From Clostridia bacterium (GTDB lineage: Bacteria; Bacillota; Clostridia; Oscillospirales; CAG-272): a DNA stretch of 64,000 nt. The notes below the pieces were generated by a model. The model worked only from the letters and a program-made list of their open reading frames with translations, made no database searches and had not been told where the DNA came from. Where the stretch lies: NCBI GenBank assembly GCA_017503105.1, contig JAFVTS010000010.1:1-64000 (forward strand), read 5' to 3'. This document shows positions 1 to 64,000 of the stretch, in pieces. The translations under genes were made by a program, and so were the position numbers. How positions within the stretch are numbered: position 1 is the stretch's first letter; each line of letters starts with the position of its first letter.

Positions 1-248
1 CTTGAGGGAAGCGCTTTTCCCTCCTCCGCCTCCCAGACGAGCATTCCGTATTCGGCTCCCGCCGGAATTTCTCCAAAATCGACGGCGTAAAGAAGGTATA
101 CCGTTTCCTTAAGAGATAGCGTGTTCGCCTTTATCTCAGGCACGCGCGTTCCCGTATTCTCTGTTTGCGCCGATGCCGTGAACACAGCGATAAGCACGGT
201 CAGAACCAACGTTATAATTACGCTGAATATCCTGTATCTTCGCTTCAT
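1..248 (-). CDS. secreted protein, N-terminal part (continues past the left edge)
   Basis: Reading the minus strand from an ATG at 248 gives 82 codons open to the window edge. The start is chosen for the GGAGG ribosome site about 7 bases upstream. The product begins MKRRYRIFSVIITLVLTVL and reaches an ASAQ-type cleavage region near residue 28, a clear Sec signal peptide. The mature part opens with a VPEIKANTLSLKETVYLLYAVDF-like stretch (residues about 37-59), a pattern common in large secreted Clostridia proteins of unknown function. The rest is outside the window, so no function is assigned. A good promoter lies upstream at 313-341. Confidence 0.75.
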   Translation of the reverse strand, partial: MKRRYRIFSVIITLVLTVLIAVFTASAQTENTGTRVPEIKANTLSLKETVYLLYAVDFGEIPAGAEYGMLVWEAEEGKALPS

Positions 249-312
249 TTTTTTGCCTCCGTTTACGTCCTTAAAGATTTTTATGAAAATTTAAATTAAT
301 TATTCTTTTTTT

Positions 313-341
313 ATTTTAGCATTTTTAATTATAATTGTCAA
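313..341 (-). promoter_or_regulatory. sigma-A type promoter for the partial secreted-protein gene
   Basis: On the minus strand TTGACA (336-341) is separated by 17 bases from TAAAAT (313-318). It points at the gene starting at 248. Confidence 0.6.
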
Positions 342-437
342 TGTTTTCTTGCAACATTGTAAAATTTGTAAATTTTCCGGTAAAATCCTTATAAACCGCG
401 CTCTCAAAATATTTTTTCACGAAATTTTAAAAAAGGG

Positions 438-466
438 TTGAAATCTCCGACGGATTGTGATATTAT
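438..466 (+). promoter_or_regulatory. sigma-A type promoter for the ABC exporter operon
   Basis: TTGAAA (438-443), a 17-base spacer and TATTAT (461-466), with an extended TG one base before the -10. Transcription would start near 473, about 207 bases ahead of the ABC gene, leaving a long leader. Confidence 0.65.
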
Positions 467-472
467 TAACTT

Positions 473-679
473 AACCGCAAGGTGTTTGCGGGAAATACGC
501 AGGGCGCAGATCTTAGCCCGAGAGAACCTGAAAGGTGTAATTTTTCTAAATCGGCTTTTTGCTGTAAAAGAAAATACTCCCCAAAGAGTGACCCCTCGGA
601 GCGGTGGTTTTGCGTCGTTTTTGTTTTTCAGGCACGGAATAAGTGCCGCGATTTTTGGCTTTTTTGAGAGGTAAAAGCT
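473..679 (+). promoter_or_regulatory. long structured 5' leader, possible attenuator
   Basis: The leader holds several short hairpins: CCGCAA/TTGCGG (475-491), TGCG/CGCA (487-501, sharing bases with the first), GGGC/GCCC (502-519) and ACCT/AGGT (526-536). It ends in a weak stem GGCAC/GTGCC (631-647) followed by T-rich sequence. Overlapping alternative stems plus a terminator-like end suggest conditional termination. No known riboswitch class could be recognised by its core sequence; a short open frame across it looks non-coding. Confidence 0.4.
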
Positions 680-2995
680 ATGAACAGATTCGAAAAGATC
701 ACAAAAAACAAACCTATCCCTCGGGCGGCAGAGGAAGTTCTGAACGCAATGCTCGAAGACGGAGATGACGTGCTCTTCGCCATAGTCGGAGATTTAAGCA
801 AAAACGGAAGATACTGTGAAACGGCACTCTTCTTCACAAAGGAAAAAGTGGTGTCCTTCGACGGAAAACCGGGAGAGAGCAAGTGCTATCTCTTCTCGGA
901 AATAAAAAACGTTGAGGCAAAGAGAATGTACGGAAACGCCGTGCTCTCTGCAGAAATGCAAGACGGAAAAAGAGAGATCTTCTTCAGATATACGTATGCA
1001 ATAGCCGCACTTTGCGACGCGGCGGCACTTTTCATAAACCACGTACGCGACGGAGCGAACATCCACGACGAGACAGCCGTTATGGGAGTCGTCTTTGAGC
1101 GCGCGCTCAGCGTTTGCCCGAAGTGCGGACGAACCCTTCTGAACTCGGGCGCGGAATGCATTATGTGCCGCTCGAAGAAGAAAATAATCAAGAAGCTGTC
1201 GGTCTACGTTTTGCCGCAGATGAAGGTGATGATACTTTGTATACTTCTCTCACTCTTCACGACGGCTATGGCTCTCGTTCCGCCGATAATCACGGGATTT
1301 ATAGTGGACGAGGTCTTCCCGACGGGCGCAGGCTCCGGCTTCGGACCCCTGATCGCTCTTAAAAAAGCGATAGGCGCTGACAATCCGCAAACGCTCCTGA
1401 CCGTTCTGATACTCGCGCTCTTCGCGGTATACCTTCTTCAGCATCTGGTCGGTACTATCCGTCAGTATTTTATGAGGAGCATCGGCGACAAGGCTGTTGC
1501 CGCGCTGAGAAATGACATCTACCGCAAGGCTCAGCACCTTCCGATGCGTTTTTACGACAAGACCTCGACAGGCTCGGTCATCAACCGTATATCGAGCGAC
1601 TCCTCGACTCTTCAGCAGTTCGTTCTGCGCATAACGCAAGAGGCGGTGGTTCACTTCTTCCAGCTCATCGGCATCGTCGTAATAATGATGGTCCTTAACC
1701 CCGTTATGACCCTGCTTTCGCTCATACCCGTCGTATTTATAGTTATCGCGACGAGGGTCTTCTCAAAAAAGATCCGTCCTTACTATCACAGGATCTGGAG
1801 AAGGTGGTCAAGCGTAGTTTCCACCCTTTCCGACACCATCCCTTGCATCAAGGTCGTAAAGTCCTTCACGGGTGAGGACAGAACGGCAAAGAAGTTCGAG
1901 GATAAAAACAACGATTGGCTTGAGATGGACCTTAAAATAGGCAAGCTCGCGACGGCGTTCCCCCACGTTATCGCCTTTCTCGTGTCCTGCGGCTCTCTTT
2001 TCATCTGGGCATTCGGCGGCAACAGAGTCCTTGACGGCGACCCCGCATACTCCGCAGGTCTTATAGTTTCCTTCATCTCCTACGCGTCAATGTTCTACAA
2101 CCCCGTTACCTTCTTCGCAAACCTCTCCGATTCGTTTCAGAGTGCTCTTGCTTCGACGGAAAAGATACTTGATATACTTGAAGCTGAGCCCGAAAGTCAG
2201 GCGGAATCCTACGTCGTGCCCGACAAGCTTCAGGGAAAGATAGAATTCCTTCACGTCGGCTTCTCCTTCGACAGAACCAAGAAGGTCCTCGACGACGTAA
2301 CTCTCACGATAAATCCCGGCGAGGTCGTAGGTATAGTAGGAACGACGGGCTCGGGAAAATCCACCCTCGTCAACCTGCTTATGCGATTCTACGACGGATA
2401 CTCGGGCGAGATACTCGTCGACGGTCATAACATAAAGAACTTCGATCTTTCCGCATACCGCTCGCAGATAGGCTACGTTCAGCAAGAGCCGACGATGTTC
2501 AGCGACACGATCTACAACAACATAGCGTACAGCAACCCCGACGCTACCGTGGACGACGTAATTCACGCGGCTGATATCGCAAACGCTCACGGCTTCATAG
2601 CGCGCCAGCCCGATGCTTACGACACTATGCTCGGAGAGCGCGGCGTCGGCGTTTCGGGAGGAGAAAAGCAACGTATATCCATTGCCCGCGCCGTTCTTAT
2701 GAGTCCTTCAATACTTATCTTTGACGAAGCAACGGCGGCTGTCGATTCGGAAACGGAGCACCTTATCCAAGAGGCGATAGACAGACTTATCCAAGGAAAA
2801 ACCACTCTTATGATAGCTCACCGCCTGTCCACCCTTCGCCGCGCCAACAGAATAATCGTCGTTGACGGCGGCAGAATAATCGAAAACGGCTCGCCCGAGG
2901 AGCTTATGGCAAAGAAGGGCAAATACTACAAGCTCGTTCAGATACAGTCAATGACTCAGGACGCCGAAAAACTGAAAGAGGAAGAGAGGTTTTAA
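680..2995 (+). CDS. ABC exporter (fused membrane and ATPase domains) with N-terminal zinc-ribbon region, DUF1854-associated type
   Basis: A 771-residue half-transporter. Residues 1-140 form an extra soluble region, followed by a CPKC...CIMC zinc-ribbon at about 146-165, then a six-helix ABC membrane domain (about 185-480). The ATPase carries a Walker A (GTTGSGKST, about 554-562), a signature VSGGEKQR (about 658), a Walker B with DE at about 682-683 and a switch histidine in IAHRLS near 714. It should work as a homodimer exporting a substrate from the inner face of the membrane. The next gene starts four bases after its stop and encodes a DUF1854 protein; ABC exporters of this arrangement are known partners of that family, some linked to cyanophycin gene sets. 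The substrate cannot be read from the sequence. Confidence 0.9.
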   Translation: MNRFEKITKNKPIPRAAEEVLNAMLEDGDDVLFAIVGDLSKNGRYCETALFFTKEKVVSFDGKPGESKCYLFSEIKNVEAKRMYGNAVLSAEMQDGKREIFFRYTYAIAALCDAAALFINHVRDGANIHDETAVMGVVFERALSVCPKCGRTLLNSGAECIMCRSKKKIIKKLSVYVLPQMKVMILCILLSLFTTAMALVPPIITGFIVDEVFPTGAGSGFGPLIALKKAIGADNPQTLLTVLILALFAVYLLQHLVGTIRQYFMRSIGDKAVAALRNDIYRKAQHLPMRFYDKTSTGSVINRISSDSSTLQQFVLRITQEAVVHFFQLIGIVVIMMVLNPVMTLLSLIPVVFIVIATRVFSKKIRPYYHRIWRRWSSVVSTLSDTIPCIKVVKSFTGEDRTAKKFEDKNNDWLEMDLKIGKLATAFPHVIAFLVSCGSLFIWAFGGNRVLDGDPAYSAGLIVSFISYASMFYNPVTFFANLSDSFQSALASTEKILDILEAEPESQAESYVVPDKLQGKIEFLHVGFSFDRTKKVLDDVTLTINPGEVVGIVGTTGSGKSTLVNLLMRFYDGYSGEILVDGHNIKNFDLSAYRSQIGYVQQEPTMFSDTIYNNIAYSNPDATVDDVIHAADIANAHGFIARQPDAYDTMLGERGVGVSGGEKQRISIARAVLMSPSILIFDEATAAVDSETEHLIQEAIDRLIQGKTTLMIAHRLSTLRRANRIIVVDGGRIIENGSPEELMAKKGKYYKLVQIQSMTQDAEKLKEEERF

Positions 2996-2999
2996 GAGT

Positions 3000-3521
3000 A
3001 TGTCAGAAGAAAAAAAGCTCATCGTCGCACCGTCCGAATACAGACACATAGTAGAGGGCGGCGACAAAATAGTAAAATACGAAAACAACCTCGTCACCCT
3101 TATTCTTGACAGTGGCGAAGCTATTGAAGCTCTTGAGCCGAGAAGACTCTTCCCCGTTTCAAAGCGCGACGTTTACATAAGCCTTCTTGACAGCGAGGGA
3201 ATAGAGCGCGGACTTATACGCGCCCTCTCGGACCTTGACGAAGCTTCGCTTTCGGTCGTTGAAGAAAGCCTGAACGACTACTACCTCGTTCCGAAGATCA
3301 CAAAGATACTCTCCATTACGGAAAAATCGGGAACGATAAGATGGACGGTGGTAACGGAGCGCGGGGAAAAGTGCTTTGACGTCAGAAACCGAAATCACGA
3401 TATTCGCGTATCCAAGGACGGCAAGGTCAGAGTTCGCGACTCGGACGACAACCGTTACGAGATCGACGACTACCGCCTTCTCGATTCAAGAAGCCGTGCA
3501 AGGCTCATATCTTATTTGTAA
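3000..3521 (+). CDS. DUF1854 family protein, partner of the upstream ABC exporter
   Basis: 173 residues matching the DUF1854 pattern: an N-terminal beta segment, a RRLFPVSKRDVYISLLDSEG core (residues about 48-67), a central helix ending near NDYYLVP, a repeated beta region with IRWTVVTERGEKCF, and a C-terminal DDNRYEIDDYRLLDSRSR. There is no membrane segment or signal peptide, so it should be cytosolic. It lies four bases after the ABC gene stop, so the two are almost certainly co-translated. Family members are consistently encoded with zinc-ribbon ABC exporters; a regulatory or coupling subunit role is inference. The end of the gene enters the palindrome at 3515-3536. Confidence 0.85.
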   Translation: MSEEKKLIVAPSEYRHIVEGGDKIVKYENNLVTLILDSGEAIEALEPRRLFPVSKRDVYISLLDSEGIERGLIRALSDLDEASLSVVEESLNDYYLVPKITKILSITEKSGTIRWTVVTERGEKCFDVRNRNHDIRVSKDGKVRVRDSDDNRYEIDDYRLLDSRSRARLISYL

Positions 3522-3572
3522 ATTTAAGTTTACAAAAATTGCCCGCATTGAAGATAAAAACTCGACACGGGT
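3515..3572. repeat. dispersed composite element, copy 1 (palindrome plus ACACGGGT)
   Basis: TTTGTAAA (3515-3522), six bases, then its inverted copy TTTACAAA (3529-3536); 28 bases later ACTCGACACGGGT ends at 3572. Same composite design as the other copies listed. Confidence 0.6.
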
Positions 3573-3594
3573 ACACACGTTTGTTATAAACAGC

Positions 3595-3630
3595 AAAAAG
3601 GCGGAGAACGCAAGGTTCTCCGCCTTTTTC
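3595..3630. terminator. bidirectional Rho-independent terminator
   Basis: GGCGGAGAAC/GTTCTCCGCC stem with A-tract before and T-tract after, between the convergent DUF1854 and UPF0210 genes. Confidence 0.85.
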
Positions 3631-3666
3631 TCTTGTGCGGTCTTCCGGCGAGCCGCTTTTTCTCTT

Positions 3667-5025
3667 TTAGTTCTTGAGCGAATGAATAGGAGCGGGGATT
3701 CTGCCGCCGCGGTTTATAAACGCCTCGCAGGATTCGCTCTTTACGGGCATTATCGGAGCGTAGCCGAGAAGTCCGCCAAACTCGGCACTCTCACCAACGC
3801 CCTTTCCGTATACGGGAATAACTCTTACCGCCGTGGTCTTGGTGTTGACGACGCCTATGGATATCTCGTCCGCGATGATACCGGAAATGGTAGCGGCACT
3901 CGTGTCACCGGGAATGGCTATCATATCAAGACCTACCGAGCATACCGCCGTCATAGCCTCAAGCTTTTCAAGGGTAAGCGTTCCCTTGCTTGCCGCCGCT
4001 ATCATACCTCTGTCCTCCGAAACGGGAATAAACGCACCCGAAAGACCGCCTACGTGGCTCGACGCCATAACACCGCCCTTTTTGACCGCGTCGTTAAGAA
4101 GAGCGAGAGCCGCCGTCGTTCCGTGAGTGCCCGTGCACTCAAGACCCATATTCTCAAGTATCTCCGCAACGGAATCGCCCGCAGCGGGAGTGGGGGCAAG
4201 GGAAAGGTCGACTATTCCGTAAGGAACGCCAAGACGCGCCGCCGCCTCTGCCGCTATGAGCTGACCTACTCTCGTAATTTTGAAGGCTATCTTCTTCACC
4301 GTGTCGGCAAGGGTGGAAAAGTCACACTGCCCCGCCTTCTTTATCGCTGCGGAAACGACGCCGGGACCGCTGACGCCGACGTTGATCACGGTATCGGGCT
4401 CGCCCATTCCGTGAACGGCGCCCGCCATAAAGGGGTTGTCCTCGGGAATGTTTGCGAAAACAACGAGCTTCGCGCAGCCTATGGAATCGTTATCGCGCGT
4501 CAGATACGCGGTTTCCTTGATTATTTCGCCCATACGCTTGACGGCGTCCATATTTATGCCCGCCTTCGTCGTCGCGACGTTTACGGACGAGCAAACGCGA
4601 GTCGTTTCGGTGAGCGCCTGCGGTATGGATTCGATAAGATTTACAGCGCCCTTTATAGCGCCCTTTTGCACGTGCGCGGAATAGCCGCCAATGAAGTTTA
4701 CACCAAGCTCGACAGCCGCGCGCTCAAGCGCCTTTGCAAGCTTCACGAAGCCGTCGGGCGAAAGTCCCGCTCCGACGTAAGAGAGCGGCGTTACGGAAAT
4801 TCGCTTGTTTACTATGGCAATTCCGTAGGTTCTTTCAAGCTCCTCGCAAACCTTGACGAGGTTCTTTGCCGAGGTGGTTATTTTGTCGTATATTTTTTGT
4901 TCAAGACGGGCGGGGTCGTCACTTATGCAATCGAAAAGCGATATGCCCATAGTAACCGTTCTGATATCGAGATTTTCCTCTCTTATCATCGTAACGGTTT
5001 GTAAAATATCCTGTGTATTAAGCAT
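3667..5025 (-). CDS. UPF0210 (PFL) family protein
   Basis: 452 residues, full length for the UPF0210/PFL family of cytosolic proteins that begin with the [30 protein letters not shown]-type N-terminus seen here and have several conserved glycine-rich segments (for example [10 protein letters not shown] near residue 120 and [15 protein letters not shown] near 325). The biochemical role of the family is not established as far as can be said from sequence. The ATG follows directly on the TAA of the upstream ACT gene with no gap, a pairing that is conserved for these two families, so they very likely act together and are translationally coupled. Confidence 0.9.
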
Positions 5026-5295
5026 TTATATTCTGTGCATAGTGTTGAAGATATCCTCGTGCATTACGCGGATGTCAACACCGTTCTCCTCTCCGGCTTT
5101 TTTAAGCTCGTCCGCAAACGCGGCAAAATCAGTATTCAGCGCGTCTATCTCAACGAGCATGATCATCGCAAAATACTCCTTCATAACGGTCTGGCTTATA
5201 TCGACTATATTCGCGCCGAACTTCGCGCACTGCGCGCTTGCGGTGGCAATGATACCGACCTTATCCTTACCTGTAACGGTTATAACAGCTTTCAT
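5026..5295 (-). CDS. ACT domain protein (UPF0237 family)
   Basis: 89 residues starting MKAVITVTGKDKVGIIATAS, a single ACT domain of the UPF0237 type, a small-ligand-binding fold. The start at 5295 is chosen over an in-frame upstream codon because AAGGAG lies seven bases before it. The gene ends with TAA immediately abutting the ATG of the UPF0210 gene. No enzyme domain is attached, so it may sense an amino acid or similar ligand for its partner (inference). A consensus promoter lies just upstream at 5326-5354. Confidence 0.88.
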   Translation of the reverse strand: MKAVITVTGKDKVGIIATASAQCAKFGANIVDISQTVMKEYFAMIMLVEIDALNTDFAAFADELKKAGEENGVDIRVMHEDIFNTMHRI

Positions 5296-5325
5296 TGTTT
5301 GCTCCTTTGTTAAAATTATATCTAT

Positions 5326-5354
5326 ATTATAACGCAAACGCCCCTGCTTTTCAA
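5326..5354 (-). promoter_or_regulatory. sigma-A type promoter for the ACT/UPF0210 pair
   Basis: Minus strand TTGAAA (5349-5354), 17-base spacer, TATAAT (5326-5331), 31 bases ahead of the ACT start codon. Confidence 0.7.
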
Positions 5355-5406
5355 GAGGTAAAAGAAAAGTTTTTATAGCAACAGCCGCCCTTTTATCTTA
5401 TTTGTG

Positions 5407-5435
5407 TTGAAATTCGCCCGATTTTGTGATAAAAT
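5407..5435 (+). promoter_or_regulatory. sigma-A type promoter for truB
   Basis: TTGAAA (5407-5412), 17-base spacer, TAAAAT (5430-5435), with TG before the -10. It rules out a start codon at 5404 and supports the start at 5476. Confidence 0.65.
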
Positions 5436-5475
5436 TAGAATATACGACGAAAAACCGACGAGGAAACCGAAAAAT

Positions 5476-6369
5476 ATGAAAAGCGGACTTATAATACTTA
5501 ATAAAGGCGAGGGTATGACCTCGCAAAGCGCGGTCACGAAACTCAAGCGACTGCTCGGAGCTAAAAAAGCAGGGCACACGGGCACCCTCGACCCTCTGGC
5601 AACGGGCGTTTTGCCGATACTCATAGAAAGAGGCGTCAAGGCAAGCGAGTTTATGCTGACGGGCGACAAGCATTACAGAGCCACTCTTTTGCTCGGCATC
5701 ACTACCGATACGGAGGATATAACGGGCACCGTCCTTTCGGAATGTCCGACGATCCCGAGCGAAGAAGAGGTGAGGCGTGCCGTCCTCTCCTTCGTCGGTG
5801 AATATATGCAAACGCCGCCGATGTATTCCGCGCTTAAAATCGGTGGAAAAAAGCTCTGTGACCTTGCCCGAGAGGGGAAGGAAGTTGAGCGCGAGGCGCG
5901 TCCCGTCAAGATATTCTCAATAGAAATGACGCGTCTTTCCGAGCGCGAGTATTCACTTGATATACACTGCTCTAAAGGGACTTATATACGCACCCTTTGC
6001 GCCGATATTGGCAAAAAACTCGACACGGGTGGGGTGATGAAGACCCTTTGCCGCACGGAAGCGGCAGGCTTCACTCTCGATGACGCCCACACGCTTGCGG
6101 AGCTTGAGGGAATGAGCGAGAGAGAGCTTGAAGCGACTATTATACCCACGGAAAGAATATTCAGAGATAAGCGTGAGGTAAAGCTTTCGGAATTTTACTC
6201 AAGGCTTGCGAAAAACGGGCTTGAGATCTACTTGAAGAAGATCGGCGTGCGCGGTCTTTCGGAGGGCGAGCTCGTCAGACTTTACGATTCTGACGGTGTG
6301 TTTTTTGCGCTCGGAAAGGTAGAGCTGTTTGACTTAGACGCCGCTATAAAGCCGATAAGGCAGTTCTGA
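5476..6369 (+). CDS. truB: tRNA pseudouridine(55) synthase
   Basis: 297 residues. TruB isomerises U55 in the T-loop of tRNAs. The N-terminus MKSGLIILNKGEGMTSQSAV and the catalytic block GHTGTLDPLATGVLP are present, with catalytic Asp at residue 39; the YIRTLCADIGKKL motif and a short C-terminal extension follow. The start at 5476 is chosen because it matches the family N-terminus and because the earlier in-frame ATG at 5404 lies upstream of the promoter. ribF, a common neighbour, is not here; addA begins 49 bases downstream and may be co-transcribed. One ACACGGGT word falls in codons for KKLDTGG (6023-6030). Confidence 0.95.
   Translation: MKSGLIILNKGEGMTSQSAVTKLKRLLGAKKAGHTGTLDPLATGVLPILIERGVKASEFMLTGDKHYRATLLLGITTDTEDITGTVLSECPTIPSEEEVRRAVLSFVGEYMQTPPMYSALKIGGKKLCDLAREGKEVEREARPVKIFSIEMTRLSEREYSLDIHCSKGTYIRTLCADIGKKLDTGGVMKTLCRTEAAGFTLDDAHTLAELEGMSERELEATIIPTERIFRDKREVKLSEFYSRLAKNGLEIYLKKIGVRGLSEGELVRLYDSDGVFFALGKVELFDLDAAIKPIRQF
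6023..6030 (+). repeat. ACACGGGT word inside truB
   Basis: Preceded by AAAAAACTCG as in copies at 3565 and 9330. The encoded KLDTG resembles the usual TruB sequence here, so protein constraint may explain it. Confidence 0.4.
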
Positions 6370-6418
6370 CCCTCCCGCTTTAACGACGAACCGCAACATT
6401 CGAAACACGAGGTACGAT

Positions 6419-9400
6419 ATGGAAAATGAATGGACAGCCGCCCAACGTCTTGCGATAGACAGAAGAGATAAAAGTCTGCTCGTCAGCGCTGCGGCGGGCT
6501 CCGGAAAAACCGCGACGCTGACGCAAAGAATAATAGAAACGCTCCTTGACGAGCAAACGAATATCAGCGAAATGCTTATAGTCACATTTACGAGGGCGGC
6601 AGTAGGTGAACTTCGCGACAGAATAAGCTCGGCTATTAAAAACCGCCTCTCGGAGCGCCCCGGGGACGAGCGTCTTGAAAGACAGCTCTTTCTTCTTCCG
6701 TCGGCGAAAATACTTACCATAGACGCGTTTTGCAACGATTGCCTGAAGAATTTCCCCGAGGAGGCGGGTATAAATCCCGGATACAGGATAGCCGACGCGG
6801 CTGAGATACTCCTCATATCAAAAGAAGTCTTTGACGGGGTGAGTGAAGCTATACTGAGAGGCGAGCTTTCCGACACGGTTACCAAGGAGGGCTACGAGGA
6901 GCTCTGCGACTGCCTTGCGGATTCGAAAAAGATGGCTGACGTGTTCGACGTATTCCGTAAGATATACGAAAAGCTGAGGACCACGACGCGGGGCATCGGC
7001 ACGTTTTCGGAGATGACGGAGGCGTATTCTCCCGCCCGTTACACCACCCCCGGCAACACGGTATTCGGAAGATATATTTTCGAGCAAGAGATAGAGATCT
7101 TCGAATTCCGCGCAAAGCTGTACTCCGATTTTGCATCGGCGCTCGCAAACGACGGCGCAACCGTCGGAAACTACGTAAAAATCGCCTCAGAGGAGGCGGA
7201 AGCCTTTACCCGTGTCGCAAAAACGAAGAATTACGAAGAACTGCGCGATGCCGTCGACGCTCTCAGCTTTTCAAATCTTTCTATGCCTCGCGGCTCGGAA
7301 AAAAGTCCGATTATGGTAGCCTTCGGCGATGCGAGAAAAAAAGAAAAAGAGCATCTCGAAAAGGAAAAAAAGAGATTTTTCGCATATACGGACGAGGAAT
7401 GGCGCGCGTCTATCGAAGCTATATACCGCCTTATGAAGACCTTCGGCAGCGTTCTTCTTCTTTTCGACGCGGCTTTGACCGACAAAAAGAAGGCTCTCGG
7501 CGCTTTCGACTACACCGATATAGAGCGCCTTGCCTTTGACACGCTCGTGAAGGACGGGGAGCCCACGGACGTCGCAAGGAGCATATCGGAGCAATACCGC
7601 TACGTTTATATAGACGAGTACCAGGACGTAAACGACCTTCAGGACTCTATCTTCCGCGCCGTCTCACGAGAGAATAACAGATTTACCGTCGGTGATATAA
7701 AACAGAGCATTTATTCATTCCGCTCGGCAAATCCCGATATTTTCGCCGAGGCAAAGCGCTCTTATCCCGACATTAAGGATGCGCACGACCTGCCCGCAGC
7801 GTCGATCTTTATGTCAAAGAATTTCCGTTCATCGGCGGGCATCGTAGACTTCGTAAACGCCGTATTTGACAAGATGTTCGGCATTTTCGCCTCGGGCATA
7901 GATTACAAGCCCCTCGACAGGCTTGAAGCGGCAAGAAAGCCGCTCGGCAAGTCGTATTACGACGCGCCCGAGATATGCCTTACGCCAACGAGCGAAATAG
8001 AGCTTACCGACGACGGCGGTGACGAAGAAGCAGAAAACATATGCGCCGCGGTAGTTGCCGCAAAAATAAAGGAGCTCATCGAAAGCGGAACGAGGGAAAA
8101 CGAAAAGCTCGTGCTGCCTGAGGACGACCCGAACAAAAAAGGAAACGACCCCCGAATACACCCCGGCGATATTGCCATAATTCTCCGCTCTATGAAAAAC
8201 AAGAGCGAAAAGTACACGAGCGCGCTCACACGCCTTGGCATTCCCGTAAAAACTACGGGCAAAAAGAACTTCTTTATGAACTCCGACGTGCTTCTCGCGC
8301 TCTGCCTTTTAAACAGTATAAACAACCCCTTGCGCGACGTTTATCTTACGGGGCTTTTGCGCTCGCCGCTCTTCGGATTCACAGCGGACGAGCTCGTGAT
8401 GATACGCGGAAAGGAAAAATACAAGCCGTTTTACAAAAGCCTTTGCGAATACACCGACTCGCACCCTGATTTTGAGCGCGGCAAGACTTTCATAAAAACA
8501 CTCGGAAGATGGCGCGAGCTTGCGGAAGGAACGAAGACCGACAAGCTTATCTCCATTCTTTTCAGAGAAGCCGGGCTTCTCGCCCTTGCCTCCGAGCACG
8601 GAGAGAAGGAAAATCTTCTGCGCCTTTACGAATACGCGAGGAGCTTTGAGGGCTCATCCTTTGGTGGGCTCGGAAGCTTCATCGGTTATATAAACAACGT
8701 CATTGCGGAAAAAGAAAGCTTTGACTGCAATATAAGCTCCTCGACCGAGGACGCGGTCACGGTAATGAGCGCACACTCCTCGAAGGGACTCCAGAAGCCT
8801 ATAGTGTTCTTCGCCGACGCGAGCAAGAAAATAGAAAACAAGGATACGAGCGAGAAATTCCTTATGTCCGTCGGATTTGGCGCGGCTCTGCGTCACAGGA
8901 CTCCTCGCGGTCTTGGCGTGGTTGATAACCCGATAGCAGAAGCGGTAAAGGAGAGAATGGACGAAAAGAACTTTGAAGAAGAGCTGAGAATTCTCTACGT
9001 CGCGCTGACGAGAGCCGAGGAACGTCTTTACGTCGTCGGCGCATCTCGCGAGCTCTGCGCAGAGGATTACTATGAAAAGCTCTCTCTGATCTCGAAGAAT
9101 CTTTGCAGCCGCGCCGTCGCAAGAAGGCTTTCCTCGCATTTCGATATAATCACGGCGTCGACGGGACGGGTTCCTAAGGACGCGGAGCTCTTCGTTAAAG
9201 ATTCAAAAGTGGCAGAGGCTATCATAGAAAAGAAAAACAGTATAAAAGAAAAGTCCGAAAATTCGGACGGCGAGACGGCGGAAAGAGCCGAGGACTTGGA
9301 AGAAGGCTCGGAAAAGGCAAAAAAACTCGACACGGGTGCCGACAAAGAGCCTGTCGACACCGTTTCCGACGAAGAACGAGCAGCTCTCGTCGAGCTCTTA

Positions 9401-10138
9401 ACTCAGCGCTTTGATTACAAATATCACTCGCCGCACCTCACCACCCTGCCCGAAAAAATGTCGGTATCCGAGCTCTCACCGACGGTGCTGAATGAAAGAA
9501 ATGAAAATAGTTCAGACTGCCAAAAAGCGGAGGAACGGGCCCTTCCGAAGAAAACGACCCCCGAATTCATTCATCCGTCAAAGAGAGAGGAGAGCAAAAG
9601 GCGCGGTATCGCGACTCACTTGTTCTTGCAATTCTGCGATTTTAAGAACCTCAAGGAAAACGGCGCCGAGCGTGAGCTCGAAAGACTCGTGAAGGAAGCC
9701 TTTATTTCCGAAAAGGACGCACCCCGTGTGAGAATTTCCGAGATAAAAGCGTTTATGGGATCGGAGCTTTTTGAAAGAATGCTCGGTGCGAAAAAACTGT
9801 GGAGGGAGTTCAGGTTCAACACCCCCCTGCCTGCGGTGCTCTTTACCACAGACTCCGAAAAGGCGTTGGCATACAAGGATAAAAACGTTCTCGTGCAGGG
9901 CGTTATGGACTGCGTCATAGAGGGTCACGACGGCTCACTCAGCATAGTGGATTACAAAACGGACAGGCTCACGCCCGAGGAGCTTGATTCCCCGACGATG
10001 GCGGAAGAGCATTTTAAAAACGCATACCGTAATCAACTGTATTATTACCGCATCGCCGCCGAGCGCATATTCGGAAAGACGCCCGAGCGAGTTGAAATAT
10101 TCTCGCTTCACCTCGGGAAGTGCGTAGACTTGACGTAA
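6419..10138 (+). CDS. addA: ATP-dependent helicase-nuclease subunit A
   Basis: 1239 residues, normal for AddA. In the AddAB complex this subunit is a UvrD-type 3'-5' helicase plus a nuclease that processes double-strand breaks for RecA loading. Visible motifs: Walker A AAAGSGKT (residues about 24-31), a Walker B/motif II IDEYQD near 398, helicase motif region YVALTRAEERLYV near 860, and the C-terminal RecB-type nuclease motif IVDYKTDR near 1175. A charged, low-complexity linker at about 935-985 holds an ACACGGGT copy. The usual partner addB, normally directly upstream, is absent: only 49 bases separate truB from this start. AddB may be elsewhere in the genome. A convergent terminator region follows. 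Confidence 0.95.
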   Translation: MENEWTAAQRLAIDRRDKSLLVSAAAGSGKTATLTQRIIETLLDEQTNISEMLIVTFTRAAVGELRDRISSAIKNRLSERPGDERLERQLFLLPSAKILTIDAFCNDCLKNFPEEAGINPGYRIADAAEILLISKEVFDGVSEAILRGELSDTVTKEGYEELCDCLADSKKMADVFDVFRKIYEKLRTTTRGIGTFSEMTEAYSPARYTTPGNTVFGRYIFEQEIEIFEFRAKLYSDFASALANDGATVGNYVKIASEEAEAFTRVAKTKNYEELRDAVDALSFSNLSMPRGSEKSPIMVAFGDARKKEKEHLEKEKKRFFAYTDEEWRASIEAIYRLMKTFGSVLLLFDAALTDKKKALGAFDYTDIERLAFDTLVKDGEPTDVARSISEQYRYVYIDEYQDVNDLQDSIFRAVSRENNRFTVGDIKQSIYSFRSANPDIFAEAKRSYPDIKDAHDLPAASIFMSKNFRSSAGIVDFVNAVFDKMFGIFASGIDYKPLDRLEAARKPLGKSYYDAPEICLTPTSEIELTDDGGDEEAENICAAVVAAKIKELIESGTRENEKLVLPEDDPNKKGNDPRIHPGDIAIILRSMKNKSEKYTSALTRLGIPVKTTGKKNFFMNSDVLLALCLLNSINNPLRDVYLTGLLRSPLFGFTADELVMIRGKEKYKPFYKSLCEYTDSHPDFERGKTFIKTLGRWRELAEGTKTDKLISILFREAGLLALASEHGEKENLLRLYEYARSFEGSSFGGLGSFIGYINNVIAEKESFDCNISSSTEDAVTVMSAHSSKGLQKPIVFFADASKKIENKDTSEKFLMSVGFGAALRHRTPRGLGVVDNPIAEAVKERMDEKNFEEELRILYVALTRAEERLYVVGASRELCAEDYYEKLSLISKNLCSRAVARRLSSHFDIITASTGRVPKDAELFVKDSKVAEAIIEKKNSIKEKSENSDGETAERAEDLEEGSEKAKKLDTGADKEPVDTVSDEERAALVELLTQRFDYKYHSPHLTTLPEKMSVSELSPTVLNERNENSSDCQKAEERALPKKTTPEFIHPSKREESKRRGIATHLFLQFCDFKNLKENGAERELERLVKEAFISEKDAPRVRISEIKAFMGSELFERMLGAKKLWREFRFNTPLPAVLFTTDSEKALAYKDKNVLVQGVMDCVIEGHDGSLSIVDYKTDRLTPEELDSPTMAEEHFKNAYRNQLYYYRIAAERIFGKTPERVEIFSLHLGKCVDLT
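9330..9337 (+). repeat. ACACGGGT word inside the addA linker
   Basis: Sits in AAAAACTCGACACGGGTGCC within a variable, charged linker, where protein constraint should be weak. Confidence 0.5.
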
Positions 10139-10212
10139 GATTTTCATATATCGAAAAGGCTTGCGTTGAACGTAGTTTTTGAAATTCAAAAAAGCAACGC
10201 CCGCCGAAAGGC

Positions 10213-10254
10213 AAAAAGGCACTTACGGAAACAAATTTCCATAAGTGCCTTTTA
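10213..10254. terminator. Rho-independent terminator between addA and mnmG
   Basis: AAGGCACTTA / TAAGTGCCTT stem flanked by A- and T-rich sequence, between convergent genes, so it can serve both strands. Confidence 0.8.
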
Positions 10255-10288
10255 ATATTTTTTGCGTAAAATCGTATAAAAAGCGGGG

Positions 10289-10298
10289 ACCCGTGTTA
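10289..10298 (-). repeat. ACACGGGT word at the mnmG stop codon
   Basis: On the minus strand the mnmG TAA stop lies in AATTAACACGGGTCCCC; the word begins inside the stop codon and runs downstream. Confidence 0.5.
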
Positions 10299-12200
10299 AT
10301 TTTTTGTCTGTGGCTCACCCTTGCGGGACGAAAGCCAGATGAGAAGCACGCTGACGTCTGCGGGGTTAACTCCACTTATGCGCGACGCCTGACCTATGTT
10401 CAGCGGACGTATTTTTGCAAGCTTCTCTGCCGATTCAAGACGAAGTCCCGTGATAGAGGTATAGTCGATGTCATCGGGAAGCACTTTTTCTTCAAGCTTT
10501 TTCTGTCTTTGCACCTCGGCAAGCTCGCGCTTTATATATCCTTCGTACTTCACCGTGACTCCGACCGCGACTCTCACTTCCTTTTCAAGTATAGGGCGAT
10601 TTTTGTCGATAGGCAGAAGCGTTTCGTAATCAAGCTCGGGGCGGCGCATAAGCTCATCAAGCTTTGCCCCCGTGCTTATCGGTGCAGAGCCGTGCTCGGC
10701 AAGAAAGGCGTTCACAGCGTCACTCGGCGGTATCACCGTTCCCTTAACGCGAGCTATCTCATCCTCGAGCGTTTTCTTCTTTTGCAAAAAGCGCGCGTAT
10801 CTCTCCTCACCGATAAGCCCCACTCTGTGACCTATCTCCGAAAGACGCATATCCGCGTTATCCTGCCTCAAAAGAAGACGGTACTCGCTTCGGGAGGTCA
10901 TCATTCTGTAAGGCTCCTCGGTGCCCTTGGTTACAAGATCGTCGATAAGCGTGCCGATATAAGACGTGAATCTTTCAAGTATCATCGGCTCTTTTCCGAG
11001 GACCGCGAGAGCCGCGTTTATACCCGCCACAAGGCCCTGTGCCGCCGCCTCCTCGTAGCCCGAGGTCCCGTTGAACTGTCCCGCGCCGTAAAGTCCGGAC
11101 ACTTTCTTAAATTCAAGGGTCGGAAGCATCTCGGTCGGCTCGACGCAGTCGTATTCTATGGCGTAGGCGTAGCGCATTATTTCAGCGTTCTCGAAGCCGG
11201 AGAGCGATTTCAGCATATCGTGCTGAACGTCGCAGGGCATAGAGCTCGAAAAGCCTTGAATATAAAGCTCCTCGGTATCAAGACCGCAGGGCTCGACGAA
11301 GAGCTGATGGCGCTCCTTATCGGCAAATCTGACGAGCTTCGTTTCAATGGACGGACAGTATCTCGGCCCCTGCCCCGTGATGTTTCCCGAGTACATAGCC
11401 GAGCGGTCCATATTTTCGTTTATAATTCTGTGGGTCTCTTTGTTCGTGTAGACGACGTGGCAGGCGACCTTGTTCTTTTCATTTGGCAAGTAGCGCTCCG
11501 TGCGTACGGAAAACGGCGTAGGATCATCCTCACCCTCTTGCACGTCAAGCGCAGAAAAATCGACCGAGCGTCTGTGCACTCTTGCGGGCGTTCCCGTCTT
11601 GAAGCGCATAAGCGAAAGTCCGAGGCGCCTGAGCGATGCGGAAAGCCCCCTTGCCGCCATCATTCCGTCAGGGCCTGCGGAATACGCTTTATCACCGACG
11701 AATATCTCGCTCTCAAGAAACGTTCCCGTTGCGACTATCGCCTTTTCGCACTCCCAGCGCTCGCCAAGAGCCGTGATAAGAGCGCAAACATTTAACACGC
11801 CCCCCACCGTCTTCGTTTCTATATCAACTATTTCCGCTTGAACGAGCCTGAGATTCGGCTCTGACTCAAGCGTTTTTTTCATATGCCTTTTATACTCCGT
11901 CCTGTCCGCCTGAACGCGCTTTGAATGGACGGCAGCGCCCTTGCCGAGATTCAAGGTGCGCGACTGTATCGTGGTAAGGTCAGCGGCGTAGCCCATCTCT
12001 CCGCCGAGCGCGTCTATCTCGAAAACGAGGTGACCCTTGGCGCTTCCGCCGATTGATGGATTGCACGGCATATTTCCGACAGCGTCAAGATTTGTGGTAA
12101 AAAGAACTGTGTCGACACCCATTCTGGAAGAAGCAAGAGCCGCCTCTATTCCCGCGTGTCCCGCACCGATAACCGCCACCCGTGTTGAAAGCTTGATCAT
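10296..12200 (-). CDS. mnmG: tRNA uridine-5-carboxymethylaminomethyl modification enzyme MnmG (GidA)
   Basis: 634 residues. MnmG is the FAD-dependent partner of MnmE in making cmnm5U34 in tRNA anticodons. The dinucleotide-binding GAGHAG is at residues 12-17, and the family blocks NLDAVGNMPCNPSIGG, CPSIETKLVRF, EEPYRMMTSRSEYRLLLRQDNAD and the C-terminal ASRISGVNPADVSVLLIWL are intact. The ATG at 12200 has AAAGGA at the right distance. It follows ymdB by 39 bases and rny lies further upstream, suggesting one RNA-processing operon. mnmE, often adjacent, is not in the window. The extreme N-terminus (KLSTRVAV) encodes an ACACGGGT copy. Confidence 0.95.
   Translation of the reverse strand: MIKLSTRVAVIGAGHAGIEAALASSRMGVDTVLFTTNLDAVGNMPCNPSIGGSAKGHLVFEIDALGGEMGYAADLTTIQSRTLNLGKGAAVHSKRVQADRTEYKRHMKKTLESEPNLRLVQAEIVDIETKTVGGVLNVCALITALGERWECEKAIVATGTFLESEIFVGDKAYSAGPDGMMAARGLSASLRRLGLSLMRFKTGTPARVHRRSVDFSALDVQEGEDDPTPFSVRTERYLPNEKNKVACHVVYTNKETHRIINENMDRSAMYSGNITGQGPRYCPSIETKLVRFADKERHQLFVEPCGLDTEELYIQGFSSSMPCDVQHDMLKSLSGFENAEIMRYAYAIEYDCVEPTEMLPTLEFKKVSGLYGAGQFNGTSGYEEAAAQGLVAGINAALAVLGKEPMILERFTSYIGTLIDDLVTKGTEEPYRMMTSRSEYRLLLRQDNADMRLSEIGHRVGLIGEERYARFLQKKKTLEDEIARVKGTVIPPSDAVNAFLAEHGSAPISTGAKLDELMRRPELDYETLLPIDKNRPILEKEVRVAVGVTVKYEGYIKRELAEVQRQKKLEEKVLPDDIDYTSITGLRLESAEKLAKIRPLNIGQASRISGVNPADVSVLLIWLSSRKGEPQTKN
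12178..12186 (-). repeat. AACACGGGT word in the first codons of mnmG
   Basis: Minus strand TTTCAACACGGGTGGCGG encodes residues 5-9 of MnmG. Confidence 0.4.
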
Positions 12201-12239
12201 TTTTTCATCCTTTCCAAAGCCCCGAATACTCTCCGAGCA

Positions 12240-13013
12240 TCAAAAGCTCACACGCTCAATATCCACTACTCTGCCCGTCGCGGTATTGAGCTCGAATATA
12301 ACTCCGTCGGCTACGACGGGGCCCCTTGCCTGTATGAACTTTTTTGGAAGCCTCGTCCGCATTTTTTCAACGACGCACTCAGCGTCCATTCCAAGCACGC
12401 CCTCGCTTTCTCCGCACATTCCGAGATCGCTTATATATCCCGTGCCCTCGGGAAGAATGCGTCCGTCAGCCGTCGGAACGTGGGTGTGCGTGCCGAATAT
12501 GACGTTCACCCTGCCGTCGTAAGCATAGCCTATCGCAAGTTTCTCCCCCGTTGCCTCCGCGTGAACGTCAAGCACCGCAAAATCATACCTGCCCTTTTGC
12601 TCGGAAAGGACTCTGTCGATATAAGAGAAAGGCGAGTCAAGCACCGGATCCATATACACCGTTCCCATAACGTTTATGACGAGCATCCTATACCCGAGCG
12701 CATCAAATATTCCAAAGCCCTCCCCCGGCGCAGCATCGCCAAAGTTCAAGGGGCGCAAAATCGCGCGCTCCTCATCAAGAAAGCTATAGACGGATCTGTT
12801 TCTCAAGGTGTGATTTCCGCCGCTGATAACGTCAGCGCCCGAGCGCAAAAGAAGCTTTGCCGCATCCTCGGAAATACCCGTGACAAGAGATGCGTTCTCG
12901 CCGTTTACGATACAAAAATCTATTCTGTACTTTTCTCTTACGCGCCAAAGATTCTTTGTAAGATGCTCAAGCCCCGCGGGACTCGTAACGTCACCGATAG
13001 CAAGTATTCTCAT
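12240..13013 (-). CDS. ymdB: TIGR00282 family metallophosphoesterase, YmdB-like cyclic-nucleotide phosphodiesterase
   Basis: 257 residues, the family length. It begins MRILAIGDVTSPAGLEHL; the GD, the NGENA block near residue 39 and SGGNHTL near 66 supply metal ligands of the calcineurin-like fold, and GTHTHVPTADGRILP near 155 completes the site. B. subtilis YmdB hydrolyses 2',3'-cyclic nucleotides and affects biofilm versus motility decisions; equivalence here is inferred from family membership. It lies between rny and mnmG on the same strand, and the rny-ymdB adjacency is widely conserved in Bacillota. GGAAGAAG precedes the start by four bases. Confidence 0.92.
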   Translation of the reverse strand: MRILAIGDVTSPAGLEHLTKNLWRVREKYRIDFCIVNGENASLVTGISEDAAKLLLRSGADVISGGNHTLRNRSVYSFLDEERAILRPLNFGDAAPGEGFGIFDALGYRMLVINVMGTVYMDPVLDSPFSYIDRVLSEQKGRYDFAVLDVHAEATGEKLAIGYAYDGRVNVIFGTHTHVPTADGRILPEGTGYISDLGMCGESEGVLGMDAECVVEKMRTRLPKKFIQARGPVVADGVIFELNTATGRVVDIERVSF

Positions 13014-13100
13014 AATTCTTCTTTCCGTATTTTAAAAATCGGAAGTTCTTCCGACAAATTTCTACATTTATTATAATATTACTAATATACCTTTTTAAAA

Positions 13101-13135
13101 ACCAACCTCCCCTTTATAGAGGAGGCTGGTAACTG
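13101..13135 (-). terminator. probable terminator, minus strand
   Basis: On the minus strand ACCAGCCTCC pairs with GGAGGTTGGT (13101-13130) and is followed by a T run. It lies downstream of rny and its tandem repeats, upstream of ymdB, and may only partly stop transcription. Confidence 0.55.
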
Positions 13136-13194
13136 TAAAACTTTTGTTATGGGCTCTTTTTTTAACGAATCCAAAATGCAATTCCGAAATATAA

Positions 13195-13507
13195 GCAATG
13201 TTCTTCCAACCAACCGCGTATTTTCATACGCCGAGGGGAAACGCCTCTTAGAGCCAAAATGTAATTTTGAGATATAAGCGGGGTTCTTCCGACCGACTTC
13301 GTATTCTCATACGTCAAGGGAAAAACAGCGCTTAGAGCCAAAATGTAATTTTGAGATATAAGTGGGGTTCTTCCGACCGACCGCGTATTCTCATACGCCA
13401 AGGGAAAAACAGCGCTTAGAGCCAAAATGTAATTTTGAGATATAAGTGGGGTTCTTCCGACCGACCGCGTATTCTCATACGCCGAGGGAGGAAAACGCCG
13501 CTTAGAT
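13195..13507. repeat. 84-bp tandem repeat array, about four units
   Basis: The marker GTTCTTCC recurs at 13200, 13283, 13367 and 13451, spacing 83, 84 and 84 bases. Units share ATTTTGAGATATAAG and CGTATTCTCATACG. The array occupies the rny-ymdB gap; the first unit is most diverged and the middle ones nearly identical. A minus-strand open frame across it would encode a 28-residue repeat, but it has no credible start or ribosome site. Confidence 0.85.
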
Positions 13508-13513
13508 CCAAAA

Positions 13514-15058
13514 TTATTTTGCGTAGTCTATGTGACGGGATTCGCGGATGACACTCACCTTGATCTGACCCGGATAATCAAGCTCGTTTTCAATCTTCTT
13601 CGCAATGTCGCGGGCAAGAAGCTTCATCGCGTCGTCGGTAATAACCTCGGGCTTGACCATAATCCTGACCTCACGGCCCGCTTGAATAGCAAAGGTCTTT
13701 TCGATACCGTCGAAGCTGCCTGCAACCTCTTCAAGCTTCTGAAGACGCTTTATGTAATTTTCAACGTCCTCGCGGCGAGCACCCGGTCTTGCGGCACTTA
13801 TCGCGTCCGCTGCCTGAATAATAAAGTCAAGAAGCGACACGGGATCAACGTCACCGTGGTGCGACTCGATAGCGTGAATTATTTCCTTATTCTCACGATA
13901 CTTAGTTGCAAGCTCAACACCAAGCTGGATGTGAGAGCCCTCAGCCTCGCTCGTTACTGCCTTACCGATATCGTGGAGAAGTCCCGCACGCTTTGCCATA
14001 GTTACGTCAGCGCCGATCTCATCGGCAATAACGCCTGCAAGCATAGAAACCTCAATCGAGTGACGAAGAGCGTTCTGACCGAAGGAAGTGCGGTACTTCA
14101 TTCGTCCGAGAAGTTTGATAAGCTCGGGGTTGAGTCCGTGTACGCCCGTTTCAAATACGGCACGCTCGCCCGCCTGCTTAATTGCTCCGTCAACCTCTTT
14201 CTTTGCCTTTTCGACCATCTCTTCAATTCTCGCAGGATGGATCCTTCCGTCGCTGACGAGCTTTTCAAGAGCTATACGGGCGATCTCACGTCTGATGGGA
14301 TCAAAGCCCGAAACGGTGATAACGTCGGGCGTGTCGTCGATAATGAGCTCAACACCCGTAAGATTTTCTATCGTTCTGATATTTCTTCCCTCGCGTCCGA
14401 TGATCCTACCCTTCATATCGTCACCGGGGATCTGGACGACGGATATAGCGATCTCGCTGACGTGATCCGCAGCGCAGCGCTGAATAGCAAGAGAGAGGAT
14501 ATCCTTCGCCTTTGCGTCAGCCTCGTCACGGAATCTCTCCTCGTATTCCGCGATCTTAAGAGCCGTTTCGTGCTTCATCTCGGAATCAAGTCTTGCGACG
14601 AGCTCCGCCTTCGCAGCCTCTTTAGTAAGACCCGCGATCTTTTCAAGCATTGCTATCTGACCGTCAAGGGTCTTCTTTACTTCTTCCTTCGCTTTGTCAA
14701 GCTCGGCGCTCTTTTCCTGCATTACGAGCTCTTTCTTTTCAAGCCCTTCAAGCTTTGCGTCAAGAGTTTCCTCTTTTTGAGTAACACGGCGCTCAAGTCT
14801 TGAAACCTCCTTGCGGCGTTCCTTGATCTCCTGGTCCGCCTCGCTCTGCATTTTAAAGATAGTTTCCTTAGCGGAAATAAGAGCTTCCTTCTTTGCGCTC
14901 TCGGCATTCTTGATTGCATCCTCAAGTATATGCTTCGCCTGAGTCTCGGCAGAGCCGAGCTTCTTTTTTGCGCTTGCCTTATACAAAATTATACTGACAA
15001 CGGAGCCAAGCACAAGACCGACGGCGCCGCCAATAAGGGCATAAAGCCACCAATTCAT
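13514..15058 (-). CDS. rny: ribonuclease Y
   Basis: 514 residues. RNase Y is the membrane-anchored endoribonuclease that starts mRNA decay in many Bacillota. An N-terminal membrane helix ([19 protein letters not shown], residues about 3-21) is followed by a long coiled coil (about 30-190), a KH domain with the [15 protein letters not shown] motif near 222 and an HD domain with LLHDIGKA near 360. The ATG at 15058 has GGAGGTG eight bases upstream. A TTGACT-17-TATAAT promoter lies further upstream. The 3' side holds the 84-bp repeat array, then ymdB and mnmG on the same strand. Confidence 0.97.
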
Positions 15059-15188
15059 TTTTACACCTCCTCGTGATTACTTCTTAGGGTAATCTATGTA
15101 AGAAAAATTAAAATTTTAATATGATTTTCGTCCGTGTCGAAGCTTTTCCGCAAATCGCTCCGTCACGAACAAACAGTCATACAAATAT

Positions 15189-15217
15189 ATTATATAATAT
15201 TTTATAAGTAAAGTCAA
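15189..15217 (-). promoter_or_regulatory. sigma-A type promoter for rny
   Basis: Minus strand TTGACT (15212-15217), 17-base spacer, TATAAT (15189-15194). The remaining bases to 15420 are AT-rich with no gene seen. Confidence 0.65.
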
Positions 15218-15424
15218 TAAGAAATCAGAATAAAAATGCACTTTTTGATAAAATTCAATTGCAAAAATAAACAAAAAATACATAAAAGCCATATAAAGGA
15301 AAACAATATTAAGAAGCGAGCATCACGCTTTTGCGAGAAGGGCTTGCTTACGTATTTTTTGGCACTTCAAGCGCTGTTTGGACAATTATTAACAAAATGT
15401 TCACACAAATTCTCTCCCAAACTC

Positions 15425-15453
15425 TTGACACGCATCGAAAAAAGGTATATATT
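15425..15453 (+). promoter_or_regulatory. heat-shock operon promoter
   Basis: TTGACA (15425-15430), 17-base spacer, TATATT (15448-15453), directly ahead of the CIRCE operator at 15467. Confidence 0.8.
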
Positions 15454-15466
15454 ATTAGTGACGATG

Positions 15467-15493
15467 TTAGCACTCACACACATCAAGTGCTAA
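15467..15493. promoter_or_regulatory. CIRCE operator for HrcA
   Basis: TTAGCACTC, nine bases, AAGTGCTAA: the canonical inverted repeat with one mismatch in the right arm. It overlaps the expected transcription start, so HrcA would repress its own operon. Confidence 0.95.
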
Positions 15494-15519
15494 TTCGTAG
15501 GAAAGTGAGGTGCCGTTTT

Positions 15520-16587
15520 GTGGATGATTCCCGTCTTTCGCCAAGAAAGAAGCAGATCTTAAAAGCTATCGTTGACGCTCATATCGACCACGGCGAGCCC
15601 GTCGGCTCAAGATACCTTGCCGACGACGCAAAGATAAATTGCTCGTCCGCGACCATCAGAAACGAAATGGCAGAGCTTGAGCAGATGGGCTATCTTGTTC
15701 AGCCGCACACGTCGGCGGGAAGAGTTCCGTCGAAGCTCGGATACAAGTTCTACGTTGAGTCGCTTGTCAGACAGTACAGCGAAACGAAGACGGAGATCGA
15801 CGAGATCAACGAAAAGCTGCGCTACAAGCTTACCGAAATGGACGAAATCCTGAGTGAGGCGTCGAGGCTTGCCTCGTCGTTCACCGACTACACGGGAATC
15901 GCCTTTAAATCCAATTCGGGCAAGGTAAGGATAAATAAATTCGAAACGGTCTATATCTCTCCGAAGCATTTCCTTTTGGTTATGATGTTCGCGGGAGATA
16001 TCGTGAAGGCAAAGCCGATCCACCTTTCCTTCTCGCTCAGAGAAGAGGAGCTTCACAGATTCACCGAGGCGGCTAATATTTATCTTGTAAATCTTACGAG
16101 CGACGAGATCACGATGCCCATTATCGTGCGCATTGAAGCCCTTATGGGCTCCGTTGGCGCTATGGTACACCCGACAGTCAAGATGATATACGAAACGATG
16201 AGCGAGCTTGACACAGCCGATATAAAGCTCGAGGGTGTTACGAAGCTTTTGCAATACCCCGAGTATTCGGACGTTTCAAGGGTGCGCGAGCTGCTCGGCG
16301 TTCTTGAAGAGAAGGATAAACTGCTTGACGTGATCTCTACGCACACGCTGAGCGACGACGATATTCACGTTTACATCGGTGACGACGACTCGGGCGAGGT
16401 TATGAGCGACACTTCGATGATCTTCAAGACCATCAACATCGGCGGCAAGGAGCTTTCGATAGGCGTCATAGGTCCCAAGCGAATGAATTATTCAAAGGTA
16501 ATAGGAATGATAAACCAGCTTGCCACAGGACTCGACAGAATGTTTGGCGAGGATAAGCTGCTCGGCGACGGAGAAAGTAAATTTTAG
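15520..16587 (+). CDS. hrcA: heat-inducible transcription repressor HrcA
   Basis: 355 residues from a GTG at 15520. HrcA binds CIRCE and represses the dnaK operon, with its folding dependent on chaperones. The product begins VDDSRLSPRKKQILKAIVDAHIDHGEPVGSRYL, the winged-helix N-terminus, and contains SSATIRNEMAELEQMGYLVQPHTSAGRVPS and the C-terminal GPKRMNYSKVIGMINQL motif. The GTG is chosen because GAGG sits ten bases upstream and the match to the family starts here; a longer in-frame reading would run through the promoter and CIRCE. Its stop codon lies in a dispersed palindrome (16577-16592). grpE follows after 80 bases. Confidence 0.95.
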   Translation: MDDSRLSPRKKQILKAIVDAHIDHGEPVGSRYLADDAKINCSSATIRNEMAELEQMGYLVQPHTSAGRVPSKLGYKFYVESLVRQYSETKTEIDEINEKLRYKLTEMDEILSEASRLASSFTDYTGIAFKSNSGKVRINKFETVYISPKHFLLVMMFAGDIVKAKPIHLSFSLREEELHRFTEAANIYLVNLTSDEITMPIIVRIEALMGSVGAMVHPTVKMIYETMSELDTADIKLEGVTKLLQYPEYSDVSRVRELLGVLEEKDKLLDVISTHTLSDDDIHVYIGDDDSGEVMSDTSMIFKTINIGGKELSIGVIGPKRMNYSKVIGMINQLATGLDRMFGEDKLLGDGESKF

Positions 16588-16620
16588 TTTACATTTTCCC
16601 AAAGCGTGCCATACCGTGTT
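16577..16620. repeat. dispersed composite element, copy at the hrcA end
   Basis: GTAAATTTTAGTTTAC (16577-16592) followed 20 bases later by ACCGTGTT (16613-16620), a one-base-shorter form of ACCCGTGTT shared with the copy at 31210. Confidence 0.55.
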
Positions 16621-16667
16621 AAATTCAGCGTAATAAATATCAGATAATTATACAGGAGGTCAACGTC

Positions 16668-17207
16668 TTGACTGAAGAAACAAAAGTTCCGAATGCCGAA
16701 GCAGAGGCGAAGGAAACCGACAAAAAAAGTAAAAAAAGCTCAGCTCTTAAAGAAGAAAACGAAAGACTTCGCGCGGAGCTTGAGGAGCAAAAAAAGATGC
16801 TCGCCGAGCAAAACGACAAGTATCTTCGAATGGCTGCTGAGTACGACAATTTCAGACGCCGTTCAAGAGAAGAAAAGGAAGCGACGTATGAAAACGCGCT
16901 TTCCGACACCGTAGCCGAACTTCTTCCCATTATAGACAACCTTGAGCGCGCTGCGATGTACGACGACGGAGAAAAGGTCAGGGACGGCTTGGTGATGATA
17001 GCGAAGTCCGTCACGGGTGCGCTCTCAGCGCTCGGCGTCGAGGAGATCGGAAAGGTCGGCGACACGTTCGACCCGAATTTACACAGTGCGGTAATGCACG
17101 TAGAGGACGAATCACTCGGCGAGGGTGAGATAGTCGAGGTATTCCAAAAGGGATACAAGAAGGGCAAGCACATAATTCGCTTTGCCACGGTTAAAACAGC
17201 TAACTAA
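16668..17207 (+). CDS. grpE: nucleotide exchange factor GrpE
   Basis: 179 residues from a TTG start with AGGAGGT nine bases upstream. GrpE releases ADP from DnaK. The N-terminal 70 residues are a charged coiled coil (EENERLRAELEEQKKMLAEQ), then comes the conserved AAEYDNFRRRSREEKE block near 57 and the beta-wing domain ending with the signature VEVFQKGYKKGKHIIRFATV. It sits between hrcA and dnaK in the usual Bacillota order and is controlled by the upstream CIRCE. The TTG may moderate its translation relative to dnaK. Confidence 0.96.
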   Translation: MTEETKVPNAEAEAKETDKKSKKSSALKEENERLRAELEEQKKMLAEQNDKYLRMAAEYDNFRRRSREEKEATYENALSDTVAELLPIIDNLERAAMYDDGEKVRDGLVMIAKSVTGALSALGVEEIGKVGDTFDPNLHSAVMHVEDESLGEGEIVEVFQKGYKKGKHIIRFATVKTAN

Positions 17208-19064
<1,857 letters not shown>

Positions 19065-19070
19065 GTCCCG

Positions 19071-19187
19071 ACCCGTGTGAAATATTTTAACATTCCCTCG
19101 CGGATATTTCCGCGAGGGAATGACTTGCAAAAAACGTTATATACATTTTTACTTTCCCGAAGCGGAGGTGAATAATGTAAACTAAAA
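19071..19187. repeat. dispersed element parts between dnaK and dnaJ
   Basis: ACCCGTGT at 19071-19078 just after the dnaK stop, and a half-palindrome TGTAAACTAAAA at 19176-19187. The two parts lie about 100 bases apart with a hairpin between them. Confidence 0.4.
19091..19122 (+). terminator. strong hairpin between dnaK and dnaJ without a T-tract
   Basis: CATTCCCTCGCGGA / TCCGCGAGGGAATG is a perfect 14-bp stem with a four-base loop. No T run follows, so it may be an mRNA-processing or stabilising structure rather than a full terminator. Confidence 0.5.
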
Positions 19188-19222
19188 GCAACATAAAATC
19201 CGACAATAAAAGGATAAAATCA

Positions 19223-20362
19223 ATGGCACAAAAGCGAGATTATTACGAGGTGCTCGGCGTTTCCAAAAACGCGAGTGCCGATGAAATAAAAAAAGCTTAC
19301 AGAGGTCTTGCCAAGAAGTATCACCCCGATATGAACCCCGGCGACAAAGAGGCAGAGGCGAAGTTCAAGGAAGTGAACGAGGCGTACGACGTCATCTCCG
19401 ACGAGGAAAAACGCGCGAAGTACGACCAATTCGGTCACGCGGCGTTTGACCCCGCTGCGGGCGGCGGCGAGGGCTTCGGCGGATTTGGCGGCTTCGGCGG
19501 CGACGGCTTCGATTTCGGAGATATATTCTCCTCCTTCTTCGGAGGCGGCGGAAGCTCGGGCACAAGGCGAAACGCAGCGATAGACGGTGAGGACATTCTC
19601 GTAAGAATAACCATCAGCTTTGACGAAGCTGTGTTCGGCTGTAAAAAAGAGATCTCCTATCCGAGAGTTGAAGCGTGCGAGGAGTGCGGCGGCTCCGGCG
19701 CGGAGAAAGGAACCAAGCCCGAAACCTGCTCGACCTGTAAAGGCACGGGACGCGTCACCGTTCAACAGCAAACGATGTTCGGCAGAATGCAGACGCAGCG
19801 TTCCTGCACGGCCTGCAAGGGTAGCGGAAAAATCGTTAAAACGCCTTGCAAGAACTGCAACGGCAAGGGCTTTGTAAGAATAAACAAAAAATCCGAGCTG
19901 ACTATTCCTGCGGGAATAGATTCGGGTCAGAGAATAATAAGACGCGGACAGGGCTCCGCAGGCAGAAACGGCGGCGCGGCAGGCGATCTCATAATCGAGG
20001 TTACGGTCAGACCGCATAAGTTCTTCGAAAGAGACAGAAACAACGTCTACTGCGAGATTCCCATTTCATTCGCGACGGCGACTCTCGGCGGCGAGATAGA
20101 GGTGCCGGGTCTTGGCGGAAAGGACGAAACCTTCCAGATCCCCGAAGGCACGCAGACGGGAACGTCCTTCACGCTGAAGGGCAAGGGCATCGCTGACGTT
20201 AACACGAAGCGCAAGGGCGATCTTATCTTCGTCGTTACCGTTGAAACGCCGAAGAATCTTACGCTTGAGCAGAAAAAGCTCTTAGCGGCGTTCGCCGATT
20301 CGCTCGGCGAGAGCAACGAGATCAAGAGCAAGAGCTTCTTCAAAAAGCTGTTTAATAAATAA
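19223..20362 (+). CDS. dnaJ: chaperone DnaJ (Hsp40)
   Basis: 379 residues. The J domain begins [21 protein letters not shown] with the HPD triad at about 35-37, activating DnaK ATPase. A Gly/Phe-rich segment (about 75-115) precedes four zinc-binding repeats [24 protein letters not shown] and CKNCNGKG (about 153-220) and the C-terminal peptide-binding domains. It is the last gene of the heat-shock operon, 158 bases after dnaK. The longer gap contains a strong hairpin, so DnaJ may be made at a lower level. A clear terminator follows. Confidence 0.97.
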
Positions 20363-20363
20363 G

Positions 20364-20396
20364 AAAAACTCGGGGACAGTCCCCGAGTTTTTCTTC
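20364..20396 (+). terminator. Rho-independent terminator of the heat-shock operon
   Basis: AAAAACTCGGGGAC / (G)TCCCCGAGTTTTT stem directly after the dnaJ stop. Confidence 0.9.
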
Positions 20397-20413
20397 ATTT
20401 CATCGTTTTTTTA

Positions 20414-20458
20414 ACACGGGTGGCACCCAAAAGCGCCAATGTAACATATAATGTTGCA
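20414..20458. repeat. dispersed composite element copy
   Basis: TTAACACGGGTGGCACCC (word at 20414-20421), then 18 bases on an imperfect palindrome TGTAACATATAATGTTGCA (20440-20458). Confidence 0.5.
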
Positions 20459-20488
20459 AAAAAATATAAAATAACACCTGCTTTGCGC

Positions 20489-20517
20489 TTGATTTTTCGG
20501 TAGGTTTGTAGTAAAAT
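20489..20517 (+). promoter_or_regulatory. sigma-A type promoter for the membrane XRE regulator
   Basis: TTGATT (20489-20494), 17-base spacer, TAAAAT (20512-20517). Confidence 0.6.
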
Positions 20518-20544
20518 GAATATAGCAAAGAAAGGAGATCTTTT

Positions 20545-21474
20545 ATGAGCTTTGGAGAAAATGTAGGCTATTACAGAAAAAGTCTGGGAATAACGCAAGA
20601 GGAGCTTGCCGACAGGCTTTACGTCTCAAGACAGACCGTTTCAAGATGGGAAACGGATTCGAGCTTCCCCGACGTGGAAACAGTCATAAAGCTCTGTGAA
20701 TTGTTCGGCTGCGATATGGACACGCTCGTGCGCGGAGATGCCGAGTGGAGCGGAGAGCGGCTCACGCCCCTCGAGGTATACGATAAGCATATGAACCGAT
20801 TTTCCGCGGCAATAGCGCTTGGAGTTTTCTCAATTCTCTTAGGCGTTTCCCTGCTGCTTCTTACTTACGCGTTCTCGCTTAGCGAGATCGTCGGAATAGT
20901 CGCGCTGTTCGTTTTTATAGCGGTCGCGGTTGCCGATTTTATAATAGCGGGGATAAATCACGACGAGTTCATCCGTGAAAACAAGAACGTTTCGCCCTAT
21001 GGCGAAGAACGGGGAAAGCGTTTCAGAAAAAGGTTCGCTGTAGCAATAGCGGGCGCTACTATGCTAATTTTCGTCGGAGTCGTTGCTCTTGTACTTATGT
21101 GCTATAACGACGACTTTGCTCCGATCGGATTCTCGCGAGGCGAGTGGGAATATTTCTCCGCCTTCGTGCTGCTCTTCTGTATTTCGGTAAGCGTATTTAT
21201 TTACGTTTTCTTCGGAATGCAATATTCAAAGTACGACGTCGCTCAGTATAATAAAGACTCCGAGTCGGGAACTTCGGAAAAAGGTGCGGACGAAGAAAAA
21301 AATAAGATAGGCGAAGCAATAAGCTCAGCAATTATGCTGACCGCAACCGCAGTCTTCCTTCTTCTCGGTTTTATAGGAGATCTTTGGCACCCCGGATGGG
21401 TTGCGTTCCCGATAGGAGGAATACTGTGTGCCATTTCTTCGATAATAACGGAAGCGGTTTCAAAAAAGAAATAA
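20545..21474 (+). CDS. XRE-family regulator with C-terminal membrane domain
   Basis: 309 residues. The first 65 form a classic Cro/C1 helix-turn-helix (ITQEELADRLYVSRQTVSRWETDSSFP). The rest is membrane-embedded: helices near 85-108, 112-135, 165-190, 203-225 and a pair near 257-300, with a charged linker at 230-250. GGAGATC precedes the ATG. Membrane-tethered XRE proteins of this build are common in Clostridia; what they sense is unknown. It is followed by a terminator and faces a convergent MATE transporter gene, so a regulatory link to that transporter is possible but unsupported. Confidence 0.85.
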   Translation: MSFGENVGYYRKSLGITQEELADRLYVSRQTVSRWETDSSFPDVETVIKLCELFGCDMDTLVRGDAEWSGERLTPLEVYDKHMNRFSAAIALGVFSILLGVSLLLLTYAFSLSEIVGIVALFVFIAVAVADFIIAGINHDEFIRENKNVSPYGEERGKRFRKRFAVAIAGATMLIFVGVVALVLMCYNDDFAPIGFSRGEWEYFSAFVLLFCISVSVFIYVFFGMQYSKYDVAQYNKDSESGTSEKGADEEKNKIGEAISSAIMLTATAVFLLLGFIGDLWHPGWVAFPIGGILCAISSIITEAVSKKK

Positions 21475-21477
21475 GCT

Positions 21478-21513
21478 AAGCTCGGCAGGGACAGTATTCC
21501 CTGCCGAGCTTTA
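21478..21513. terminator. bidirectional terminator
   Basis: AAGCTCGGCAGGG / CCCTGCCGAGCTT stem between the convergent XRE and MATE genes. Confidence 0.85.
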
Positions 21514-21557
21514 TGTAAATTTACATTTACATTTTTTAAATCATACCGAACCCGTGT
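21514..21557. repeat. dispersed composite element copy
   Basis: Perfect palindrome TGTAAATTTACA (21514-21525) with ACCCGTGTTAA 25 bases downstream (21550-21557 core). Confidence 0.6.
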
Positions 21558-21568
21558 TAAATTACTGC

Positions 21569-22900
21569 TTACATATAACCGTACTTGTTTTTCTTTATGA
21601 AAAGAAATGCAAAGGCGATTATCGCCGCCGCGAGCTCTGCTGCCGTGATGGAAAGCCATATGCCGTCAACGCCAATGAGCGCAGGCAAAATAAGTATTGC
21701 GGCAACCTGAAAAACTATTGTTCTTAAAAATGATATAAGCGCTGATGTGAGTCCGTCGTTTAAAGCCGTAAAGAAGCTCGAAAGATAAATAGCAAAACCA
21801 CAGAAAAGGAACGAGAACGCGTAAATTCCAAAGCCCTTCACCGTCAGCTCGTAAAGTCCTCTGTCATAGCCGACGAACAGCGCTGAGAGCGGTCTTGCGA
21901 GAACGAGAGCAAGAACGAGCATAAAGACCGAGCATACGGATATTATTAAATTGCTTCTTTTAAGAATGCTTCGCAGCTCCGTTTTGTTCCCCGCACCGTA
22001 GTGAAAACTTAACACGGGTGCCACCCCAACGGAAAAACCGATGAAAATTGCCGCGAAAATCATACTGACGTACATCAAAACACCGTAAGCGGCAACACCG
22101 TCTTCTCCTGCCCATTTCAAGAGCTGGGCGTTATAAAGCATTCCTACGATCGACATCGAAATATTTCCGAGAAGCTCCGAAGAGCCGTTCGTTGCTACCT
22201 TCAGAAGAGCCGCCCCCTCAAATCTCGTCCTGCCGAGGCGCAAATTCGCAGTGCGCGTCAATACGAAAAAGAGCACGGGCAAAATACCGCCAACGGCTTG
22301 GCTTAAGGCAGTCGCGACAGCCGCGCCTTCAAGGCTCAGGTCAAGCACCGCAACGAGCAAAGCGTCAAGAACGATGTTGGTAAAGCCGGATGCAAGGGTG
22401 ATCACGAAGCCGAGATTCGGTCTTTCGGCAGTGATCATAAAAGTTTGAAATTCCATTTGCAGCATAAAGAACGGAAGAGCGGCAAGAATTATTTTTCCAT
22501 AGCGAATCGACTGCTCAAGCATAATTCCGTCCGCGCCGAGGAGTCTCGCCGCAGGCTCAAGAAAGGCAATTCCGAAGATTGCTAAAAGAACGCCTACTGC
22601 AAAGGTCGTATAAACCACGAGAGAAAAAAGGCTTTTAGCGTCGTCTCCCCTGCCCTCGCCAAGTCTTTTTGCAACGAGCGCACTTCCGCCCGCTCCGAAC
22701 ATAAATCCAAAGGAGCCGAGGATCATAAGATAAGGCATTATGAAGTTAACGGCAGTAAACTCCGCTTTGCCCGCAAAGTTCGAAACGAAATAGCCGTCGA
22801 CGACTCCGTATATAGATGAAAAGATCATCATTGCTATCGACGGCAAAGTAAAGCGCAAAAGCCGTCCGCAGCTGAAATGATCCGACAGAGATATTTTCAT
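21569..22900 (-). CDS. MATE family efflux transporter
   Basis: 443 residues with about twelve membrane helices. The family pattern is clear: an N-terminal LRFTLPSIAMMIFSSIYGVVDGYFVSNFAG block, internal pseudo-symmetry between the two six-helix halves, and VGVAPVLSFHYGAGNK near residue 290. MATE proteins export drugs or metabolites in exchange for Na+ or H+. The ATG is preceded by GGAGG. The gene stands alone, convergent with the XRE regulator. An AACACGGGTGCCACC copy lies in the codons for GVAPVLS, where the protein motif is conserved. Confidence 0.92.
   Translation of the reverse strand: MKISLSDHFSCGRLLRFTLPSIAMMIFSSIYGVVDGYFVSNFAGKAEFTAVNFIMPYLMILGSFGFMFGAGGSALVAKRLGEGRGDDAKSLFSLVVYTTFAVGVLLAIFGIAFLEPAARLLGADGIMLEQSIRYGKIILAALPFFMLQMEFQTFMITAERPNLGFVITLASGFTNIVLDALLVAVLDLSLEGAAVATALSQAVGGILPVLFFVLTRTANLRLGRTRFEGAALLKVATNGSSELLGNISMSIVGMLYNAQLLKWAGEDGVAAYGVLMYVSMIFAAIFIGFSVGVAPVLSFHYGAGNKTELRSILKRSNLIISVCSVFMLVLALVLARPLSALFVGYDRGLYELTVKGFGIYAFSFLFCGFAIYLSSFFTALNDGLTSALISFLRTIVFQVAAILILPALIGVDGIWLSITAAELAAAIIAFAFLFIKKNKYGYM
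22012..22026 (+). repeat. ACACGGGTGCCACCC word inside the MATE gene
   Basis: Preceded by AACTTA, giving the long form also found at 30833 and 20414, but here in a coding region on the opposite strand to the gene. Confidence 0.5.
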
Positions 22901-23249
22901 TGATCAGATGTCCTCCAAAAAATAAAAACAGGTGCTCAAAGCTAACGTATATCGAGTTATCGAAAAAATCCGTTTCAAAACCGCTCTCAAAAGCATCGCA
23001 CCTCGCACAGAGCGAAATTTTGCCCTGTAATCGCATTTCGTCTTTTTAGGTATAAAACCATTGACCAATGCACGAACGTCGATTGTAGGGCGTAAATTTC
23101 GGGGCGGTTTTTTGGCAGTTTTTGCCGAATTATCGCCTCAAACTTTGTATTTTTCTCTTGTTTTCGTTGAAAAACAAGAAATATTCATATTATTTCGAAT
23201 GATAGCTCCGCGCGCTTTTCTGCACCGCGTAATTGCGCATTTTTATTCA
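22901..23249. other. intergenic region without a recognised gene
   Basis: 349 bases. A weak stem CTTGTTTT/AAAACAAG near 23157-23178 could end the phosphatase transcript on the minus strand. No credible coding frame or promoter motif was seen otherwise. Confidence 0.4.
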
Positions 23250-23888
23250 TTACTTCAAAATCTCGGCCCCAAGACTCTTTATATGATCGTCATCGGAATA
23301 GCGAACGGGTATGAGCTTTTCACCGTCCCAATCAACGTATGAGAACGAGGCGTTGCTCGGGAACGGGATCTTCTTTGCGATCTCGTGGGGCTCGTATCCG
23401 CTTATGCGCCCCCAGAACAGCCGTATAACAGCCGCGTGAGCCGTCACGAGAACCGTCGCATCGGGATTCTCCTTCGCTATCCTTATTATCTCGCGTTCAA
23501 ACCGTTCACCCGCAGCAGGAGCACTCTCTCCCCCGGGCGCCCTGAACAAGCCAAAATACTCGTGCCAGATAAAGCCCGCCTCGTACGGGTAATTCTCCAG
23601 CAAAAAATCGCGCTCCGCAGACTCCCATTCGCCAAGGAATATCTCTCTGAGCTGATCCGACGGATGAATTTCAAGCCCGCGCAACTCCGCGTGAGGCTCC
23701 GCGGTTTCATAAGCCCTGGCAAGACTGCTTGAATAAATCGCATCTACGTGAGTTTCGGCAAGCGCCCGAGCACCGAGCAAAGCCTGTTCCCTGCCCCGCT
23801 CCGAGAGATGAAAGTCGCTCTGTCCCGCGTAAACGTGTCTCGCATTCGCCATACTTTCTCCGTGTCGCTGAAGTATTATTCTCGTCAT
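23250..23888 (-). CDS. histidine phosphatase family protein (phosphoglycerate-mutase-like)
   Basis: 212 residues starting MTRIILQRHGESMANA, with the catalytic RHGE histidine at residue 9 and the second histidine in VLVTAHAAVIRLF near 150. These enzymes transfer phosphate through a phosphohistidine; substrates range from phosphoglycerate to cobalamin precursors or small phosphate esters, and the specificity is not visible here. The ATG at 23888 is preferred to a TTG nine bases earlier because GGAG lies ten bases before the ATG but only two before the TTG. A consensus promoter is immediately upstream. Confidence 0.88.
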   Translation of the reverse strand: MTRIILQRHGESMANARHVYAGQSDFHLSERGREQALLGARALAETHVDAIYSSSLARAYETAEPHAELRGLEIHPSDQLREIFLGEWESAERDFLLENYPYEAGFIWHEYFGLFRAPGGESAPAAGERFEREIIRIAKENPDATVLVTAHAAVIRLFWGRISGYEPHEIAKKIPFPSNASFSYVDWDGEKLIPVRYSDDDHIKSLGAEILK

Positions 23889-23924
23889 TAAACCCAATCT
23901 CCGTTATTTTCAAAATCTTCTTAT

Positions 23925-23953
23925 ATTATACACGCCAAAACTCAAAATGTCAA
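23925..23953 (-). promoter_or_regulatory. sigma-A type promoter for the histidine phosphatase
   Basis: Minus strand TTGACA (23948-23953), 17-base spacer, TATAAT (23925-23930). Confidence 0.75.
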
Positions 23954-24216
23954 GACTCCGAAAAAAAGAAAACTGCATATTTACCCTATATTATCCACTA
24001 TTTATTCAATAATTTAATTCGTACTATTTACTATTTTTAGTCATATTTTTGCGCATTTATACGATTTAATTGAGTGTATTTTTTAATTTTTACGAACTTA
24101 ATATCCAGAACGCGACTGTTTGGCATTTATTTCCATTTTTTATAAACCGCCTTTCTGTTTGCACATAACAGCGCACGCGTGAATCAAAAGAGATCGCATC
24201 AAGAAGCGTTTTATCG

Positions 24217-24232
24217 CGTTTCACGTGAAACA
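24217..24232. other. parS site 1
   Basis: CGTTTCACGTGAAACA, one mismatch to the canonical 16-mer TGTTTCACGTGAAACA; the 14-base core is perfect. Confidence 0.92.
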
Positions 24233-24336
24233 CGGCTTTGCGGTATGTTTGAGACGTTGACCGTGGGAACAGAACCTCGTATAACGCATTTTGTCCTCCT
24301 TAAGATAAACCGATCAAAAAGCACTCTTAAATCCTC

Positions 24337-24352
24337 TGTTTCACGTGAAACA
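24337..24352. other. parS site 2
   Basis: Exact TGTTTCACGTGAAACA. Confidence 0.97.
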
Positions 24353-24489
24353 GCCAAGAAGCCGAAATTTTTTAATAAAATCAAGGCAAAAAGGCCGTGG
24401 CGCAAATATAAACAATTGCTAAGCAAAATAATTGCGGCAAAAAGAGAAGAAAGGCGGCTTTGCACAGCAAATCCACGTAAAAAACCGAA

Positions 24490-24505
24490 TGTTTCACGTG
24501 AAACA
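24490..24505. other. parS site 3
   Basis: Exact TGTTTCACGTGAAACA. Confidence 0.97.
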
Positions 24506-24957
24506 CCTCGTTTTTTCCACTTTGCTCGCTTGAAATCCGAATTTTTGCCGAAAAAGTAATATTAAACCGCTCGGCGCCAGCTCCTCGGCAAATTAAAACT
24601 ACTTAAAGAAAATAAAACTTCAGATCTCGGTCGCAGCCATACAGAACCGAACTCAGATCAAAGTTTTATATCCAAAAAGAGATGCTTTATCGTTGAAATT
24701 CAAAATTCAGCTGAAAAAACAGCGTTTTAAGGCAGAAAATGCAAAAAAATCAGCCAAAACGCATCTGAAGTCCGTACATTATTTCAAAATAAGCGTACTT
24801 TATACGGAAATGAGCGCAAATAACGGCAAAAAAAGCACGGCTACGGTTATGGGAGCTCGCAACAGCAAAGATCAGATCTCACGCCTCAAATACCGTTTCT
24901 CGCAGTTTAAGAGCCAACTCGCCCTCAGAAAAGCAATATTTTATATATAAATATATA

Positions 24958-24977
24958 AAATATTTAATATATTTATG
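24958..24977 (+). repeat. 20-bp direct repeat flanking parA, left copy
   Basis: AAATATTTAATATATTTATG, identical to 25829-25848. It lies just ahead of the parA promoter. Confidence 0.7.
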
Positions 24978-24985
24978 AAAATATA

Positions 24986-25015
24986 TTGACAAGTCGGGTA
25001 TTAAAATGGTATAAT
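24986..25015 (+). promoter_or_regulatory. sigma-A type promoter for parA
   Basis: TTGACA (24986-24991), 18-base spacer, TATAAT (25010-25015), about 50 bases before the start codon. Confidence 0.8.
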
Positions 25016-25065
25016 ATAATGAAAGAGTGCGTAAAAAAGCGTATTTTCTGTATTTGGAGGCAACA

Positions 25066-25830
25066 ATGGCAAAAGTTGTATCATTCTCAAATCAAAAGGG
25101 CGGGGTAGGGAAGACCACCTCGTGCGTAAATATATCCGCTCAGGTTGCGAGCAAGGGTAAAAGAGTTCTTATGATAGATATGGACCCCCAGGGCAACGCT
25201 ACGAGCGGTCTCGGTTTACCAAAGTCAAAAATCAAAAAGACCATATACGACGTTATAATAGGCAGATGCGATATAAAAGAGGCAGTCATCAAGACGGCTT
25301 TCAAGAATTTATCGGTCGTTCCGGCAACAATCGACCTTGCAGGAGCCGAGCTTGAGCTCTACGACCTCGAAGAAGGCGCCGAAAACTTCGCTAAAATCGC
25401 TTTAGATTCGATAAAAGACGATTACGACTACATATTCATCGACTGTCCGCCTTCTCTTGGAATGCTGACCGTTAAAGCGCTTTCAATATCGGACGGCATC
25501 GTAATACCGATGCAATGTGAGTTCTATTCCCTCGAAGGTATGTCGCAGCTCTTAAATACCGTGAAGAAAATAAGGCAAATATACAATCCGAGCCTTCAGA
25601 TAGTGGGAATCCTCCTTACAATGTACAACGGACGCCTCACGCTGACGTATCAAGTGGTCGCGGAGCTTAAAAAATACTACTCTGACATACTTTTCAAGGT
25701 TCCTATTTCAAGAACGGTACGTCTCTCCGAGGCTCCCGGGTACGGAAAGCCGATCTGCTACCACGATCCTTACGGCAAAGGCTCGTTAGAGTACGCTGCC
25801 GTAGCAAAAGAGCTTATGATGCGCATTTAA
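25066..25830 (+). CDS. parA: chromosome partition ATPase ParA/Soj
   Basis: 254 residues starting MAKVVSFSNQKGGVGKTTS, the deviant Walker A (KGGVGKTT, residues 11-18) of the ParA/MinD class; the Walker A' region DMDPQGNATSG is near 40 and YIFIDCPPSLGMLTVKAL near 117. ParA dimers bind DNA and move or load ParB-parS complexes, and Soj also controls DnaA in Bacillus. The ATG at 25066 is preceded by TTGGAGG; an in-frame codon at 25027 falls close to the promoter and is rejected. Three parS sites lie upstream and two downstream before parB. The stop codon starts the second 20-bp repeat. Confidence 0.96.
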   Translation: MAKVVSFSNQKGGVGKTTSCVNISAQVASKGKRVLMIDMDPQGNATSGLGLPKSKIKKTIYDVIIGRCDIKEAVIKTAFKNLSVVPATIDLAGAELELYDLEEGAENFAKIALDSIKDDYDYIFIDCPPSLGMLTVKALSISDGIVIPMQCEFYSLEGMSQLLNTVKKIRQIYNPSLQIVGILLTMYNGRLTLTYQVVAELKKYYSDILFKVPISRTVRLSEAPGYGKPICYHDPYGKGSLEYAAVAKELMMRI

Positions 25831-25848
25831 ATATTTAATATATTTATG
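25829..25848 (+). repeat. 20-bp direct repeat flanking parA, right copy
   Basis: Exact copy of 24958-24977; it includes the last bases of the parA TAA stop codon. Confidence 0.7.
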
Positions 25849-25920
25849 CGCGTGCGCGAATGATTCTGTTAGTTTGAAGATTCTCGCGCGTGTGCGATAA
25901 ATATTTTACACGCGTGCGCG
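25848..25920. repeat. cluster of alternating purine-pyrimidine GC words
   Basis: GCGCGTGCGCG (25848-25858), CGCGCGTGTGCG (25885-25896) and CGCGTGCGCG (25911-25920) stand in otherwise AT-rich DNA between parA and parB. A related CGCGCGTGCGTG is at 41759, upstream of dnaA. Confidence 0.6.
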
Positions 25921-25994
25921 CAAGCTTAAAGCTTCGTTTTTGATGTAATTTCACAAAATTCAACTAAAACAGCATTTTTTACGAAAAAATACGA

Positions 25995-26010
25995 TGTTTC
26001 ACGTGAAACA
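25995..26010. other. parS site 4
   Basis: Exact TGTTTCACGTGAAACA in the parA-parB gap. Confidence 0.97.
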
Positions 26011-26080
26011 ATTGCGAAATCGTCCTGTTTTTCGGGTTTTCAACAATATTTTTGTTGAATTTGTTCAATTCGCAACTCAG

Positions 26081-26096
26081 TGTTTCACGTGAAACA
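26081..26096. other. parS site 5
   Basis: Exact TGTTTCACGTGAAACA, 81 bases before the parB start. Confidence 0.97.
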
Positions 26097-26177
26097 TAAC
26101 GCAATTTTAATTACCATATTTTACCATTTTATATAAATCGACATTATTCTACAAAAACAAACCGTCGGAGGCTTACA

Positions 26178-27071
26178 ATGGCTAAGAAAAACAGCGGCTT
26201 AGGTCGCGGACTTGACGCTATATTCCTTGAAAACACCTTAATGGAAGATGAAACTCAAAAAGAAGGTAAAATTTCCCAACTCAAAATTTCGCTCGTAGAT
26301 CCGAAGAGCGACCAACCGAGAAAGTATTTTGATAAGGAAGCGCTCGAGGAGCTTTCCTCGTCGATTGCCGAGAACGGTCTTCTTCAACCCATACTCGTTC
26401 GCGAATATGGCGAGGGCAGATATCAGATAATTGCAGGAGAGAGAAGATTCAGAGCGTCAAAGCTTGCCGGACTTACCGAGATACCCGCAATCGTTCTTGA
26501 CAAGGACGACAGAAAGGCGGCGGAGATCGCACTCATTGAAAACATCCAAAGAGAGGACCTCAATCCCCTTGAGGAAGCTCTCGGATATAAAGCTCTTGCG
26601 GAGGAGTACGATCTGACGCAGGAGGAGCTGGCTATGAAGGTTGGAAAATCGAGAAGCGCCGTTGCCAATATGATACGCCTGCTCGACCTCCCCGACGAGG
26701 TGCTCACGCTCGTAGCTTCAAAGGAGCTCAGCGCCGGTCACGCCCGCACCTTGCTCGGAGTGAAGAACAAGGAAAATATGTTCACCCTCGCAAAGAAGAC
26801 GGTCGAGCTCGATCTCTCCGTCCGTCAGCTTGAAGAGGAAGTAAAGCGCATCAACAAATTCAAGCCGAAGACCGAGGATATTGACGACGCAGAGCTTCCC
26901 GTCGTTGACTACTTCCGCGAGCTTGAGGTTCGTATGCAATCGCACCTTGGCAGAAAGGTCAAGATAGAAGGGAAGGGCAGGAAGAAATCTCTCACCCTTT
27001 ATTACGAGGATAACGAGGACCTTGACGAGCTTCTTGAGATCCTCTGCGGCAAGGATTTTCTTGAGGTTTAA
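26178..27071 (+). CDS. parB: chromosome partition protein ParB/Spo0J
   Basis: 297 residues. ParB is a CTP-dependent DNA clamp that loads at parS and recruits SMC. The N-terminus KNSGLGRGLDAIF is the ParA-interaction segment, the GERRFRAS motif (residues 87-94) is the CTP-binding arginine patch, AEIALIENIQREDLNPLEEA is the C motif, and KVGKSRSAVANMIRLLDLP near 152 is the helix-turn-helix reading parS. A C-terminal dimerisation segment ends the protein. GGAGG lies eight bases before the ATG. The 347-base gap from parA carries two parS sites, so the locus may be autoregulated by ParB spreading. Confidence 0.97.
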   Translation: MAKKNSGLGRGLDAIFLENTLMEDETQKEGKISQLKISLVDPKSDQPRKYFDKEALEELSSSIAENGLLQPILVREYGEGRYQIIAGERRFRASKLAGLTEIPAIVLDKDDRKAAEIALIENIQREDLNPLEEALGYKALAEEYDLTQEELAMKVGKSRSAVANMIRLLDLPDEVLTLVASKELSAGHARTLLGVKNKENMFTLAKKTVELDLSVRQLEEEVKRINKFKPKTEDIDDAELPVVDYFRELEVRMQSHLGRKVKIEGKGRKKSLTLYYEDNEDLDELLEILCGKDFLEV

Positions 27072-27078
27072 ATCACTT

Positions 27079-27112
27079 AAAAACGCGAGAGCACGGCTCC
27101 CGCGTTTTTTAT
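27079..27112 (+). terminator. Rho-independent terminator after parB
   Basis: AAAACGCG-GAG / CTC-CGCGTTTTTT stem and T-tract eight bases after the stop. Confidence 0.8.
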
Positions 27113-27223
27113 ATATAAATTTTCCCGAGTGTATAAAAGCAGTGTGTCGTGACTTCTAGCGTAGTTCATCTGCGCGGGGGAGGGAAATTGAAAGCTATTT
27201 TCTAATTCATTTTAAAAAACTCT

Positions 27224-27265
27224 ACACGGGTATGGGCTTTTTTGATTTTGTAAATTATAGTTTAC
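27224..27265. repeat. dispersed composite element copy
   Basis: ACTCTACACGGGT (word 27224-27231), 18 bases, then GTAAATTATAGTTTAC (27250-27265). Purely intergenic copy. Confidence 0.6.
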
Positions 27266-27317
27266 ATATATTTCGGCGTTTTTTCATTAACATTAAATAA
27301 ACATTCATAATCTTCTC

Positions 27318-27346
27318 TTGAAATATTAACCTTTTTACGATATACT
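27318..27346 (+). promoter_or_regulatory. sigma-A type promoter for the 27381 membrane protein
   Basis: TTGAAA (27318-27323), 17-base spacer, TATACT (27341-27346). Confidence 0.65.
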
Positions 27347-27380
27347 AATAATACTAAAAAGCTAAAAAGGAGATACTCTC

Positions 27381-27980
27381 TTGTCTTTTTACAAAAAATA
27401 TATAATGCTCAATCTTAACGAGTACGATTGCTTTGAGGGCTTTGATTTTTACGTTACTCTGTTCATTGCGATACTGACCGTCTTTATCTGTGTTGGAATT
27501 TGTGTATCCAATACGAGGAAAAACGCGATGCTCACGATGGTCAAGCAGCTCTACCGTCACGGCGCGACGTCGGAGGAGAGCGCAAAGTCGCTTAAGGAGC
27601 TCAGGGTTAAAAATACCTTCTTTTTAAGGAGCCTTCTTTCCGAGGGAACGCGTCTTTCACGAATAGTTCTGAGAGTCGGAGCTAAAAACATCACTTACGA
27701 GGAATATATCGAAGAGATGAAATCCCACGGTTTCTTTAAAAGAAAAAAGAGGGCACAGGCGAGCGCCTGCGACTCCGTCGCGGAAGAAAAGATAGACTTC
27801 GAAACCGCCAAATTTTACATCTCGGGAGAAAAGGATGCAGAGGTCAAAAACATACTCTCCAAGAACGTAACAACCCCTTGGCAAAACGTCCTTCTTTGCG
27901 TTTTCATCGTTTGCATCTCCATCTGCATCGTATTTTTAATGCCTGAGATCCTTCATCTTGTAGATTCATTCCTTTCATAA
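27381..27980 (+). CDS. hypothetical membrane protein with two terminal helices
   Basis: 199 residues from a TTG start with AAGGAG eight bases upstream. One membrane helix lies near residues 25-43 (YVTLFIAILTVFICVGICV) and a second near 172-192 (VLLCVFIVCISICIVFLMP). The 125-residue middle is charged and helical, with no signature recognised. It has its own promoter 35 bases upstream and a terminator downstream, so it is a single-gene unit just after parB. The topology suggests a cytosolic or external middle domain held at the membrane; the function is unknown. Confidence 0.75.
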   Translation: MSFYKKYIMLNLNEYDCFEGFDFYVTLFIAILTVFICVGICVSNTRKNAMLTMVKQLYRHGATSEESAKSLKELRVKNTFFLRSLLSEGTRLSRIVLRVGAKNITYEEYIEEMKSHGFFKRKKRAQASACDSVAEEKIDFETAKFYISGEKDAEVKNILSKNVTTPWQNVLLCVFIVCISICIVFLMPEILHLVDSFLS

Positions 27981-28010
27981 AAATGCTCGCTCCTTGAGTA
28001 TAAGAAAATA

Positions 28011-28059
28011 AAAAACGAGATAGATTTGCACCTATACCGTGCAGCTCTGTCTCGTTTTT
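28011..28059. terminator. bidirectional terminator
   Basis: AAAAACGAGATAGA...TGCAC / GTGCA...CTGTCTCGTTTTT stem between convergent genes. Confidence 0.85.
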
Positions 28060-28098
28060 CCGTTTTCAGGCTTTATAATTTTTGATCTCTCCGACAAG

Positions 28099-28389
28099 TC
28101 ACTCTTTAGTTCTCTTTAAAGAGGCGACCAAGCGTTTCAGTGTTATAACGTCCTCATCGCTAAGTCCCGTGATGTCAAGCGTCTCCTTTTTCTCAAGTCC
28201 CAAAAGATAATCGGTCGACACGTGAAAAACGGCTGCTATTTTCACAAGCACCTCGGGAGAAGGATAGCGCGCCTGAAGCTCATAATAACTGACTACCGAT
28301 TTTGTTACCCCCAAGCGAGAGGCTAACTGTTGTTGCGTATATCCCGCTTCAAGCCTTAATTGTTTTAGCGTATTACCGAAATCAACCAT
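28099..28389 (-). CDS. XRE-family DNA-binding protein
   Basis: 96 residues, almost all helix-turn-helix: FGNTLKQLRLEAGYTQQQLASRLGVTKSVVSYYELQARYPSPEVLVKIAAVFHVSTDYLLG, plus a short C-terminal tail (LSDEDVITLKRLVASLKRTKE) seen in small Clostridia repressors. GGAGG precedes the ATG. It is divergent from the 28555 gene, and two 16-bp direct repeats in the shared spacer look like its operators, one covering the -35 of the neighbour. Repression of the neighbour and of itself is the natural inference. Confidence 0.88.
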   Translation of the reverse strand: MVDFGNTLKQLRLEAGYTQQQLASRLGVTKSVVSYYELQARYPSPEVLVKIAAVFHVSTDYLLGLEKKETLDITGLSDEDVITLKRLVASLKRTKE

Positions 28390-28403
28390 ATCCTAACCTC
28401 CAA

Positions 28404-28419
28404 TACTAATTTAGTTTAC
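28404..28419. promoter_or_regulatory. candidate XRE operator 1
   Basis: TACTAATTTAGTTTAC, two mismatches from the second copy at 28462. It lies just upstream of the XRE start, where a minus-strand promoter is expected. Confidence 0.5.
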
Positions 28420-28461
28420 CATAGTTTTGGCTTGATTTGGTTGACTTTATCCGCTTTTTTG

Positions 28462-28477
28462 TACTAATATAGTTGAC
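28462..28477. promoter_or_regulatory. candidate XRE operator 2
   Basis: TACTAATATAGTTGAC overlaps the -35 (28473-28478) of the promoter for the gene at 28555. Confidence 0.55.
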
Positions 28478-28501
28478 AAAAGTAAAAACTTATGCTATAA
28501 T
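28473..28501 (+). promoter_or_regulatory. consensus sigma-A promoter for the 28555 gene
   Basis: TTGACA (28473-28478), 17-base spacer, TATAAT (28496-28501). Confidence 0.8.
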
Positions 28502-28554
28502 AGTGCCAGACAATGTGAGAAATATTGTCAAACAAAAAGAAAGAGGAGATAAAA

Positions 28555-29028
28555 ATGAGCTCGTTAGAAATTACAAAACCCCATTCAAGGCGCCCCAACA
28601 CCGCGGGCGGAGTAGACGTACTTCACAGCATTTACAACGCCTCAGAGAAGGAAATAAAGTACGTTTCTTTCACCTACATTCCCCTGAACCAGGTGGGTGA
28701 CGTGGTTAAGTGCAAAATAAAAGACAGAGCCGAAGCGTATTGCAAATTTACAGGCCCGATAGCTCCGGGAGAAGAAACGCTCGTGAGTTGGAAAAACCTT
28801 TGGTACAATCCCACGGTTGACAGCGTGAAGATCACCGAAATGAAAATCGAGTACATGGACGGCACCGTGGAAACCGTCGCGGGTGAAGATATTATTGACA
28901 CAAGCCACCCCGAGAGTAAATTTGGTAAGATTGAGAGAGAAAAGGAGCGCCGCGCGAAGATGACTAAGATAATAGTCGGAGGCGTTATCGGTGTTATTGC
29001 TCTTATTTTACTTATAACCTCTATTTGA
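28555..29028 (+). CDS. tail-anchored protein of unknown function
   Basis: 157 residues from the ATG at 28555, chosen for GAGGAGA seven bases upstream. Residues 15-110 form a beta-rich domain (HSIYNASEKEIKYVSFTYIPLNQVGDVVKC, TGPIAPGEETLVSWKNLWYNPTVDSVKI) like the DUF5780-type domains of Clostridia surface proteins. After a charged helix a single membrane segment ends the chain (IIVGGVIGVIALILLITSI), so it is probably tail-anchored with the domain in the cytosol. It is divergent from a small XRE repressor whose candidate operator covers this promoter. Confidence 0.72.
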   Translation: MSSLEITKPHSRRPNTAGGVDVLHSIYNASEKEIKYVSFTYIPLNQVGDVVKCKIKDRAEAYCKFTGPIAPGEETLVSWKNLWYNPTVDSVKITEMKIEYMDGTVETVAGEDIIDTSHPESKFGKIEREKERRAKMTKIIVGGVIGVIALILLITSI

Positions 29029-29087
29029 TTCACAGTATTTAAAACGGCAAAGGCCTTGTATTTATCAATTAAATTATACAACAAAGC

Positions 29088-29135
29088 AAGCGGATGCTCG
29101 ATACCTTTCGGTAAAGAACATCCGCTTTTTCTTTT
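29088..29135. terminator. Rho-independent terminator
   Basis: AAGCGGATG / CATCCGCTT stem followed by TTTTTC, between the convergent 28555 and RNase J genes. Confidence 0.8.
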
Positions 29136-29176
29136 TCGGTCTAAGTTAATGACTCAGCCGCTTTTTGTGTTGCCGT

Positions 29177-31108
29177 TTATATATCCATTATTACGGGAAG
29201 TATCATAGGCTTTCTCTTCGTTTCCTTGGTTATAAAGCGTCCAAGATCGTCGCGTATCATCATTTTTATCTGCGCGAAATCGTAAATTCCGCGCGCAAGA
29301 GCTCTTTCAAGAGTTGCGGCAGCTATCTTTCTTGCTCCCACCATCAGCTCCTCTGACTCCTTGACGTAGACGAATCCGCGAGAAACGATGTCGGGCCCCG
29401 AAATTATCTCACCCGCCCCGAGATCGACGGTTGCCACGACGACTACAAGACCGTCCTCGGAAAGATGCTTTCTGTCACGCAGGACCACGCTTCCGATATC
29501 TCCGACACCCGAGCCGTCCACCAGGACTCTTCCCGAAGGAACGGTGCCGTTGAACTTAGCTCCGCCGCGTCCGAGCTCAAGAACCTTACCTATCTCCGAA
29601 ATAAAGATGTTCTCGGAAGGAATACCCATAAATTCCGCTATTTCCTTATTTGCGTAAAGATGCCTGTCCTCGCCGTGAATTGGCATAAAGTATTTAGGCT
29701 TCAAAAGAGCCATCATAAGCTTTATCTCTTCCTTGCAGGCGTGACCCGAAACGTGAACGTCCTCGGTAGAATCGTTTACGACCTTCACGCCATTTTTAAC
29801 GAGAGCGTTTATTATCTTTCCGACAAGCTTTTCGTTTCCAGGAATCGCGCTCGCCGAGAGCACTACGACGTCACCCGACGAGAGCTTCACCTTATCGTGC
29901 TCCGAAAAGGCTATTCTGTAAAGAGCCGACATCGGCTCTCCCTGGCTGCCCGTGGTTATAAGCGTGATCTGCTCCGGCTTGAATCTTTTTATCTCGCTTA
30001 TATCTATTAAAACACCGTCCGGCAAGTCCATATATCCGAGCTCCGCCGCGGCGCCTATAACGTTCACCATACTTCTTCCGAGGACGGCGACGCGTCTGCC
30101 GTGGGCGGCACTTGCGTTGATTATCTGCTGAACTCTGTGCACGTTTGATGAAAACGTGGCGATTATAAGCCTTTTATCCTCATATTGAGAGAATATCCTC
30201 TCAAGCGACGAGCCTACCGTGCGCTCGGACGGCGTATATCCGCTTCTCTCCGAGTTGGTCGACTCGCAAAGCAACAGATCGACTCCGTCGCGCCCTATTT
30301 CACCTATTCTTACAAGGTCCATAATCCTTCCGTCGATCGGCGAAACGTCGAGCTTGAAGTCTCCCGTGTGGAATACCGTTCCCGCGGGCGTATAAAGCGC
30401 GATGGCGCAAGCATCGGCGATAGAGTGATTGACGTGGATGAATTCGGCACTGATCGAGCCGAGCCTTACCGTATCGCCTGCTTCAACCGTTTTAAGCCTC
30501 GGCTGGAAGGACGGGGGATTTTCATCAAGCTTTCCCTCTATTATTCCAAGAGATAACTTAGTTCCGTAGATCGGAACGTCAAGCTGTGAGAGGACGTAAG
30601 GAATTGAACCGATGTGATCCTCGTGTCCGTGGGTTATAAGTATTCCCTTTATCTTATGGGCATTTGCCGTCAGATATGAAATGTCCGGAATTACGAGATC
30701 TACGCCGAGCATATCGTCGTCGGGAAATCCCATTCCACAGTCAATTATAACTATATCGTCACCGCACTCAAAGGCGGTCATATTTTTTCCGATCTCCTGA
30801 AGTCCGCCAAGCGGAATTATGCGCAAGGTGGCACCCGTGTTAAGTTTTTTGTTTTTATTTTGTAAAGTATAGTTGTATTTATTTTTGCTTTGATTTCTTT
30901 TGGTCTCGTTTTTAACGCGCAAGGAAGGCTCACGCCCCTTTTGCTCGGCAGCCTGTGCTTTCTTTTGGGAAGGCTTTGCGGCAGAGTCGTTCTTCGCCGC
31001 AGGTCTTCTCTTTTTAGCAAACTTATTCTTTACAACCTTCTTTTGCTGCACGGGGGATTTAGCTCCCTCGTTCTTTTTTCTGTTCTTTTCTTCTTTTTTT
31101 TCGTTCAT
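29177..31108 (-). CDS. rnj: ribonuclease J
   Basis: 643 residues. RNase J is a metallo-beta-lactamase 5'-3' exo/endoribonuclease. The catalytic core starts near residue 96 (LRIIPLGGLQEIGKNM) and has the HGHEDH metal motif near 157-163, FHTGDFKLD near 245 and the beta-CASP GSQGEPMSAL block near 390. The first 95 residues are an unusually long, Lys/Arg/Gln-rich, low-complexity extension, compared with about 10 residues in most RNase J1 proteins; it could bind RNA or partners (inference). An ACACGGGT copy and a degenerate palindrome fall exactly in this extension. Confidence 0.95.
   Translation of the reverse strand: MNEKKEEKNRKKNEGAKSPVQQKKVVKNKFAKKRRPAAKNDSAAKPSQKKAQAAEQKGREPSLRVKNETKRNQSKNKYNYTLQNKNKKLNTGATLRIIPLGGLQEIGKNMTAFECGDDIVIIDCGMGFPDDDMLGVDLVIPDISYLTANAHKIKGILITHGHEDHIGSIPYVLSQLDVPIYGTKLSLGIIEGKLDENPPSFQPRLKTVEAGDTVRLGSISAEFIHVNHSIADACAIALYTPAGTVFHTGDFKLDVSPIDGRIMDLVRIGEIGRDGVDLLLCESTNSERSGYTPSERTVGSSLERIFSQYEDKRLIIATFSSNVHRVQQIINASAAHGRRVAVLGRSMVNVIGAAAELGYMDLPDGVLIDISEIKRFKPEQITLITTGSQGEPMSALYRIAFSEHDKVKLSSGDVVVLSASAIPGNEKLVGKIINALVKNGVKVVNDSTEDVHVSGHACKEEIKLMMALLKPKYFMPIHGEDRHLYANKEIAEFMGIPSENIFISEIGKVLELGRGGAKFNGTVPSGRVLVDGSGVGDIGSVVLRDRKHLSEDGLVVVVATVDLGAGEIISGPDIVSRGFVYVKESEELMVGARKIAAATLERALARGIYDFAQIKMMIRDDLGRFITKETKRKPMILPVIMDI
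30833..30877. repeat. dispersed composite element inside the rnj 5' coding region
   Basis: GGTGGCACCCGTGTTAAG (core 30833-30840), 21 bases, then GTAAAGTATAGTTGTA (30862-30877). Coded as NTGATL and neighbouring residues of the low-complexity extension. Confidence 0.55.
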
Positions 31109-31198
31109 ATGCGTTTCCTTATTTTATGTAATGCCCGCAAAGGAGCAGGCTGTTTCTTATAATAACCCTAATCCAACCTTTTCAGCTCTCAAAAAGAC

Positions 31199-31465
31199 TT
31201 ACCCCGTATACCGTGTTAAAATAAATAGGCTTATTGCGATTGCCAGAGCAGATATAAAACCGGCAAAAAAAGCAAGAAGCCTACCGTCTTTTTTTGTTTT
31301 TTCTTTTGTGCTTTCCTCTATGAGCTTGTTTGCCTCTTTTATAAAATCTCCGTGTCTTTCGTCAAGAGTCACGTCCCGTGACAGTACAAAATAAGCTTCG
31401 TCGATCATAGGACTGTCAGTCTTTTTCAAGCAAACTACTCTTCTTTGATATCCTCTCAAGTCCAA
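31199..31465 (-). CDS. small single-helix membrane protein
   Basis: 88 residues from a TTG at 31465 with GAGGTG upstream. Residues 1-40 have a conserved-looking VVCLKKTDSPMIDEAYFVLSRD segment, followed by a charged helix and one C-terminal membrane helix (LLAFFAGFISALAIAISLFIL, near 63-83). The segment resembles small Clostridia proteins of unknown role. It lies between the 31566 XRE gene and rnj on the same strand. Its end overlaps a shortened dispersed word (31210-31217). Confidence 0.65.
   Translation of the reverse strand: MDLRGYQRRVVCLKKTDSPMIDEAYFVLSRDVTLDERHGDFIKEANKLIEESTKEKTKKDGRLLAFFAGFISALAIAISLFILTRYTG
31210..31217 (-). repeat. shortened dispersed word ACCGTGTT
   Basis: ATACCGTGTTAAA, the same one-base-deleted variant as at 16613, lying at the 3' end of the small membrane gene. 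Confidence 0.45.
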
Positions 31466-31553
31466 AGAACACCTCTCTTTCGGTATTCAATATAGACTTT
31501 TATCACGTTAAATATACACTTCTTATAAAAATAATGTAGGGCTATATGAAAAT

Positions 31554-31569
31554 GTAAGCTTTGGTTTAC
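31554..31569. repeat. dispersed palindrome at a gene end
   Basis: GTAAGCTTTGGTTTAC; it includes the stop codon of the gene at 31566. Confidence 0.45.
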
Positions 31570-32057
31570 TTTCTTCCAAAGATTTTACCGAAGAAGCCTT
31601 TTTTCTTTTCCTCGGGCTTCGAAATTTCTTCTTTCTTTTCCTCTTTCGGCTCTTCGGCGATCTTCTTCTCGTTGATCACCTCGACGCTTATCTCTTCAAT
31701 TACGGGCTCTGCGGATATGGGAGCCGCAACTTCGACCTCGAGCTTCGAAATTTCTTCTTTGATCTCTTCATCTGCTATTTCTCTGTTTTCGAAAGAGGTT
31801 TCATTTCTTTCGTCCTTTTTGACGGAGCGTCTCTTCTTCTTTTCGGGAAGAGCTACTTCTATTTTCTCGTCAAGAAGCTCGTCAAAGCTGATCTCAAAGA
31901 TCTCTTTCATTTTTATAATCTTCGGGACCTCGGGATAGCACTGTCCGCTCTCCCATTTATGTACCGATTGACGGGAGACTTCAAGTGCCCTTGCAAGCTC
32001 ATCCTGAGTTATCCCCTTCGTTTTTCTGAGTATTACGAGTTTTTGGCTGAGTGTCAT
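31566..32057 (-). CDS. XRE-family regulator with long acidic tail
   Basis: 163 residues from the ATG at 32057, chosen because AAGGAG lies eight bases upstream and the helix-turn-helix begins at once (MTLSQKLVILRKTKGITQDELARALEVSRQSVHKWESG). After residue 70 comes a long Glu/Lys-rich low-complexity tail ending in GFFGKIFGRK, a basic amphipathic end that could touch membrane or DNA. It starts 28 bases after the lipoprotein gene and probably belongs to the gyrA transcript. Its target is unknown. Confidence 0.82.
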   Translation of the reverse strand: MTLSQKLVILRKTKGITQDELARALEVSRQSVHKWESGQCYPEVPKIIKMKEIFEISFDELLDEKIEVALPEKKKRRSVKKDERNETSFENREIADEEIKEEISKLEVEVAAPISAEPVIEEISVEVINEKKIAEEPKEEKKEEISKPEEKKKGFFGKIFGRK

Positions 32058-32085
32058 TTTCTTTTCTCCTTTTGTAAATGAAGAA

Positions 32086-32814
32086 TTATCGCTTGTTAAG
32101 CTCATTTTCCAACTCTTTGATTTTATCCTGATCTTCATTGTAGACGGCGAAGGTCGGAGTATCGAGCTTCCAACCCGTCGCATCTTCAATAAGATCGACC
32201 TCTACGGTCTTTTTCTGAGTTTTTTCCGAAGACGTACCTGCGTCCTTTGTGACGGTTATGCTTATGGAAACGGTAATTTTTTCTCCGTTAACGTCCACGA
32301 CCTTTAAAGTCGAGTAATCGTAAGTCACAAGATCCGTCTTTTTTCTTTTGTAGGTCGTGTCTACCATTATGACTTTTCTTTCCACGTCCTTGCCGTTTAT
32401 ATCCTGCTCGATCCTTACGTCACCGTAATAACGCGTGTGAGAATCCACGCTTCCGTATAAAACACCCAAGAAAATATTATCCGCGTATCCGGGTGTATAT
32501 ACCTTAGTTATAAGAGTTCTCAAACCGTCGAAGTCGTTTATCTCTTCGCCAAGCTTCTGTTCGTAGCTTTGTATACTTCTCCCGTCAACCTCTTTATATA
32601 CGGAGCTGTTCGTATCCAAAGGATCGGGACTTAATCCTTCTCCAAAGAGGATATCCTCTATTATCGCCGACTTTTTTATAAGCTTTTCAGCCGCCGCGAT
32701 GACCTCAGCCTCGTCGTAATCCCTGTCGCAGGAAACAAAAGAGGTAAATACCGTTGAAAAGAGAAGAACTATAATAAATAATTTATTTATAATTCCCGTT
32801 TTATTCTTCATCAC
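32086..32814 (-). CDS. putative lipoprotein
   Basis: 242 residues from GTG at 32814 (or ATG at 32811). A signal sequence [20 protein letters not shown] ends in a lipobox with Cys near residue 29, so the mature protein should be lipid-anchored on the outer face. The rest is a soluble alpha/beta domain with no recognised signature; a region near 180-215 reads like a repeated beta-strand segment. The gene overlaps the end of gyrA by 14 bases, indicating translational coupling with gyrase, an odd partner for a lipoprotein. Confidence 0.75.
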
Positions 32815-35371
32815 TTTCCGATGAAGGAATTTCTCCCTCTTCCTCCTCAGTCACGATTACTTTTTCTTCTGCTTCTGTGCTTTTTTCTATCTCTTTTTCT
32901 ATTTTTTCGCTTGACTCTTCTATTTCTTCCTGCTTCTCAAGTCTTGCGACGTTGTTGATAATACAGCCGTCGGAAAGACGCATTATTATAACGCCCGTTG
33001 CCGTTCTTGAATAAACGTTGATACCAGAAACCGAGGTGCGTATTATCGTTCCTTCGTTGGTGATGAGCATTATGTCGTCATCGTCAGAAACGGTGATTAT
33101 AGAAGAGAGCTTACCCGTCTTTTCGCTTATCTTATGGCAAGCAACGCCCTTTCCGCCTCTGTTCTTCATCTCACGGAAATCGTCGAAGCTCGTTCTCTTA
33201 CCCATACCTTTTTCCGTAACGGTAAGAAGAGTTTTGCCTTCCTCAACTCTTGCAGCTCCGACAACGACGTCATCACCTACGAGAGAAATTCCGCGCACGC
33301 CTCTTGCGCCTCTTCCCATACATCTTACGTTATTTTCGTCAAATCTTACGGCAAGACCGTTTCTCGTCGCAAGTATAATGTTCTCCGTACCGTTAGTATG
33401 TCTTACGAAGAGCAATTCGTCGTTTTCGTCAAGATTTATAGCGATCTTTCCCGCGCTTCTCTGGTACTCAAACTCCTTGAGAAGAGTTCTCTTTATAACG
33501 CCGCGCTTGGTTATCATCGTAAGATATTCACCCTCTGTAAATTCCGTGATGGGAATTATCGAGGTAACGAACTCACCCTCTGTAAGATTGATTATATTTA
33601 CGAGATTCGTGCCCTTTGCGGTCTTTGACGCCTCGGGAATTCTGTACGCCTTCTTTGCATAGACTCTTCCCTTATTGGTGAAGAACATAAGAAGTGAGTG
33701 GCTGTTTGAAACTATAACGTCCTCAACGAAGTCGTCTTCCTTCGTCTTCATACCTATAACGCCCTTACCGCCTCTGTTCTGAGCGGAATACTCACTCGCC
33801 TTCTGGCGCTTGATATATCCCGTGTGGCTGACGGTTATAACGCAGGTGTGACGCTCGATAAGATCCTCAAGATCTATCTCCTCAGACGCCTCAACGAGCT
33901 CGGAGCGTCTTTCGTCACCGTACTTTTTCTTTATTTCTTCAAGCTCGGTCTTGAGTATCTCGCGCACCTTTCCCTCGTCGGCAAGAATAGAGCGTAATTC
34001 CGCAACTATTCCCTCAAGCTTTGCTATTCTGTCCTCTACCTTCTGCCTTTCGAGTCCTGAGAGCTTGCCGAGAGTCATCTCGACTATCGCCTGAGCCTGA
34101 GCGTCTGAGAGCGCGAATCTTTCAATAAGAGCTTCCTTTGCCGCAGGAATAGACTCGCTTGACTTGATTATTTTTATGACCTCGTCAATATTATCTATCG
34201 CTATCTTATATCCCTCAAGTATATGCATCTCGCGAAGAGCCTTATCAAGGTCAAACTGAGTTCTCTTTATTATGACGCTCTTTTGAAATTCAATATACTT
34301 ATCAAGAATCTGAAGAAGATTCATAGTCTTAGGCTCACCGCCGTCTATGACGAGCATATTGACGGAGCAGGTATCCTGAAGCTGAGTATACTTATAAAGC
34401 TGATTGAGTATTACCTCTGCGTTAGCGTCGCGCCTGTACTCAACGACTATTCTCATACCGCCTCTGCCCGACTCGTCGCGAAGGGCGGTAAGACCCTCTA
34501 TCTTCTTTTCTCTGTGGAGATTTGCGATAGTTTCGACGAGCATAGACTTATTTACCATATAAGGTATCTCGGTAAATACTATTTGCCTCTTATCATCGTT
34601 TATCTCGGCTCTTGCTCTTATGTAGATTCTGCCCTTACCCGTTTCGTAAGCCTCGCGGATTCCTCTTGAGCCGTAAATAATGGCAGCGGTAGGGAAGTCG
34701 GGACCCTTGATGAACTGCATAACGTCTTCCGTCGTGCATTCGGGATTGTCTATTCTGTATACCGTTCCGTCTATTACCTCGGTCAAATTATGTGGCGGAA
34801 TATTAGTAGCCATACCGACGGCGATACCGACGGAGCCGTTTACGAGAAGGTTTGGGAAGCGCGATGGAAGCACGGTCGGCTCATCACGCGTGTTATCAAA
34901 GTTTCTTACCATAGGAACGACGTTCTTCTCTATATCCGTCATCATATGGTTTGCCATACGGCTCATTCTCGCCTCAGTATAACGGTATGCCGCAGGCGGG
35001 TCACCGTCAACGTTACCGAAGTTTCCGTGACCCTCGATAAGAGTATAGCGAAGAGAGAAATCCTGCGCCATTCTTACCATAGTTCCGTAAACGGCGCTGT
35101 CACCGTGAGGATGGTATCTACCGAGAACGTTTCCGACGGTGGTAGCGGATTTTCTGAACGGCTTATCGTGAGTGAGATTATCCTCGTACATAGCGTAAAG
35201 AATACGTCTTTGTCCGGGCTTCATTCCGTCTCTTATATCGGGAAGAGCACGGGCGGTAATAACGCTCATAGAATACTCTATGAATGACGTTTTTACCTCT
35301 TTTTCCATATCTCTTTCCTCTATTTTTTGTAAAGGAAATTCAATATCGGAGCTTTTATATGTATGTTCCAT
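32801..35371 (-). CDS. gyrA: DNA gyrase subunit A
   Basis: 856 residues. GyrA cuts and rejoins DNA during supercoiling. The catalytic tyrosine is Y131 in AAYRYTE, and the quinolone-determining helix reads HPHGDSAVY with serine at 92, the susceptible-type residue. The C-terminal beta-pinwheel has repeated GGKGV motifs and the GyrA box-like [11 protein letters not shown]. The N-terminus is about 10 residues longer than usual and the C-terminus ends in a Glu-rich tail. It lies 39 bases after gyrB on the minus strand and its stop overlaps the lipoprotein start. Confidence 0.97.
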
Positions 35372-35410
35372 TTTTATATCCTTTCGGGGGAATGTAACTT
35401 AATATTGGTC

Positions 35411-37336
<1,926 letters not shown>

Positions 37337-37366
37337 TTAAATGAAACCTTCCTTCATTTTAATCTT

Positions 37367-37639
37367 TTAGTCGTTATTTATTTCCGTAATTTTTTCCAAA
37401 GCTCTTAATTTCAAGCCCGAGGTGGATATTCTTGAAAGAGAGATCCTCACGCCGTCTTTATCGTCGTAAACCACGAATGAGCGCGGAAGATCCGTGTCGT
37501 CGTATTCCAAGAGCCCTTCTTTTTGCTTTTTGTTTATATAATTTTTTGTGATAGATGAAACGGTTGCGGTATCAAGATCAAAAATACCTATTATTCTATT
37601 TTTTCTTATACTTTTACCGTTACCCACGTGAAGAAACAT
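37367..37639 (-). CDS. remB: extracellular matrix regulator RemB (DUF370 family)
   Basis: 90 residues from ATG at 37639, chosen for GGAGG six bases upstream and the family N-terminus MFLHVGNGKSI. RemB/YaaB-type proteins (DUF370) lie between recF and gyrB in many Bacillota; the RemA paralogue is a DNA-binding activator of matrix genes. The DLDTATVSSITKNYINKKQKEG block is typical. The gene overlaps the end of recF by 20 bases, showing tight coupling in the replication operon. Its regulatory targets here are unknown. Confidence 0.85.
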   Translation of the reverse strand: MFLHVGNGKSIRKNRIIGIFDLDTATVSSITKNYINKKQKEGLLEYDDTDLPRSFVVYDDKDGVRISLSRISTSGLKLRALEKITEINND

Positions 37640-38726
37640 AATTTCCTCCGACGACCTCTGTGACAGAATCGGCAAATTTCATATTTTCATCGTTTTCACA
37701 AGAGGTTATTATTACTTGCTTTTCTTTAATTCCGTTTATCACGAACGTGCGCCTCTTCTCATCAAGCTCGCTTAAAACGTCGTCAAGAAGATAAACGGGA
37801 TATTCTCCGCAAATAGCTCTGTTTACCTCACCCTCGGCAAGCTTCAACGAAAGCACGGCAGACCTTTGCTGTCCTTGAGAGGCAAAGCTTCTTGAATTTT
37901 CTCCGTTTATATTTATCTCAATATCGTCTCTGTGAACGCCAAAGAGAGTAACACCCGCAGCTATTTCTCTTTCTACGCTTGAATTTAAAAGGCTTATATA
38001 AGCTTTTTTTATATCTTCTTTATCTTCAAGCTCTTCGTCTATCCCACTTTTATAAAAGAGAGAAAGCTCTTCTTTTCCGTCTGATATTTTATACTGTATT
38101 TCTTTTGAATAAACGTCAAGGCTTTTCAAATATTCTTTTCTGTACTTATAAATGTAAGAAGCGTATTCAGCCATAGTTTCGGACCAGGAATTAAGCTCGC
38201 CTATATCGAAATAAAATCCTGACTTCGCGTTTTTTAAAATACAGTTTCTGTTTTCAAGAGCTTTTTTATAATCAGCGTATAATTTTAAGTAAGATGGGAA
38301 ACACTGTGATGCCGCGATATTTAAGAAGCTGCGCCTTTCCTCAGGCCCGTCTTTAATTATTTTCAAATCGTCAGGAGAGAAGAGAACGGTTTTAAAAGAA
38401 CCTATCATCTCGGTTACCTTGCTTATTTTATATCCGTTCTTCTTTCTTCTTCTTTCTCTTCCGAAAAATGCGTATTCAAGCGACCCGTCACCCGAAGAAT
38501 CCTCGTATTCGATAAATATACGAAATCCTTCGGCTCCGTTTTTTACAAGCTCCTTTTCATCGGACGTTCTGAACGACCTTCCTCTTGAAAAAATATAAAT
38601 TCCCTCAAGAGCGTTAGTCTTTCCTTGCGCGTTTTTTCCGTGAAGGAGGTTTATCCCGGGAGAAAAGCTTATATCGCATTTTTCTATATTACGGAAATTT
38701 TCCGCACAAAATCTTTTTACTATCAT
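37620..38726 (-). CDS. recF: DNA replication and repair protein RecF
   Basis: 368 residues. RecF is an SMC-like ATPase that helps load RecA at gaps. Walker A GKNAQGKT is at residues 30-37, FSRGRSFRTSDEKELV near 46, the signature FASQGQQRSAVLSLKLAE near 287 and Walker B YLLDDVLSELDEKRR near 313. It starts eight bases after dnaN and overlaps remB at its end. Confidence 0.96.
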   Translation of the reverse strand: MIVKRFCAENFRNIEKCDISFSPGINLLHGKNAQGKTNALEGIYIFSRGRSFRTSDEKELVKNGAEGFRIFIEYEDSSGDGSLEYAFFGRERRRKKNGYKISKVTEMIGSFKTVLFSPDDLKIIKDGPEERRSFLNIAASQCFPSYLKLYADYKKALENRNCILKNAKSGFYFDIGELNSWSETMAEYASYIYKYRKEYLKSLDVYSKEIQYKISDGKEELSLFYKSGIDEELEDKEDIKKAYISLLNSSVEREIAAGVTLFGVHRDDIEININGENSRSFASQGQQRSAVLSLKLAEGEVNRAICGEYPVYLLDDVLSELDEKRRTFVINGIKEKQVIITSCENDENMKFADSVTEVVGGNYVSSRG

Positions 38727-38734
38727 TAAAGCCT

Positions 38735-39898
38735 TCAGTTAGAAGAATTTTCTTTAAGCTTTATGGGAAGAACTATGTAGATATAATCAAAGTCCTCACT
38801 CTTCTCGGCAGCCTCTATCGTAATAGCAAGCGTGGGACTCTTCATACCGAGAACTATATTTTCACCCTCGGCAACTCTGACGCTGTTCATTATATAACGG
38901 CAGTTGAATCCCATCTCAATGTCGCTTCCCTCGTGGACGCATTCTATCTCGTCCTTTACACGGCCGTTTACGGAAGTGGAATTTATATGGAATATCTGAT
39001 CCTCCGCCTTTATCTTTACGTATCCCATATCGCTTCCCTTTATCTTCTCGTCGGCTATTATATTAGCTCTTTCAAGAGAGTCAATAAGCTTTTCCTTATC
39101 TATCGTAACGATAATATCGTTTTCCTTAGGTATGATCCTGTTATAATCTATATACTCGCTGTCGATGGTTCTCGTAAAGAATATCGTTTCTCCCTTTCTT
39201 ACTATCGCGTGTTTTCTTGAAACGTATATCTTTACCTTTTCGTTTTCGCCGTCAAGAAGAATTTTTGAAAGCTCGGGAAGTGCGTGACCCGGAATTATAA
39301 GGCTTATATCATCAAAATTACTGTCGCCTATTGAATAAATTTCACACTTAGCGGTGCATTTTGAAAGTATAAACGTATTGCAGGAAACTACCTCAAGAGT
39401 ATTTCCTTTTATTTTAAAGAAAGCTCCGCAAAGCATCTGCCTCGTAGATTGATCGGCAACGGAGTGAATTACCTTTCCTATCATCTTGGCAACGATGTCA
39501 CTGTCTATCTCAAATCCCTTATCCGTTACAAGATCGGGGAAGGAGGGGAAATCCTCACCCTTCATACAGGACATAGAGAACGAAGCTCTTCCGCTTCTTA
39601 TATAACAGTTATAAGAGCCGTCTATTTCTATCTCTATCTCATCTTCCGAAAGAGATCTTACGGCTTGCATAAGTCTTGTGGCGTTTATTATGTACTTGCC
39701 GCCCTCCTCGATCGATTCCGCGTCTACGGTTATTCTTATACCCTTAGTCATATCGTAAGAGGAAATCCTTATTTTGTCGTCTTCCGTAGTTTCTATAAGA
39801 AAGCCCTCTATGTTGGTTATGGTGTTTTTCTTTGAAACCGTTCCCATAGCGGTCATAAGCGCGTCTGTGAATACGTCTCTTTTAACTGTTATTTTCAT
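38735..39898 (-). CDS. dnaN: DNA polymerase III beta sliding clamp
   Basis: 387 residues. The clamp dimer encircles DNA and tethers the polymerase. Three repeats of the clamp fold are apparent; the start MKITVKRDVFTDALMTAM and the C-terminal IYIVLPIKLKEN segment fit the family, although the classic PMR ending is replaced by PIKL. The ATG follows AGGAGG by six bases. It lies between dnaA and recF on the minus strand, separated from dnaA by an AT-rich 257-base gap that may hold the unwinding element. Confidence 0.95.
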   Translation of the reverse strand: MKITVKRDVFTDALMTAMGTVSKKNTITNIEGFLIETTEDDKIRISSYDMTKGIRITVDAESIEEGGKYIINATRLMQAVRSLSEDEIEIEIDGSYNCYIRSGRASFSMSCMKGEDFPSFPDLVTDKGFEIDSDIVAKMIGKVIHSVADQSTRQMLCGAFFKIKGNTLEVVSCNTFILSKCTAKCEIYSIGDSNFDDISLIIPGHALPELSKILLDGENEKVKIYVSRKHAIVRKGETIFFTRTIDSEYIDYNRIIPKENDIIVTIDKEKLIDSLERANIIADEKIKGSDMGYVKIKAEDQIFHINSTSVNGRVKDEIECVHEGSDIEMGFNCRYIMNSVRVAEGENIVLGMKSPTLAITIEAAEKSEDFDYIYIVLPIKLKENSSN

Positions 39899-40155
39899 TT
39901 TTTAACTTCCTCCTGTGTGTTTTTTCGGCGAAGCCGTAAAGAATAAATATAATTATATAGGTTGTTGATATTGTTGTAGTGTGTGTCTAAATTGTTTAAA
40001 ACTCATTTTTCTGTTGATTTTGTTCACTTTTTCGGTCTTTAATTTAAACATTTTCTTTGTTCATTTGCGTTTTTAAAAAGATGATTTTTAATGAACAAAA
40101 ATATAAACGTGTATTAAACAGGGTTTTATAAACAATTAAACAAAAAATTGTTGAA
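39899..40155. other. AT-rich dnaA-dnaN gap, candidate oriC
   Basis: Very AT-rich, without a gene. TTTGTTCA occurs twice on the plus strand (near 40018 and 40058) and once inverted (near 40092). No TTATCCACA box was found. The position between dnaA and dnaN is a known oriC location in Bacillota, so assignment rests on context. Confidence 0.45.
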
Positions 40156-41592
40156 TTATTTTATATCCTTAACTTCTTTAATGAGAGCTAATATTTCAGC
40201 CTCTTTATTTTTAACCGTTCTCATCATAAGATCCACTTTTTCAAGAGAATATATCATAGTAGAGTGATTACGTCCTCCGAGTGCCTGTCCTATCTCATCA
40301 AGAGTAAGCGTGGTTATACTCTTAATAATATGAGCGGCAACTTGCCTTGCGTTAGTAATGGTTCCCGTTTTCTTTTTTGATTTTATGTCCTCTACCGAAA
40401 CGCCGTAGTGCTTGCTTACTATCGAAAGTATTCTCTCCACCATAATATCGGGAGGAATATTACCTGGGTCAACAACGGAAATAGCCTCGTCTATTACCGA
40501 TTTTGTTATCTCCGTGCCCGAGAAGGTCTTCATAGCGTAGAGCTTCGTTATAACACCCTCAATCTGTCTTATGTTGGATATAAGCCTCTCCGCTATGTAA
40601 TAAACGAGATTTTGCGGTATCTCAAGCCCGAGCGCTTTAGCTTTTTTAAGTATTATAGCGCTCCTAAGCTCGATATTAGGCGGCTGAACGTCAACTATAA
40701 GACCCATTTCAAAACGAGTATGAAGTCTGTCCGTCAGAGGCTTTATTTCCTTCGGTGGACGGTCTGAGGTAAGAACTATTTGCTTTTCACTCTCATAAAG
40801 AATGGTGATCGTATTGAATATCTCTTCCTGCATAGATTCTTTTCTTGCAATAGACTGTATATCGTCTATCAGAAGAACGTCTGCGGAACGATATTTTTCC
40901 TTAAATAAATAGGTGGAGTTGGTATTTATTGAAATAATAAGCTCGTTTAAAAATTCCTCGCATTTTTTGTAGATTATCTTAAGCTCCGGGTTGTTTTTTC
41001 TCAAGTGATTTATAATAGCGTAAAGAAGGTGAGTTTTACCAAGACCCGAGTTTCCGTGGATAAAGAGAGGGTTGAACTGATTTGAAGACGGCTCCGTAGC
41101 AACGGCGAAGCACGCCGCCTTAGCAAATTTATTAGAATCACCTTCTATGAAATTATCAAACGTATACTGCTCTATCAGCGACTTTTTATCGGTGTTGTTT
41201 CCTTTCAGAAAATCGCTGATCATCTCAGACTTTTTCTCTTCCTCCAAGCGCTCCCGCTCTTGCTCCTCGGGTGTCTTTACGGGAGTTCTTTTTATTTCGT
41301 CTATATAAGAGGGAACGAGCGGAAAATCCTTCTCGGGATCCTTTTCGCTTTCTATTTTTATGTTTACGCTAAATCCGATAACTTCCTCAAGAGTTTGCTC
41401 TATTACGGTGCCGTATTTTTGAACGAGTATCTTCTTTTTCAGAGGCGACGGAGCTAAAAAAACAGCCTCTTGCTCACTTAACGAAACAAGCTTTAAATTT
41501 CCGAACCAAAGATTGAATATCGATTTAGAGGTGTTAAGCTTTTGCTCTATGAGATTCAAAAATTCATTCAGTATATCCGAAAGTTCGTCCAT
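40156..41592 (-). CDS. dnaA: chromosomal replication initiator DnaA
   Basis: 478 residues from the ATG at 41592, nine bases after AAAGGAG; a TTG three codons earlier abuts the ribosome site and is rejected. DnaA opens the origin. Domain I starts at the N-terminus, the AAA+ domain has Walker A GNSGLGKT near 178-185, LLIDDIQSIARKE near 240 and the arginine-rich TSDRPPKEI near 273. Domain IV carries NARQVAAHII and GGRNHSTMIYS, where most DnaA proteins have GGRDHTTV: the aspartate and second threonine that contact the DnaA box are replaced by N and S. This may alter box preference. Confidence 0.97.
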   Translation of the reverse strand: MDELSDILNEFLNLIEQKLNTSKSIFNLWFGNLKLVSLSEQEAVFLAPSPLKKKILVQKYGTVIEQTLEEVIGFSVNIKIESEKDPEKDFPLVPSYIDEIKRTPVKTPEEQERERLEEEKKSEMISDFLKGNNTDKKSLIEQYTFDNFIEGDSNKFAKAACFAVATEPSSNQFNPLFIHGNSGLGKTHLLYAIINHLRKNNPELKIIYKKCEEFLNELIISINTNSTYLFKEKYRSADVLLIDDIQSIARKESMQEEIFNTITILYESEKQIVLTSDRPPKEIKPLTDRLHTRFEMGLIVDVQPPNIELRSAIILKKAKALGLEIPQNLVYYIAERLISNIRQIEGVITKLYAMKTFSGTEITKSVIDEAISVVDPGNIPPDIMVERILSIVSKHYGVSVEDIKSKKKTGTITNARQVAAHIIKSITTLTLDEIGQALGGRNHSTMIYSLEKVDLMMRTVKNKEAEILALIKEVKDIK

Positions 41593-41657
41593 CTTAATCA
41601 ACTCCTTTATCGGGTAATTTAAAATATTTTATATACTAATAGTAAAAGTTATAATAT

Positions 41658-41686
41658 ATTATAACATAAAATAAATAAAAAAGCAA
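41658..41686 (-). promoter_or_regulatory. candidate dnaA promoter
   Basis: Minus strand TTGCTT (41681-41686), 17-base spacer, TATAAT (41658-41663). The 180-base gap upstream of dnaA is otherwise AT-rich. Confidence 0.55.
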
Positions 41687-41774
41687 GGAAAAAACGGAAA
41701 AATATACTTTTCCGTTTATATAAAAATGTTAATTTTTTATAAATTTTAAATAATAAACGCGCGTGCGTGATGTT

Positions 41775-42140
41775 TTACATTCTTTTCGTTTTACTTCTGA
41801 AGATAACGGACGCCAAAAATCCGAGTACCAAAGCAGCAGTTATTCCCAAAGCGGAAGCCGAAAGTCCTCCTTCGAGAATACCTATAATTCCCTTTTCGTT
41901 GACGGCTTCAAAAACGCCTCTTCCTATATTTGCGCCGAAGCCTATAAGGGGAAGGGACGCGCCGCAGCCGAAAATATCAAAGAGCGGCTCGTATATTCCG
42001 ACCGCGTAGAGAAAAACGCCGAGGCAAACGTAAATTACCAATATCCTCGCGGGAGTCAATCGCGTAAGGTCGATGAGAAGCTGAGCCAAAAAGCAAAGCG
42101 CACCGCCGAGAATAAAAACCAAAATTAAATTATGCTCCAT
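41775..42140 (-). CDS. spoVAE: stage V sporulation protein AE
   Basis: 121 residues, a hydrophobic protein with about four membrane helices, beginning MEHNLILVFILGGALCFLAQLLIDLTRLTPARILV and containing PLIGFGANIGRGV near 65, all typical of SpoVAE. With SpoVAC and SpoVAD it forms the channel that moves Ca-dipicolinate into the forespore and out at germination. AAGGAG is at the right distance from the ATG. It is the last gene of the spoVAC-AD-AE set, 21 bases after spoVAD. Confidence 0.93.
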   Translation of the reverse strand: MEHNLILVFILGGALCFLAQLLIDLTRLTPARILVIYVCLGVFLYAVGIYEPLFDIFGCGASLPLIGFGANIGRGVFEAVNEKGIIGILEGGLSASALGITAALVLGFLASVIFRSKTKRM

Positions 42141-42161
42141 AAGATCTCCTTTTTATTTTTA

Positions 42162-43160
42162 TTATTCCCTTTCGATTCTCAGGGCGGGAGCTATTCCGAG
42201 TATATTCTGACCTTGCAGGGTAGTAGTGGAGTTCATAAGAGCACCCGTTGACATAAAGAGAACTCTTTTCAGTTTTCTTTCTTCGAGCATTGGGAGAAAG
42301 TGGCAGGCAAGGACGGAGGCTGAGGTGCCGCAGCCCGAGGCTCCCGAGTGAGCGTCCTGCTTCTTATCATCGTAGAGCAAAAGAGCCGAATCTTTATGAA
42401 TAGATGAAAGATAAGGGTCCTTTTTTGATAAAAGCTCGTGCAAAAGAGAGGTGCCGCAATATCCGAGATCTCCCGTTATAATAAGGTCAAATTCTCTCGG
42501 AGAAATTTCGGAGCTTTCAAAATAATTTATAACGGTATCAGCCGCAGCGAAAGCCATAGCGGGACCCATATTCGAAGCGTCGCTCGTCGCGCCGTCAACT
42601 ATTCTTCCGACCAAAAAATCGCGTATTTTTACACGTCCCGCGTTCCTACCAAGCAAAAAAGCGCCGGCTGCCGTCGCGGTCCACTGTGCCGTCATAGCTC
42701 TCTGTCCGCCGTATTCAAGAGGTGTTCTGAACTGTCTTTCCGCCGTGGCGTTATGAGATGAGGTAACGGCGGCGCAAACGTCAAGCTCCTCGTGAGAGTC
42801 CATAAAAGCCGAGAGGGAGAGAAGAGATTCCGCGCAGGTGGAGCAAGCTCCGTAAAGTCCGAGAAACGGAACGGAGAAGGAATGAAGACCGAGCGCCGTG
42901 GCGGCACATTGATTCTGAAGGTCGCCCGCGGCTATCAGGGTAAGGTCAAGGTTTGAGATACCCGCTTTTTTAAGTGCGATGTTAAGGCATATCCTCGCCA
43001 TCTCCCCCTCGGCAAGCTCCCAGGTCTTTTGACCGAAAAGGTCGCTCGTGTCGCAAAAATCAAATTTATTACCTAAAGGGCCGCGCGATTCCTCAAGACC
43101 GCCGCACGAGGCGGCACAAATAAAGCCAATATCGTTTTTAATTTGAACTATTCGCTGCAT
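42162..43160 (-). CDS. spoVAD: stage V sporulation protein AD
   Basis: 332 residues. SpoVAD has a thiolase-like fold, binds dipicolinic acid and sits on the SpoVA channel. Features: VGFICAASCGGLEESRGPLGNKFDF-like N-terminal block, LIAAGDLQNQCAATALGLHSFSVPFLGLYGACSTCAESL with a cysteine at the thiolase position near 107, and TTLQGQNILGIAPALRIER at the end. It starts one base after the spoVAC stop. Confidence 0.94.
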   Translation of the reverse strand: MQRIVQIKNDIGFICAASCGGLEESRGPLGNKFDFCDTSDLFGQKTWELAEGEMARICLNIALKKAGISNLDLTLIAAGDLQNQCAATALGLHSFSVPFLGLYGACSTCAESLLSLSAFMDSHEELDVCAAVTSSHNATAERQFRTPLEYGGQRAMTAQWTATAAGAFLLGRNAGRVKIRDFLVGRIVDGATSDASNMGPAMAFAAADTVINYFESSEISPREFDLIITGDLGYCGTSLLHELLSKKDPYLSSIHKDSALLLYDDKKQDAHSGASGCGTSASVLACHFLPMLEERKLKRVLFMSTGALMNSTTTLQGQNILGIAPALRIERE

Positions 43161-43161
43161 T

Positions 43162-43608
43162 TTATCCTCCGATAAGGGAATAGACGTAGTAAATTACACC
43201 GTAGATAACGCCCGACAAAAGGCCGAAAATTATAACGGGTCCCGCCACGGTGAATATTTTTGCCCCGACTCCAAGTACGTATCCTTCGCTTGCCGAGTCC
43301 ATAGCCTCGCTCGTTACGGCGTTGGAAAATCCCGACACGGGAACGAGAGTTCCCGCACCCGTAAAGCGCGCTATTTTATCAAAAACACCAATGCCCGTGA
43401 GAAGCGACGCTATAAAAATTACCGAAAGGGTAACCAGACTTACGGAAGTTTTTTCTTCCGCGCCGAAGAAAACGTAGACTTTAAGCAAGACCTCGCCAAA
43501 AAGACAGATAAGTCCGCCAAAAAAGAACGCTCGCAGTGAATTTTTTAACACGGGTGAGGACTTAGAGTGCTTTTTTATCAGTTTTTTCTTTTCTTCTTCA
43601 GACATCAT
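43162..43608 (-). CDS. spoVAC: stage V sporulation protein AC
   Basis: 148 residues, membrane protein with four helices and the family blocks PVLKNSLRAFFFGGLICLFGEVL and GVFDKIARFTGAGTLVPVSGFSNAVTSEAMDSASEGYVLGVGAKIF. SpoVAC is the mechanosensitive channel subunit for dipicolinate. Two ATGs are adjacent (43608, 43605) and the ribosome site GCAGGT is weak. It heads the spoVAC-AD-AE unit next to dnaA. The 5' end of the gene encodes a dispersed word on the opposite strand. Confidence 0.93.
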   Translation of the reverse strand: MMSEEEKKKLIKKHSKSSPVLKNSLRAFFFGGLICLFGEVLLKVYVFFGAEEKTSVSLVTLSVIFIASLLTGIGVFDKIARFTGAGTLVPVSGFSNAVTSEAMDSASEGYVLGVGAKIFTVAGPVIIFGLLSGVIYGVIYYVYSLIGG

Positions 43609-43646
43609 TTTTTAAAATACCTGCCAAAAAGTTAATTAAAGTTTAC
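43548..43646. repeat. dispersed word and palindrome at the spoVAC 5' end
   Basis: TTAACACGGGTGAGG (core 43548-43555) in the first codons of spoVAC and GTTAATTAAAGTTTAC (43631-43646) just upstream of its start. Confidence 0.45.
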
Positions 43647-43724
43647 AAAAATCGCGGCTTGTTTTCCTTAGATCGCGCGATTTTCCCATATTTATTTTCT
43701 GTCGGTAAAAATAAAATATACGTA

Positions 43725-43753
43725 TTGATTTTTTTTAAAATCTATTGTATAAT
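43725..43753 (+). promoter_or_regulatory. sigma-A type promoter for pyrR
   Basis: TTGATT (43725-43730), 17-base spacer, TATAAT (43748-43753). The implied leader is only about 28 bases, leaving no room for a PyrR attenuator. Confidence 0.7.
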
Positions 43754-43788
43754 AGTTATATAAATAAATGAAAGGAGCCGTGCTTCCT

Positions 43789-44325
43789 TTGAAAATAAAA
43801 GCAAGTATAATGGATTCTCCCGCCGTCGGAAGAGCGATAAAGCGTCTTGCGCACGAGATAGTAGAGAAGAATAACGGGACTGACGACGTCGTAATAGTAG
43901 GCATATTAAAGCGCGGATCTTACATAGCGAGCCGACTTGCGGAGAAGATATACGAGATAGAGGGGACGAGAGTTCCCGTCGGTGATATGGATATCAGCTT
44001 TTACAGGGACGATCTTGGAAGAAACGTGCAGCCCGTCGTAAACAACACCGACATACCTTTTGATATAAACGGAAAGAACGTGGTGCTGGTGGATGACGTT
44101 CTTTACACGGGCAGGACCGTCAGAGCCGCGATAGACTGTCTTTTCAGAATGGGCAGGGCAAGGACCGTGCAGCTCGCGGTTATGATTGACAGAGGGCTTC
44201 GAGAGCTTCCGATAAAAGCGGATTTCGTGGGAAAGAACATACCGACCTCTCACACGGAAAGAGTTGCCGTTAAAATGAGTGAGTGTGACGGTGAGGATCT
44301 GGTATTCATTTATGAAAACGATTAA
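43789..44325 (+). CDS. pyrR: PyrR: pyr attenuation protein / uracil phosphoribosyltransferase
   Basis: 178 residues from TTG at 43789, with AAAGGAG eleven bases upstream. An ATG at 43768 lies before the ribosome site, close to the transcription start, so it is rejected; the TTG also gives the family-like N-terminus MKIKASIMDSPAVGRAIKRLAHEI. The PRPP-binding loop VVLVDDVLYTGRTVRAA lies near 97-113. In Bacillus PyrR binds pyr mRNA when UMP is high and has a minor UPRT activity. No other pyrimidine genes are nearby, so here it stands apart from a pyr operon and may be mainly a UPRT or a trans-acting regulator. Confidence 0.92.
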   Translation: MKIKASIMDSPAVGRAIKRLAHEIVEKNNGTDDVVIVGILKRGSYIASRLAEKIYEIEGTRVPVGDMDISFYRDDLGRNVQPVVNNTDIPFDINGKNVVLVDDVLYTGRTVRAAIDCLFRMGRARTVQLAVMIDRGLRELPIKADFVGKNIPTSHTERVAVKMSECDGEDLVFIYEND

Positions 44326-44342
44326 AAAAGAGGAGAATTAAA

Positions 44343-44726
44343 ATGCCGTATCAGCAGCTTAAGGGATACGTTCCCGAGGAAAAGGTAGAAGAAGACGTCG
44401 ACGATCACACTATGGAACCCGAAGCAGAGGAGGAATCTAACCCCAACATAACGCACGGAACGCGTCTTTGGTCTATTTTGTCCGTGATTTTTTCCGCCGT
44501 CGGAGTTATACTCGTTTTTATTCCTGCGGTCGGTATTTTCTTCGGTCTTGCGGGGATAGGATTTGCCATCGTTTCAAGAAAGAAAAACGGATATTTCTAT
44601 AACACCGACGTCGTTGGAATAGTAATAGGAGCCATAGCCGTCGCATCCTGCGGATTCTTCATTATCTACAACGCGATGAACGCCGCGGGCGCTATCCCGA
44701 GCATATTCCGTGAGCTTATAAAATAA
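44343..44726 (+). CDS. small two- to three-helix membrane protein
   Basis: 127 residues. The first 40 are acidic and probably cytosolic (VEEDVDDHTMEPEAEEESNP), followed by a paired hydrophobic block WSILSVIFSAVGVILVFIPAVGIFFGLAGIGFAIVSRKKNG (about 43-83) and a third helix near 91-115. The layout resembles DUF4190-type membrane proteins. AGGAG precedes the ATG; it starts 17 bases after pyrR and should share its promoter. Function unknown. Confidence 0.72.
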   Translation: MPYQQLKGYVPEEKVEEDVDDHTMEPEAEEESNPNITHGTRLWSILSVIFSAVGVILVFIPAVGIFFGLAGIGFAIVSRKKNGYFYNTDVVGIVIGAIAVASCGFFIIYNAMNAAGAIPSIFRELIK

Positions 44727-44760
44727 CGCTCCACAGAACTGAAATAAAAGAGCGAAAATA

Positions 44761-44808
44761 AAAAAAGGGCAGAGAATGATTTACGTGCATTCTCCGTCCT
44801 TTTTATTT
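44761..44808. terminator. Rho-independent terminator
   Basis: AAAAGGGC-GAGAATG / CATTCTC-GTCCTTTTT stem between convergent genes. Confidence 0.85.
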
Positions 44809-44819
44809 CGTTCGGTTTT

Positions 44820-45884
44820 TTATTTCGTCGGGCTTATAACCTTTTGAACGTTATTTTTATAGTCGATGCAGTCGCAGAACCAATCGGTCTTATCGCCCTC
44901 TATATCCCAGAGATAGAAGATTGTATTCTTGCAGTTATGGAACGCGTAGGTTTCGATAGTTTTGACGCTTGAGGGAATGTCTATCTTTGCAAGACTCGTG
45001 CAGCCGTTGAACGCGCCGTTTGATATTTTCTCGGTCTTGGGTGACAGCTTTACCTCGGCAAGAGAGGTGCATTCCTCAAAGACGTAGCTCGATATAACGG
45101 TCACTCCCTCGGGAATCGTTATTGATTTAAGGGAGGTACAATATCTGAAGGCAAAGCTTCCTATCTCGCGGAGCGTGTCGGGCAGGGTTATTTCCTCGAG
45201 CGTCGAGCAACCGTTGAAGGCGTCTTTCTTTATGGAAACGACGGTCCTTTTTCCTATTTTCGCGGGAATCGTAAGGCTCACGGGCTTTTCTATGTAGCCG
45301 GTAATGGCAATTTCCTTGTCGCTGATGCTTGTCCAAGAGAAGGAGCCGAAGCTTCCGCATCCCCACTCAACGTGTTCCTTGTCAGCGCTCATATCATTAC
45401 CGCTCGTGTCTGTGTACCAATATCTGTGCCAGCCCTCGGGATGAATGGATTCACAGTTCTCCTCCTCGGTGCATATATGCGGGTCGTCCGTTTCGCAAAA
45501 GACCTTGTAATTTCCGACAAGCGCGTTTTTGGATACGGATTTTATCGAAGAGGTTATCGTTATGGTCTCTATAACGCTGTTATCGTTGAAGGCGTAGGAG
45601 TTGATTCCGAGAACGGGCTTTCCGTTCCATTCCGCGGGAATGAAAACGTCCGCTTCCGTGCCGTGGTAGCCCGTAACGACGTAGAAATCGTGAACCTCGC
45701 TGAACGCAAGACCGTACGTGCCGTTGCTCGTTATAGGCTCTTCCTTTTTCTCGGGGGATAAGCCCGGAACGACTATCGGATCTCCCTCGGGCGTAACGGT
45801 AACGTCCTCCCACGAGCAAGAGAAAAGCGCGGATGTCAAAACTGCGATGACGGGAATTATAAGTAATTTTTTAAATATTTTCAT
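44820..45884 (-). CDS. BspA-type leucine-rich-repeat lipoprotein
   Basis: 354 residues. MKIFKKLLIIPVIAVLTSALFSC gives a lipoprotein signal with Cys at about 23. Residues 60-345 hold BspA/LRR_5 repeats of the form (I/L)xxI-x-(I/L)P-xx-(V/L)-xxI-xxxAFxxC-xSL, for example around LEEITLPDTLREIGSFAFRYC, with an odd Trp-rich insert near 140-180 (HPEGWHRYWYTDTSG). Such proteins are surface-exposed and often bind host or polymer ligands. It has its own promoter and is followed by a terminator, so it is a single-gene unit. Confidence 0.88.
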   Translation of the reverse strand: MKIFKKLLIIPVIAVLTSALFSCSWEDVTVTPEGDPIVVPGLSPEKKEEPITSNGTYGLAFSEVHDFYVVTGYHGTEADVFIPAEWNGKPVLGINSYAFNDNSVIETITITSSIKSVSKNALVGNYKVFCETDDPHICTEEENCESIHPEGWHRYWYTDTSGNDMSADKEHVEWGCGSFGSFSWTSISDKEIAITGYIEKPVSLTIPAKIGKRTVVSIKKDAFNGCSTLEEITLPDTLREIGSFAFRYCTSLKSITIPEGVTVISSYVFEECTSLAEVKLSPKTEKISNGAFNGCTSLAKIDIPSSVKTIETYAFHNCKNTIFYLWDIEGDKTDWFCDCIDYKNNVQKVISPTK

Positions 45885-45926
45885 AAATTACCTCGCAATT
45901 TTTATGGTAATATTTTTTCATTATAT

Positions 45927-45955
45927 ATTTTAGCACAAAAACGCGTGTTTTACAA
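45927..45955 (-). promoter_or_regulatory. promoter for the LRR lipoprotein gene
   Basis: Minus strand TTGTAA (45950-45955), 17-base spacer, TAAAAT (45927-45932). Confidence 0.6.
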
Positions 45956-45994
45956 CACTTATTTGAAAATTCCATAAAAAAACAGAAAGTAAAG

Positions 45995-46040
45995 AAAAAG
46001 AAGGACGGAAAAGCCGAAAAGCTCGCCCGTCCTCTTTTTT
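45995..46040. terminator. Rho-independent terminator after alaS
   Basis: AGGACGG / CCGTCCT stem with A- and T-runs on both sides; on the minus strand it ends the alaS transcript. Confidence 0.75.
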
Positions 46041-46069
46041 AAACGTTTATTCCGTTATTTATTTCTTTC

Positions 46070-48706
46070 TTATATTGAAGAAAGTATCTCCTCTGCCTTC
46101 GAAAGAGCCGCGTCGATCTTGTCAATATCGCGTCCGCCGCTCATCGCGCTGTCGGGGCGTCCGCCGCCTTTGCCGCCCGTTACTGCCGCAACCTCTCCGA
46201 GAAGCTTGCCCGCGTGCGCGCCCGCCTTTACCGCGTCGGGACCCGCTGCCGCGATGAAGTTGAGCTTTCCGTCCGAAACGAGTGCGAATACCGCGACGGC
46301 GTCGGGATATTTTGCCTTGACCGTGTCGGCAAGACCTCTTACCGCGTCGGGCTTCATTCCGTCAACCCTTGCCGTAAGGAGCTTGAATTTGCCGACTTCC
46401 TTGATTCCCGAGAGAAGCGCGCTCGCTTTGCTCTCGGCTATCTTTGCGTTCGCGGAGTCAAGCTCGCGCTTGAGCTCCTTTATCTCAGCCTGAAGTGCCT
46501 GAGCCTTGGTTGCTATTGCCGCGGAGTTGGGGCTCTTGAGCTCCTTTGCGGTCTCCTTTATGAGCTCTTCCTTTTCGCCGAGAAGCGCAAGGACGCCAAG
46601 TCCCGTCGTGCCCTCTATTCTTCTGACGCCTGCCGCAACGCTCGACTCGGAAATGATCTTGAAAAGACCGATAACGCCCGTGTTGGGGACGTGAGTACCG
46701 CCGCAGAGCTCGGTGGAGGACGAGCCTATCTTAACGACTCTGACTTCCTTGCCGTACTTTTCGCCGAAGAGAGCCATAGCGCCCATCTTCTTAGCGCTCT
46801 CGGGGTCGGTGAGGACGGTGTCACAGCCCTCTGCAAGAAGGATGTTGGTGTTTACTATTGCCTCGACCTTAGCGATCTCATCAGCCGTCATAGCGGCAAG
46901 GTGAGTAAAGTCAAAGCGCACTCTGTGCTCGTCAACGTAAGAGCCCGCCTGCTCAACGTGCTTGCCGAGGACGGCTCTCAGAGCTGCTTGGAGGAGGTGT
47001 GCCGCGGAGTGGTTTCTCATAATTGCCGCGCGGCGTATGGGGTCGACAGTAAGGGTGAGCGTGTCACCGAGCTTGATCGAGCCTTTTTCTATTTTAACCT
47101 CGTGAATATAGATGCCGTTGGTCTTCTTGGTGTCGCAAACGGTGATAGCCACGTCAGCGCCCGTGATAGAGCCCGTGTCGCCGACCTGACCGCCGCCCTC
47201 GCCGTAGAAGGGCGTTTTGTCGAATATAAGGGAGCACTCACCCTCGGAGATCTCGTCTGCGGCGCCCTCGTCGGTGATTATTGCAAGGAGCTTTGCCTCG
47301 CAGGAAGCCTTCGCGGGATCTGCTACGTAGCCCGTAAATTCCGTCGCGGGAAGGTTTTCAAGAAGGTTCTTTGATGAATCAGCCCAGCCCGAGATGTTGC
47401 CTCTTGCCGCACGCGCGCGAGTTTTTTGCTCGTTCATAAGCTCGGCAAACGCCGCCTCGTCAACGGAAAGACCGTTTTCCTCCGCGATCTCGCGAGTGAG
47501 GTCAACGGGGAAGCCGAAGGTGTCGTAAAGCTTGAAGGTGTCGGCGCCCGAAAGGGTCGTCTTGCCCTCGGCTTTTGCCGCGTCTATAAGCGATGAAAGG
47601 ATGCCAAGTCCTGCGTCGATGGTAGCGTTGAAGCGCTCTTCCTCAAGAACGATGACCTTGAGAACGTAATCGCGCTTCTCGCGAAGCTCGGTGTAAGCGT
47701 CCTCGTTCTGCGAAATAACTATCTCGCAAAGACCCTTCAAGAACAATCCGTCTATTCCGAGGAGCTTTCCGTGACGGCAGGCACGTCTTATGATCCTTCT
47801 GAGAACGTAGCCTCTTCCCTCGTTCGAGGGGATAACGCCGTCGGAGATCATAAACGTAGCGCTTCTTACGTGGTCGGTAACGACGCGGATCGAAATATCG
47901 TCCATCTTGTCGTCGCCGTACCTTTTGCCCGCGATGGAGCAGACGGTATCAAGGATCCTTCTCACCGTGTCTACCTCAAAGAGGTTGTCCACGCCCTGCA
48001 TTACGCAGGCAAGGCGCTCAAGACCCATACCCGTGTCGATATTTTTCTGCGCAAGCTCGGTGTAGTTGCCCGCGCCGTCGTTATTGAACTGAGAGAATAC
48101 GTTGTTCCAGATCTCCATAAATCTGTCACAGTCGCAGCCGGGCTTACAGTCGGGCGAGCCGCAGCCGTACTTCACGCCTCTGTCGAAGTATATCTCCGAG
48201 CAAGGACCGCAGGGACCCGAGCCGTGCTCCCAGAAGTTGTCCGCCTTGCCGAGCTTTACTATATGCTCCTCGGGCACGCCGATCTTATCGCGCCAGAGCG
48301 CGTACGCCTCGTCGTCCTTTTCGTAGACGGAGGGCCAGAGCAGATCTGTGGGGATCTCAAGGGTTTCCGTAAGGAATTCCCAAGCCCACGGAATAGCCTC
48401 GTTCTTAAAGTAATCGCCGAAAGAGAAGTTTCCGAGCATCTCGAAATACGTGCCGTGACGCGCGGTGTGACCGACTCTTTCAAGGTCGGGCGTTCTTATG
48501 CACTTCTGGCAGGTGCAAACGCGCTTTCTCGGCGGCTCTTCCTCTCCCGTAAAATATTTCTTCATCGGCGCCATACCGGAATTTATAAGAAGCAGGGATT
48601 TATCACCGTTCGGCACAAGCGAGAAGCTTGGAAGACGGAGGTGCCCCTTACTCTCAAAGAAAGAGAGATATTTTTCACGAAGCTCATTGAGCGAGGTCCA
48701 TTTCAT
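46070..48706 (-). CDS. alaS: alanine--tRNA ligase
   Basis: 878 residues, full length. The class II core starts MKWTSLNELREKYLSFFESKGH, with RTPDLERVGHTARHGTYFEMLGNFSFGDYFK near 70 and NIDTGMGLERL near 225. The editing domain has the HSAAH zinc motif near 563 and CGGTHVPNTG near 667; a coiled-coil and a Gly-rich C-Ala domain end the protein. A promoter is 36 bases upstream and no T-box leader fits between. AGGAG lies before the ATG. An ACCCGTGT word falls in the conserved NIDTGM codons. Confidence 0.98.
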   Translation of the reverse strand: MKWTSLNELREKYLSFFESKGHLRLPSFSLVPNGDKSLLLINSGMAPMKKYFTGEEEPPRKRVCTCQKCIRTPDLERVGHTARHGTYFEMLGNFSFGDYFKNEAIPWAWEFLTETLEIPTDLLWPSVYEKDDEAYALWRDKIGVPEEHIVKLGKADNFWEHGSGPCGPCSEIYFDRGVKYGCGSPDCKPGCDCDRFMEIWNNVFSQFNNDGAGNYTELAQKNIDTGMGLERLACVMQGVDNLFEVDTVRRILDTVCSIAGKRYGDDKMDDISIRVVTDHVRSATFMISDGVIPSNEGRGYVLRRIIRRACRHGKLLGIDGLFLKGLCEIVISQNEDAYTELREKRDYVLKVIVLEEERFNATIDAGLGILSSLIDAAKAEGKTTLSGADTFKLYDTFGFPVDLTREIAEENGLSVDEAAFAELMNEQKTRARAARGNISGWADSSKNLLENLPATEFTGYVADPAKASCEAKLLAIITDEGAADEISEGECSLIFDKTPFYGEGGGQVGDTGSITGADVAITVCDTKKTNGIYIHEVKIEKGSIKLGDTLTLTVDPIRRAAIMRNHSAAHLLQAALRAVLGKHVEQAGSYVDEHRVRFDFTHLAAMTADEIAKVEAIVNTNILLAEGCDTVLTDPESAKKMGAMALFGEKYGKEVRVVKIGSSSTELCGGTHVPNTGVIGLFKIISESSVAAGVRRIEGTTGLGVLALLGEKEELIKETAKELKSPNSAAIATKAQALQAEIKELKRELDSANAKIAESKASALLSGIKEVGKFKLLTARVDGMKPDAVRGLADTVKAKYPDAVAVFALVSDGKLNFIAAAGPDAVKAGAHAGKLLGEVAAVTGGKGGGRPDSAMSGGRDIDKIDAALSKAEEILSSI
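48029..48036 (-). repeat. ACACGGGT word inside alaS
   Basis: Encodes part of the strongly conserved NIDTGMGLER motif, so it may be coincidence. Confidence 0.25.
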
Positions 48707-48741
48707 AGAGTTTTTCTCCTTAAATATTTTGTCATTTATAA

Positions 48742-48771
48742 ATTATAGCACAGAACGTATATAAAAGTCAA
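48742..48771 (-). promoter_or_regulatory. sigma-A type promoter for alaS
   Basis: Minus strand TTGACT (48766-48771), 18-base spacer, TATAAT (48742-48747); leader about 30 bases. Confidence 0.7.
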
Positions 48772-48883
48772 TATTTAAAATAAAGAATATTTAATTTTGA
48801 AAGCTTATATTTTTTGCGTTTTAAGCAGAGCTCTCCGAAGCGCCGCGAAAGAACGGGGCGATTCGGGAAAAGCCGTTACCCCC

Positions 48884-48949
48884 ACCCCGTGTAAAGAAAA
48901 AGCGCTCGAAACGAGCGCTTTTTCTTTAAAAATGTTAATCAAAGTTTAC
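48884..48949. repeat. dispersed composite element, variant copy
   Basis: ACCCCGTGT (48884-48892, one extra C) and GTTAATCAAAGTTTAC (48934-48949) flank a terminator; the palindrome contains the stop codon of the 48935 gene. Rightmost copy seen in the window. Confidence 0.45.
48897..48924. terminator. Rho-independent terminator
   Basis: AAAAAGCGCTCG / CGAGCGCTTTTT perfect stem with loop AAA-rich, ends the oxidoreductase transcript. Confidence 0.85.
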
Positions 48950-50221
48950 AAGAGTCTTGATATCGACGGGCATACCCGTGGCAATGGACTTATTTGCCGC
49001 GATACCCGTAAGTATACTCATCGCGCCGTCAACGTGCGATGCAGCCCTCTTCAAGGGGTCCTCTTCGGGAGTGCCGAAGATGTCGTTGAGAAGAACGGGG
49101 TCGCCGCCGCCGTGACCGCCCTCGGCGGTGGGAATGTCGACCTTATAAGGAGCTGCGAACATAGGATAAACGGTGATGGATTTCTCGTTTACCGCACCCT
49201 CCTTTTCCTTCTCGCCTGCGCCGTTTACGTAAACCGTTTCCGAAACGTCAAGCTCAAGTCTGCCCTTCGTACCCGTGAAGACGACTCTGAAGCCCTCGCG
49301 CGGAGAGTAGGCGGTAAGAGAGTAGGACATAATAGCGCCGTTTTCATATCTTACGAGCACGCCCATAGTGTCCTCGATGCTGATCCCGTCGCCGAAAACG
49401 CTCTGGTCGCGAATGTATCCGTCGTCAGCCTCCGCGTCAAGATAAAGCTTCTTGAGGGTGGGGTTTTCAGCCATATTGAGTGCGAAGGGATCGTTCTTCG
49501 CGTTTTCCGAGCCGTGGACTCTCGAATAGAACTTCGTCTCGCCTCTGTTTTCCGCGTTCTCTCTGCCGTAGAAGAGAAGATCGCCGTAGGCGAATACCTG
49601 CTTCGGCTTCGTGCCGAGCCAGAAGTTTACGAGGTCGAAGTGGTGAGTTGACTTGTGAACGAGAAGGCCGCCGCTGTTTCTCTTATCTCTGTGCCAGCGT
49701 CTGAAATAATCCGCGCCGTGGCTGGTGTTGAGCATCCATTCGAAGTGAACGCACTTTACGTCGCCGATAACGCCGTCCATAAGGAGCTTGCGGGTGACGG
49801 AGTTGTGGGGCGCGTAGCGGTAGTTGAAGGAAACGCGCAAATTTCTGCCCGTTCTCTTCTGCGCGTCGATTATAGCCTGACACTTGACAGCATCGACGGT
49901 CATAGGCTTTTCGGTAACGACGTCGCAGCCCATTTCCATTGCCTTGATTATGTATTTATGGTGAGTTCTGTCAACGGTGGTAACGATGACGCAATCGGGC
50001 TTTTCGATCTCGATCATCTTCTCGAATTCGTCAGCCATATAAATGTTTACGTCAGCTCCGCATATCTCCTTGATGCTGTTTTTTGCGTATTCAAGACGGG
50101 TACGGTTGATGTCGCAGAATGCCACGATCTCCGACGTATCTCCGAAAGTTTTGGCTACCGCCTGGTAGAAGAATCTTGCTCGGCTTCCGGTGCCGACTTG
50201 AACGTATCTTTTCTTTTTCAT
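48935..50221 (-). CDS. Gfo/Idh/MocA family oxidoreductase
   Basis: 428 residues. The Rossmann start YVQVGTGSRARFFYQAV (about 6-22) binds NAD(P); EKPM at 104-107 is the family motif with its catalytic lysine region, and GGLLVHKSTHHFDLVNFWLG near 183-202 supplies the active-site histidine pair. These enzymes oxidise sugars, inositols or sugar derivatives; a retaining glycosidase subgroup (GH109) shares the fold and a similar HKSTHHFDL stretch, so substrate and even reaction are open. It is divergent from an AraC regulator, which plausibly controls it. Confidence 0.9.
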   Translation of the reverse strand: MKKKRYVQVGTGSRARFFYQAVAKTFGDTSEIVAFCDINRTRLEYAKNSIKEICGADVNIYMADEFEKMIEIEKPDCVIVTTVDRTHHKYIIKAMEMGCDVVTEKPMTVDAVKCQAIIDAQKRTGRNLRVSFNYRYAPHNSVTRKLLMDGVIGDVKCVHFEWMLNTSHGADYFRRWHRDKRNSGGLLVHKSTHHFDLVNFWLGTKPKQVFAYGDLLFYGRENAENRGETKFYSRVHGSENAKNDPFALNMAENPTLKKLYLDAEADDGYIRDQSVFGDGISIEDTMGVLVRYENGAIMSYSLTAYSPREGFRVVFTGTKGRLELDVSETVYVNGAGEKEKEGAVNEKSITVYPMFAAPYKVDIPTAEGGHGGGDPVLLNDIFGTPEEDPLKRAASHVDGAMSILTGIAANKSIATGMPVDIKTLVNFD

Positions 50222-50257
50222 TTTAAAAGACTCCTTTTGTTTTTATTTTACGGCTAA

Positions 50258-50286
50258 ATTTTATCATAATAGGTAGGACTTTGCAA
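50258..50286 (-). promoter_or_regulatory. promoter for the oxidoreductase gene
   Basis: Minus strand TTGCAA (50281-50286), 17-base spacer, TAAAAT (50258-50263). Confidence 0.6.
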
Positions 50287-50347
50287 TAGCTTATTTTGTC
50301 CTGTTTTATAAAAATCAACATTTTTTGAACTGATTTTGAGTAAAATG

Positions 50348-50376
50348 TTGAACTTTACGTTTATTTATGGTAAAAT
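50348..50376 (+). promoter_or_regulatory. promoter for the AraC-type regulator
   Basis: TTGAAC (50348-50353), 17-base spacer, TAAAAT (50371-50376), divergent from the oxidoreductase promoter about 60 bases away. Confidence 0.65.
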
Positions 50377-50398
50377 TGTAGCGAATAGAGGTGATGAA

Positions 50399-51265
50399 AT
50401 GCAAGAGCAAAGAAGAATGCCGAGAGAGGGATTTTTCCACTCGCTGGATGAGATGTTTAAAATAGATCGCAACCGTGTTGACAAACCCTGGTCAATGCGG
50501 AAATACCATTATCACGACGCCGTCGAGCTTTATTATCTTGTGTCGGGCTCGAGGTATTATTTTATTAAGGATAAGACCTATCGCGTCCGCGCGGGTGAGC
50601 TCGTCACTATCTGTCCTTATGACATTCACGCGACAGCCGCCACGGAGCAAGGGGCTTACGAGCGCGTGCTTATCACTTTTAAAAAAGAATACCTCGCACA
50701 GCTCCCCGACGCTTTTGGCGCGGATATTTTATCGCCAATATCGGAAAAAAGTCGCGTCGTAGCCCTCACGCGCGGTGAGCAAAGGTGGCTTGAGGCAACT
50801 CTTGACGCTCTTACGGAGGCAGATTCTTCGACTGACGCGTGCTCCGAGGCCTTCGTCAAAAGCGCGCTCGTCGGCATCCTTATTCTTCTCGGTAAAAAGA
50901 GCGAGAGAGCGGACGATGAAATTTTGAAAATGCCGGCGGGAGCTATGCTCGTTTCTCGCATTTCGGGATATATAAGCGCGAATTTCGCGGAGAAAATATC
51001 GCTTCGAACCGTTGCCGCGGAGTTTTTCGTCAGTCCGAGTTATCTTTCAAGAACTTTCAGCCGTATAACGGGAATGACGATAACCGAGCATATAAACGCC
51101 GTGAGAATAAAAGAAGCGGAGCGCCTGCTTCTGACGAGCGACGCCACGGTTTCGGCCATTGCCGAGCGCGTCGGATTTTCGTCGCAAACGCACTTTGAGC
51201 GCGTATTCAAATCCGTGACCAACACCAGACCCCTTGACTTCAGAACGAAAAGAGGCGGGAAGTGA
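50399..51265 (+). CDS. AraC family transcriptional regulator
   Basis: 288 residues from the ATG at 50399, which has GAGGTGA upstream; an ATG at 50336 precedes the promoter. Residues 20-110 form a cupin sensor (KYHYHDAVELYYLVSGSRYYFIKDKTYRVRAGELVTICPYDIHATA) and the last 100 the twin helix-turn-helix (KISLRTVAAEFFVSPSYLSRTFSRITGMTITEHINAVRIKEAERLL ... IAERVGFSSQTHFERVFKSVTNTRP). Such regulators usually sense sugars. Its divergent neighbour is a sugar-type oxidoreductase, the likely target. Confidence 0.92.
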   Translation: MQEQRRMPREGFFHSLDEMFKIDRNRVDKPWSMRKYHYHDAVELYYLVSGSRYYFIKDKTYRVRAGELVTICPYDIHATAATEQGAYERVLITFKKEYLAQLPDAFGADILSPISEKSRVVALTRGEQRWLEATLDALTEADSSTDACSEAFVKSALVGILILLGKKSERADDEILKMPAGAMLVSRISGYISANFAEKISLRTVAAEFFVSPSYLSRTFSRITGMTITEHINAVRIKEAERLLLTSDATVSAIAERVGFSSQTHFERVFKSVTNTRPLDFRTKRGGK

Positions 51266-51380
51266 CGAGGCGCTGTGAGTGTCGCCCGTTTGTAAACGGC
51301 ATTTTAACTTCGTGCGCCGCATTTTTGCGCCTTTTCCTTACAGAGAAGGAAAGGGAGCTTTTCCACGTTGCCTTTAAATA

Positions 51381-51420
51381 AAAAACGGTGCCGTCCGTGA
51401 TGGGTGGCACCATTTTTATC
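51381..51420. terminator. Rho-independent terminator
   Basis: AAAAACGGTGCC / GGCACCATTTTT stem between convergent genes. Its right arm TGGGTGGCACC resembles the tail of the dispersed word. Confidence 0.7.
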
Positions 51421-51447
51421 ACCTATACCCCGAGGGGAGCGGTGACG

Positions 51448-52575
51448 TCAGTATTTTTTCGGATTTTTGAAGTATTGGTAGAGGTAGCAGGGGATCATAC
51501 CGTTGTAGAGCTTGCGCACCTTGTCCGCGCGCTTACCGTAAAGGCGTTCAAACGCGGGGTGCGAGGTGATGATGTATATCTGCCACGGCGCAAGAGCTCT
51601 GAAATGCTCTCCGATCTCGCGGTAAAGCCGCTCTACCGAGGCGGGGTTGCCGAGCCTTTCGCCGTACGGGGGATTTACCACCACGGTGGCGCGTCTTTCG
51701 GGCGCGGAGATCTTTCTCGCGTCGCAAACGAAGGGCTTCACCACGTCGAGCACGCCTGCCGCCCTCGCGTTTCTCTCCGTCAGGGCAACGCAGTTTTTGT
51801 CTATATCGGACGAATAAACCTCAAAGCTCGTCCTGATTATTCCGTCGGCAGCCTCTTCACGCGCGTTTTTCCAGTGCTTTTTGTCAATGAAGGCGAACTC
51901 CTCACCCGCAAAGCTCCTCTTTGCCCCCGGGGCAACGTGCTTCATCATCATTGCCGCCTCTATTCCAAGCGTGCCGCTGCCGCACATCGGATCCCAAAGA
52001 AGGACGTCCTCTCTCGGGCGCGAGGTGGCAACTATCGCCGCCGCAAGAGTTTCCCTGATAGGCGCGGCGTTTGACTCTTTTCTGTATCCGCGCTTGTGGA
52101 GCGGAAGACCCGAGGTGTCTATCATCAGCGACGCCTCGTTGTTCAGAATGAAGAATTCCACCTGATATTTCGTGCCCTCCTCGGGGAACTGCGTAATGCC
52201 GTATTTTGACGACATCGAGCGCACTATCGCCTTTTTAATTATCGCCTGACAGTCAGGCACGGAGTGAAGCTGCGATTTTATCGCGTGTCCCTTGACGGGA
52301 AAGGCGTCGTCACGCCCGATAAATTCGTACCACGGCAGAGCCCTCGTCCCCTCGAAAAGCTCCTCAAAGCTCTCCGCGTGAAACGAGCCTAATTTTATAT
52401 AAACTCTCTCTGCATATCTCAAAAACACGTTTGACAGCGCGATAGCCTCTTCATCTCCGATGAAGGTCACTCGCCCGTCTATCGTTGAAATTCTCTCGTA
52501 ACCCAAGGCGTCGATCTGCTCGCCGAGCAGGTGCTCAAGCCCGAAAAGACAGGTGGCAACAAGCTGAAGCTTCAT
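51448..52575 (-). CDS. THUMP-domain class I SAM-dependent RNA methyltransferase (RlmL/YpsC type)
   Basis: 375 residues from the ATG at 52575, with GGAGA nine bases upstream. An N-terminal ferredoxin/THUMP region (about 1-155) precedes the methyltransferase fold: RESNAAPIRETLAAAIV-like helix, WDPMCGSGTLGIEAAMM near 194-210 binding SAM, and the catalytic VVNPPYGERL near 306, the NPPY motif of N2-guanine or N6-adenine methylation. The family modifies 23S rRNA (E. coli RlmL methylates G2445); the exact site here is inferred. It has its own promoter. Confidence 0.9.
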   Translation of the reverse strand: MKLQLVATCLFGLEHLLGEQIDALGYERISTIDGRVTFIGDEEAIALSNVFLRYAERVYIKLGSFHAESFEELFEGTRALPWYEFIGRDDAFPVKGHAIKSQLHSVPDCQAIIKKAIVRSMSSKYGITQFPEEGTKYQVEFFILNNEASLMIDTSGLPLHKRGYRKESNAAPIRETLAAAIVATSRPREDVLLWDPMCGSGTLGIEAAMMMKHVAPGAKRSFAGEEFAFIDKKHWKNAREEAADGIIRTSFEVYSSDIDKNCVALTERNARAAGVLDVVKPFVCDARKISAPERRATVVVNPPYGERLGNPASVERLYREIGEHFRALAPWQIYIITSHPAFERLYGKRADKVRKLYNGMIPCYLYQYFKNPKKY

Positions 52576-52606
52576 TTTTTGTTCTCCAAAATAAGGATTT
52601 TTTCTT

Positions 52607-52635
52607 ATTGTAGCATAAATATGTTCTAAAGTCAA
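52607..52635 (-). promoter_or_regulatory. promoter for the rRNA methyltransferase
   Basis: Minus strand TTGACT (52630-52635), 17-base spacer, TACAAT (52607-52612). Confidence 0.6.
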
Positions 52636-52838
52636 TCCGACTATTGTAAAAATTGTATGGCGTAATCGAAACGACCTTGCTCCAAAACGGCACCGTAAAG
52701 CATCTTTCTCCCCTTTTCTTCATATAATTTATAAAACGGGAGAAAAATAGGAAAAATGCCACGCTAATTTATCAATTGTTCAAACTGAGTTAATTATTTT
52801 TTAACATTTATCTGCTAAAATATATTAGTCACGTACAA

Positions 52839-52915
52839 GGACCATTAGCTCAGTTGGTTAGAGCTACCGGCTCATAACCGGTCGGTCCTAGGTTCGAGTC
52901 CTAGATGGTCCACCA
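52839..52915 (+). tRNA. tRNA-Ile2 (anticodon CAT, lysidine-type)
   Basis: Full cloverleaf: acceptor GGACCAT/ATGGTCC, D arm AGCTCAGTTGGTTAGAGCT, anticodon stem ACCGG/CCGGT with loop CTCATAA (anticodon CAT at 52873-52875), T arm CCTAGGTTCGAGTCCTAGG-like, discriminator A and encoded CCA (52913-52915). The sequence matches Bacillus-type tRNA-Ile2, whose C34 is turned into lysidine by TilS, more closely than elongator tRNA-Met. Its 3' end is the left copy of the 72-bp repeat. Confidence 0.9.
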
Positions 52916-52981
52916 ACAAAAGAGAGATAACCCTCGCGGTTATCTCTCTTTTGTTGTCGAGCCGTCAGGCTCGGGCGTAGC
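52910..52981 (+). mobile_element. left attachment-like site (72-bp direct repeat)
   Basis: Begins with the last tRNA bases (CCACCA) and runs through its terminator; identical over 72 bases to 59739-59810, 6829 bases away. Such a tRNA 3'-end duplication is the usual footprint of an integrative element. Confidence 0.7.
52916..52954 (+). terminator. terminator of the tRNA-Ile2 gene
   Basis: ACAAAAGAGAGATAACC / GGTTATCTCTCTTTTGT, a 17-bp perfect stem with five-base loop. Confidence 0.85.
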
Positions 52982-53401
52982 TTCGCGCCCCGAGCTCTAT
53001 GCTCGCAAAGCACGTCAATCACAAAAGCTTTAAAGACCGAGCGCGAAATAGGTTCGCATTCCCGCCGAAGAGCGCGTCGAGCTTGCTCGTAAGCGGCAAG
53101 GCGAGGAATATTGCCCCAACGGGGCAAAGACCTAGATGATTAAACCCCAAGATAACCCTCGCGGTTATCTCTCTTTTGTTGTCGAGCCGTCAGGCTCGGG
53201 CGTAGCTTCGCGCTCCGAGCTCTATACTCGCAAGGCACGCCTATCGCAGAAGCTACAAAGACCGAGCGCGAAATAGGTTCGCATTCCCGCCGAAGAGCGC
53301 GTCGAGCTTGCTCGTAAGCGGCAAGGCGAGGAATATTGCCCTGACGGGGCAAAGACCTAGATGGTCTAACTGAGATAACCCTCGCGGTTATCTCTTTTTT
53401 A
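52926..53401 (+). repeat. tandem repeat of about 225 bp, two full units and a third start
   Basis: Units begin with GATAACCCTCGCGGTTATC at 52926, 53151 and 53374 (periods 225 and 223). Each ends with CCTAGATG(G/A)T, echoing the tRNA T-arm/acceptor end CCTAGATGGTCC, so the units look like serial duplications from the tRNA 3' end. Minus-strand frames across them repeat the same peptide and are judged non-coding. Confidence 0.85.
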
Positions 53402-53480
53402 CAAGAGATTATTTCGGCATTAAATTCAGATGTGAAAGATGAGCTAATTACAGCCGAACACTGACAACCTAATAAGATGA

Positions 53481-53549
53481 AGCACGCGGAGTTAACGAAG
53501 AGCCCTGCGTGCTTTTTGTTTTTTATAAACGGTTAGAACAAAACAGTAT
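53481..53549 (+). repeat. about 70-bp direct repeat, left copy
   Basis: The last 49 bases (53501-53549) match 58987-59035 with three differences, and the preceding 20 match more loosely. The copy carries a terminator-like stem AGCACGC/GCGTGCT and a piece of the recombinase reading frame. Confidence 0.75.
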
Positions 53550-53684
53550 ATTGCTTTTTACGGTATTCAAATTCTCCTAAAGAGACTATCTTCAAAGTTT
53601 ATATTTGTTTGCCTTTCGGTGGAGGATCGTAGCATAGTTCTCGTATATGTAAACGGTCACTCGGAGCTTAAATTTTGCTGATAA
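53550..53684 (+). pseudogene. possible recombinase C-terminal relic
   Basis: A broken frame ends SVEDRSIVLVYVNGHSELKFC then stop, recalling the D-x-V-x-x-x-Y strand near the end of large serine recombinases (compare YPDKVIITYKFSD in the pseudogene at 59.6 kb). It lies directly after the repeat that also begins the right-hand recombinase fragment. Frame is disturbed upstream of 53620. Weak evidence. The rest of 53402-53950 shows only terminators. Confidence 0.3.
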
Positions 53685-53740
53685 AATGCAAGCCGTAAAG
53701 AGTCAAATCTTTATCTTTAATATCAAATATCATTCAACGA

Positions 53741-53769
53741 AGTCGGGTAGAAATACCCGGCTTTTTGTT
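53741..53769 (+). terminator. Rho-independent terminator
   Basis: AGTCGGGTA / TACCCGGCT stem with GAAA loop then TTTTTG; no intact gene precedes it, suggesting a lost gene. Confidence 0.7.
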
Positions 53770-53950
53770 TTACGGTGATACAAATTTTCAAGCCTTGCTT
53801 TATTTCCAATTTAAGACCGTTGACATATACAAGCGTTACAAGCAATTTTGTTTTCTTCTTACCGAACCACGCTACGATGGGGTGCGGTGCCGAAAGGCAA
53901 AAAATTTAAATTTAAGGAGAAAAATTCAGCAAGTGCGAACGTAGTAATGC

Positions 53951-54010
53951 AAAAACTCGGTTTTCTCAAACGCTCTAATATTGCATTTGAGAAAGCCGAG
54001 TCGCTCTTTT
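53951..54010 (-). terminator. terminator of the large secreted-protein gene
   Basis: CTCGGTTTTCTCAAA / TTTGAGAAAGCCGAG long stem, A-rich on the exit side for the minus strand. Confidence 0.75.
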
Positions 54011-54029
54011 TAACTGAGTTAACTTTTAA

Positions 54030-57000
54030 TCAATCGTTTCTGTACGGTTTGTTTTTCAGAACCCAATCTACCAATTGCTGAAGTCCGTTCATATCTGCTT
54101 CGGAATTGAATATTTGAACGAAATTCGTTTCGTATGTTTCAGTCGTATTAACACTTAAAAATTTATCTGCGTCAAATTCTTCTCTGATCGAAGTATCGAG
54201 GCAAAAATCGTATGGAAGTGACGTTGCGCTCTCGCCGGTGAGAAGGCTGTATATGAGCATTGACTGAATATAACCCGTCAGCATCGTTCCGTGCTTTCCG
54301 TCTTTTACAATGAAGGAGTTTATGCTATACGTTTGGGTGGCATTCGGAACGGTATACTCTCCCTTTAAAATGCCGTCTATCAAGCCGCCCCAATCCGCAA
54401 CAAGAATTCCTTGATCCTCAAATCCTGCAAGAAGGTCCTTCTGGTAAGAGTATGTATCGCCGTAAGTGCTGTTGTAGCCGTAAGCGCATGCGGTACCCAT
54501 CACTATAAATTTCACGTCAGGATTTGCTTCCCTGAAGAAATCCATAACCTTAATTATCGTTGTATCAAAATTCGATTCCGCACCGGGGGATATTACAACG
54601 TAATCATAGTAGCGGTCCTCTAAATAGCTTTTATGATCGTAGGAGCAGTGACTACAATTATCCGAAAAGATGCTTCCAACACCGTGTCCGCCAAAGGTCC
54701 AGTTAGTAACATCAACCTCTGCTCCCATTTTCTTGCAAAGCTGATAAAAATATCCCTGATCGTTCTGTCTTTCCTCTTGTGTCTTGGCGCCGGATTCCAA
54801 GACTGTTTTTCCCCAAAACAGGTATGAGTTACCGATAAATATGAATTTTTTCCTATTTAACATATGTTCTTCTCCCAGCGTTTCTTTATATGCTTTCGTT
54901 TCTTCGCCAAGAAGATATAAGGAACGCGCAAGGTCTTTGAAGCTGTCGGGGATCTCCGTGCTGTCGGCACTCGTAAGGACGAGATAAAGCAGGGAATAAA
55001 CGCTTAGCGTCACGGTCGTTTGCTTTTCTCCGTCTTCAAAAATAACGGTGTGCGCTTTGTCGAAGGTTGCGGGCGTGGGCTCGGTCAGGGTGACGCAGTA
55101 CTCTCCTGAAATCTCGGACTCATAAACAGGCAAAGACTTCTCCGTTACATTTCCGTTTTCACTTACGCTCTCATAGGCTCTTACGTTATTTGAACCTCTG
55201 AAGTAAATTTTCATCTCGGTGTGTGAGGTGAGCACGAGCTTTCCCTCGGTTACTGTGACCGCATTTCCCGTAATCACGGGCGCGTAATCAGCAACGTCCA
55301 CCACTCCCACCGAATCTATGGCATTTCTGTCATTCTCGGATAAATCTGCGTTTGGAAGCACGTCCGCCAAATCGTCGGGATTGCCGTTCATACCTGTGAA
55401 GTAGATTTGCGCGTACGAGCCGTAATTTTTCATTGCCTTTACGAGATCGTGGACAGCGGATTCTTGCGGTGTGGCAAGAAGCTCATCCAAATAATCGTTG
55501 ATTGTTGTTTTGTAAGGAGAAACATTTGTATCGCCATCTGCCTCATAGCTGACGGTTATTTCTCTCGTCATATCTATGGAGCGAAGAGGGAGCGTGAGCT
55601 TATACAAGCCCTTGTTTTCGCCCTCCGTCTCGGGGGAGAGCTCGGAAATAGCAAATTCCGCCTTCTTGCTGCCGCCGGCTGCCGTAGTATCAAGAACGAG
55701 CTTGGAGTCAGCGTAATCGGCGGCTTCTTTACAGAGCTTTATATACGCGTTAAAGGCGATTGAATCCCCGATAGAGGCACTCTTTGAAATCACGGCGGCG
55801 TCGGAAGATATAGCGTGACCGTCGCATATTTCACAGCGAGTGACCGTTTCACGCTTGGCTTTGCACCACTCGCAAGTGTCGCCAATGAAGCTATGTGCAC
55901 ATTCGTAATTTACGTCGGAGCGATAGAACTTAACGTTATCTATAGCAAACAAGTCTTTCGTGTTACTGCTTGCTATCTGAGGAGTTCTGATATAGCCGGG
56001 AGTGAAGGACGCCGCACCCTTCATCGCAATCTCGGTGCCTACAAAGCCTGAAAGATTTGAAGTGGTCCAAGTAGTTTTATCGCTATCTGCATCGCTGATC
56101 GCCTTCAAACCGCTTGCAACGCGCTCGCCGTTTACGTATACGTCAAATATGTTATCTTCGGGGATATGATGGACGGTGATGGTATAGAATACCCCTTTCG
56201 TTAAAACCACGCTTTCACCGTTCGAATCTTTTATGTCGGTGTATGTACCACCTTCGGCAATTAGACGCTGAAGAGTGCCGTCTTTTGATATTTGCAACGG
56301 CTTGAAAACAATGGTTTTACCGGAGGAAGGTGCCGCCGTCATATCGTCGGTACCTCTCGTATAGGAAGCTATCTCGAAGGGTGTTAACACTTGGTTACCG
56401 TAGTGCATAAAGTCTAAGGTAGCCACATACGAATTCCCGATAACGCCGCTATTTATAACTTTCTTCAAGGAGTTGAATCCATTATGTTGAAGAAAGTCGT
56501 TGCTTCCGCCGGTGTTGGTGGCGGCACCGAATTTGACGTAAAGGTTTCCCGTTTCCTCGTCAACTACGGTGCTGATTGCAGACGCGGTACCGCTGTTGCG
56601 AGCGAATCCGGTAAAGAACGGAGAAGTTTCCGTACTTTCGCCGTAAGCGAGCATATTTGACGCGCCTGCAAGAGCGACAACCTCGTCAGGAGTCAGAATT
56701 CCGCCTTCGGAGTGGCTTGACATAGCGAGCGTGCGGGTTTCTGTAAGACCGCAATCCTTGCAGGTATAGCTTACCTCGTTGGTAGCTGCCGCAAGATCGT
56801 GGGTGTGAGTAAGCTCGTAATCGTGAACGTGCTCAAAGAAAGTATCGGAGTAGTAGAACTTTACGTTGTCCCAAGCGTATTGGTCAGCTGTGAGATTTTT
56901 AACCGTTGAGTCACTGATCTGACAGGTTCTCGCAAGAGCGGGAATATAGTCAACCGCACCGTTTACGGTAATCTGGGTCACATCCGATGCATAAGTAAGC

Positions 57001-57884
57001 GTGCCTGAGGTGAAGTCCATCTGATCGCTTTGAAGAGCGGTGAGTGCCTGAACATTTTCTATAATAAGCTTGCCGTCAACGTAAGCGTCGTATGTGTTGG
57101 GGGGAGAGGTTTCGTCACCCGCAGGAGTATGGTGAACGGCAAAAGTATGGAAATTTCCGTCCTTAACGTTGACCGCGGTGGAAACGTAAGCGTTTTCACC
57201 CTTTGACGCGTCGAGATACTGCACTGTTCCGCCGTTAAGAATGCGTAGGAAGTAAGGAATTGTCGCACCTCCGAGCGTGGTGCAGCCGTCAGAGCCCTTG
57301 AGGTAACACATAGTACCGAGAACTTGTACTGATTGCACGGAGAGAGTGTCGAAGAGAAGCATATCGACAGAGATTACGTAGGACTTGCCTTTGAGGGCTT
57401 CAAAGTTGTTAAGCGTGGAAACCTGGTATGGGGAGCTAAAGTCGGTTCTTACGAAGTTCTGAAAGGAAGTGTCGGTCTTAGTGGGCGTTACTGTAGGAGC
57501 GCCAAGCTTTGTGTAGGTGTTGTCGCTTTCATCGGTAACGGTAGAGATAGCGCTGCGGGGATCGTTTTCTCTTCCTTTTCCGTCGCTTGAGACAAAGAGC
57601 ACGTTGTCGGCATATTTTGAGATTTCATCCGTGGGGAGAGAACCGCCGTATGGAAGCTCGCCAAAGCAGAGGTCGCATACTCTGTCGCCATTTACATCAA
57701 TAGTCCCTCCGCAAACAGTACAGGTGTAGGTCGCCTCGGAGGCAGCATTGATTTGTTCGGTGTTGGTTACAAGATCGTTTTGCTCAGTCTGCGCTGTCTC
57801 TTCGTCCGCCGCGAATATGTTCGTCGAAAGAGCGGAGAAGAGCATCGTGAGCACAAGCAAGAGAGAAATAATTTTCTTTTTCAT
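54030..57884 (-). CDS. large secreted protein with two concanavalin-like modules and a C-terminal SGNH/DUF4886-type hydrolase
   Basis: 1284 residues. A Sec signal (MKKKIISLLLVLTMLFSALS, cleavage near IFAA) precedes a CxxC...CxxC zinc-ribbon at 55-73. Two related modules of about 280 residues follow (about 80-350 and 400-680), each ending in a DNVKFYxSD motif like LamG/concanavalin beta-sandwiches, with a second Cys pair cluster near 690-720. A middle region with YLDELLATP and beta-sandwich segments leads to the hydrolase: FIFIGNSYLFWG near 1014 (block I), GGHGVG near 1060 and DGKHGTMLTGYIQSM near 1210 (block with Asp-x-x-His). It probably acts on extracellular carbohydrate esters (inference). 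It is divergent from a LysR regulator and lies within the presumed element. Confidence 0.85.
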   Translation of the reverse strand: MKKKIISLLLVLTMLFSALSTNIFAADEETAQTEQNDLVTNTEQINAASEATYTCTVCGGTIDVNGDRVCDLCFGELPYGGSLPTDEISKYADNVLFVSSDGKGRENDPRSAISTVTDESDNTYTKLGAPTVTPTKTDTSFQNFVRTDFSSPYQVSTLNNFEALKGKSYVISVDMLLFDTLSVQSVQVLGTMCYLKGSDGCTTLGGATIPYFLRILNGGTVQYLDASKGENAYVSTAVNVKDGNFHTFAVHHTPAGDETSPPNTYDAYVDGKLIIENVQALTALQSDQMDFTSGTLTYASDVTQITVNGAVDYIPALARTCQISDSTVKNLTADQYAWDNVKFYYSDTFFEHVHDYELTHTHDLAAATNEVSYTCKDCGLTETRTLAMSSHSEGGILTPDEVVALAGASNMLAYGESTETSPFFTGFARNSGTASAISTVVDEETGNLYVKFGAATNTGGSNDFLQHNGFNSLKKVINSGVIGNSYVATLDFMHYGNQVLTPFEIASYTRGTDDMTAAPSSGKTIVFKPLQISKDGTLQRLIAEGGTYTDIKDSNGESVVLTKGVFYTITVHHIPEDNIFDVYVNGERVASGLKAISDADSDKTTWTTSNLSGFVGTEIAMKGAASFTPGYIRTPQIASSNTKDLFAIDNVKFYRSDVNYECAHSFIGDTCEWCKAKRETVTRCEICDGHAISSDAAVISKSASIGDSIAFNAYIKLCKEAADYADSKLVLDTTAAGGSKKAEFAISELSPETEGENKGLYKLTLPLRSIDMTREITVSYEADGDTNVSPYKTTINDYLDELLATPQESAVHDLVKAMKNYGSYAQIYFTGMNGNPDDLADVLPNADLSENDRNAIDSVGVVDVADYAPVITGNAVTVTEGKLVLTSHTEMKIYFRGSNNVRAYESVSENGNVTEKSLPVYESEISGEYCVTLTEPTPATFDKAHTVIFEDGEKQTTVTLSVYSLLYLVLTSADSTEIPDSFKDLARSLYLLGEETKAYKETLGEEHMLNRKKFIFIGNSYLFWGKTVLESGAKTQEERQNDQGYFYQLCKKMGAEVDVTNWTFGGHGVGSIFSDNCSHCSYDHKSYLEDRYYDYVVISPGAESNFDTTIIKVMDFFREANPDVKFIVMGTACAYGYNSTYGDTYSYQKDLLAGFEDQGILVADWGGLIDGILKGEYTVPNATQTYSINSFIVKDGKHGTMLTGYIQSMLIYSLLTGESATSLPYDFCLDTSIREEFDADKFLSVNTTETYETNFVQIFNSEADMNGLQQLVDWVLKNKPYRND

Positions 57885-57922
57885 CTTGTGGTTTCCTTTT
57901 CTTAAATTTTTTTAGTTGCATA

Positions 57923-57951
57923 TTGATTATAGCACAAAAATATGGTATAAT
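57923..57951 (+). promoter_or_regulatory. promoter of the LysR gene, overlapping the opposite one
   Basis: TTGATT (57923-57928), 17-base spacer, TATAAT (57946-57951). The -35 of each promoter lies within the -10 region of the other, offset by three bases, so polymerase should occupy only one at a time. Confidence 0.75.
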
Positions 57952-57954
57952 CAA
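57926..57954 (-). promoter_or_regulatory. promoter of the secreted hydrolase gene
   Basis: Minus strand TTGATT (57949-57954), 17-base spacer, TATAAT (57926-57931). It overlaps the opposite promoter almost completely. Confidence 0.75.
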
Positions 57955-58000
57955 ATATGAATTGTTATATATTGTTATAAGCGAGAGGTTATGATGCACT

Positions 58001-58960
58001 ATGGAATTGATAAAGAAATATATTTATGAGGTATACAAGGAAAGTAATTTTACAAAAGCGGCACGAAAGCTTTTCATTTCGCAGCCTGCGCTCAGTTCGG
58101 CTGTTTCAAAATATGAAAAAAGCTTAGGGTTCCGAATATTTGACCGTTCCAAGAATCCCTTGAAAGTGACTGCGGAGGGAAGAATTCTGATAGAATCCAT
58201 CGCAAACATCATTAATATAGAAACCTTAGCGGAGCAGGAAATTTCTCTTATGAAGAGAGAGCCTAAAAACGAAATAGTAATAGGCGCGGCTACTTCCGTT
58301 GCGTATTATTTGATTCCAAAGATCTGCGCGATATTTCATAAAGAAAATCCCTCTGTATCAATAAAGATTGATTTGGGAAATACGACTATCTACGGTAATT
58401 TTTTTAAAAAAGTGCAAAACGGAACGCTTGATCTTGTAATTGACTGTATTCCTACCTGGGATTCTCTTGAAAGCATCGTGATATGCAAGGAAAGTATGGT
58501 AGTGGTAGTGCCGGAGGATATGGTCTCAGAAAGATTAAAGCGATATGCACTCACTTACGATGAATTACAGAAGGTTGACCTCTCCGACGTGGTAAGAGTG
58601 AAAGATAGTTCGCTGTTCGAGGATGTTTCCTTTGCTGATTTTCCGCCAACAAGCCTTATTATGAAATCTAAAATGAAGGAATTGTTCGGCGAGTATCATA
58701 CGATTCCGTTGGTCGTTTTCAATCACCATAACAGTATACTTCATCACAGTTTGGCAAAAGAAGGAGTTGGAGCTGTTCTCGTAAGCATAGGTGCCGCAAA
58801 GGCGTTCTTTTCGAATTCGGATAAAGTGTCTTTCTTTTTGCTTGACAATGAAAAAGCCAAAAGAGAGATTTATCTGACAGTAGCAGACAAGAACCTTAAT
58901 TCTCCGCTAATAAAAAGGGTCGTTGAAATTGCCAAAGCCGTGTGCGAAGATATAAAATAA
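58001..58960 (+). CDS. LysR family transcriptional regulator
   Basis: 319 residues. The winged helix-turn-helix (KESNFTKAARKLFISQPALSSAVSKYEKSLGFRIFDRSKNPLKVTAEG, about 15-60) is typical; a periplasmic-binding-protein-like sensor domain follows from about 90 (NEIVIGAATSVAYYLIPKICAIFHKENPSV). GAGAGG lies upstream of the ATG. It is divergent from the large secreted hydrolase and their promoters overlap, so it very probably regulates that gene and itself. AT-rich near-repeats AATTGTTATAT / ATTGTTATAA at 57960-57980 are candidate T-N11-A sites. The inducer is unknown. Confidence 0.92.
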   Translation: MELIKKYIYEVYKESNFTKAARKLFISQPALSSAVSKYEKSLGFRIFDRSKNPLKVTAEGRILIESIANIINIETLAEQEISLMKREPKNEIVIGAATSVAYYLIPKICAIFHKENPSVSIKIDLGNTTIYGNFFKKVQNGTLDLVIDCIPTWDSLESIVICKESMVVVVPEDMVSERLKRYALTYDELQKVDLSDVVRVKDSSLFEDVSFADFPPTSLIMKSKMKELFGEYHTIPLVVFNHHNSILHHSLAKEGVGAVLVSIGAAKAFFSNSDKVSFFLLDNEKAKREIYLTVADKNLNSPLIKRVVEIAKAVCEDIK

Positions 58961-58965
58961 AAACG

Positions 58966-59035
58966 AGCACGTAAGGTTCTAAAAAGAGCCTTGCGTGCTT
59001 TTTGTTTTTTATAAATGGTCAGAACAAAACAGTAT
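58966..59035 (+). repeat. about 70-bp direct repeat, right copy
   Basis: Matches 53481-53549. It supplies the LysR terminator (AGCACGTAAGG / CCTTGCGTGCT then TTTTTG) and the first bases of the recombinase fragment. Confidence 0.75.
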
Positions 59036-59759
59036 TTTCTCCGGAAAGCTTGTGTGCGGACTTTGCAAACACAAGATGAGCGGAGAGAGCGGAATTAGTC
59101 AGAATAGCGAAACACATTATTACTACGTTTGCGTGGCGTGAAGAAGAAAGAAACAAAAATGCGAAACGAAAGCAATACGCAAGCAAGAGCTTGAAGATAT
59201 GGTAATAGGCGCGACAACAAGATTGCTGAACACGCCCGACGTTATAGAAAAGATAGCAAAAACCATACATAATATTCACGAAAAAGAAACTCGCGACAAT
59301 ACGGCACTCAAGCTGCTTGTCAAAAAGCGAGAGGAAGCCTTCAAAGCAAGCAGAAATATCATAAAAGCGATCGAACAAGGCATTATCAACGATATGACAA
59401 AAGGTCGAATGAAGGAGCTTGAAGCCGAGATAAAGCAATACGACTTCGATATTGAAATGGAGAAGCAAAAATCGTATTCATACCTCTCGCTCGAAGATAT
59501 AACCGCGTTTTTGAAAAGCAACGTCTTTGACAGTACGGACGATATAAACATTCGCAAGGCGATTGTCAATACCTTCATACGCGAAGTAATGCTTTATCCC
59601 GATAAGGTCATCATTACATATAAGTTTTCCGACAAGATCGAGAATCATAAAATCACACCCGAAACAATAAACAAAACCGAAGAGCAGATAACCTCTGCTC
59701 TTTCTTATACCGATAGTTCGTGCTTATTCTATCCTGTGCCACCAACAAAAGAGAGATAA
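59010..59759 (+). pseudogene. large serine recombinase, C-terminal fragment with internal stop
   Basis: Reading in frame from about 59010 gives SIFSGKLVCGLCKHKMSGES and HYYYVCVA, the zinc-ribbon of large serine recombinases, then a TGA at 59138-59140 where glycine is usual, then RRKKQKCETKAIRKQELED, the coiled-coil region and the C-terminal YPDKVIITYKFSDKIENH. The catalytic resolvase domain is missing and the zinc-ribbon carries a nonsense codon, so it is dead. The downstream part (59199 on) is open for 186 codons. Its last codons run into the right attachment repeat, the position expected for an integrase gene at an element end. Confidence 0.82.
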
Positions 59760-59810
59760 CCCTCGCGGTTATCTCTCTTTTGTTGTCGAGCCGTCAGGCT
59801 CGGGCGTAGC
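59739..59810 (+). mobile_element. right attachment-like site (72-bp direct repeat)
   Basis: Exact copy of 52910-52981, including the tRNA terminator hairpin but not a tRNA body. It overlaps the last codons of the recombinase fragment. Confidence 0.7.
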
Positions 59811-59914
59811 GGAGCATTGTAAGCAAAGACGAGGGGCGCTTTCTTGTAAGTTTTACATTCGCGATGTAATATTCGGTTTGCTGCCAATATTCGGTGGAAC
59901 TTGTATTAAAAGGC

Positions 59915-59943
59915 TTGAATTGTCATATTGAATATGTTATAAT
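59915..59943 (+). promoter_or_regulatory. promoter for the deacetylase-like gene
   Basis: TTGAAT (59915-59920), 17-base spacer, TATAAT (59938-59943). Confidence 0.75.
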
Positions 59944-59976
59944 GAACTTGTAAAATTCAAAATCGGAGGGATTTTT

Positions 59977-60828
59977 ATGAAATATAATTTTATCAGATTT
60001 CCGGGCGGAAAAAGCAAAGCTGTGACTCTCAGCTATGATGACGGTGCCTGCAACGACGTTCAATTTCTTGAAACCGTCAATAAATACGGTTTAAAATGCA
60101 CGTTTAATCTTGTGGGCAAGAACGTGGAGAAGGGCGAGCCGCTCAGCGCTCAGTTTATTAAAGAAAACATGCTTGCAAAGGGGCACGAGGTCGCAACTCA
60201 CGGTTACAATCACAGAGCCCTCAACAGGGTGCGTTCCATTGAGGGCATTCGCGACACTCTTGAATGCCGCCTTGCGCTTGAGCGCGCGCTTGGAATCATC
60301 GTGCGCGGTATGGCGTTCCCCGACGTTTCCGTGAATCGCTCAAGTCAGCCCGACCTTTACGAAACGATCAGGGAATATCTATGCGATCTTGATATTGCTT
60401 ATGTGCGTTCTGCGGGTCAAGATAACAACACGTTCTCAATTCCCGACGATTGGCATCAGTGGATCCCCACGGCGCATCACGATAATTCGAACGTTATGGA
60501 ATACATCGACGAGTTTTTGAATATGGACGTTGACAAAATGTACATTAGCCGGCGCAATGCAAAGCTCTTCTATCTTTGGGGGCACTCCTTTGAGTTCGAG
60601 CGCAAGAATAATTGGGACCACTTGGAAGCCATTTGTGAGAAGCTTGGCGGAAAAGATGACGTCTGGTATGCGACGAATATCGAAATCTACAACTACGTTG
60701 AGGCGTACCGCCATCTGCAATACAGCGCGGACGGCACTATCGTCTACAACCCCACGCTCTATGAAATTTGGTTCGACATTGACAAAAAACTCTACCACAT
60801 AACCCCCGGCGAAACTTTGAGGATATAA
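59977..60828 (+). CDS. polysaccharide deacetylase (NodB-like) family protein
   Basis: 283 residues without a signal peptide, so probably cytosolic. NodB motifs: TLSYDDG with the Asp pair at 21-22, and THGYNHRAL with metal-binding histidines at about 75 and 79. Later blocks FPDVSVNR and LFYLWGHSFEFE near 206-217 also fit the fold. CE4-type enzymes remove N-acetyl or related groups from sugars; a cytosolic member may act on small oligosaccharides. AGGG-rich GGAGGG precedes the ATG. It lies just outside the right attachment repeat and is followed by a terminator. Confidence 0.88.
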   Translation: MKYNFIRFPGGKSKAVTLSYDDGACNDVQFLETVNKYGLKCTFNLVGKNVEKGEPLSAQFIKENMLAKGHEVATHGYNHRALNRVRSIEGIRDTLECRLALERALGIIVRGMAFPDVSVNRSSQPDLYETIREYLCDLDIAYVRSAGQDNNTFSIPDDWHQWIPTAHHDNSNVMEYIDEFLNMDVDKMYISRRNAKLFYLWGHSFEFERKNNWDHLEAICEKLGGKDDVWYATNIEIYNYVEAYRHLQYSADGTIVYNPTLYEIWFDIDKKLYHITPGETLRI

Positions 60829-60837
60829 AAGGTATAA

Positions 60838-60878
60838 CACAAAAAACTTGCGGAGCACGCAAGGCGTGTGCTTTTTGC
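60838..60878 (+). terminator. Rho-independent terminator
   Basis: CTTGCGGAGCACGC / GCGTGTGC...-type stem followed by TTTTTG after the deacetylase gene. Confidence 0.6.
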
Positions 60879-60883
60879 TGTAA

Positions 60884-60951
60884 GGCGTAGCTTCGCGCTA
60901 CGAGCTCTATACTCGCAAGGCACGCCTGCCGCAGAAGCTTTAAAGCCTTGG
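60884..60951 (+). repeat. dispersed repeat related to the 225-bp unit
   Basis: GGCGTAGCTTCGCGCT...CGAGCTCTATACTCGCAAGG...GCAGAAGCTTTAAAG matches the interior of the second tandem unit (about 53198-53260). A third relative is at 62911. Confidence 0.75.
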
Positions 60952-61054
60952 ATGTTTTTTGGGGCTCTGTTTTTGTAAAAGCCAACCCGAAATTCGTTTA
61001 GAAAGCGGGCAGTTCAACAAAAAGTGCAGAGCAAACGCGGTAATACGCGTCATA

Positions 61055-61083
61055 TTGACATTTTACAGCTTTGGGTTTATAAT
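61055..61083 (+). promoter_or_regulatory. consensus sigma-A promoter
   Basis: TTGACA (61055-61060), 17-base spacer, TATAAT (61078-61083), five bases ahead of the ATG at 61088, so a transcript would carry almost no leader for that frame. Confidence 0.7.
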
Positions 61084-61087
61084 AAAA

Positions 61088-61291
61088 ATGGAGAATGACC
61101 CGAGCGGGCACTTTTTGCCGTCAGCATTGATAACGGGGTTCTTTATAGTAGCGACAATAGGTTTTGCGGCAACCGTCTATTCCGATTATAAGGATGACGG
61201 ACAAGTATTTAACGGAAGCGTATCATCCAAAGATTATGTTGTATATACGATAGTTGACGATGTTATGGCATTAGGAGTAAGAGGAGAATAG
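61088..61291 (+). pseudogene. RHS/polymorphic-toxin C-terminal fragment
   Basis: 67 codons beginning ENDPSGHFLPSALITGFFIVATIGFAATVYSDYKDDGQ. DPSGH is the usual last motif of an RHS core, followed here by a hydrophobic helix pair as in many RHS toxin tails. The body of the toxin is absent; the fragment probably marks an old toxin end. Its TAG stop is followed immediately by the ATG of the next gene, and its codons supply that gene's GAGGAG ribosome site, the coupling expected of a toxin-immunity pair. Confidence 0.55.
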
Positions 61292-61849
61292 ATGAAAACA
61301 TATATTTTTGAATGGACAATAAAAGATGATAATGGTGATGATCATTTAGTAAAAATCAAAAAGGAGGAGCGGAATCGATATATCTATTTAGATGATATTA
61401 AGATCGATATGATTCCTAACGATTTTCATCACTCTGAAATTTTCAATTTTGAGTATAATTTCAGCATTTTAAACAAGAACGCAAAAATTATATATAGAGT
61501 AAGTAGCAATACAAATCCAATAGACTTGTTCATAGACGGTCAAAATGTTGATGCGAATGGACGTAAAAATTGTCATGTGCCAAAGCTACCTATTTATGGA
61601 ATTATATCGCTTGTTTTAGGATTTGTTTTAACATTTTTTATCGAGATGCAGGTGATTAAACTAAACGATCCTAATTATATCTTATGGGCTATTTGTCCGT
61701 GGGGTCCGATGCTGTTTTTAAGAATGGTAATTAATGCTCCAATAATCGTTCAAATTCCTAAACCGGTAGCGCATATAATAAGAATTATTTTTCAAGCATT
61801 TTTGGTAGTTGTATTAGGACAAATGTTGTGGTATCTTAAAACAAGATAA
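61292..61849 (+). CDS. membrane protein, candidate immunity protein
   Basis: 185 residues. Residues 1-95 form a soluble beta-rich domain (YIFEWTIKDDNGDDHLVKIKKEERNRYIYLDDIKID); membrane helices follow near 104-125, 130-148 and 160-180. No family recognised. It directly abuts an RHS-like tail and is AT-rich (one sampled line is about 27 percent GC), unlike the core genome. Its N-terminal 18 codons reappear as a fragment at 63001, so this gene type has been duplicated. An immunity role is inferred from position only. Confidence 0.6.
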   Translation: MKTYIFEWTIKDDNGDDHLVKIKKEERNRYIYLDDIKIDMIPNDFHHSEIFNFEYNFSILNKNAKIIYRVSSNTNPIDLFIDGQNVDANGRKNCHVPKLPIYGIISLVLGFVLTFFIEMQVIKLNDPNYILWAICPWGPMLFLRMVINAPIIVQIPKPVAHIIRIIFQAFLVVVLGQMLWYLKTR

Positions 61850-61898
61850 AACTTCTTATGTGTAAAAATATAATAGCACATAAAAACACTATGAAAAA

Positions 61899-62351
61899 AT
61901 GTTGAATACATACCGACTACAAAAAAGTTTTGTAAAAGCAATAATCGTTATTGGAATTGGTCTATTTATGCTTTGTAATTTGTTTTCTTGTGCAGGACTT
62001 TCAGACTGGGAATACGAGCTCCCCCAAGGATACTGTATAATAAGGGTAAATTCATGTGATATTCACATCGGATCAAATAACGGTGTTAAAGTTGACCGCT
62101 TTATAGTGAGTTTTTGCTATAATGACAGATATGTTTGTGCAAAACGTGTTGAAGTTTCTGAAAACGATAGTTATGATGATATAATGTCTATGGTTCCTGA
62201 TGATGCATTTTATTGTATAGTTGATACTATAACGAATAAGGTATACGATCGATTAAATACCAAACAGTTCGAAGAGTTGTGTACCGAACTTGAAGTTTAT
62301 AATCTGTGCGATTGGATTGATACCACAACAAAGCCCGATGGCGCAAAATAA
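61899..62351 (+). CDS. small lipoprotein, candidate immunity protein
   Basis: 150 residues. A signal ending GLFMLCNLFSC places a lipid-anchored Cys near 31; the mature domain starts GLSDWEYELPQGYCIIRVNSCDIHIG, a pattern I associate with small orphan Clostridia lipoproteins near polymorphic toxins, followed by a compact alpha/beta domain of about 110 residues. No enzymatic motif. AT-rich like its neighbours. The start at 61899 lacks a strong ribosome site, so a slightly later start is possible. Confidence 0.6.
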   Translation: MLNTYRLQKSFVKAIIVIGIGLFMLCNLFSCAGLSDWEYELPQGYCIIRVNSCDIHIGSNNGVKVDRFIVSFCYNDRYVCAKRVEVSENDSYDDIMSMVPDDAFYCIVDTITNKVYDRLNTKQFEELCTELEVYNLCDWIDTTTKPDGAK

Positions 62352-62365
62352 CCCAAATGTTGATG

Positions 62366-62400
62366 TTTCATTATTATAACTACGGAGTGACATATGAAAA
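62366..62400 (+). pseudogene. toxin-tail remnant (YYNYGVTYE)
   Basis: Codes FHYYNYGVTYE overlapping the next start codon, the same ending as the tail at 63069-63164. It appears to be the last few codons of a lost toxin gene left in front of its immunity gene. Confidence 0.4.
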
Positions 62401-62894
62401 AAACGAAAAAAATTGTAGGTTTATTGCTTTTATGCTCAATCTTGTTTTTAAGTTCTTGCGAAAATCCTATCATTTACGAACGACAACCGCAAAGATTTCC
62501 GGGATCAAAATGGAAGACAGAAAATGGAGAAATTTCTTTTGTTGTTGAAGCAATCCATTTGCCGCTTCCTCAATTAGCAGGAACTAACGGATATGGCGAT
62601 GATCCTAATGTTTATTATTTTGCACAAGGCGAGGTTAATGTAAACGGCGAGAAAATAGGTGTATATTTTGAAAATTTTGCCGGCTCATATGATGTATGCA
62701 TCATTTCGAAAGAAATAGAAGAACTTGCTAAAACAACTACAGAATATCTTCATCCCGGAGGGGGAGAAGAGGCAAAATATGTAATTGCTTGGATTGATTG
62801 TAATTATAAAAGCAAGAAACGTTTTGATGCTGTAGTGACAGAAAGCAAATATTTTAATGTTGGAGAAAAATTCGTCTTTAGGCGAGTCGATTAA
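62394..62894 (+). CDS. small lipoprotein, candidate immunity protein
   Basis: 166 residues. MKKTKKIVGLLLLCSILFLSSC is a lipoprotein signal with Cys at 22. The mature part is a beta-rich domain (GSKWKTENGEISFVVEAI ... YYFAQGEVNVNGEKIGVYFENFAGSYDVCI) with no recognised enzyme motif. The ribosome site ACGGAGTG lies inside the toxin-tail remnant upstream. The same CTACGGAGTGACATATGA context recurs ahead of the 63157 gene, so the two cassettes share an origin at their 5' ends. Confidence 0.62.
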   Translation: MKKTKKIVGLLLLCSILFLSSCENPIIYERQPQRFPGSKWKTENGEISFVVEAIHLPLPQLAGTNGYGDDPNVYYFAQGEVNVNGEKIGVYFENFAGSYDVCIISKEIEELAKTTTEYLHPGGGEEAKYVIAWIDCNYKSKKRFDAVVTESKYFNVGEKFVFRRVD

Positions 62895-62910
62895 CAAGCG
62901 GATTCCGTCG

Positions 62911-62985
62911 CCCTCGGGCGTAGCTTTGCGCTCTGTACTTTATGCTTGCAAAGCACGCCTGCCGCAGAAGCTTTAAAGCTTTGGA
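62911..62985 (+). repeat. dispersed repeat related to the 225-bp unit, third location
   Basis: GGGCGTAGCTTTGCGCTC...GCAAAGCACGCCTGCCGCAG...AAGCTTTAAAG, close to 60884-60951. Both copies are followed by GGAT(G/T)TT...TTTTTGG(G)GCT...GTTTTTG, so the shared segment is over 100 bases. Confidence 0.75.
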
Positions 62986-63000
62986 TTTTATTTTTGGCTT

Positions 63001-63058
63001 TGTTTTTGAATGGACAATAAAAGATGATAATGGTGATGATCATTTAGTAAAAATCAGC
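63001..63058 (+). pseudogene. fragment of a 61292-type gene
   Basis: Bases TTTGAATGGACAATAAAAGA and onward repeat 61299-61354 almost exactly (coding FEWTIKDDNGDDHLVKI), then the match stops. A truncated duplicate of the immunity-like gene start. Confidence 0.7.
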
Positions 63059-63068
63059 GAAGCATGCA

Positions 63069-63164
63069 GATATTAATCCTGGAGATCAAGGAAAATCATG
63101 GCGGCAGTTTTTGTTAGCTGGTGCGTTCGGAAAATATTATAATTACGGAGTGACATATGAGTAA
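63069..63164 (+). pseudogene. polymorphic-toxin C-terminal tail fragment
   Basis: An open frame of about 31 codons, DINPGDQGKSWRQFLLAGAF then GKYYNYGVTYE and TAA. It overlaps the start of the next gene (ATGAGTAA), a stop-start coupling typical of toxin and immunity genes. No start codon or toxin body is present. Confidence 0.55.
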
Positions 63165-63816
63165 AACCAAAAAAATCATACTATTTATTATAACTATTGT
63201 CGTTGTTGCGATTGTAACAGCTTGCTCTTCTTTCTTATATATTTTTGTCAATTCTTCTGACGTATCAACTATTGGCAGGATAGAACACGATCAAAATAGG
63301 TTCAAGCAAGAACTTATAAGTGAAGGTGTATTGGACGAAGAGAGTTTCACATCGTGGATCTCTGCCGATTGGACGTATGAATACGGTACTTTGAAAATTG
63401 AAAAAAATGATTTGGTTGCTACCCTTTACATTGAGGCTCATGTAGATGAGTATATTGTTGATCTTTCATTTTTAAAAAATAGCAGTGCTGAAATAACAAA
63501 TGAAGATAAGCTATTTGTTACGCAAGTTATCGAATGCGCAAAAGTTGTTTTTGAAAACGATAAGTTTTCTGCAGATATGCTTGAAGCAAAATATGATAAA
63601 GGCTATTTGATAGAAAACTTTGATTCGAATTGCGTTCAAGAAGAATCGTTCAAAGCTTGCTACTTGAAGGTGCTTAATGATGATTCCGCGTTGGAAAGTG
63701 CCCCTGTGTATTACAAGTATAAAACCGTAATGCATACCGATAAGATCGTTCTTAAAGAATGTTCTATTCAATATACCCAAAAGGTGTCAGAGGACTTTTA
63801 TGAGGAGGTGAACTGA
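63157..63816 (+). CDS. membrane-anchored or lipoprotein, candidate immunity protein
   Basis: 219 residues. MSKTKKIILFIITIVVVAIVTACSS is a signal sequence with a possible lipobox (VTAC, Cys near 23). The mature part is acidic, with FTSWISADWTYEYGTLKIEKNDLVATLYIEAHVDEYIVDLSFL near 64-107 as its core. No family recognised. Its ATG overlaps the stop of the toxin-tail fragment, and ACGGAGTG provides the ribosome site. The next gene follows three bases later. Confidence 0.65.
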   Translation: MSKTKKIILFIITIVVVAIVTACSSFLYIFVNSSDVSTIGRIEHDQNRFKQELISEGVLDEESFTSWISADWTYEYGTLKIEKNDLVATLYIEAHVDEYIVDLSFLKNSSAEITNEDKLFVTQVIECAKVVFENDKFSADMLEAKYDKGYLIENFDSNCVQEESFKACYLKVLNDDSALESAPVYYKYKTVMHTDKIVLKECSIQYTQKVSEDFYEEVN

Positions 63817-63818
63817 AA

Positions 63819-64000
63819 ATGAAATTGTTTAAAAACATTTTTATTTTTCTCCTCGCAGGTATTATAGGAGTAATTGGCGGTTTTAGCATTGCCGTTGGGG
63901 TAGTATCTTATTCGGGTGAATATTCGAAGGTAAACGAATATTCAAAAAAATCCAAAGCAGAGCTTAAAGAGCTTTCGGATTTGTTTGCTTCGTCGGGTTA
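63819..64000 (+). CDS. membrane protein, N-terminal part (runs off the window)
   Basis: At least 60 codons from ATG at 63819, with GAGGAGGTG 11 bases upstream inside the end of the previous gene. It starts MKLFKNIFIFLLAGIIGVIGGFSIAVGVVSYSG, one hydrophobic helix, then a charged stretch. Closely coupled to the 63157 gene. Too short for identification. Confidence 0.7.
   Translation, partial: MKLFKNIFIFLLAGIIGVIGGFSIAVGVVSYSGEYSKVNEYSKKSKAELKELSDLFASSG

Follow-up and report, generated by a model that had tools for sequence, protein, structure and literature searches.

REP and BIME-2 elements of enterobacteria are dispersed and enriched between genes, at their 3′ ends, and the uptake sequence of Haemophilus (USS), an asymmetric over-represented word like the DUS of Neisseria, has AT-rich flanking tracts; we know of no long two-sided phasing as a feature of Chi. 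The Escherichia coli gyrase motif obtained by Topo-Seq is described as symmetric and 130 bp long, with periodic flanks from -63 to -17 and from 20 to 66 and a period of 10.75 bp, and the same account gives gyrase cleavage sites as over-represented in the Ori and NS-left regions and in BIME-2, which attract the enzyme, and as under-represented in Ter and Left (PMC6379681). The sites of Noc and SlmA (NBS and SBS) are chromosome-wide single palindromes, described as numbering about 24-70 per genome and under-represented in Ter (PMC4726725). Here we describe an element of G000, an uncultured gut bacterium of the Clostridia, that shares the two-sided AT/GC periodicity of the Topo-Seq motif (~10.75 bp, fading near ±65 bp) and may share its preference for Ori over Ter, but differs from this motif and from the strong gyrase site of phage Mu in having a base-specific 8-mer core, a partner palindrome and several hundred copies. 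A literature search, in which papers containing the letters of the word were screened in small part and by title, returned no account of ACACGGGT or of any phased element dispersed in clostridial genomes.

Among all 8-mers in 820 kb of the G000 genome, ACACGGGT has the highest z-score for over-representation, with 115 copies vs. 15.9 expected under a third-order Markov model; the excess over chance claimed by a first-pass annotation of one contig segment is therefore genome-wide. The pattern RACACGGGTNNNNNC occurs at 121 places (reversed control, 3), and a matrix with the consensus AAAWYTYR-ACACGGG-TNNSGNCNT identifies 364 sites in 1.19 Mb, against 33 for the reversed matrix. Coding DNA holds 88 copies of the word vs. 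15.9 after amino-acid-preserving codon shuffling (30 shuffles), so that neither codon usage nor a protein motif is its source and the excess acts at the DNA level; a search for excess DTG, NTG, YTG or HTG residues found nothing above 55 vs. 48 for YTG. An alignment of 112 exact copies showed no strong base conservation beyond about -8 to +15. Within genes, 63 exact copies are sense and 25 antisense, a ratio near that of the codon shuffles (11.1 to 4.8), and by local GC skew 144 sites are leading and 115 lagging; the strand-bias check suggested earlier thus gave no KOPS-like polarity by either count. A second over-represented word of this genome, CGGTCTT, was left as separate; its flanks carry no information, and two 8-mers containing it are unphased.

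The element was noticed in a 64-kb window, the whole stretch of DNA first analysed. All 13 positions listed there for the word were exact, with a fourteenth copy, at 7208 (-), overlooked, and the one-base variants placed near 16613, 31210 and 48884 are present, starting at 16612, 31209 and 48885. The palindromes had been located to within a few bases, apart from that at 30862, which is a poorer match. The proposal that the right 15 kb holds no copies is correct for the exact word, which is absent after 48036, but not for the motif, matches to which (12-15 bits) occur at 49430, 50094 and 50471; no match follows 50478. The features are as follows, bits being the motif score:

3518..3533, unstranded, palindrome, 43 bp (4 turns) from the word at 3565
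3565..3572, + strand, core word ACACGGGT, convergent intergenic, 22.5 bits
6023..6030, + strand, core word, coding, 25.2 bits
7208..7215, - strand, core word, 16.9 bits
9330..9337, + strand, core word, coding, 26.9 bits
9722..9729, - strand, variant core ACACGGGG, 17.4 bits
10289..10296, - strand, core word in the convergent gap adjoining the mnmG 3′ end, 24.0 bits
12178..12185, - strand, core word near the mnmG start, alignment gapless in relatives, 18.6 bits
16577..16592, unstranded, palindrome overlapping a called gene's stop codon, with the variant at 16612 lying 31 bp away
16612..16619, - strand, variant core ACACGGTA, 12.5 bits
19071..19078, - strand, core word, intergenic, 23.0 bits
20414..20421, + strand, core word, intergenic, 20.8 bits
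21515..21530, unstranded, palindrome, 31 bp from the word at 21550
21550..21557, - strand, core word, convergent intergenic, 18.7 bits
22012..22019, + strand, core word, antisense in coding DNA, 22.9 bits
27224..27231, + strand, core word, intergenic, downstream of parB, 25.0 bits
27250..27265, unstranded, palindrome, 30 bp from the word at 27224
30833..30840, - strand, core word at the 5′ end of RNase J homology, 27.2 bits
30862, weaker palindrome-like sequence (GTAAAGTATAGTTGTA), about 33 bp from the word at 30833
31209..31216, - strand, variant core ACACGGTA, 16.5 bits
32801..35371, - strand, gyrA (candidate reader), two GyrA-box-like motifs in its C-terminal domain
35411..37336, - strand, gyrB (candidate reader)
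43548..43555, + strand, core word, antisense in a called gene, 26.4 bits
43631..43646, unstranded, palindrome, 87 bp from the word at 43548, beyond the usual range
48029..48036, - strand, core word in the codons for IDTGMGLE, 21.4 bits
48885..48892, - strand, variant core ACACGGGG, 17.6 bits
48934..48949, unstranded, palindrome, 53 bp from the variant at 48885

The copy at 48029 may be fortuitous; it lies in a gene that we take to be alaS, and a relative has IDTGMGLE too. The anchor pattern used to compare sites at the RNase J locus matched three sequences only.

The flanks of the word carry AT-rich tracts on both sides, strongest at periods of 10.75-11 bp, with peaks at 10.5, 20.5, 31.5, 42.5, 53.5 and 65 bp from the word centre (n = 362). 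Taken turn by turn, the phasing is clear through turn 5 on each side and weak at turn 6 on either side alone (z 1.5-1.7), so that symmetric periodic flanks ending near ±65 bp, as in the E. coli gyrase motif, are present. Sites without a palindrome (227 of 258) are still phased. ACACGGGT ranks first for phasing among 22,029 8-mers, with a power of 74 vs. at most 4.2 for random 5-GC 8-mers, of which the 60 (from 400) with at least 60 copies were compared. A second species, G002 (n = 73), shows AT peaks at the first three turns, the exact word standing outside its twelve best-phased 8-mers, and no other clearly and comparably phased word was found in G031 (112 kb), G024 or G028, where the top 8-mers reach 14-16, many at low counts. 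Phased AT also surrounds A-rich 6-mers (AAAAAA and others) in G000, G002, G031 and G028, and part of the AT phasing is therefore a general genome property.

The palindrome, allowing up to one mismatch, occurs at 45 places in the genome (reversed control, 1). Its pairing with the word was borne out, since 27 of the 35 palindromes found in 1.19 Mb lie no more than 75 bp from a motif site, against 1.6 expected, with agreement in 7 of 8 cases in held-out contigs. The earlier estimate that the two usually lie 18-45 bases apart was right about proximity but understated the regularity, as nearly all paired palindromes are centred 2, 3, 4 or 5 turns from the site (p~1e-8; R = 0.82), at centre-to-centre offsets of 20, 22, 30-33, 41-44, 53 and, in a single case, 59, and as the palindrome at 43631 lies farther away. 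An EM model of the palindrome drifted into generic AT-rich DNA, and its later iterations were discarded. The palindrome is not parS, canonical copies of which exist separately in the genome. Its halves resemble a XerD arm of dif; the only dif-like matches in the contigs examined had 8 mismatches.

Sites occur at 1.78 per kb in convergent intergenic DNA, 0.42 in tandem and 0.22 in divergent intergenic DNA, and 0.27 in the middle of CDSs, an eight-fold difference between convergent and divergent DNA that is also seen in the regions holding at least one site (33 of 98 vs. 7 of 101). The scarcity in divergent regions could be simple promoter avoidance. Unlike REP/BIME-2, which are extragenic palindromic hairpins, 275 of the 364 sites lie inside called CDSs, the element is not insertion-like, and stems spanning intergenic sites are not in excess (5 of 63 vs. 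36 of 744 control positions). Hairpins were seen at a few individual sites, however. Neighbours less than 150 bp apart form 14 pairs among 259 sites. Density is heterogeneous over 11 contigs (p = 7e-6), which are unordered, ranging from 0.44 sites per kb on the oriC contig (C32) to 0.13 on a contig with a skew switch (C28), and gene conservation does not account for the contig differences (0.29 vs. 0.27 per kb). C28 holds 4 of the 121 pattern matches where 15 are expected (P = 0.0009) and none of the 45 palindromes; it looks like the replication terminus contig, judging by its GC skew and the orientation of its genes, in an assembly that is fragmented. Counts in relatives, which had been recommended as a check, showed the word excess to be concentrated in the nearest relatives of G000 by GyrA identity, with the exception of the closest of them, G031 (84% identical), which is without the word (2 matches vs. 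1 control).

On the basis of its length, symmetry and period, we tentatively read the element, with somewhat less than even confidence, as a dispersed strong DNA-gyrase (wrapping) site working like the Mu SGS or BIMEs. The GC-rich word would be the centre where gyrase grips and bends the DNA, and the AT-rich tracts that recur on either side of it at intervals of 10.5-11 bp would turn their minor grooves inward and make about ±65 bp easy to wrap. The palindrome, where there is one, may add a contact at turn 2, 3, 4 or 5 that is particularly favourable or is stabilised by a protein, although wrapping leaves its exact bases unexplained. Sites at gene convergence would stand where positive supercoils should accumulate, and they are sparse on the apparent terminus contig. 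We hold the gyrase reading no more firmly because the core is unusually specific and the phage Mu site appears to be out of phase. The G000 core is asymmetric and specifies its bases much more tightly than the degenerate E. coli motif does, and at the annotated Mu cut site the right-arm AT phase is about half a helical turn off if the dyad is the word centre, fitting only with a true dyad about 5-6 bp off that centre, in a comparison with a single calibrator and a half-turn ambiguity. Cleavage preferences of type II topoisomerases are described as varying between species (PMC12324340), and a lineage-specific word would therefore be allowed. It is conceivable, if doubtful, that the several hundred positions form a sequence-coded wrapping system. 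A dedicated complex of two proteins would then recognise a lineage-specific dyad word, AT tracts that face inward and, at some positions, a palindrome an integral number of helical turns away, and would set supercoiling domains where the ends of genes converge.

The first-pass annotation had offered a protein-binding site, a miniature element or an uptake- or Chi-like word. A protein-binding site is supported, although the phasing over five to six turns per side and the few sites in divergent intergenic DNA speak for a complex that wraps or bends DNA and not for an operator. The main rival to gyrase is another nucleoid protein that wraps or bends DNA (of the RemA or Lrp/LrpC kind, or new) and that, helped by a dimer bound to the palindrome on the same face of the helix, would organise the chromosome at gene ends. 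We regard this as possible but not probable. The core and the palindrome, both base-specific and lying on one face of the helix (27 of 35), look like the mark of two cooperating sequence-specific proteins, and it has been suggested that RemA and LrpC-type proteins wrap DNA (PMC8481266). An ORF between recF and gyrB (37367-37675) is, we presume, RemB-like. The Lrp family is found in genomes with and without the word, with no correlation, no Lrp match was obtained in word-bearing G007, G016 and G018 (G016 and G018 being 72% and 63% complete), and the dimensions of the element fit gyrase closely. It appears unlikely that the sites are bound by a nucleoid-occlusion or segregation factor keeping division off unsegregated DNA, as Noc and SlmA do. 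Both NBS and SBS are scarce near the terminus, as the sites here would be if C28, assigned by skew, is the terminus contig, and among NCBIfam models the single ParB-family protein of G000 matches that of Noc best, below cut-off (243.6 of 315 bits); this protein, however, has canonical parS sites and a gene resembling parA as neighbours, the core here is asymmetric with phased flanks, and several hundred sites, a convergent-end bias and long phasing do not figure in what the NBS/SBS account describes (PMC4726725).

A DNA-uptake sequence spread via competence would explain a word that is over-represented beyond codon usage on either strand, inside coding DNA and outside it, and concentrated in near relatives, and the asymmetric core with AT-phased flanks and the ComEC of G000 and G002 are also in keeping with it. 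The over-representation and the concentration in near relatives would suit a Chi-like word as well. We consider an uptake sequence improbable, since the phasing, unlike USS/DUS, is two-sided over five to six turns, neither stems nor close pairs suggest terminators, and T2SSE (PilB/ComGA-type) pilus ATPases are without a match in G000, G001, G002, G006, G023 and G029 and below cut-off in G016 and G034, several of the genomes searched being incomplete. Weak partial matches above cut-off in G007 (30.4 bits) and G018 (27.8 bits), in frames of ~300 aa, are probably another ATPase, and strong matches were confined to G004, G012, G015 and G022, which have 3-8 word matches. A dispersed miniature mobile element, or its remnants, would account for the composite look and scattered copies and is very improbable indeed: where a relative could be aligned (27 of 67 coding sites), 48 of 65 alignments run gapless through the site, with a gap in or near it in 17, the spacing of the parts differs by whole helical turns, and the exact copies show no strong conservation beyond the stretch from about -8 to +15.

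If the elements are gyrase sites, the genome would hold several hundred evolved strong gyrase sites readable from sequence alone, densest where theory puts positive supercoils, and would offer a direct test of whether selection places topoisomerase sites. If they are not, they would point to a new clostridial protein that wraps DNA and follows a defined DNA code.

The first-pass annotation listed at least 13 exact copies of an over-represented 8-mer, ACACGGGT (the word), in the window, and 14 are indeed present. The genome to which the window belongs (G000) is a MAG of 2.60 Mb in 44 contigs, whose mnmG has its best match, at 77% identity, to an uncultured gut Clostridia mnmG. The excess that the annotation proposed to check against the Markov expectation was upheld, with 115 copies vs. 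15.9 expected in 819,977 bases of G000, the top z-score among all 8-mers (z = 24.9), and the pattern RACACGGGTNNNNNC occurs 121 times across G000 vs. 3 for its reversed control. Using crude gene calls made for this analysis, we counted 88 copies in coding DNA vs. 15.9 expected after synonymous codon shuffling within each gene, and 24 in intergenic DNA vs. 2.0 expected. The encoded peptides were at or near expectation (DTG 59 vs. 62, NTG 41 vs. 44, YTG 55 vs. 48, HTG 20 vs. 22), so a peptide excess is not the cause; the word excess acts on DNA and not on protein. An aligned relative was available for 27 of 67 tested coding exact sites. Across coding sites, 48 of 65 alignments were ungapped at the site, suggesting that coding copies mostly arise by substitution, and an insertion origin is possible for the sites in the 17 gapped alignments.

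A matrix spanning positions -8 to +15 was grown iteratively from exact copies and gave the consensus AAAWYTYR ACACGGG T NN S G N C N T. At 12 bits it matched 259 times in 820 kb of G000 vs. 17 for the reversed matrix, and 105 vs. 16 times in 371,770 held-out bases that took no part in its construction. Together these make 364 sites in 1.19 Mb vs. 33 for the reversed matrix. Extrapolation at the same cutoff gives ~800 sites per genome, of which roughly one in ten would be a chance match. When flanks were folded on the word center (n = 362), A+T maxima appeared at 10.5, 20.5, 31.5, 42.5, 53.5, and 65 bp, the first of which is built in by the span of the matrix. Phasing power was strongest at periods of 10.75–11 bp, and at 10.75 bp the power over 70–122 bp was about one tenth of that over 14–66 bp. 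Phasing was visible on each side separately, clear to turn 5 (z at least 2.2) and weak at turn 6 (z of 1.5 and 1.7); single sides also carried a 3-bp codon signal that folding cancelled. Tests on words alone, at distances of 14–66 bp, are free of the built-in peak. In these, ACACGGGT had a power of 74.4 vs. at most 4.2 for random 5-GC 8-mers (the 60 of 400 with at least 60 copies) and at most 3.0 for five further common words, and it ranked first among 22,029 8-mers of G000, many runners-up overlapping it. As a caveat, phased AT also surrounds A-rich 6-mers in G000 and in three other genomes (G002, G031, and G028). The first three turns were reproduced in G002 (n = 73), where the exact word lies outside the top twelve 8-mers by phasing. 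A variant, ACACGCCC, is strongly phased (61 sites, power 20, in 1.19 Mb of G000) and is possibly a second core; ACACGCCCCC is over-represented in G002 too (8 vs. 0.2 expected). Another word of G000, CGGTCTT/AAGACCG, is over-represented (455 vs. 162 in 820 kb), with flank information and phasing both absent; it may be a Chi-like word or reflect codon context.

The proposed pairing of the word with a palindrome was borne out in G000. We found 35 TGTAAAYTWWARTTTACA-like palindromes in 1.19 Mb (at most 1 mismatch in the 16-base core), 27 of which have a motif site of at least 10 bits within 75 bp vs. 1.6 expected; the other eight have none within that distance. Relative to the word, paired palindromes occur on both sides, at offsets of 20, 22, 30–33 (15 of 27), 41–44 (6), 53 (3), and 59 (1), which are periodic at 10.75 bp (R = 0.82, p = 1.2e-8). 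In the held-out contigs alone, seven of eight palindromes were paired, at offsets of 32, 32, 32, 33, 41, 42, and 53. All 13 near-group genomes examined, G000 included, contain the palindrome (2–57 matches, strands summed, controls 0–2). It was found in none of three more distant genomes, whose G+C content of 53–60% makes AT-rich words rarer. Pairing is shown in G000 only, as none of five palindromes (one mismatch) in the examined stretches of G002 and named relatives (L076–L091) had a motif site nearby. In G002 (L216–L235), several palindrome-like sites (at most 2 mismatches) are followed by T-rich letters, e.g., ATTTTGNC, in place of the word.

Both components concentrate where genes converge. 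Site density per kb was 1.78 in convergent, 0.42 in tandem, and 0.22 in divergent intergenic regions and 0.27 in the middle of CDSs, and palindromes per 10 kb were 5.9, 1.2, 0.6, and 0.03, respectively. The fraction of intergenic regions with at least one site was 33/98 for convergent, 39/416 for tandem, and 7/101 for divergent gene pairs. No overall association of sites with hairpin stems was found, a few sites sitting in hairpin loops, and site density does not track gene conservation. The window is the oriC region, with dnaA, dnaN, recF, gyrB, gyrA, a parA-like gene, and parB:

32801–41601, minus strand: genes in the order dnaA-dnaN-recF-gyrB-gyrA
37367–37675: ORF that we take to be RemB/DUF370-like
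24217–26096: parS cluster of four perfect TGTTTCACGTGAAACA copies and one with a single mismatch

The parS cluster adjoins the parA-like and parB genes, placing the chromosome's partition center inside the window. On contig C28, GC skew and gene direction both switch in a terminus-like manner, and the skew suggests that C28 carries the terminus. Site density differs among the 11 contigs examined (p = 7e-6), with 0.13 sites per kb in the first 135 kb of C28 vs. 0.44 on contig C32; the whole of C28 (295 kb), its pattern matches listed in full, holds 4 of 121 pattern matches and none of 45 palindromes. Pattern matches at C23:3526/5100 and C25:55609/57183, on two other contigs, share identical letters and spacing, which suggests a duplicated segment or an assembly duplication.

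We searched for the word in 59 genomes (G000, 35 others of its genus, and 23 from other families), several of them incomplete (lowest 52%). Matches vs. reversed controls were 121:3 in G000, 52:2 in G016, 50:1 in G001, 48:0 in G002, 35:4 in G023, 34:3 in G007, 31:3 in G029, 22:2 in G006, 20:2 in G034, 15:2 in G018, and 13:1 in G011. The other 25 genomes of the genus had 1–14 matches (controls 0–11) and the other families 0–7 (controls 0–20). For 29 of the 35 congeners we compared GyrA with that of G000, by sequence identity alone. The word-rich genomes all fall among the twelve most G000-like GyrAs (73–84% identity) except G023, in which only a ParC-like match was found. Three of the twelve have little or no word: G014 (8:0), G012 (6:1), and G031 (2:1), the last with the GyrA nearest to that of G000. 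Two other genomes have different over-represented words. G028 (L196–L215) has dispersed repeat words around CTGTCATCCTGA (10-mers 33–35 vs. 0.7–0.8 expected), and G024 (L236–L255) has a near-palindromic TGACCGAGGTCA (10-mers ACCGAGGTCA 24 and TGACCGAGGT 22 vs. 1.3), perhaps a dispersed site of that species' own.

PMC6379681 describes a symmetric AT periodicity of ~10.75 bp, out to about ±65 bp, for E. coli gyrase, and PMC12324340 a periodic GC preference of 10–11 bp for the gyrases of E. coli, B. anthracis, and M. tuberculosis. The element shares the symmetric ~10.75-bp AT periodicity, to about ±65 bp, with the E. coli preference. Against a role as gyrase sites stand the unusual base specificity, the palindrome, which gyrase leaves unexplained, an apparent half-turn mismatch with phage Mu if the word center is the dyad, and the scarcity of the word in G031 despite its GyrA. 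The second-ranked explanation, somewhat less likely than gyrase, is a wrapping protein, either unknown or similar to RemA/Lrp, acting with a partner that binds the palindrome. Under the twin-domain model, positive supercoils driven by transcription should meet at convergent gene ends. Because its periodicity and extent resemble those of gyrase sites, and because convergent ends are such a meeting place, we tentatively favor reading the sites as candidate strong gyrase sites.
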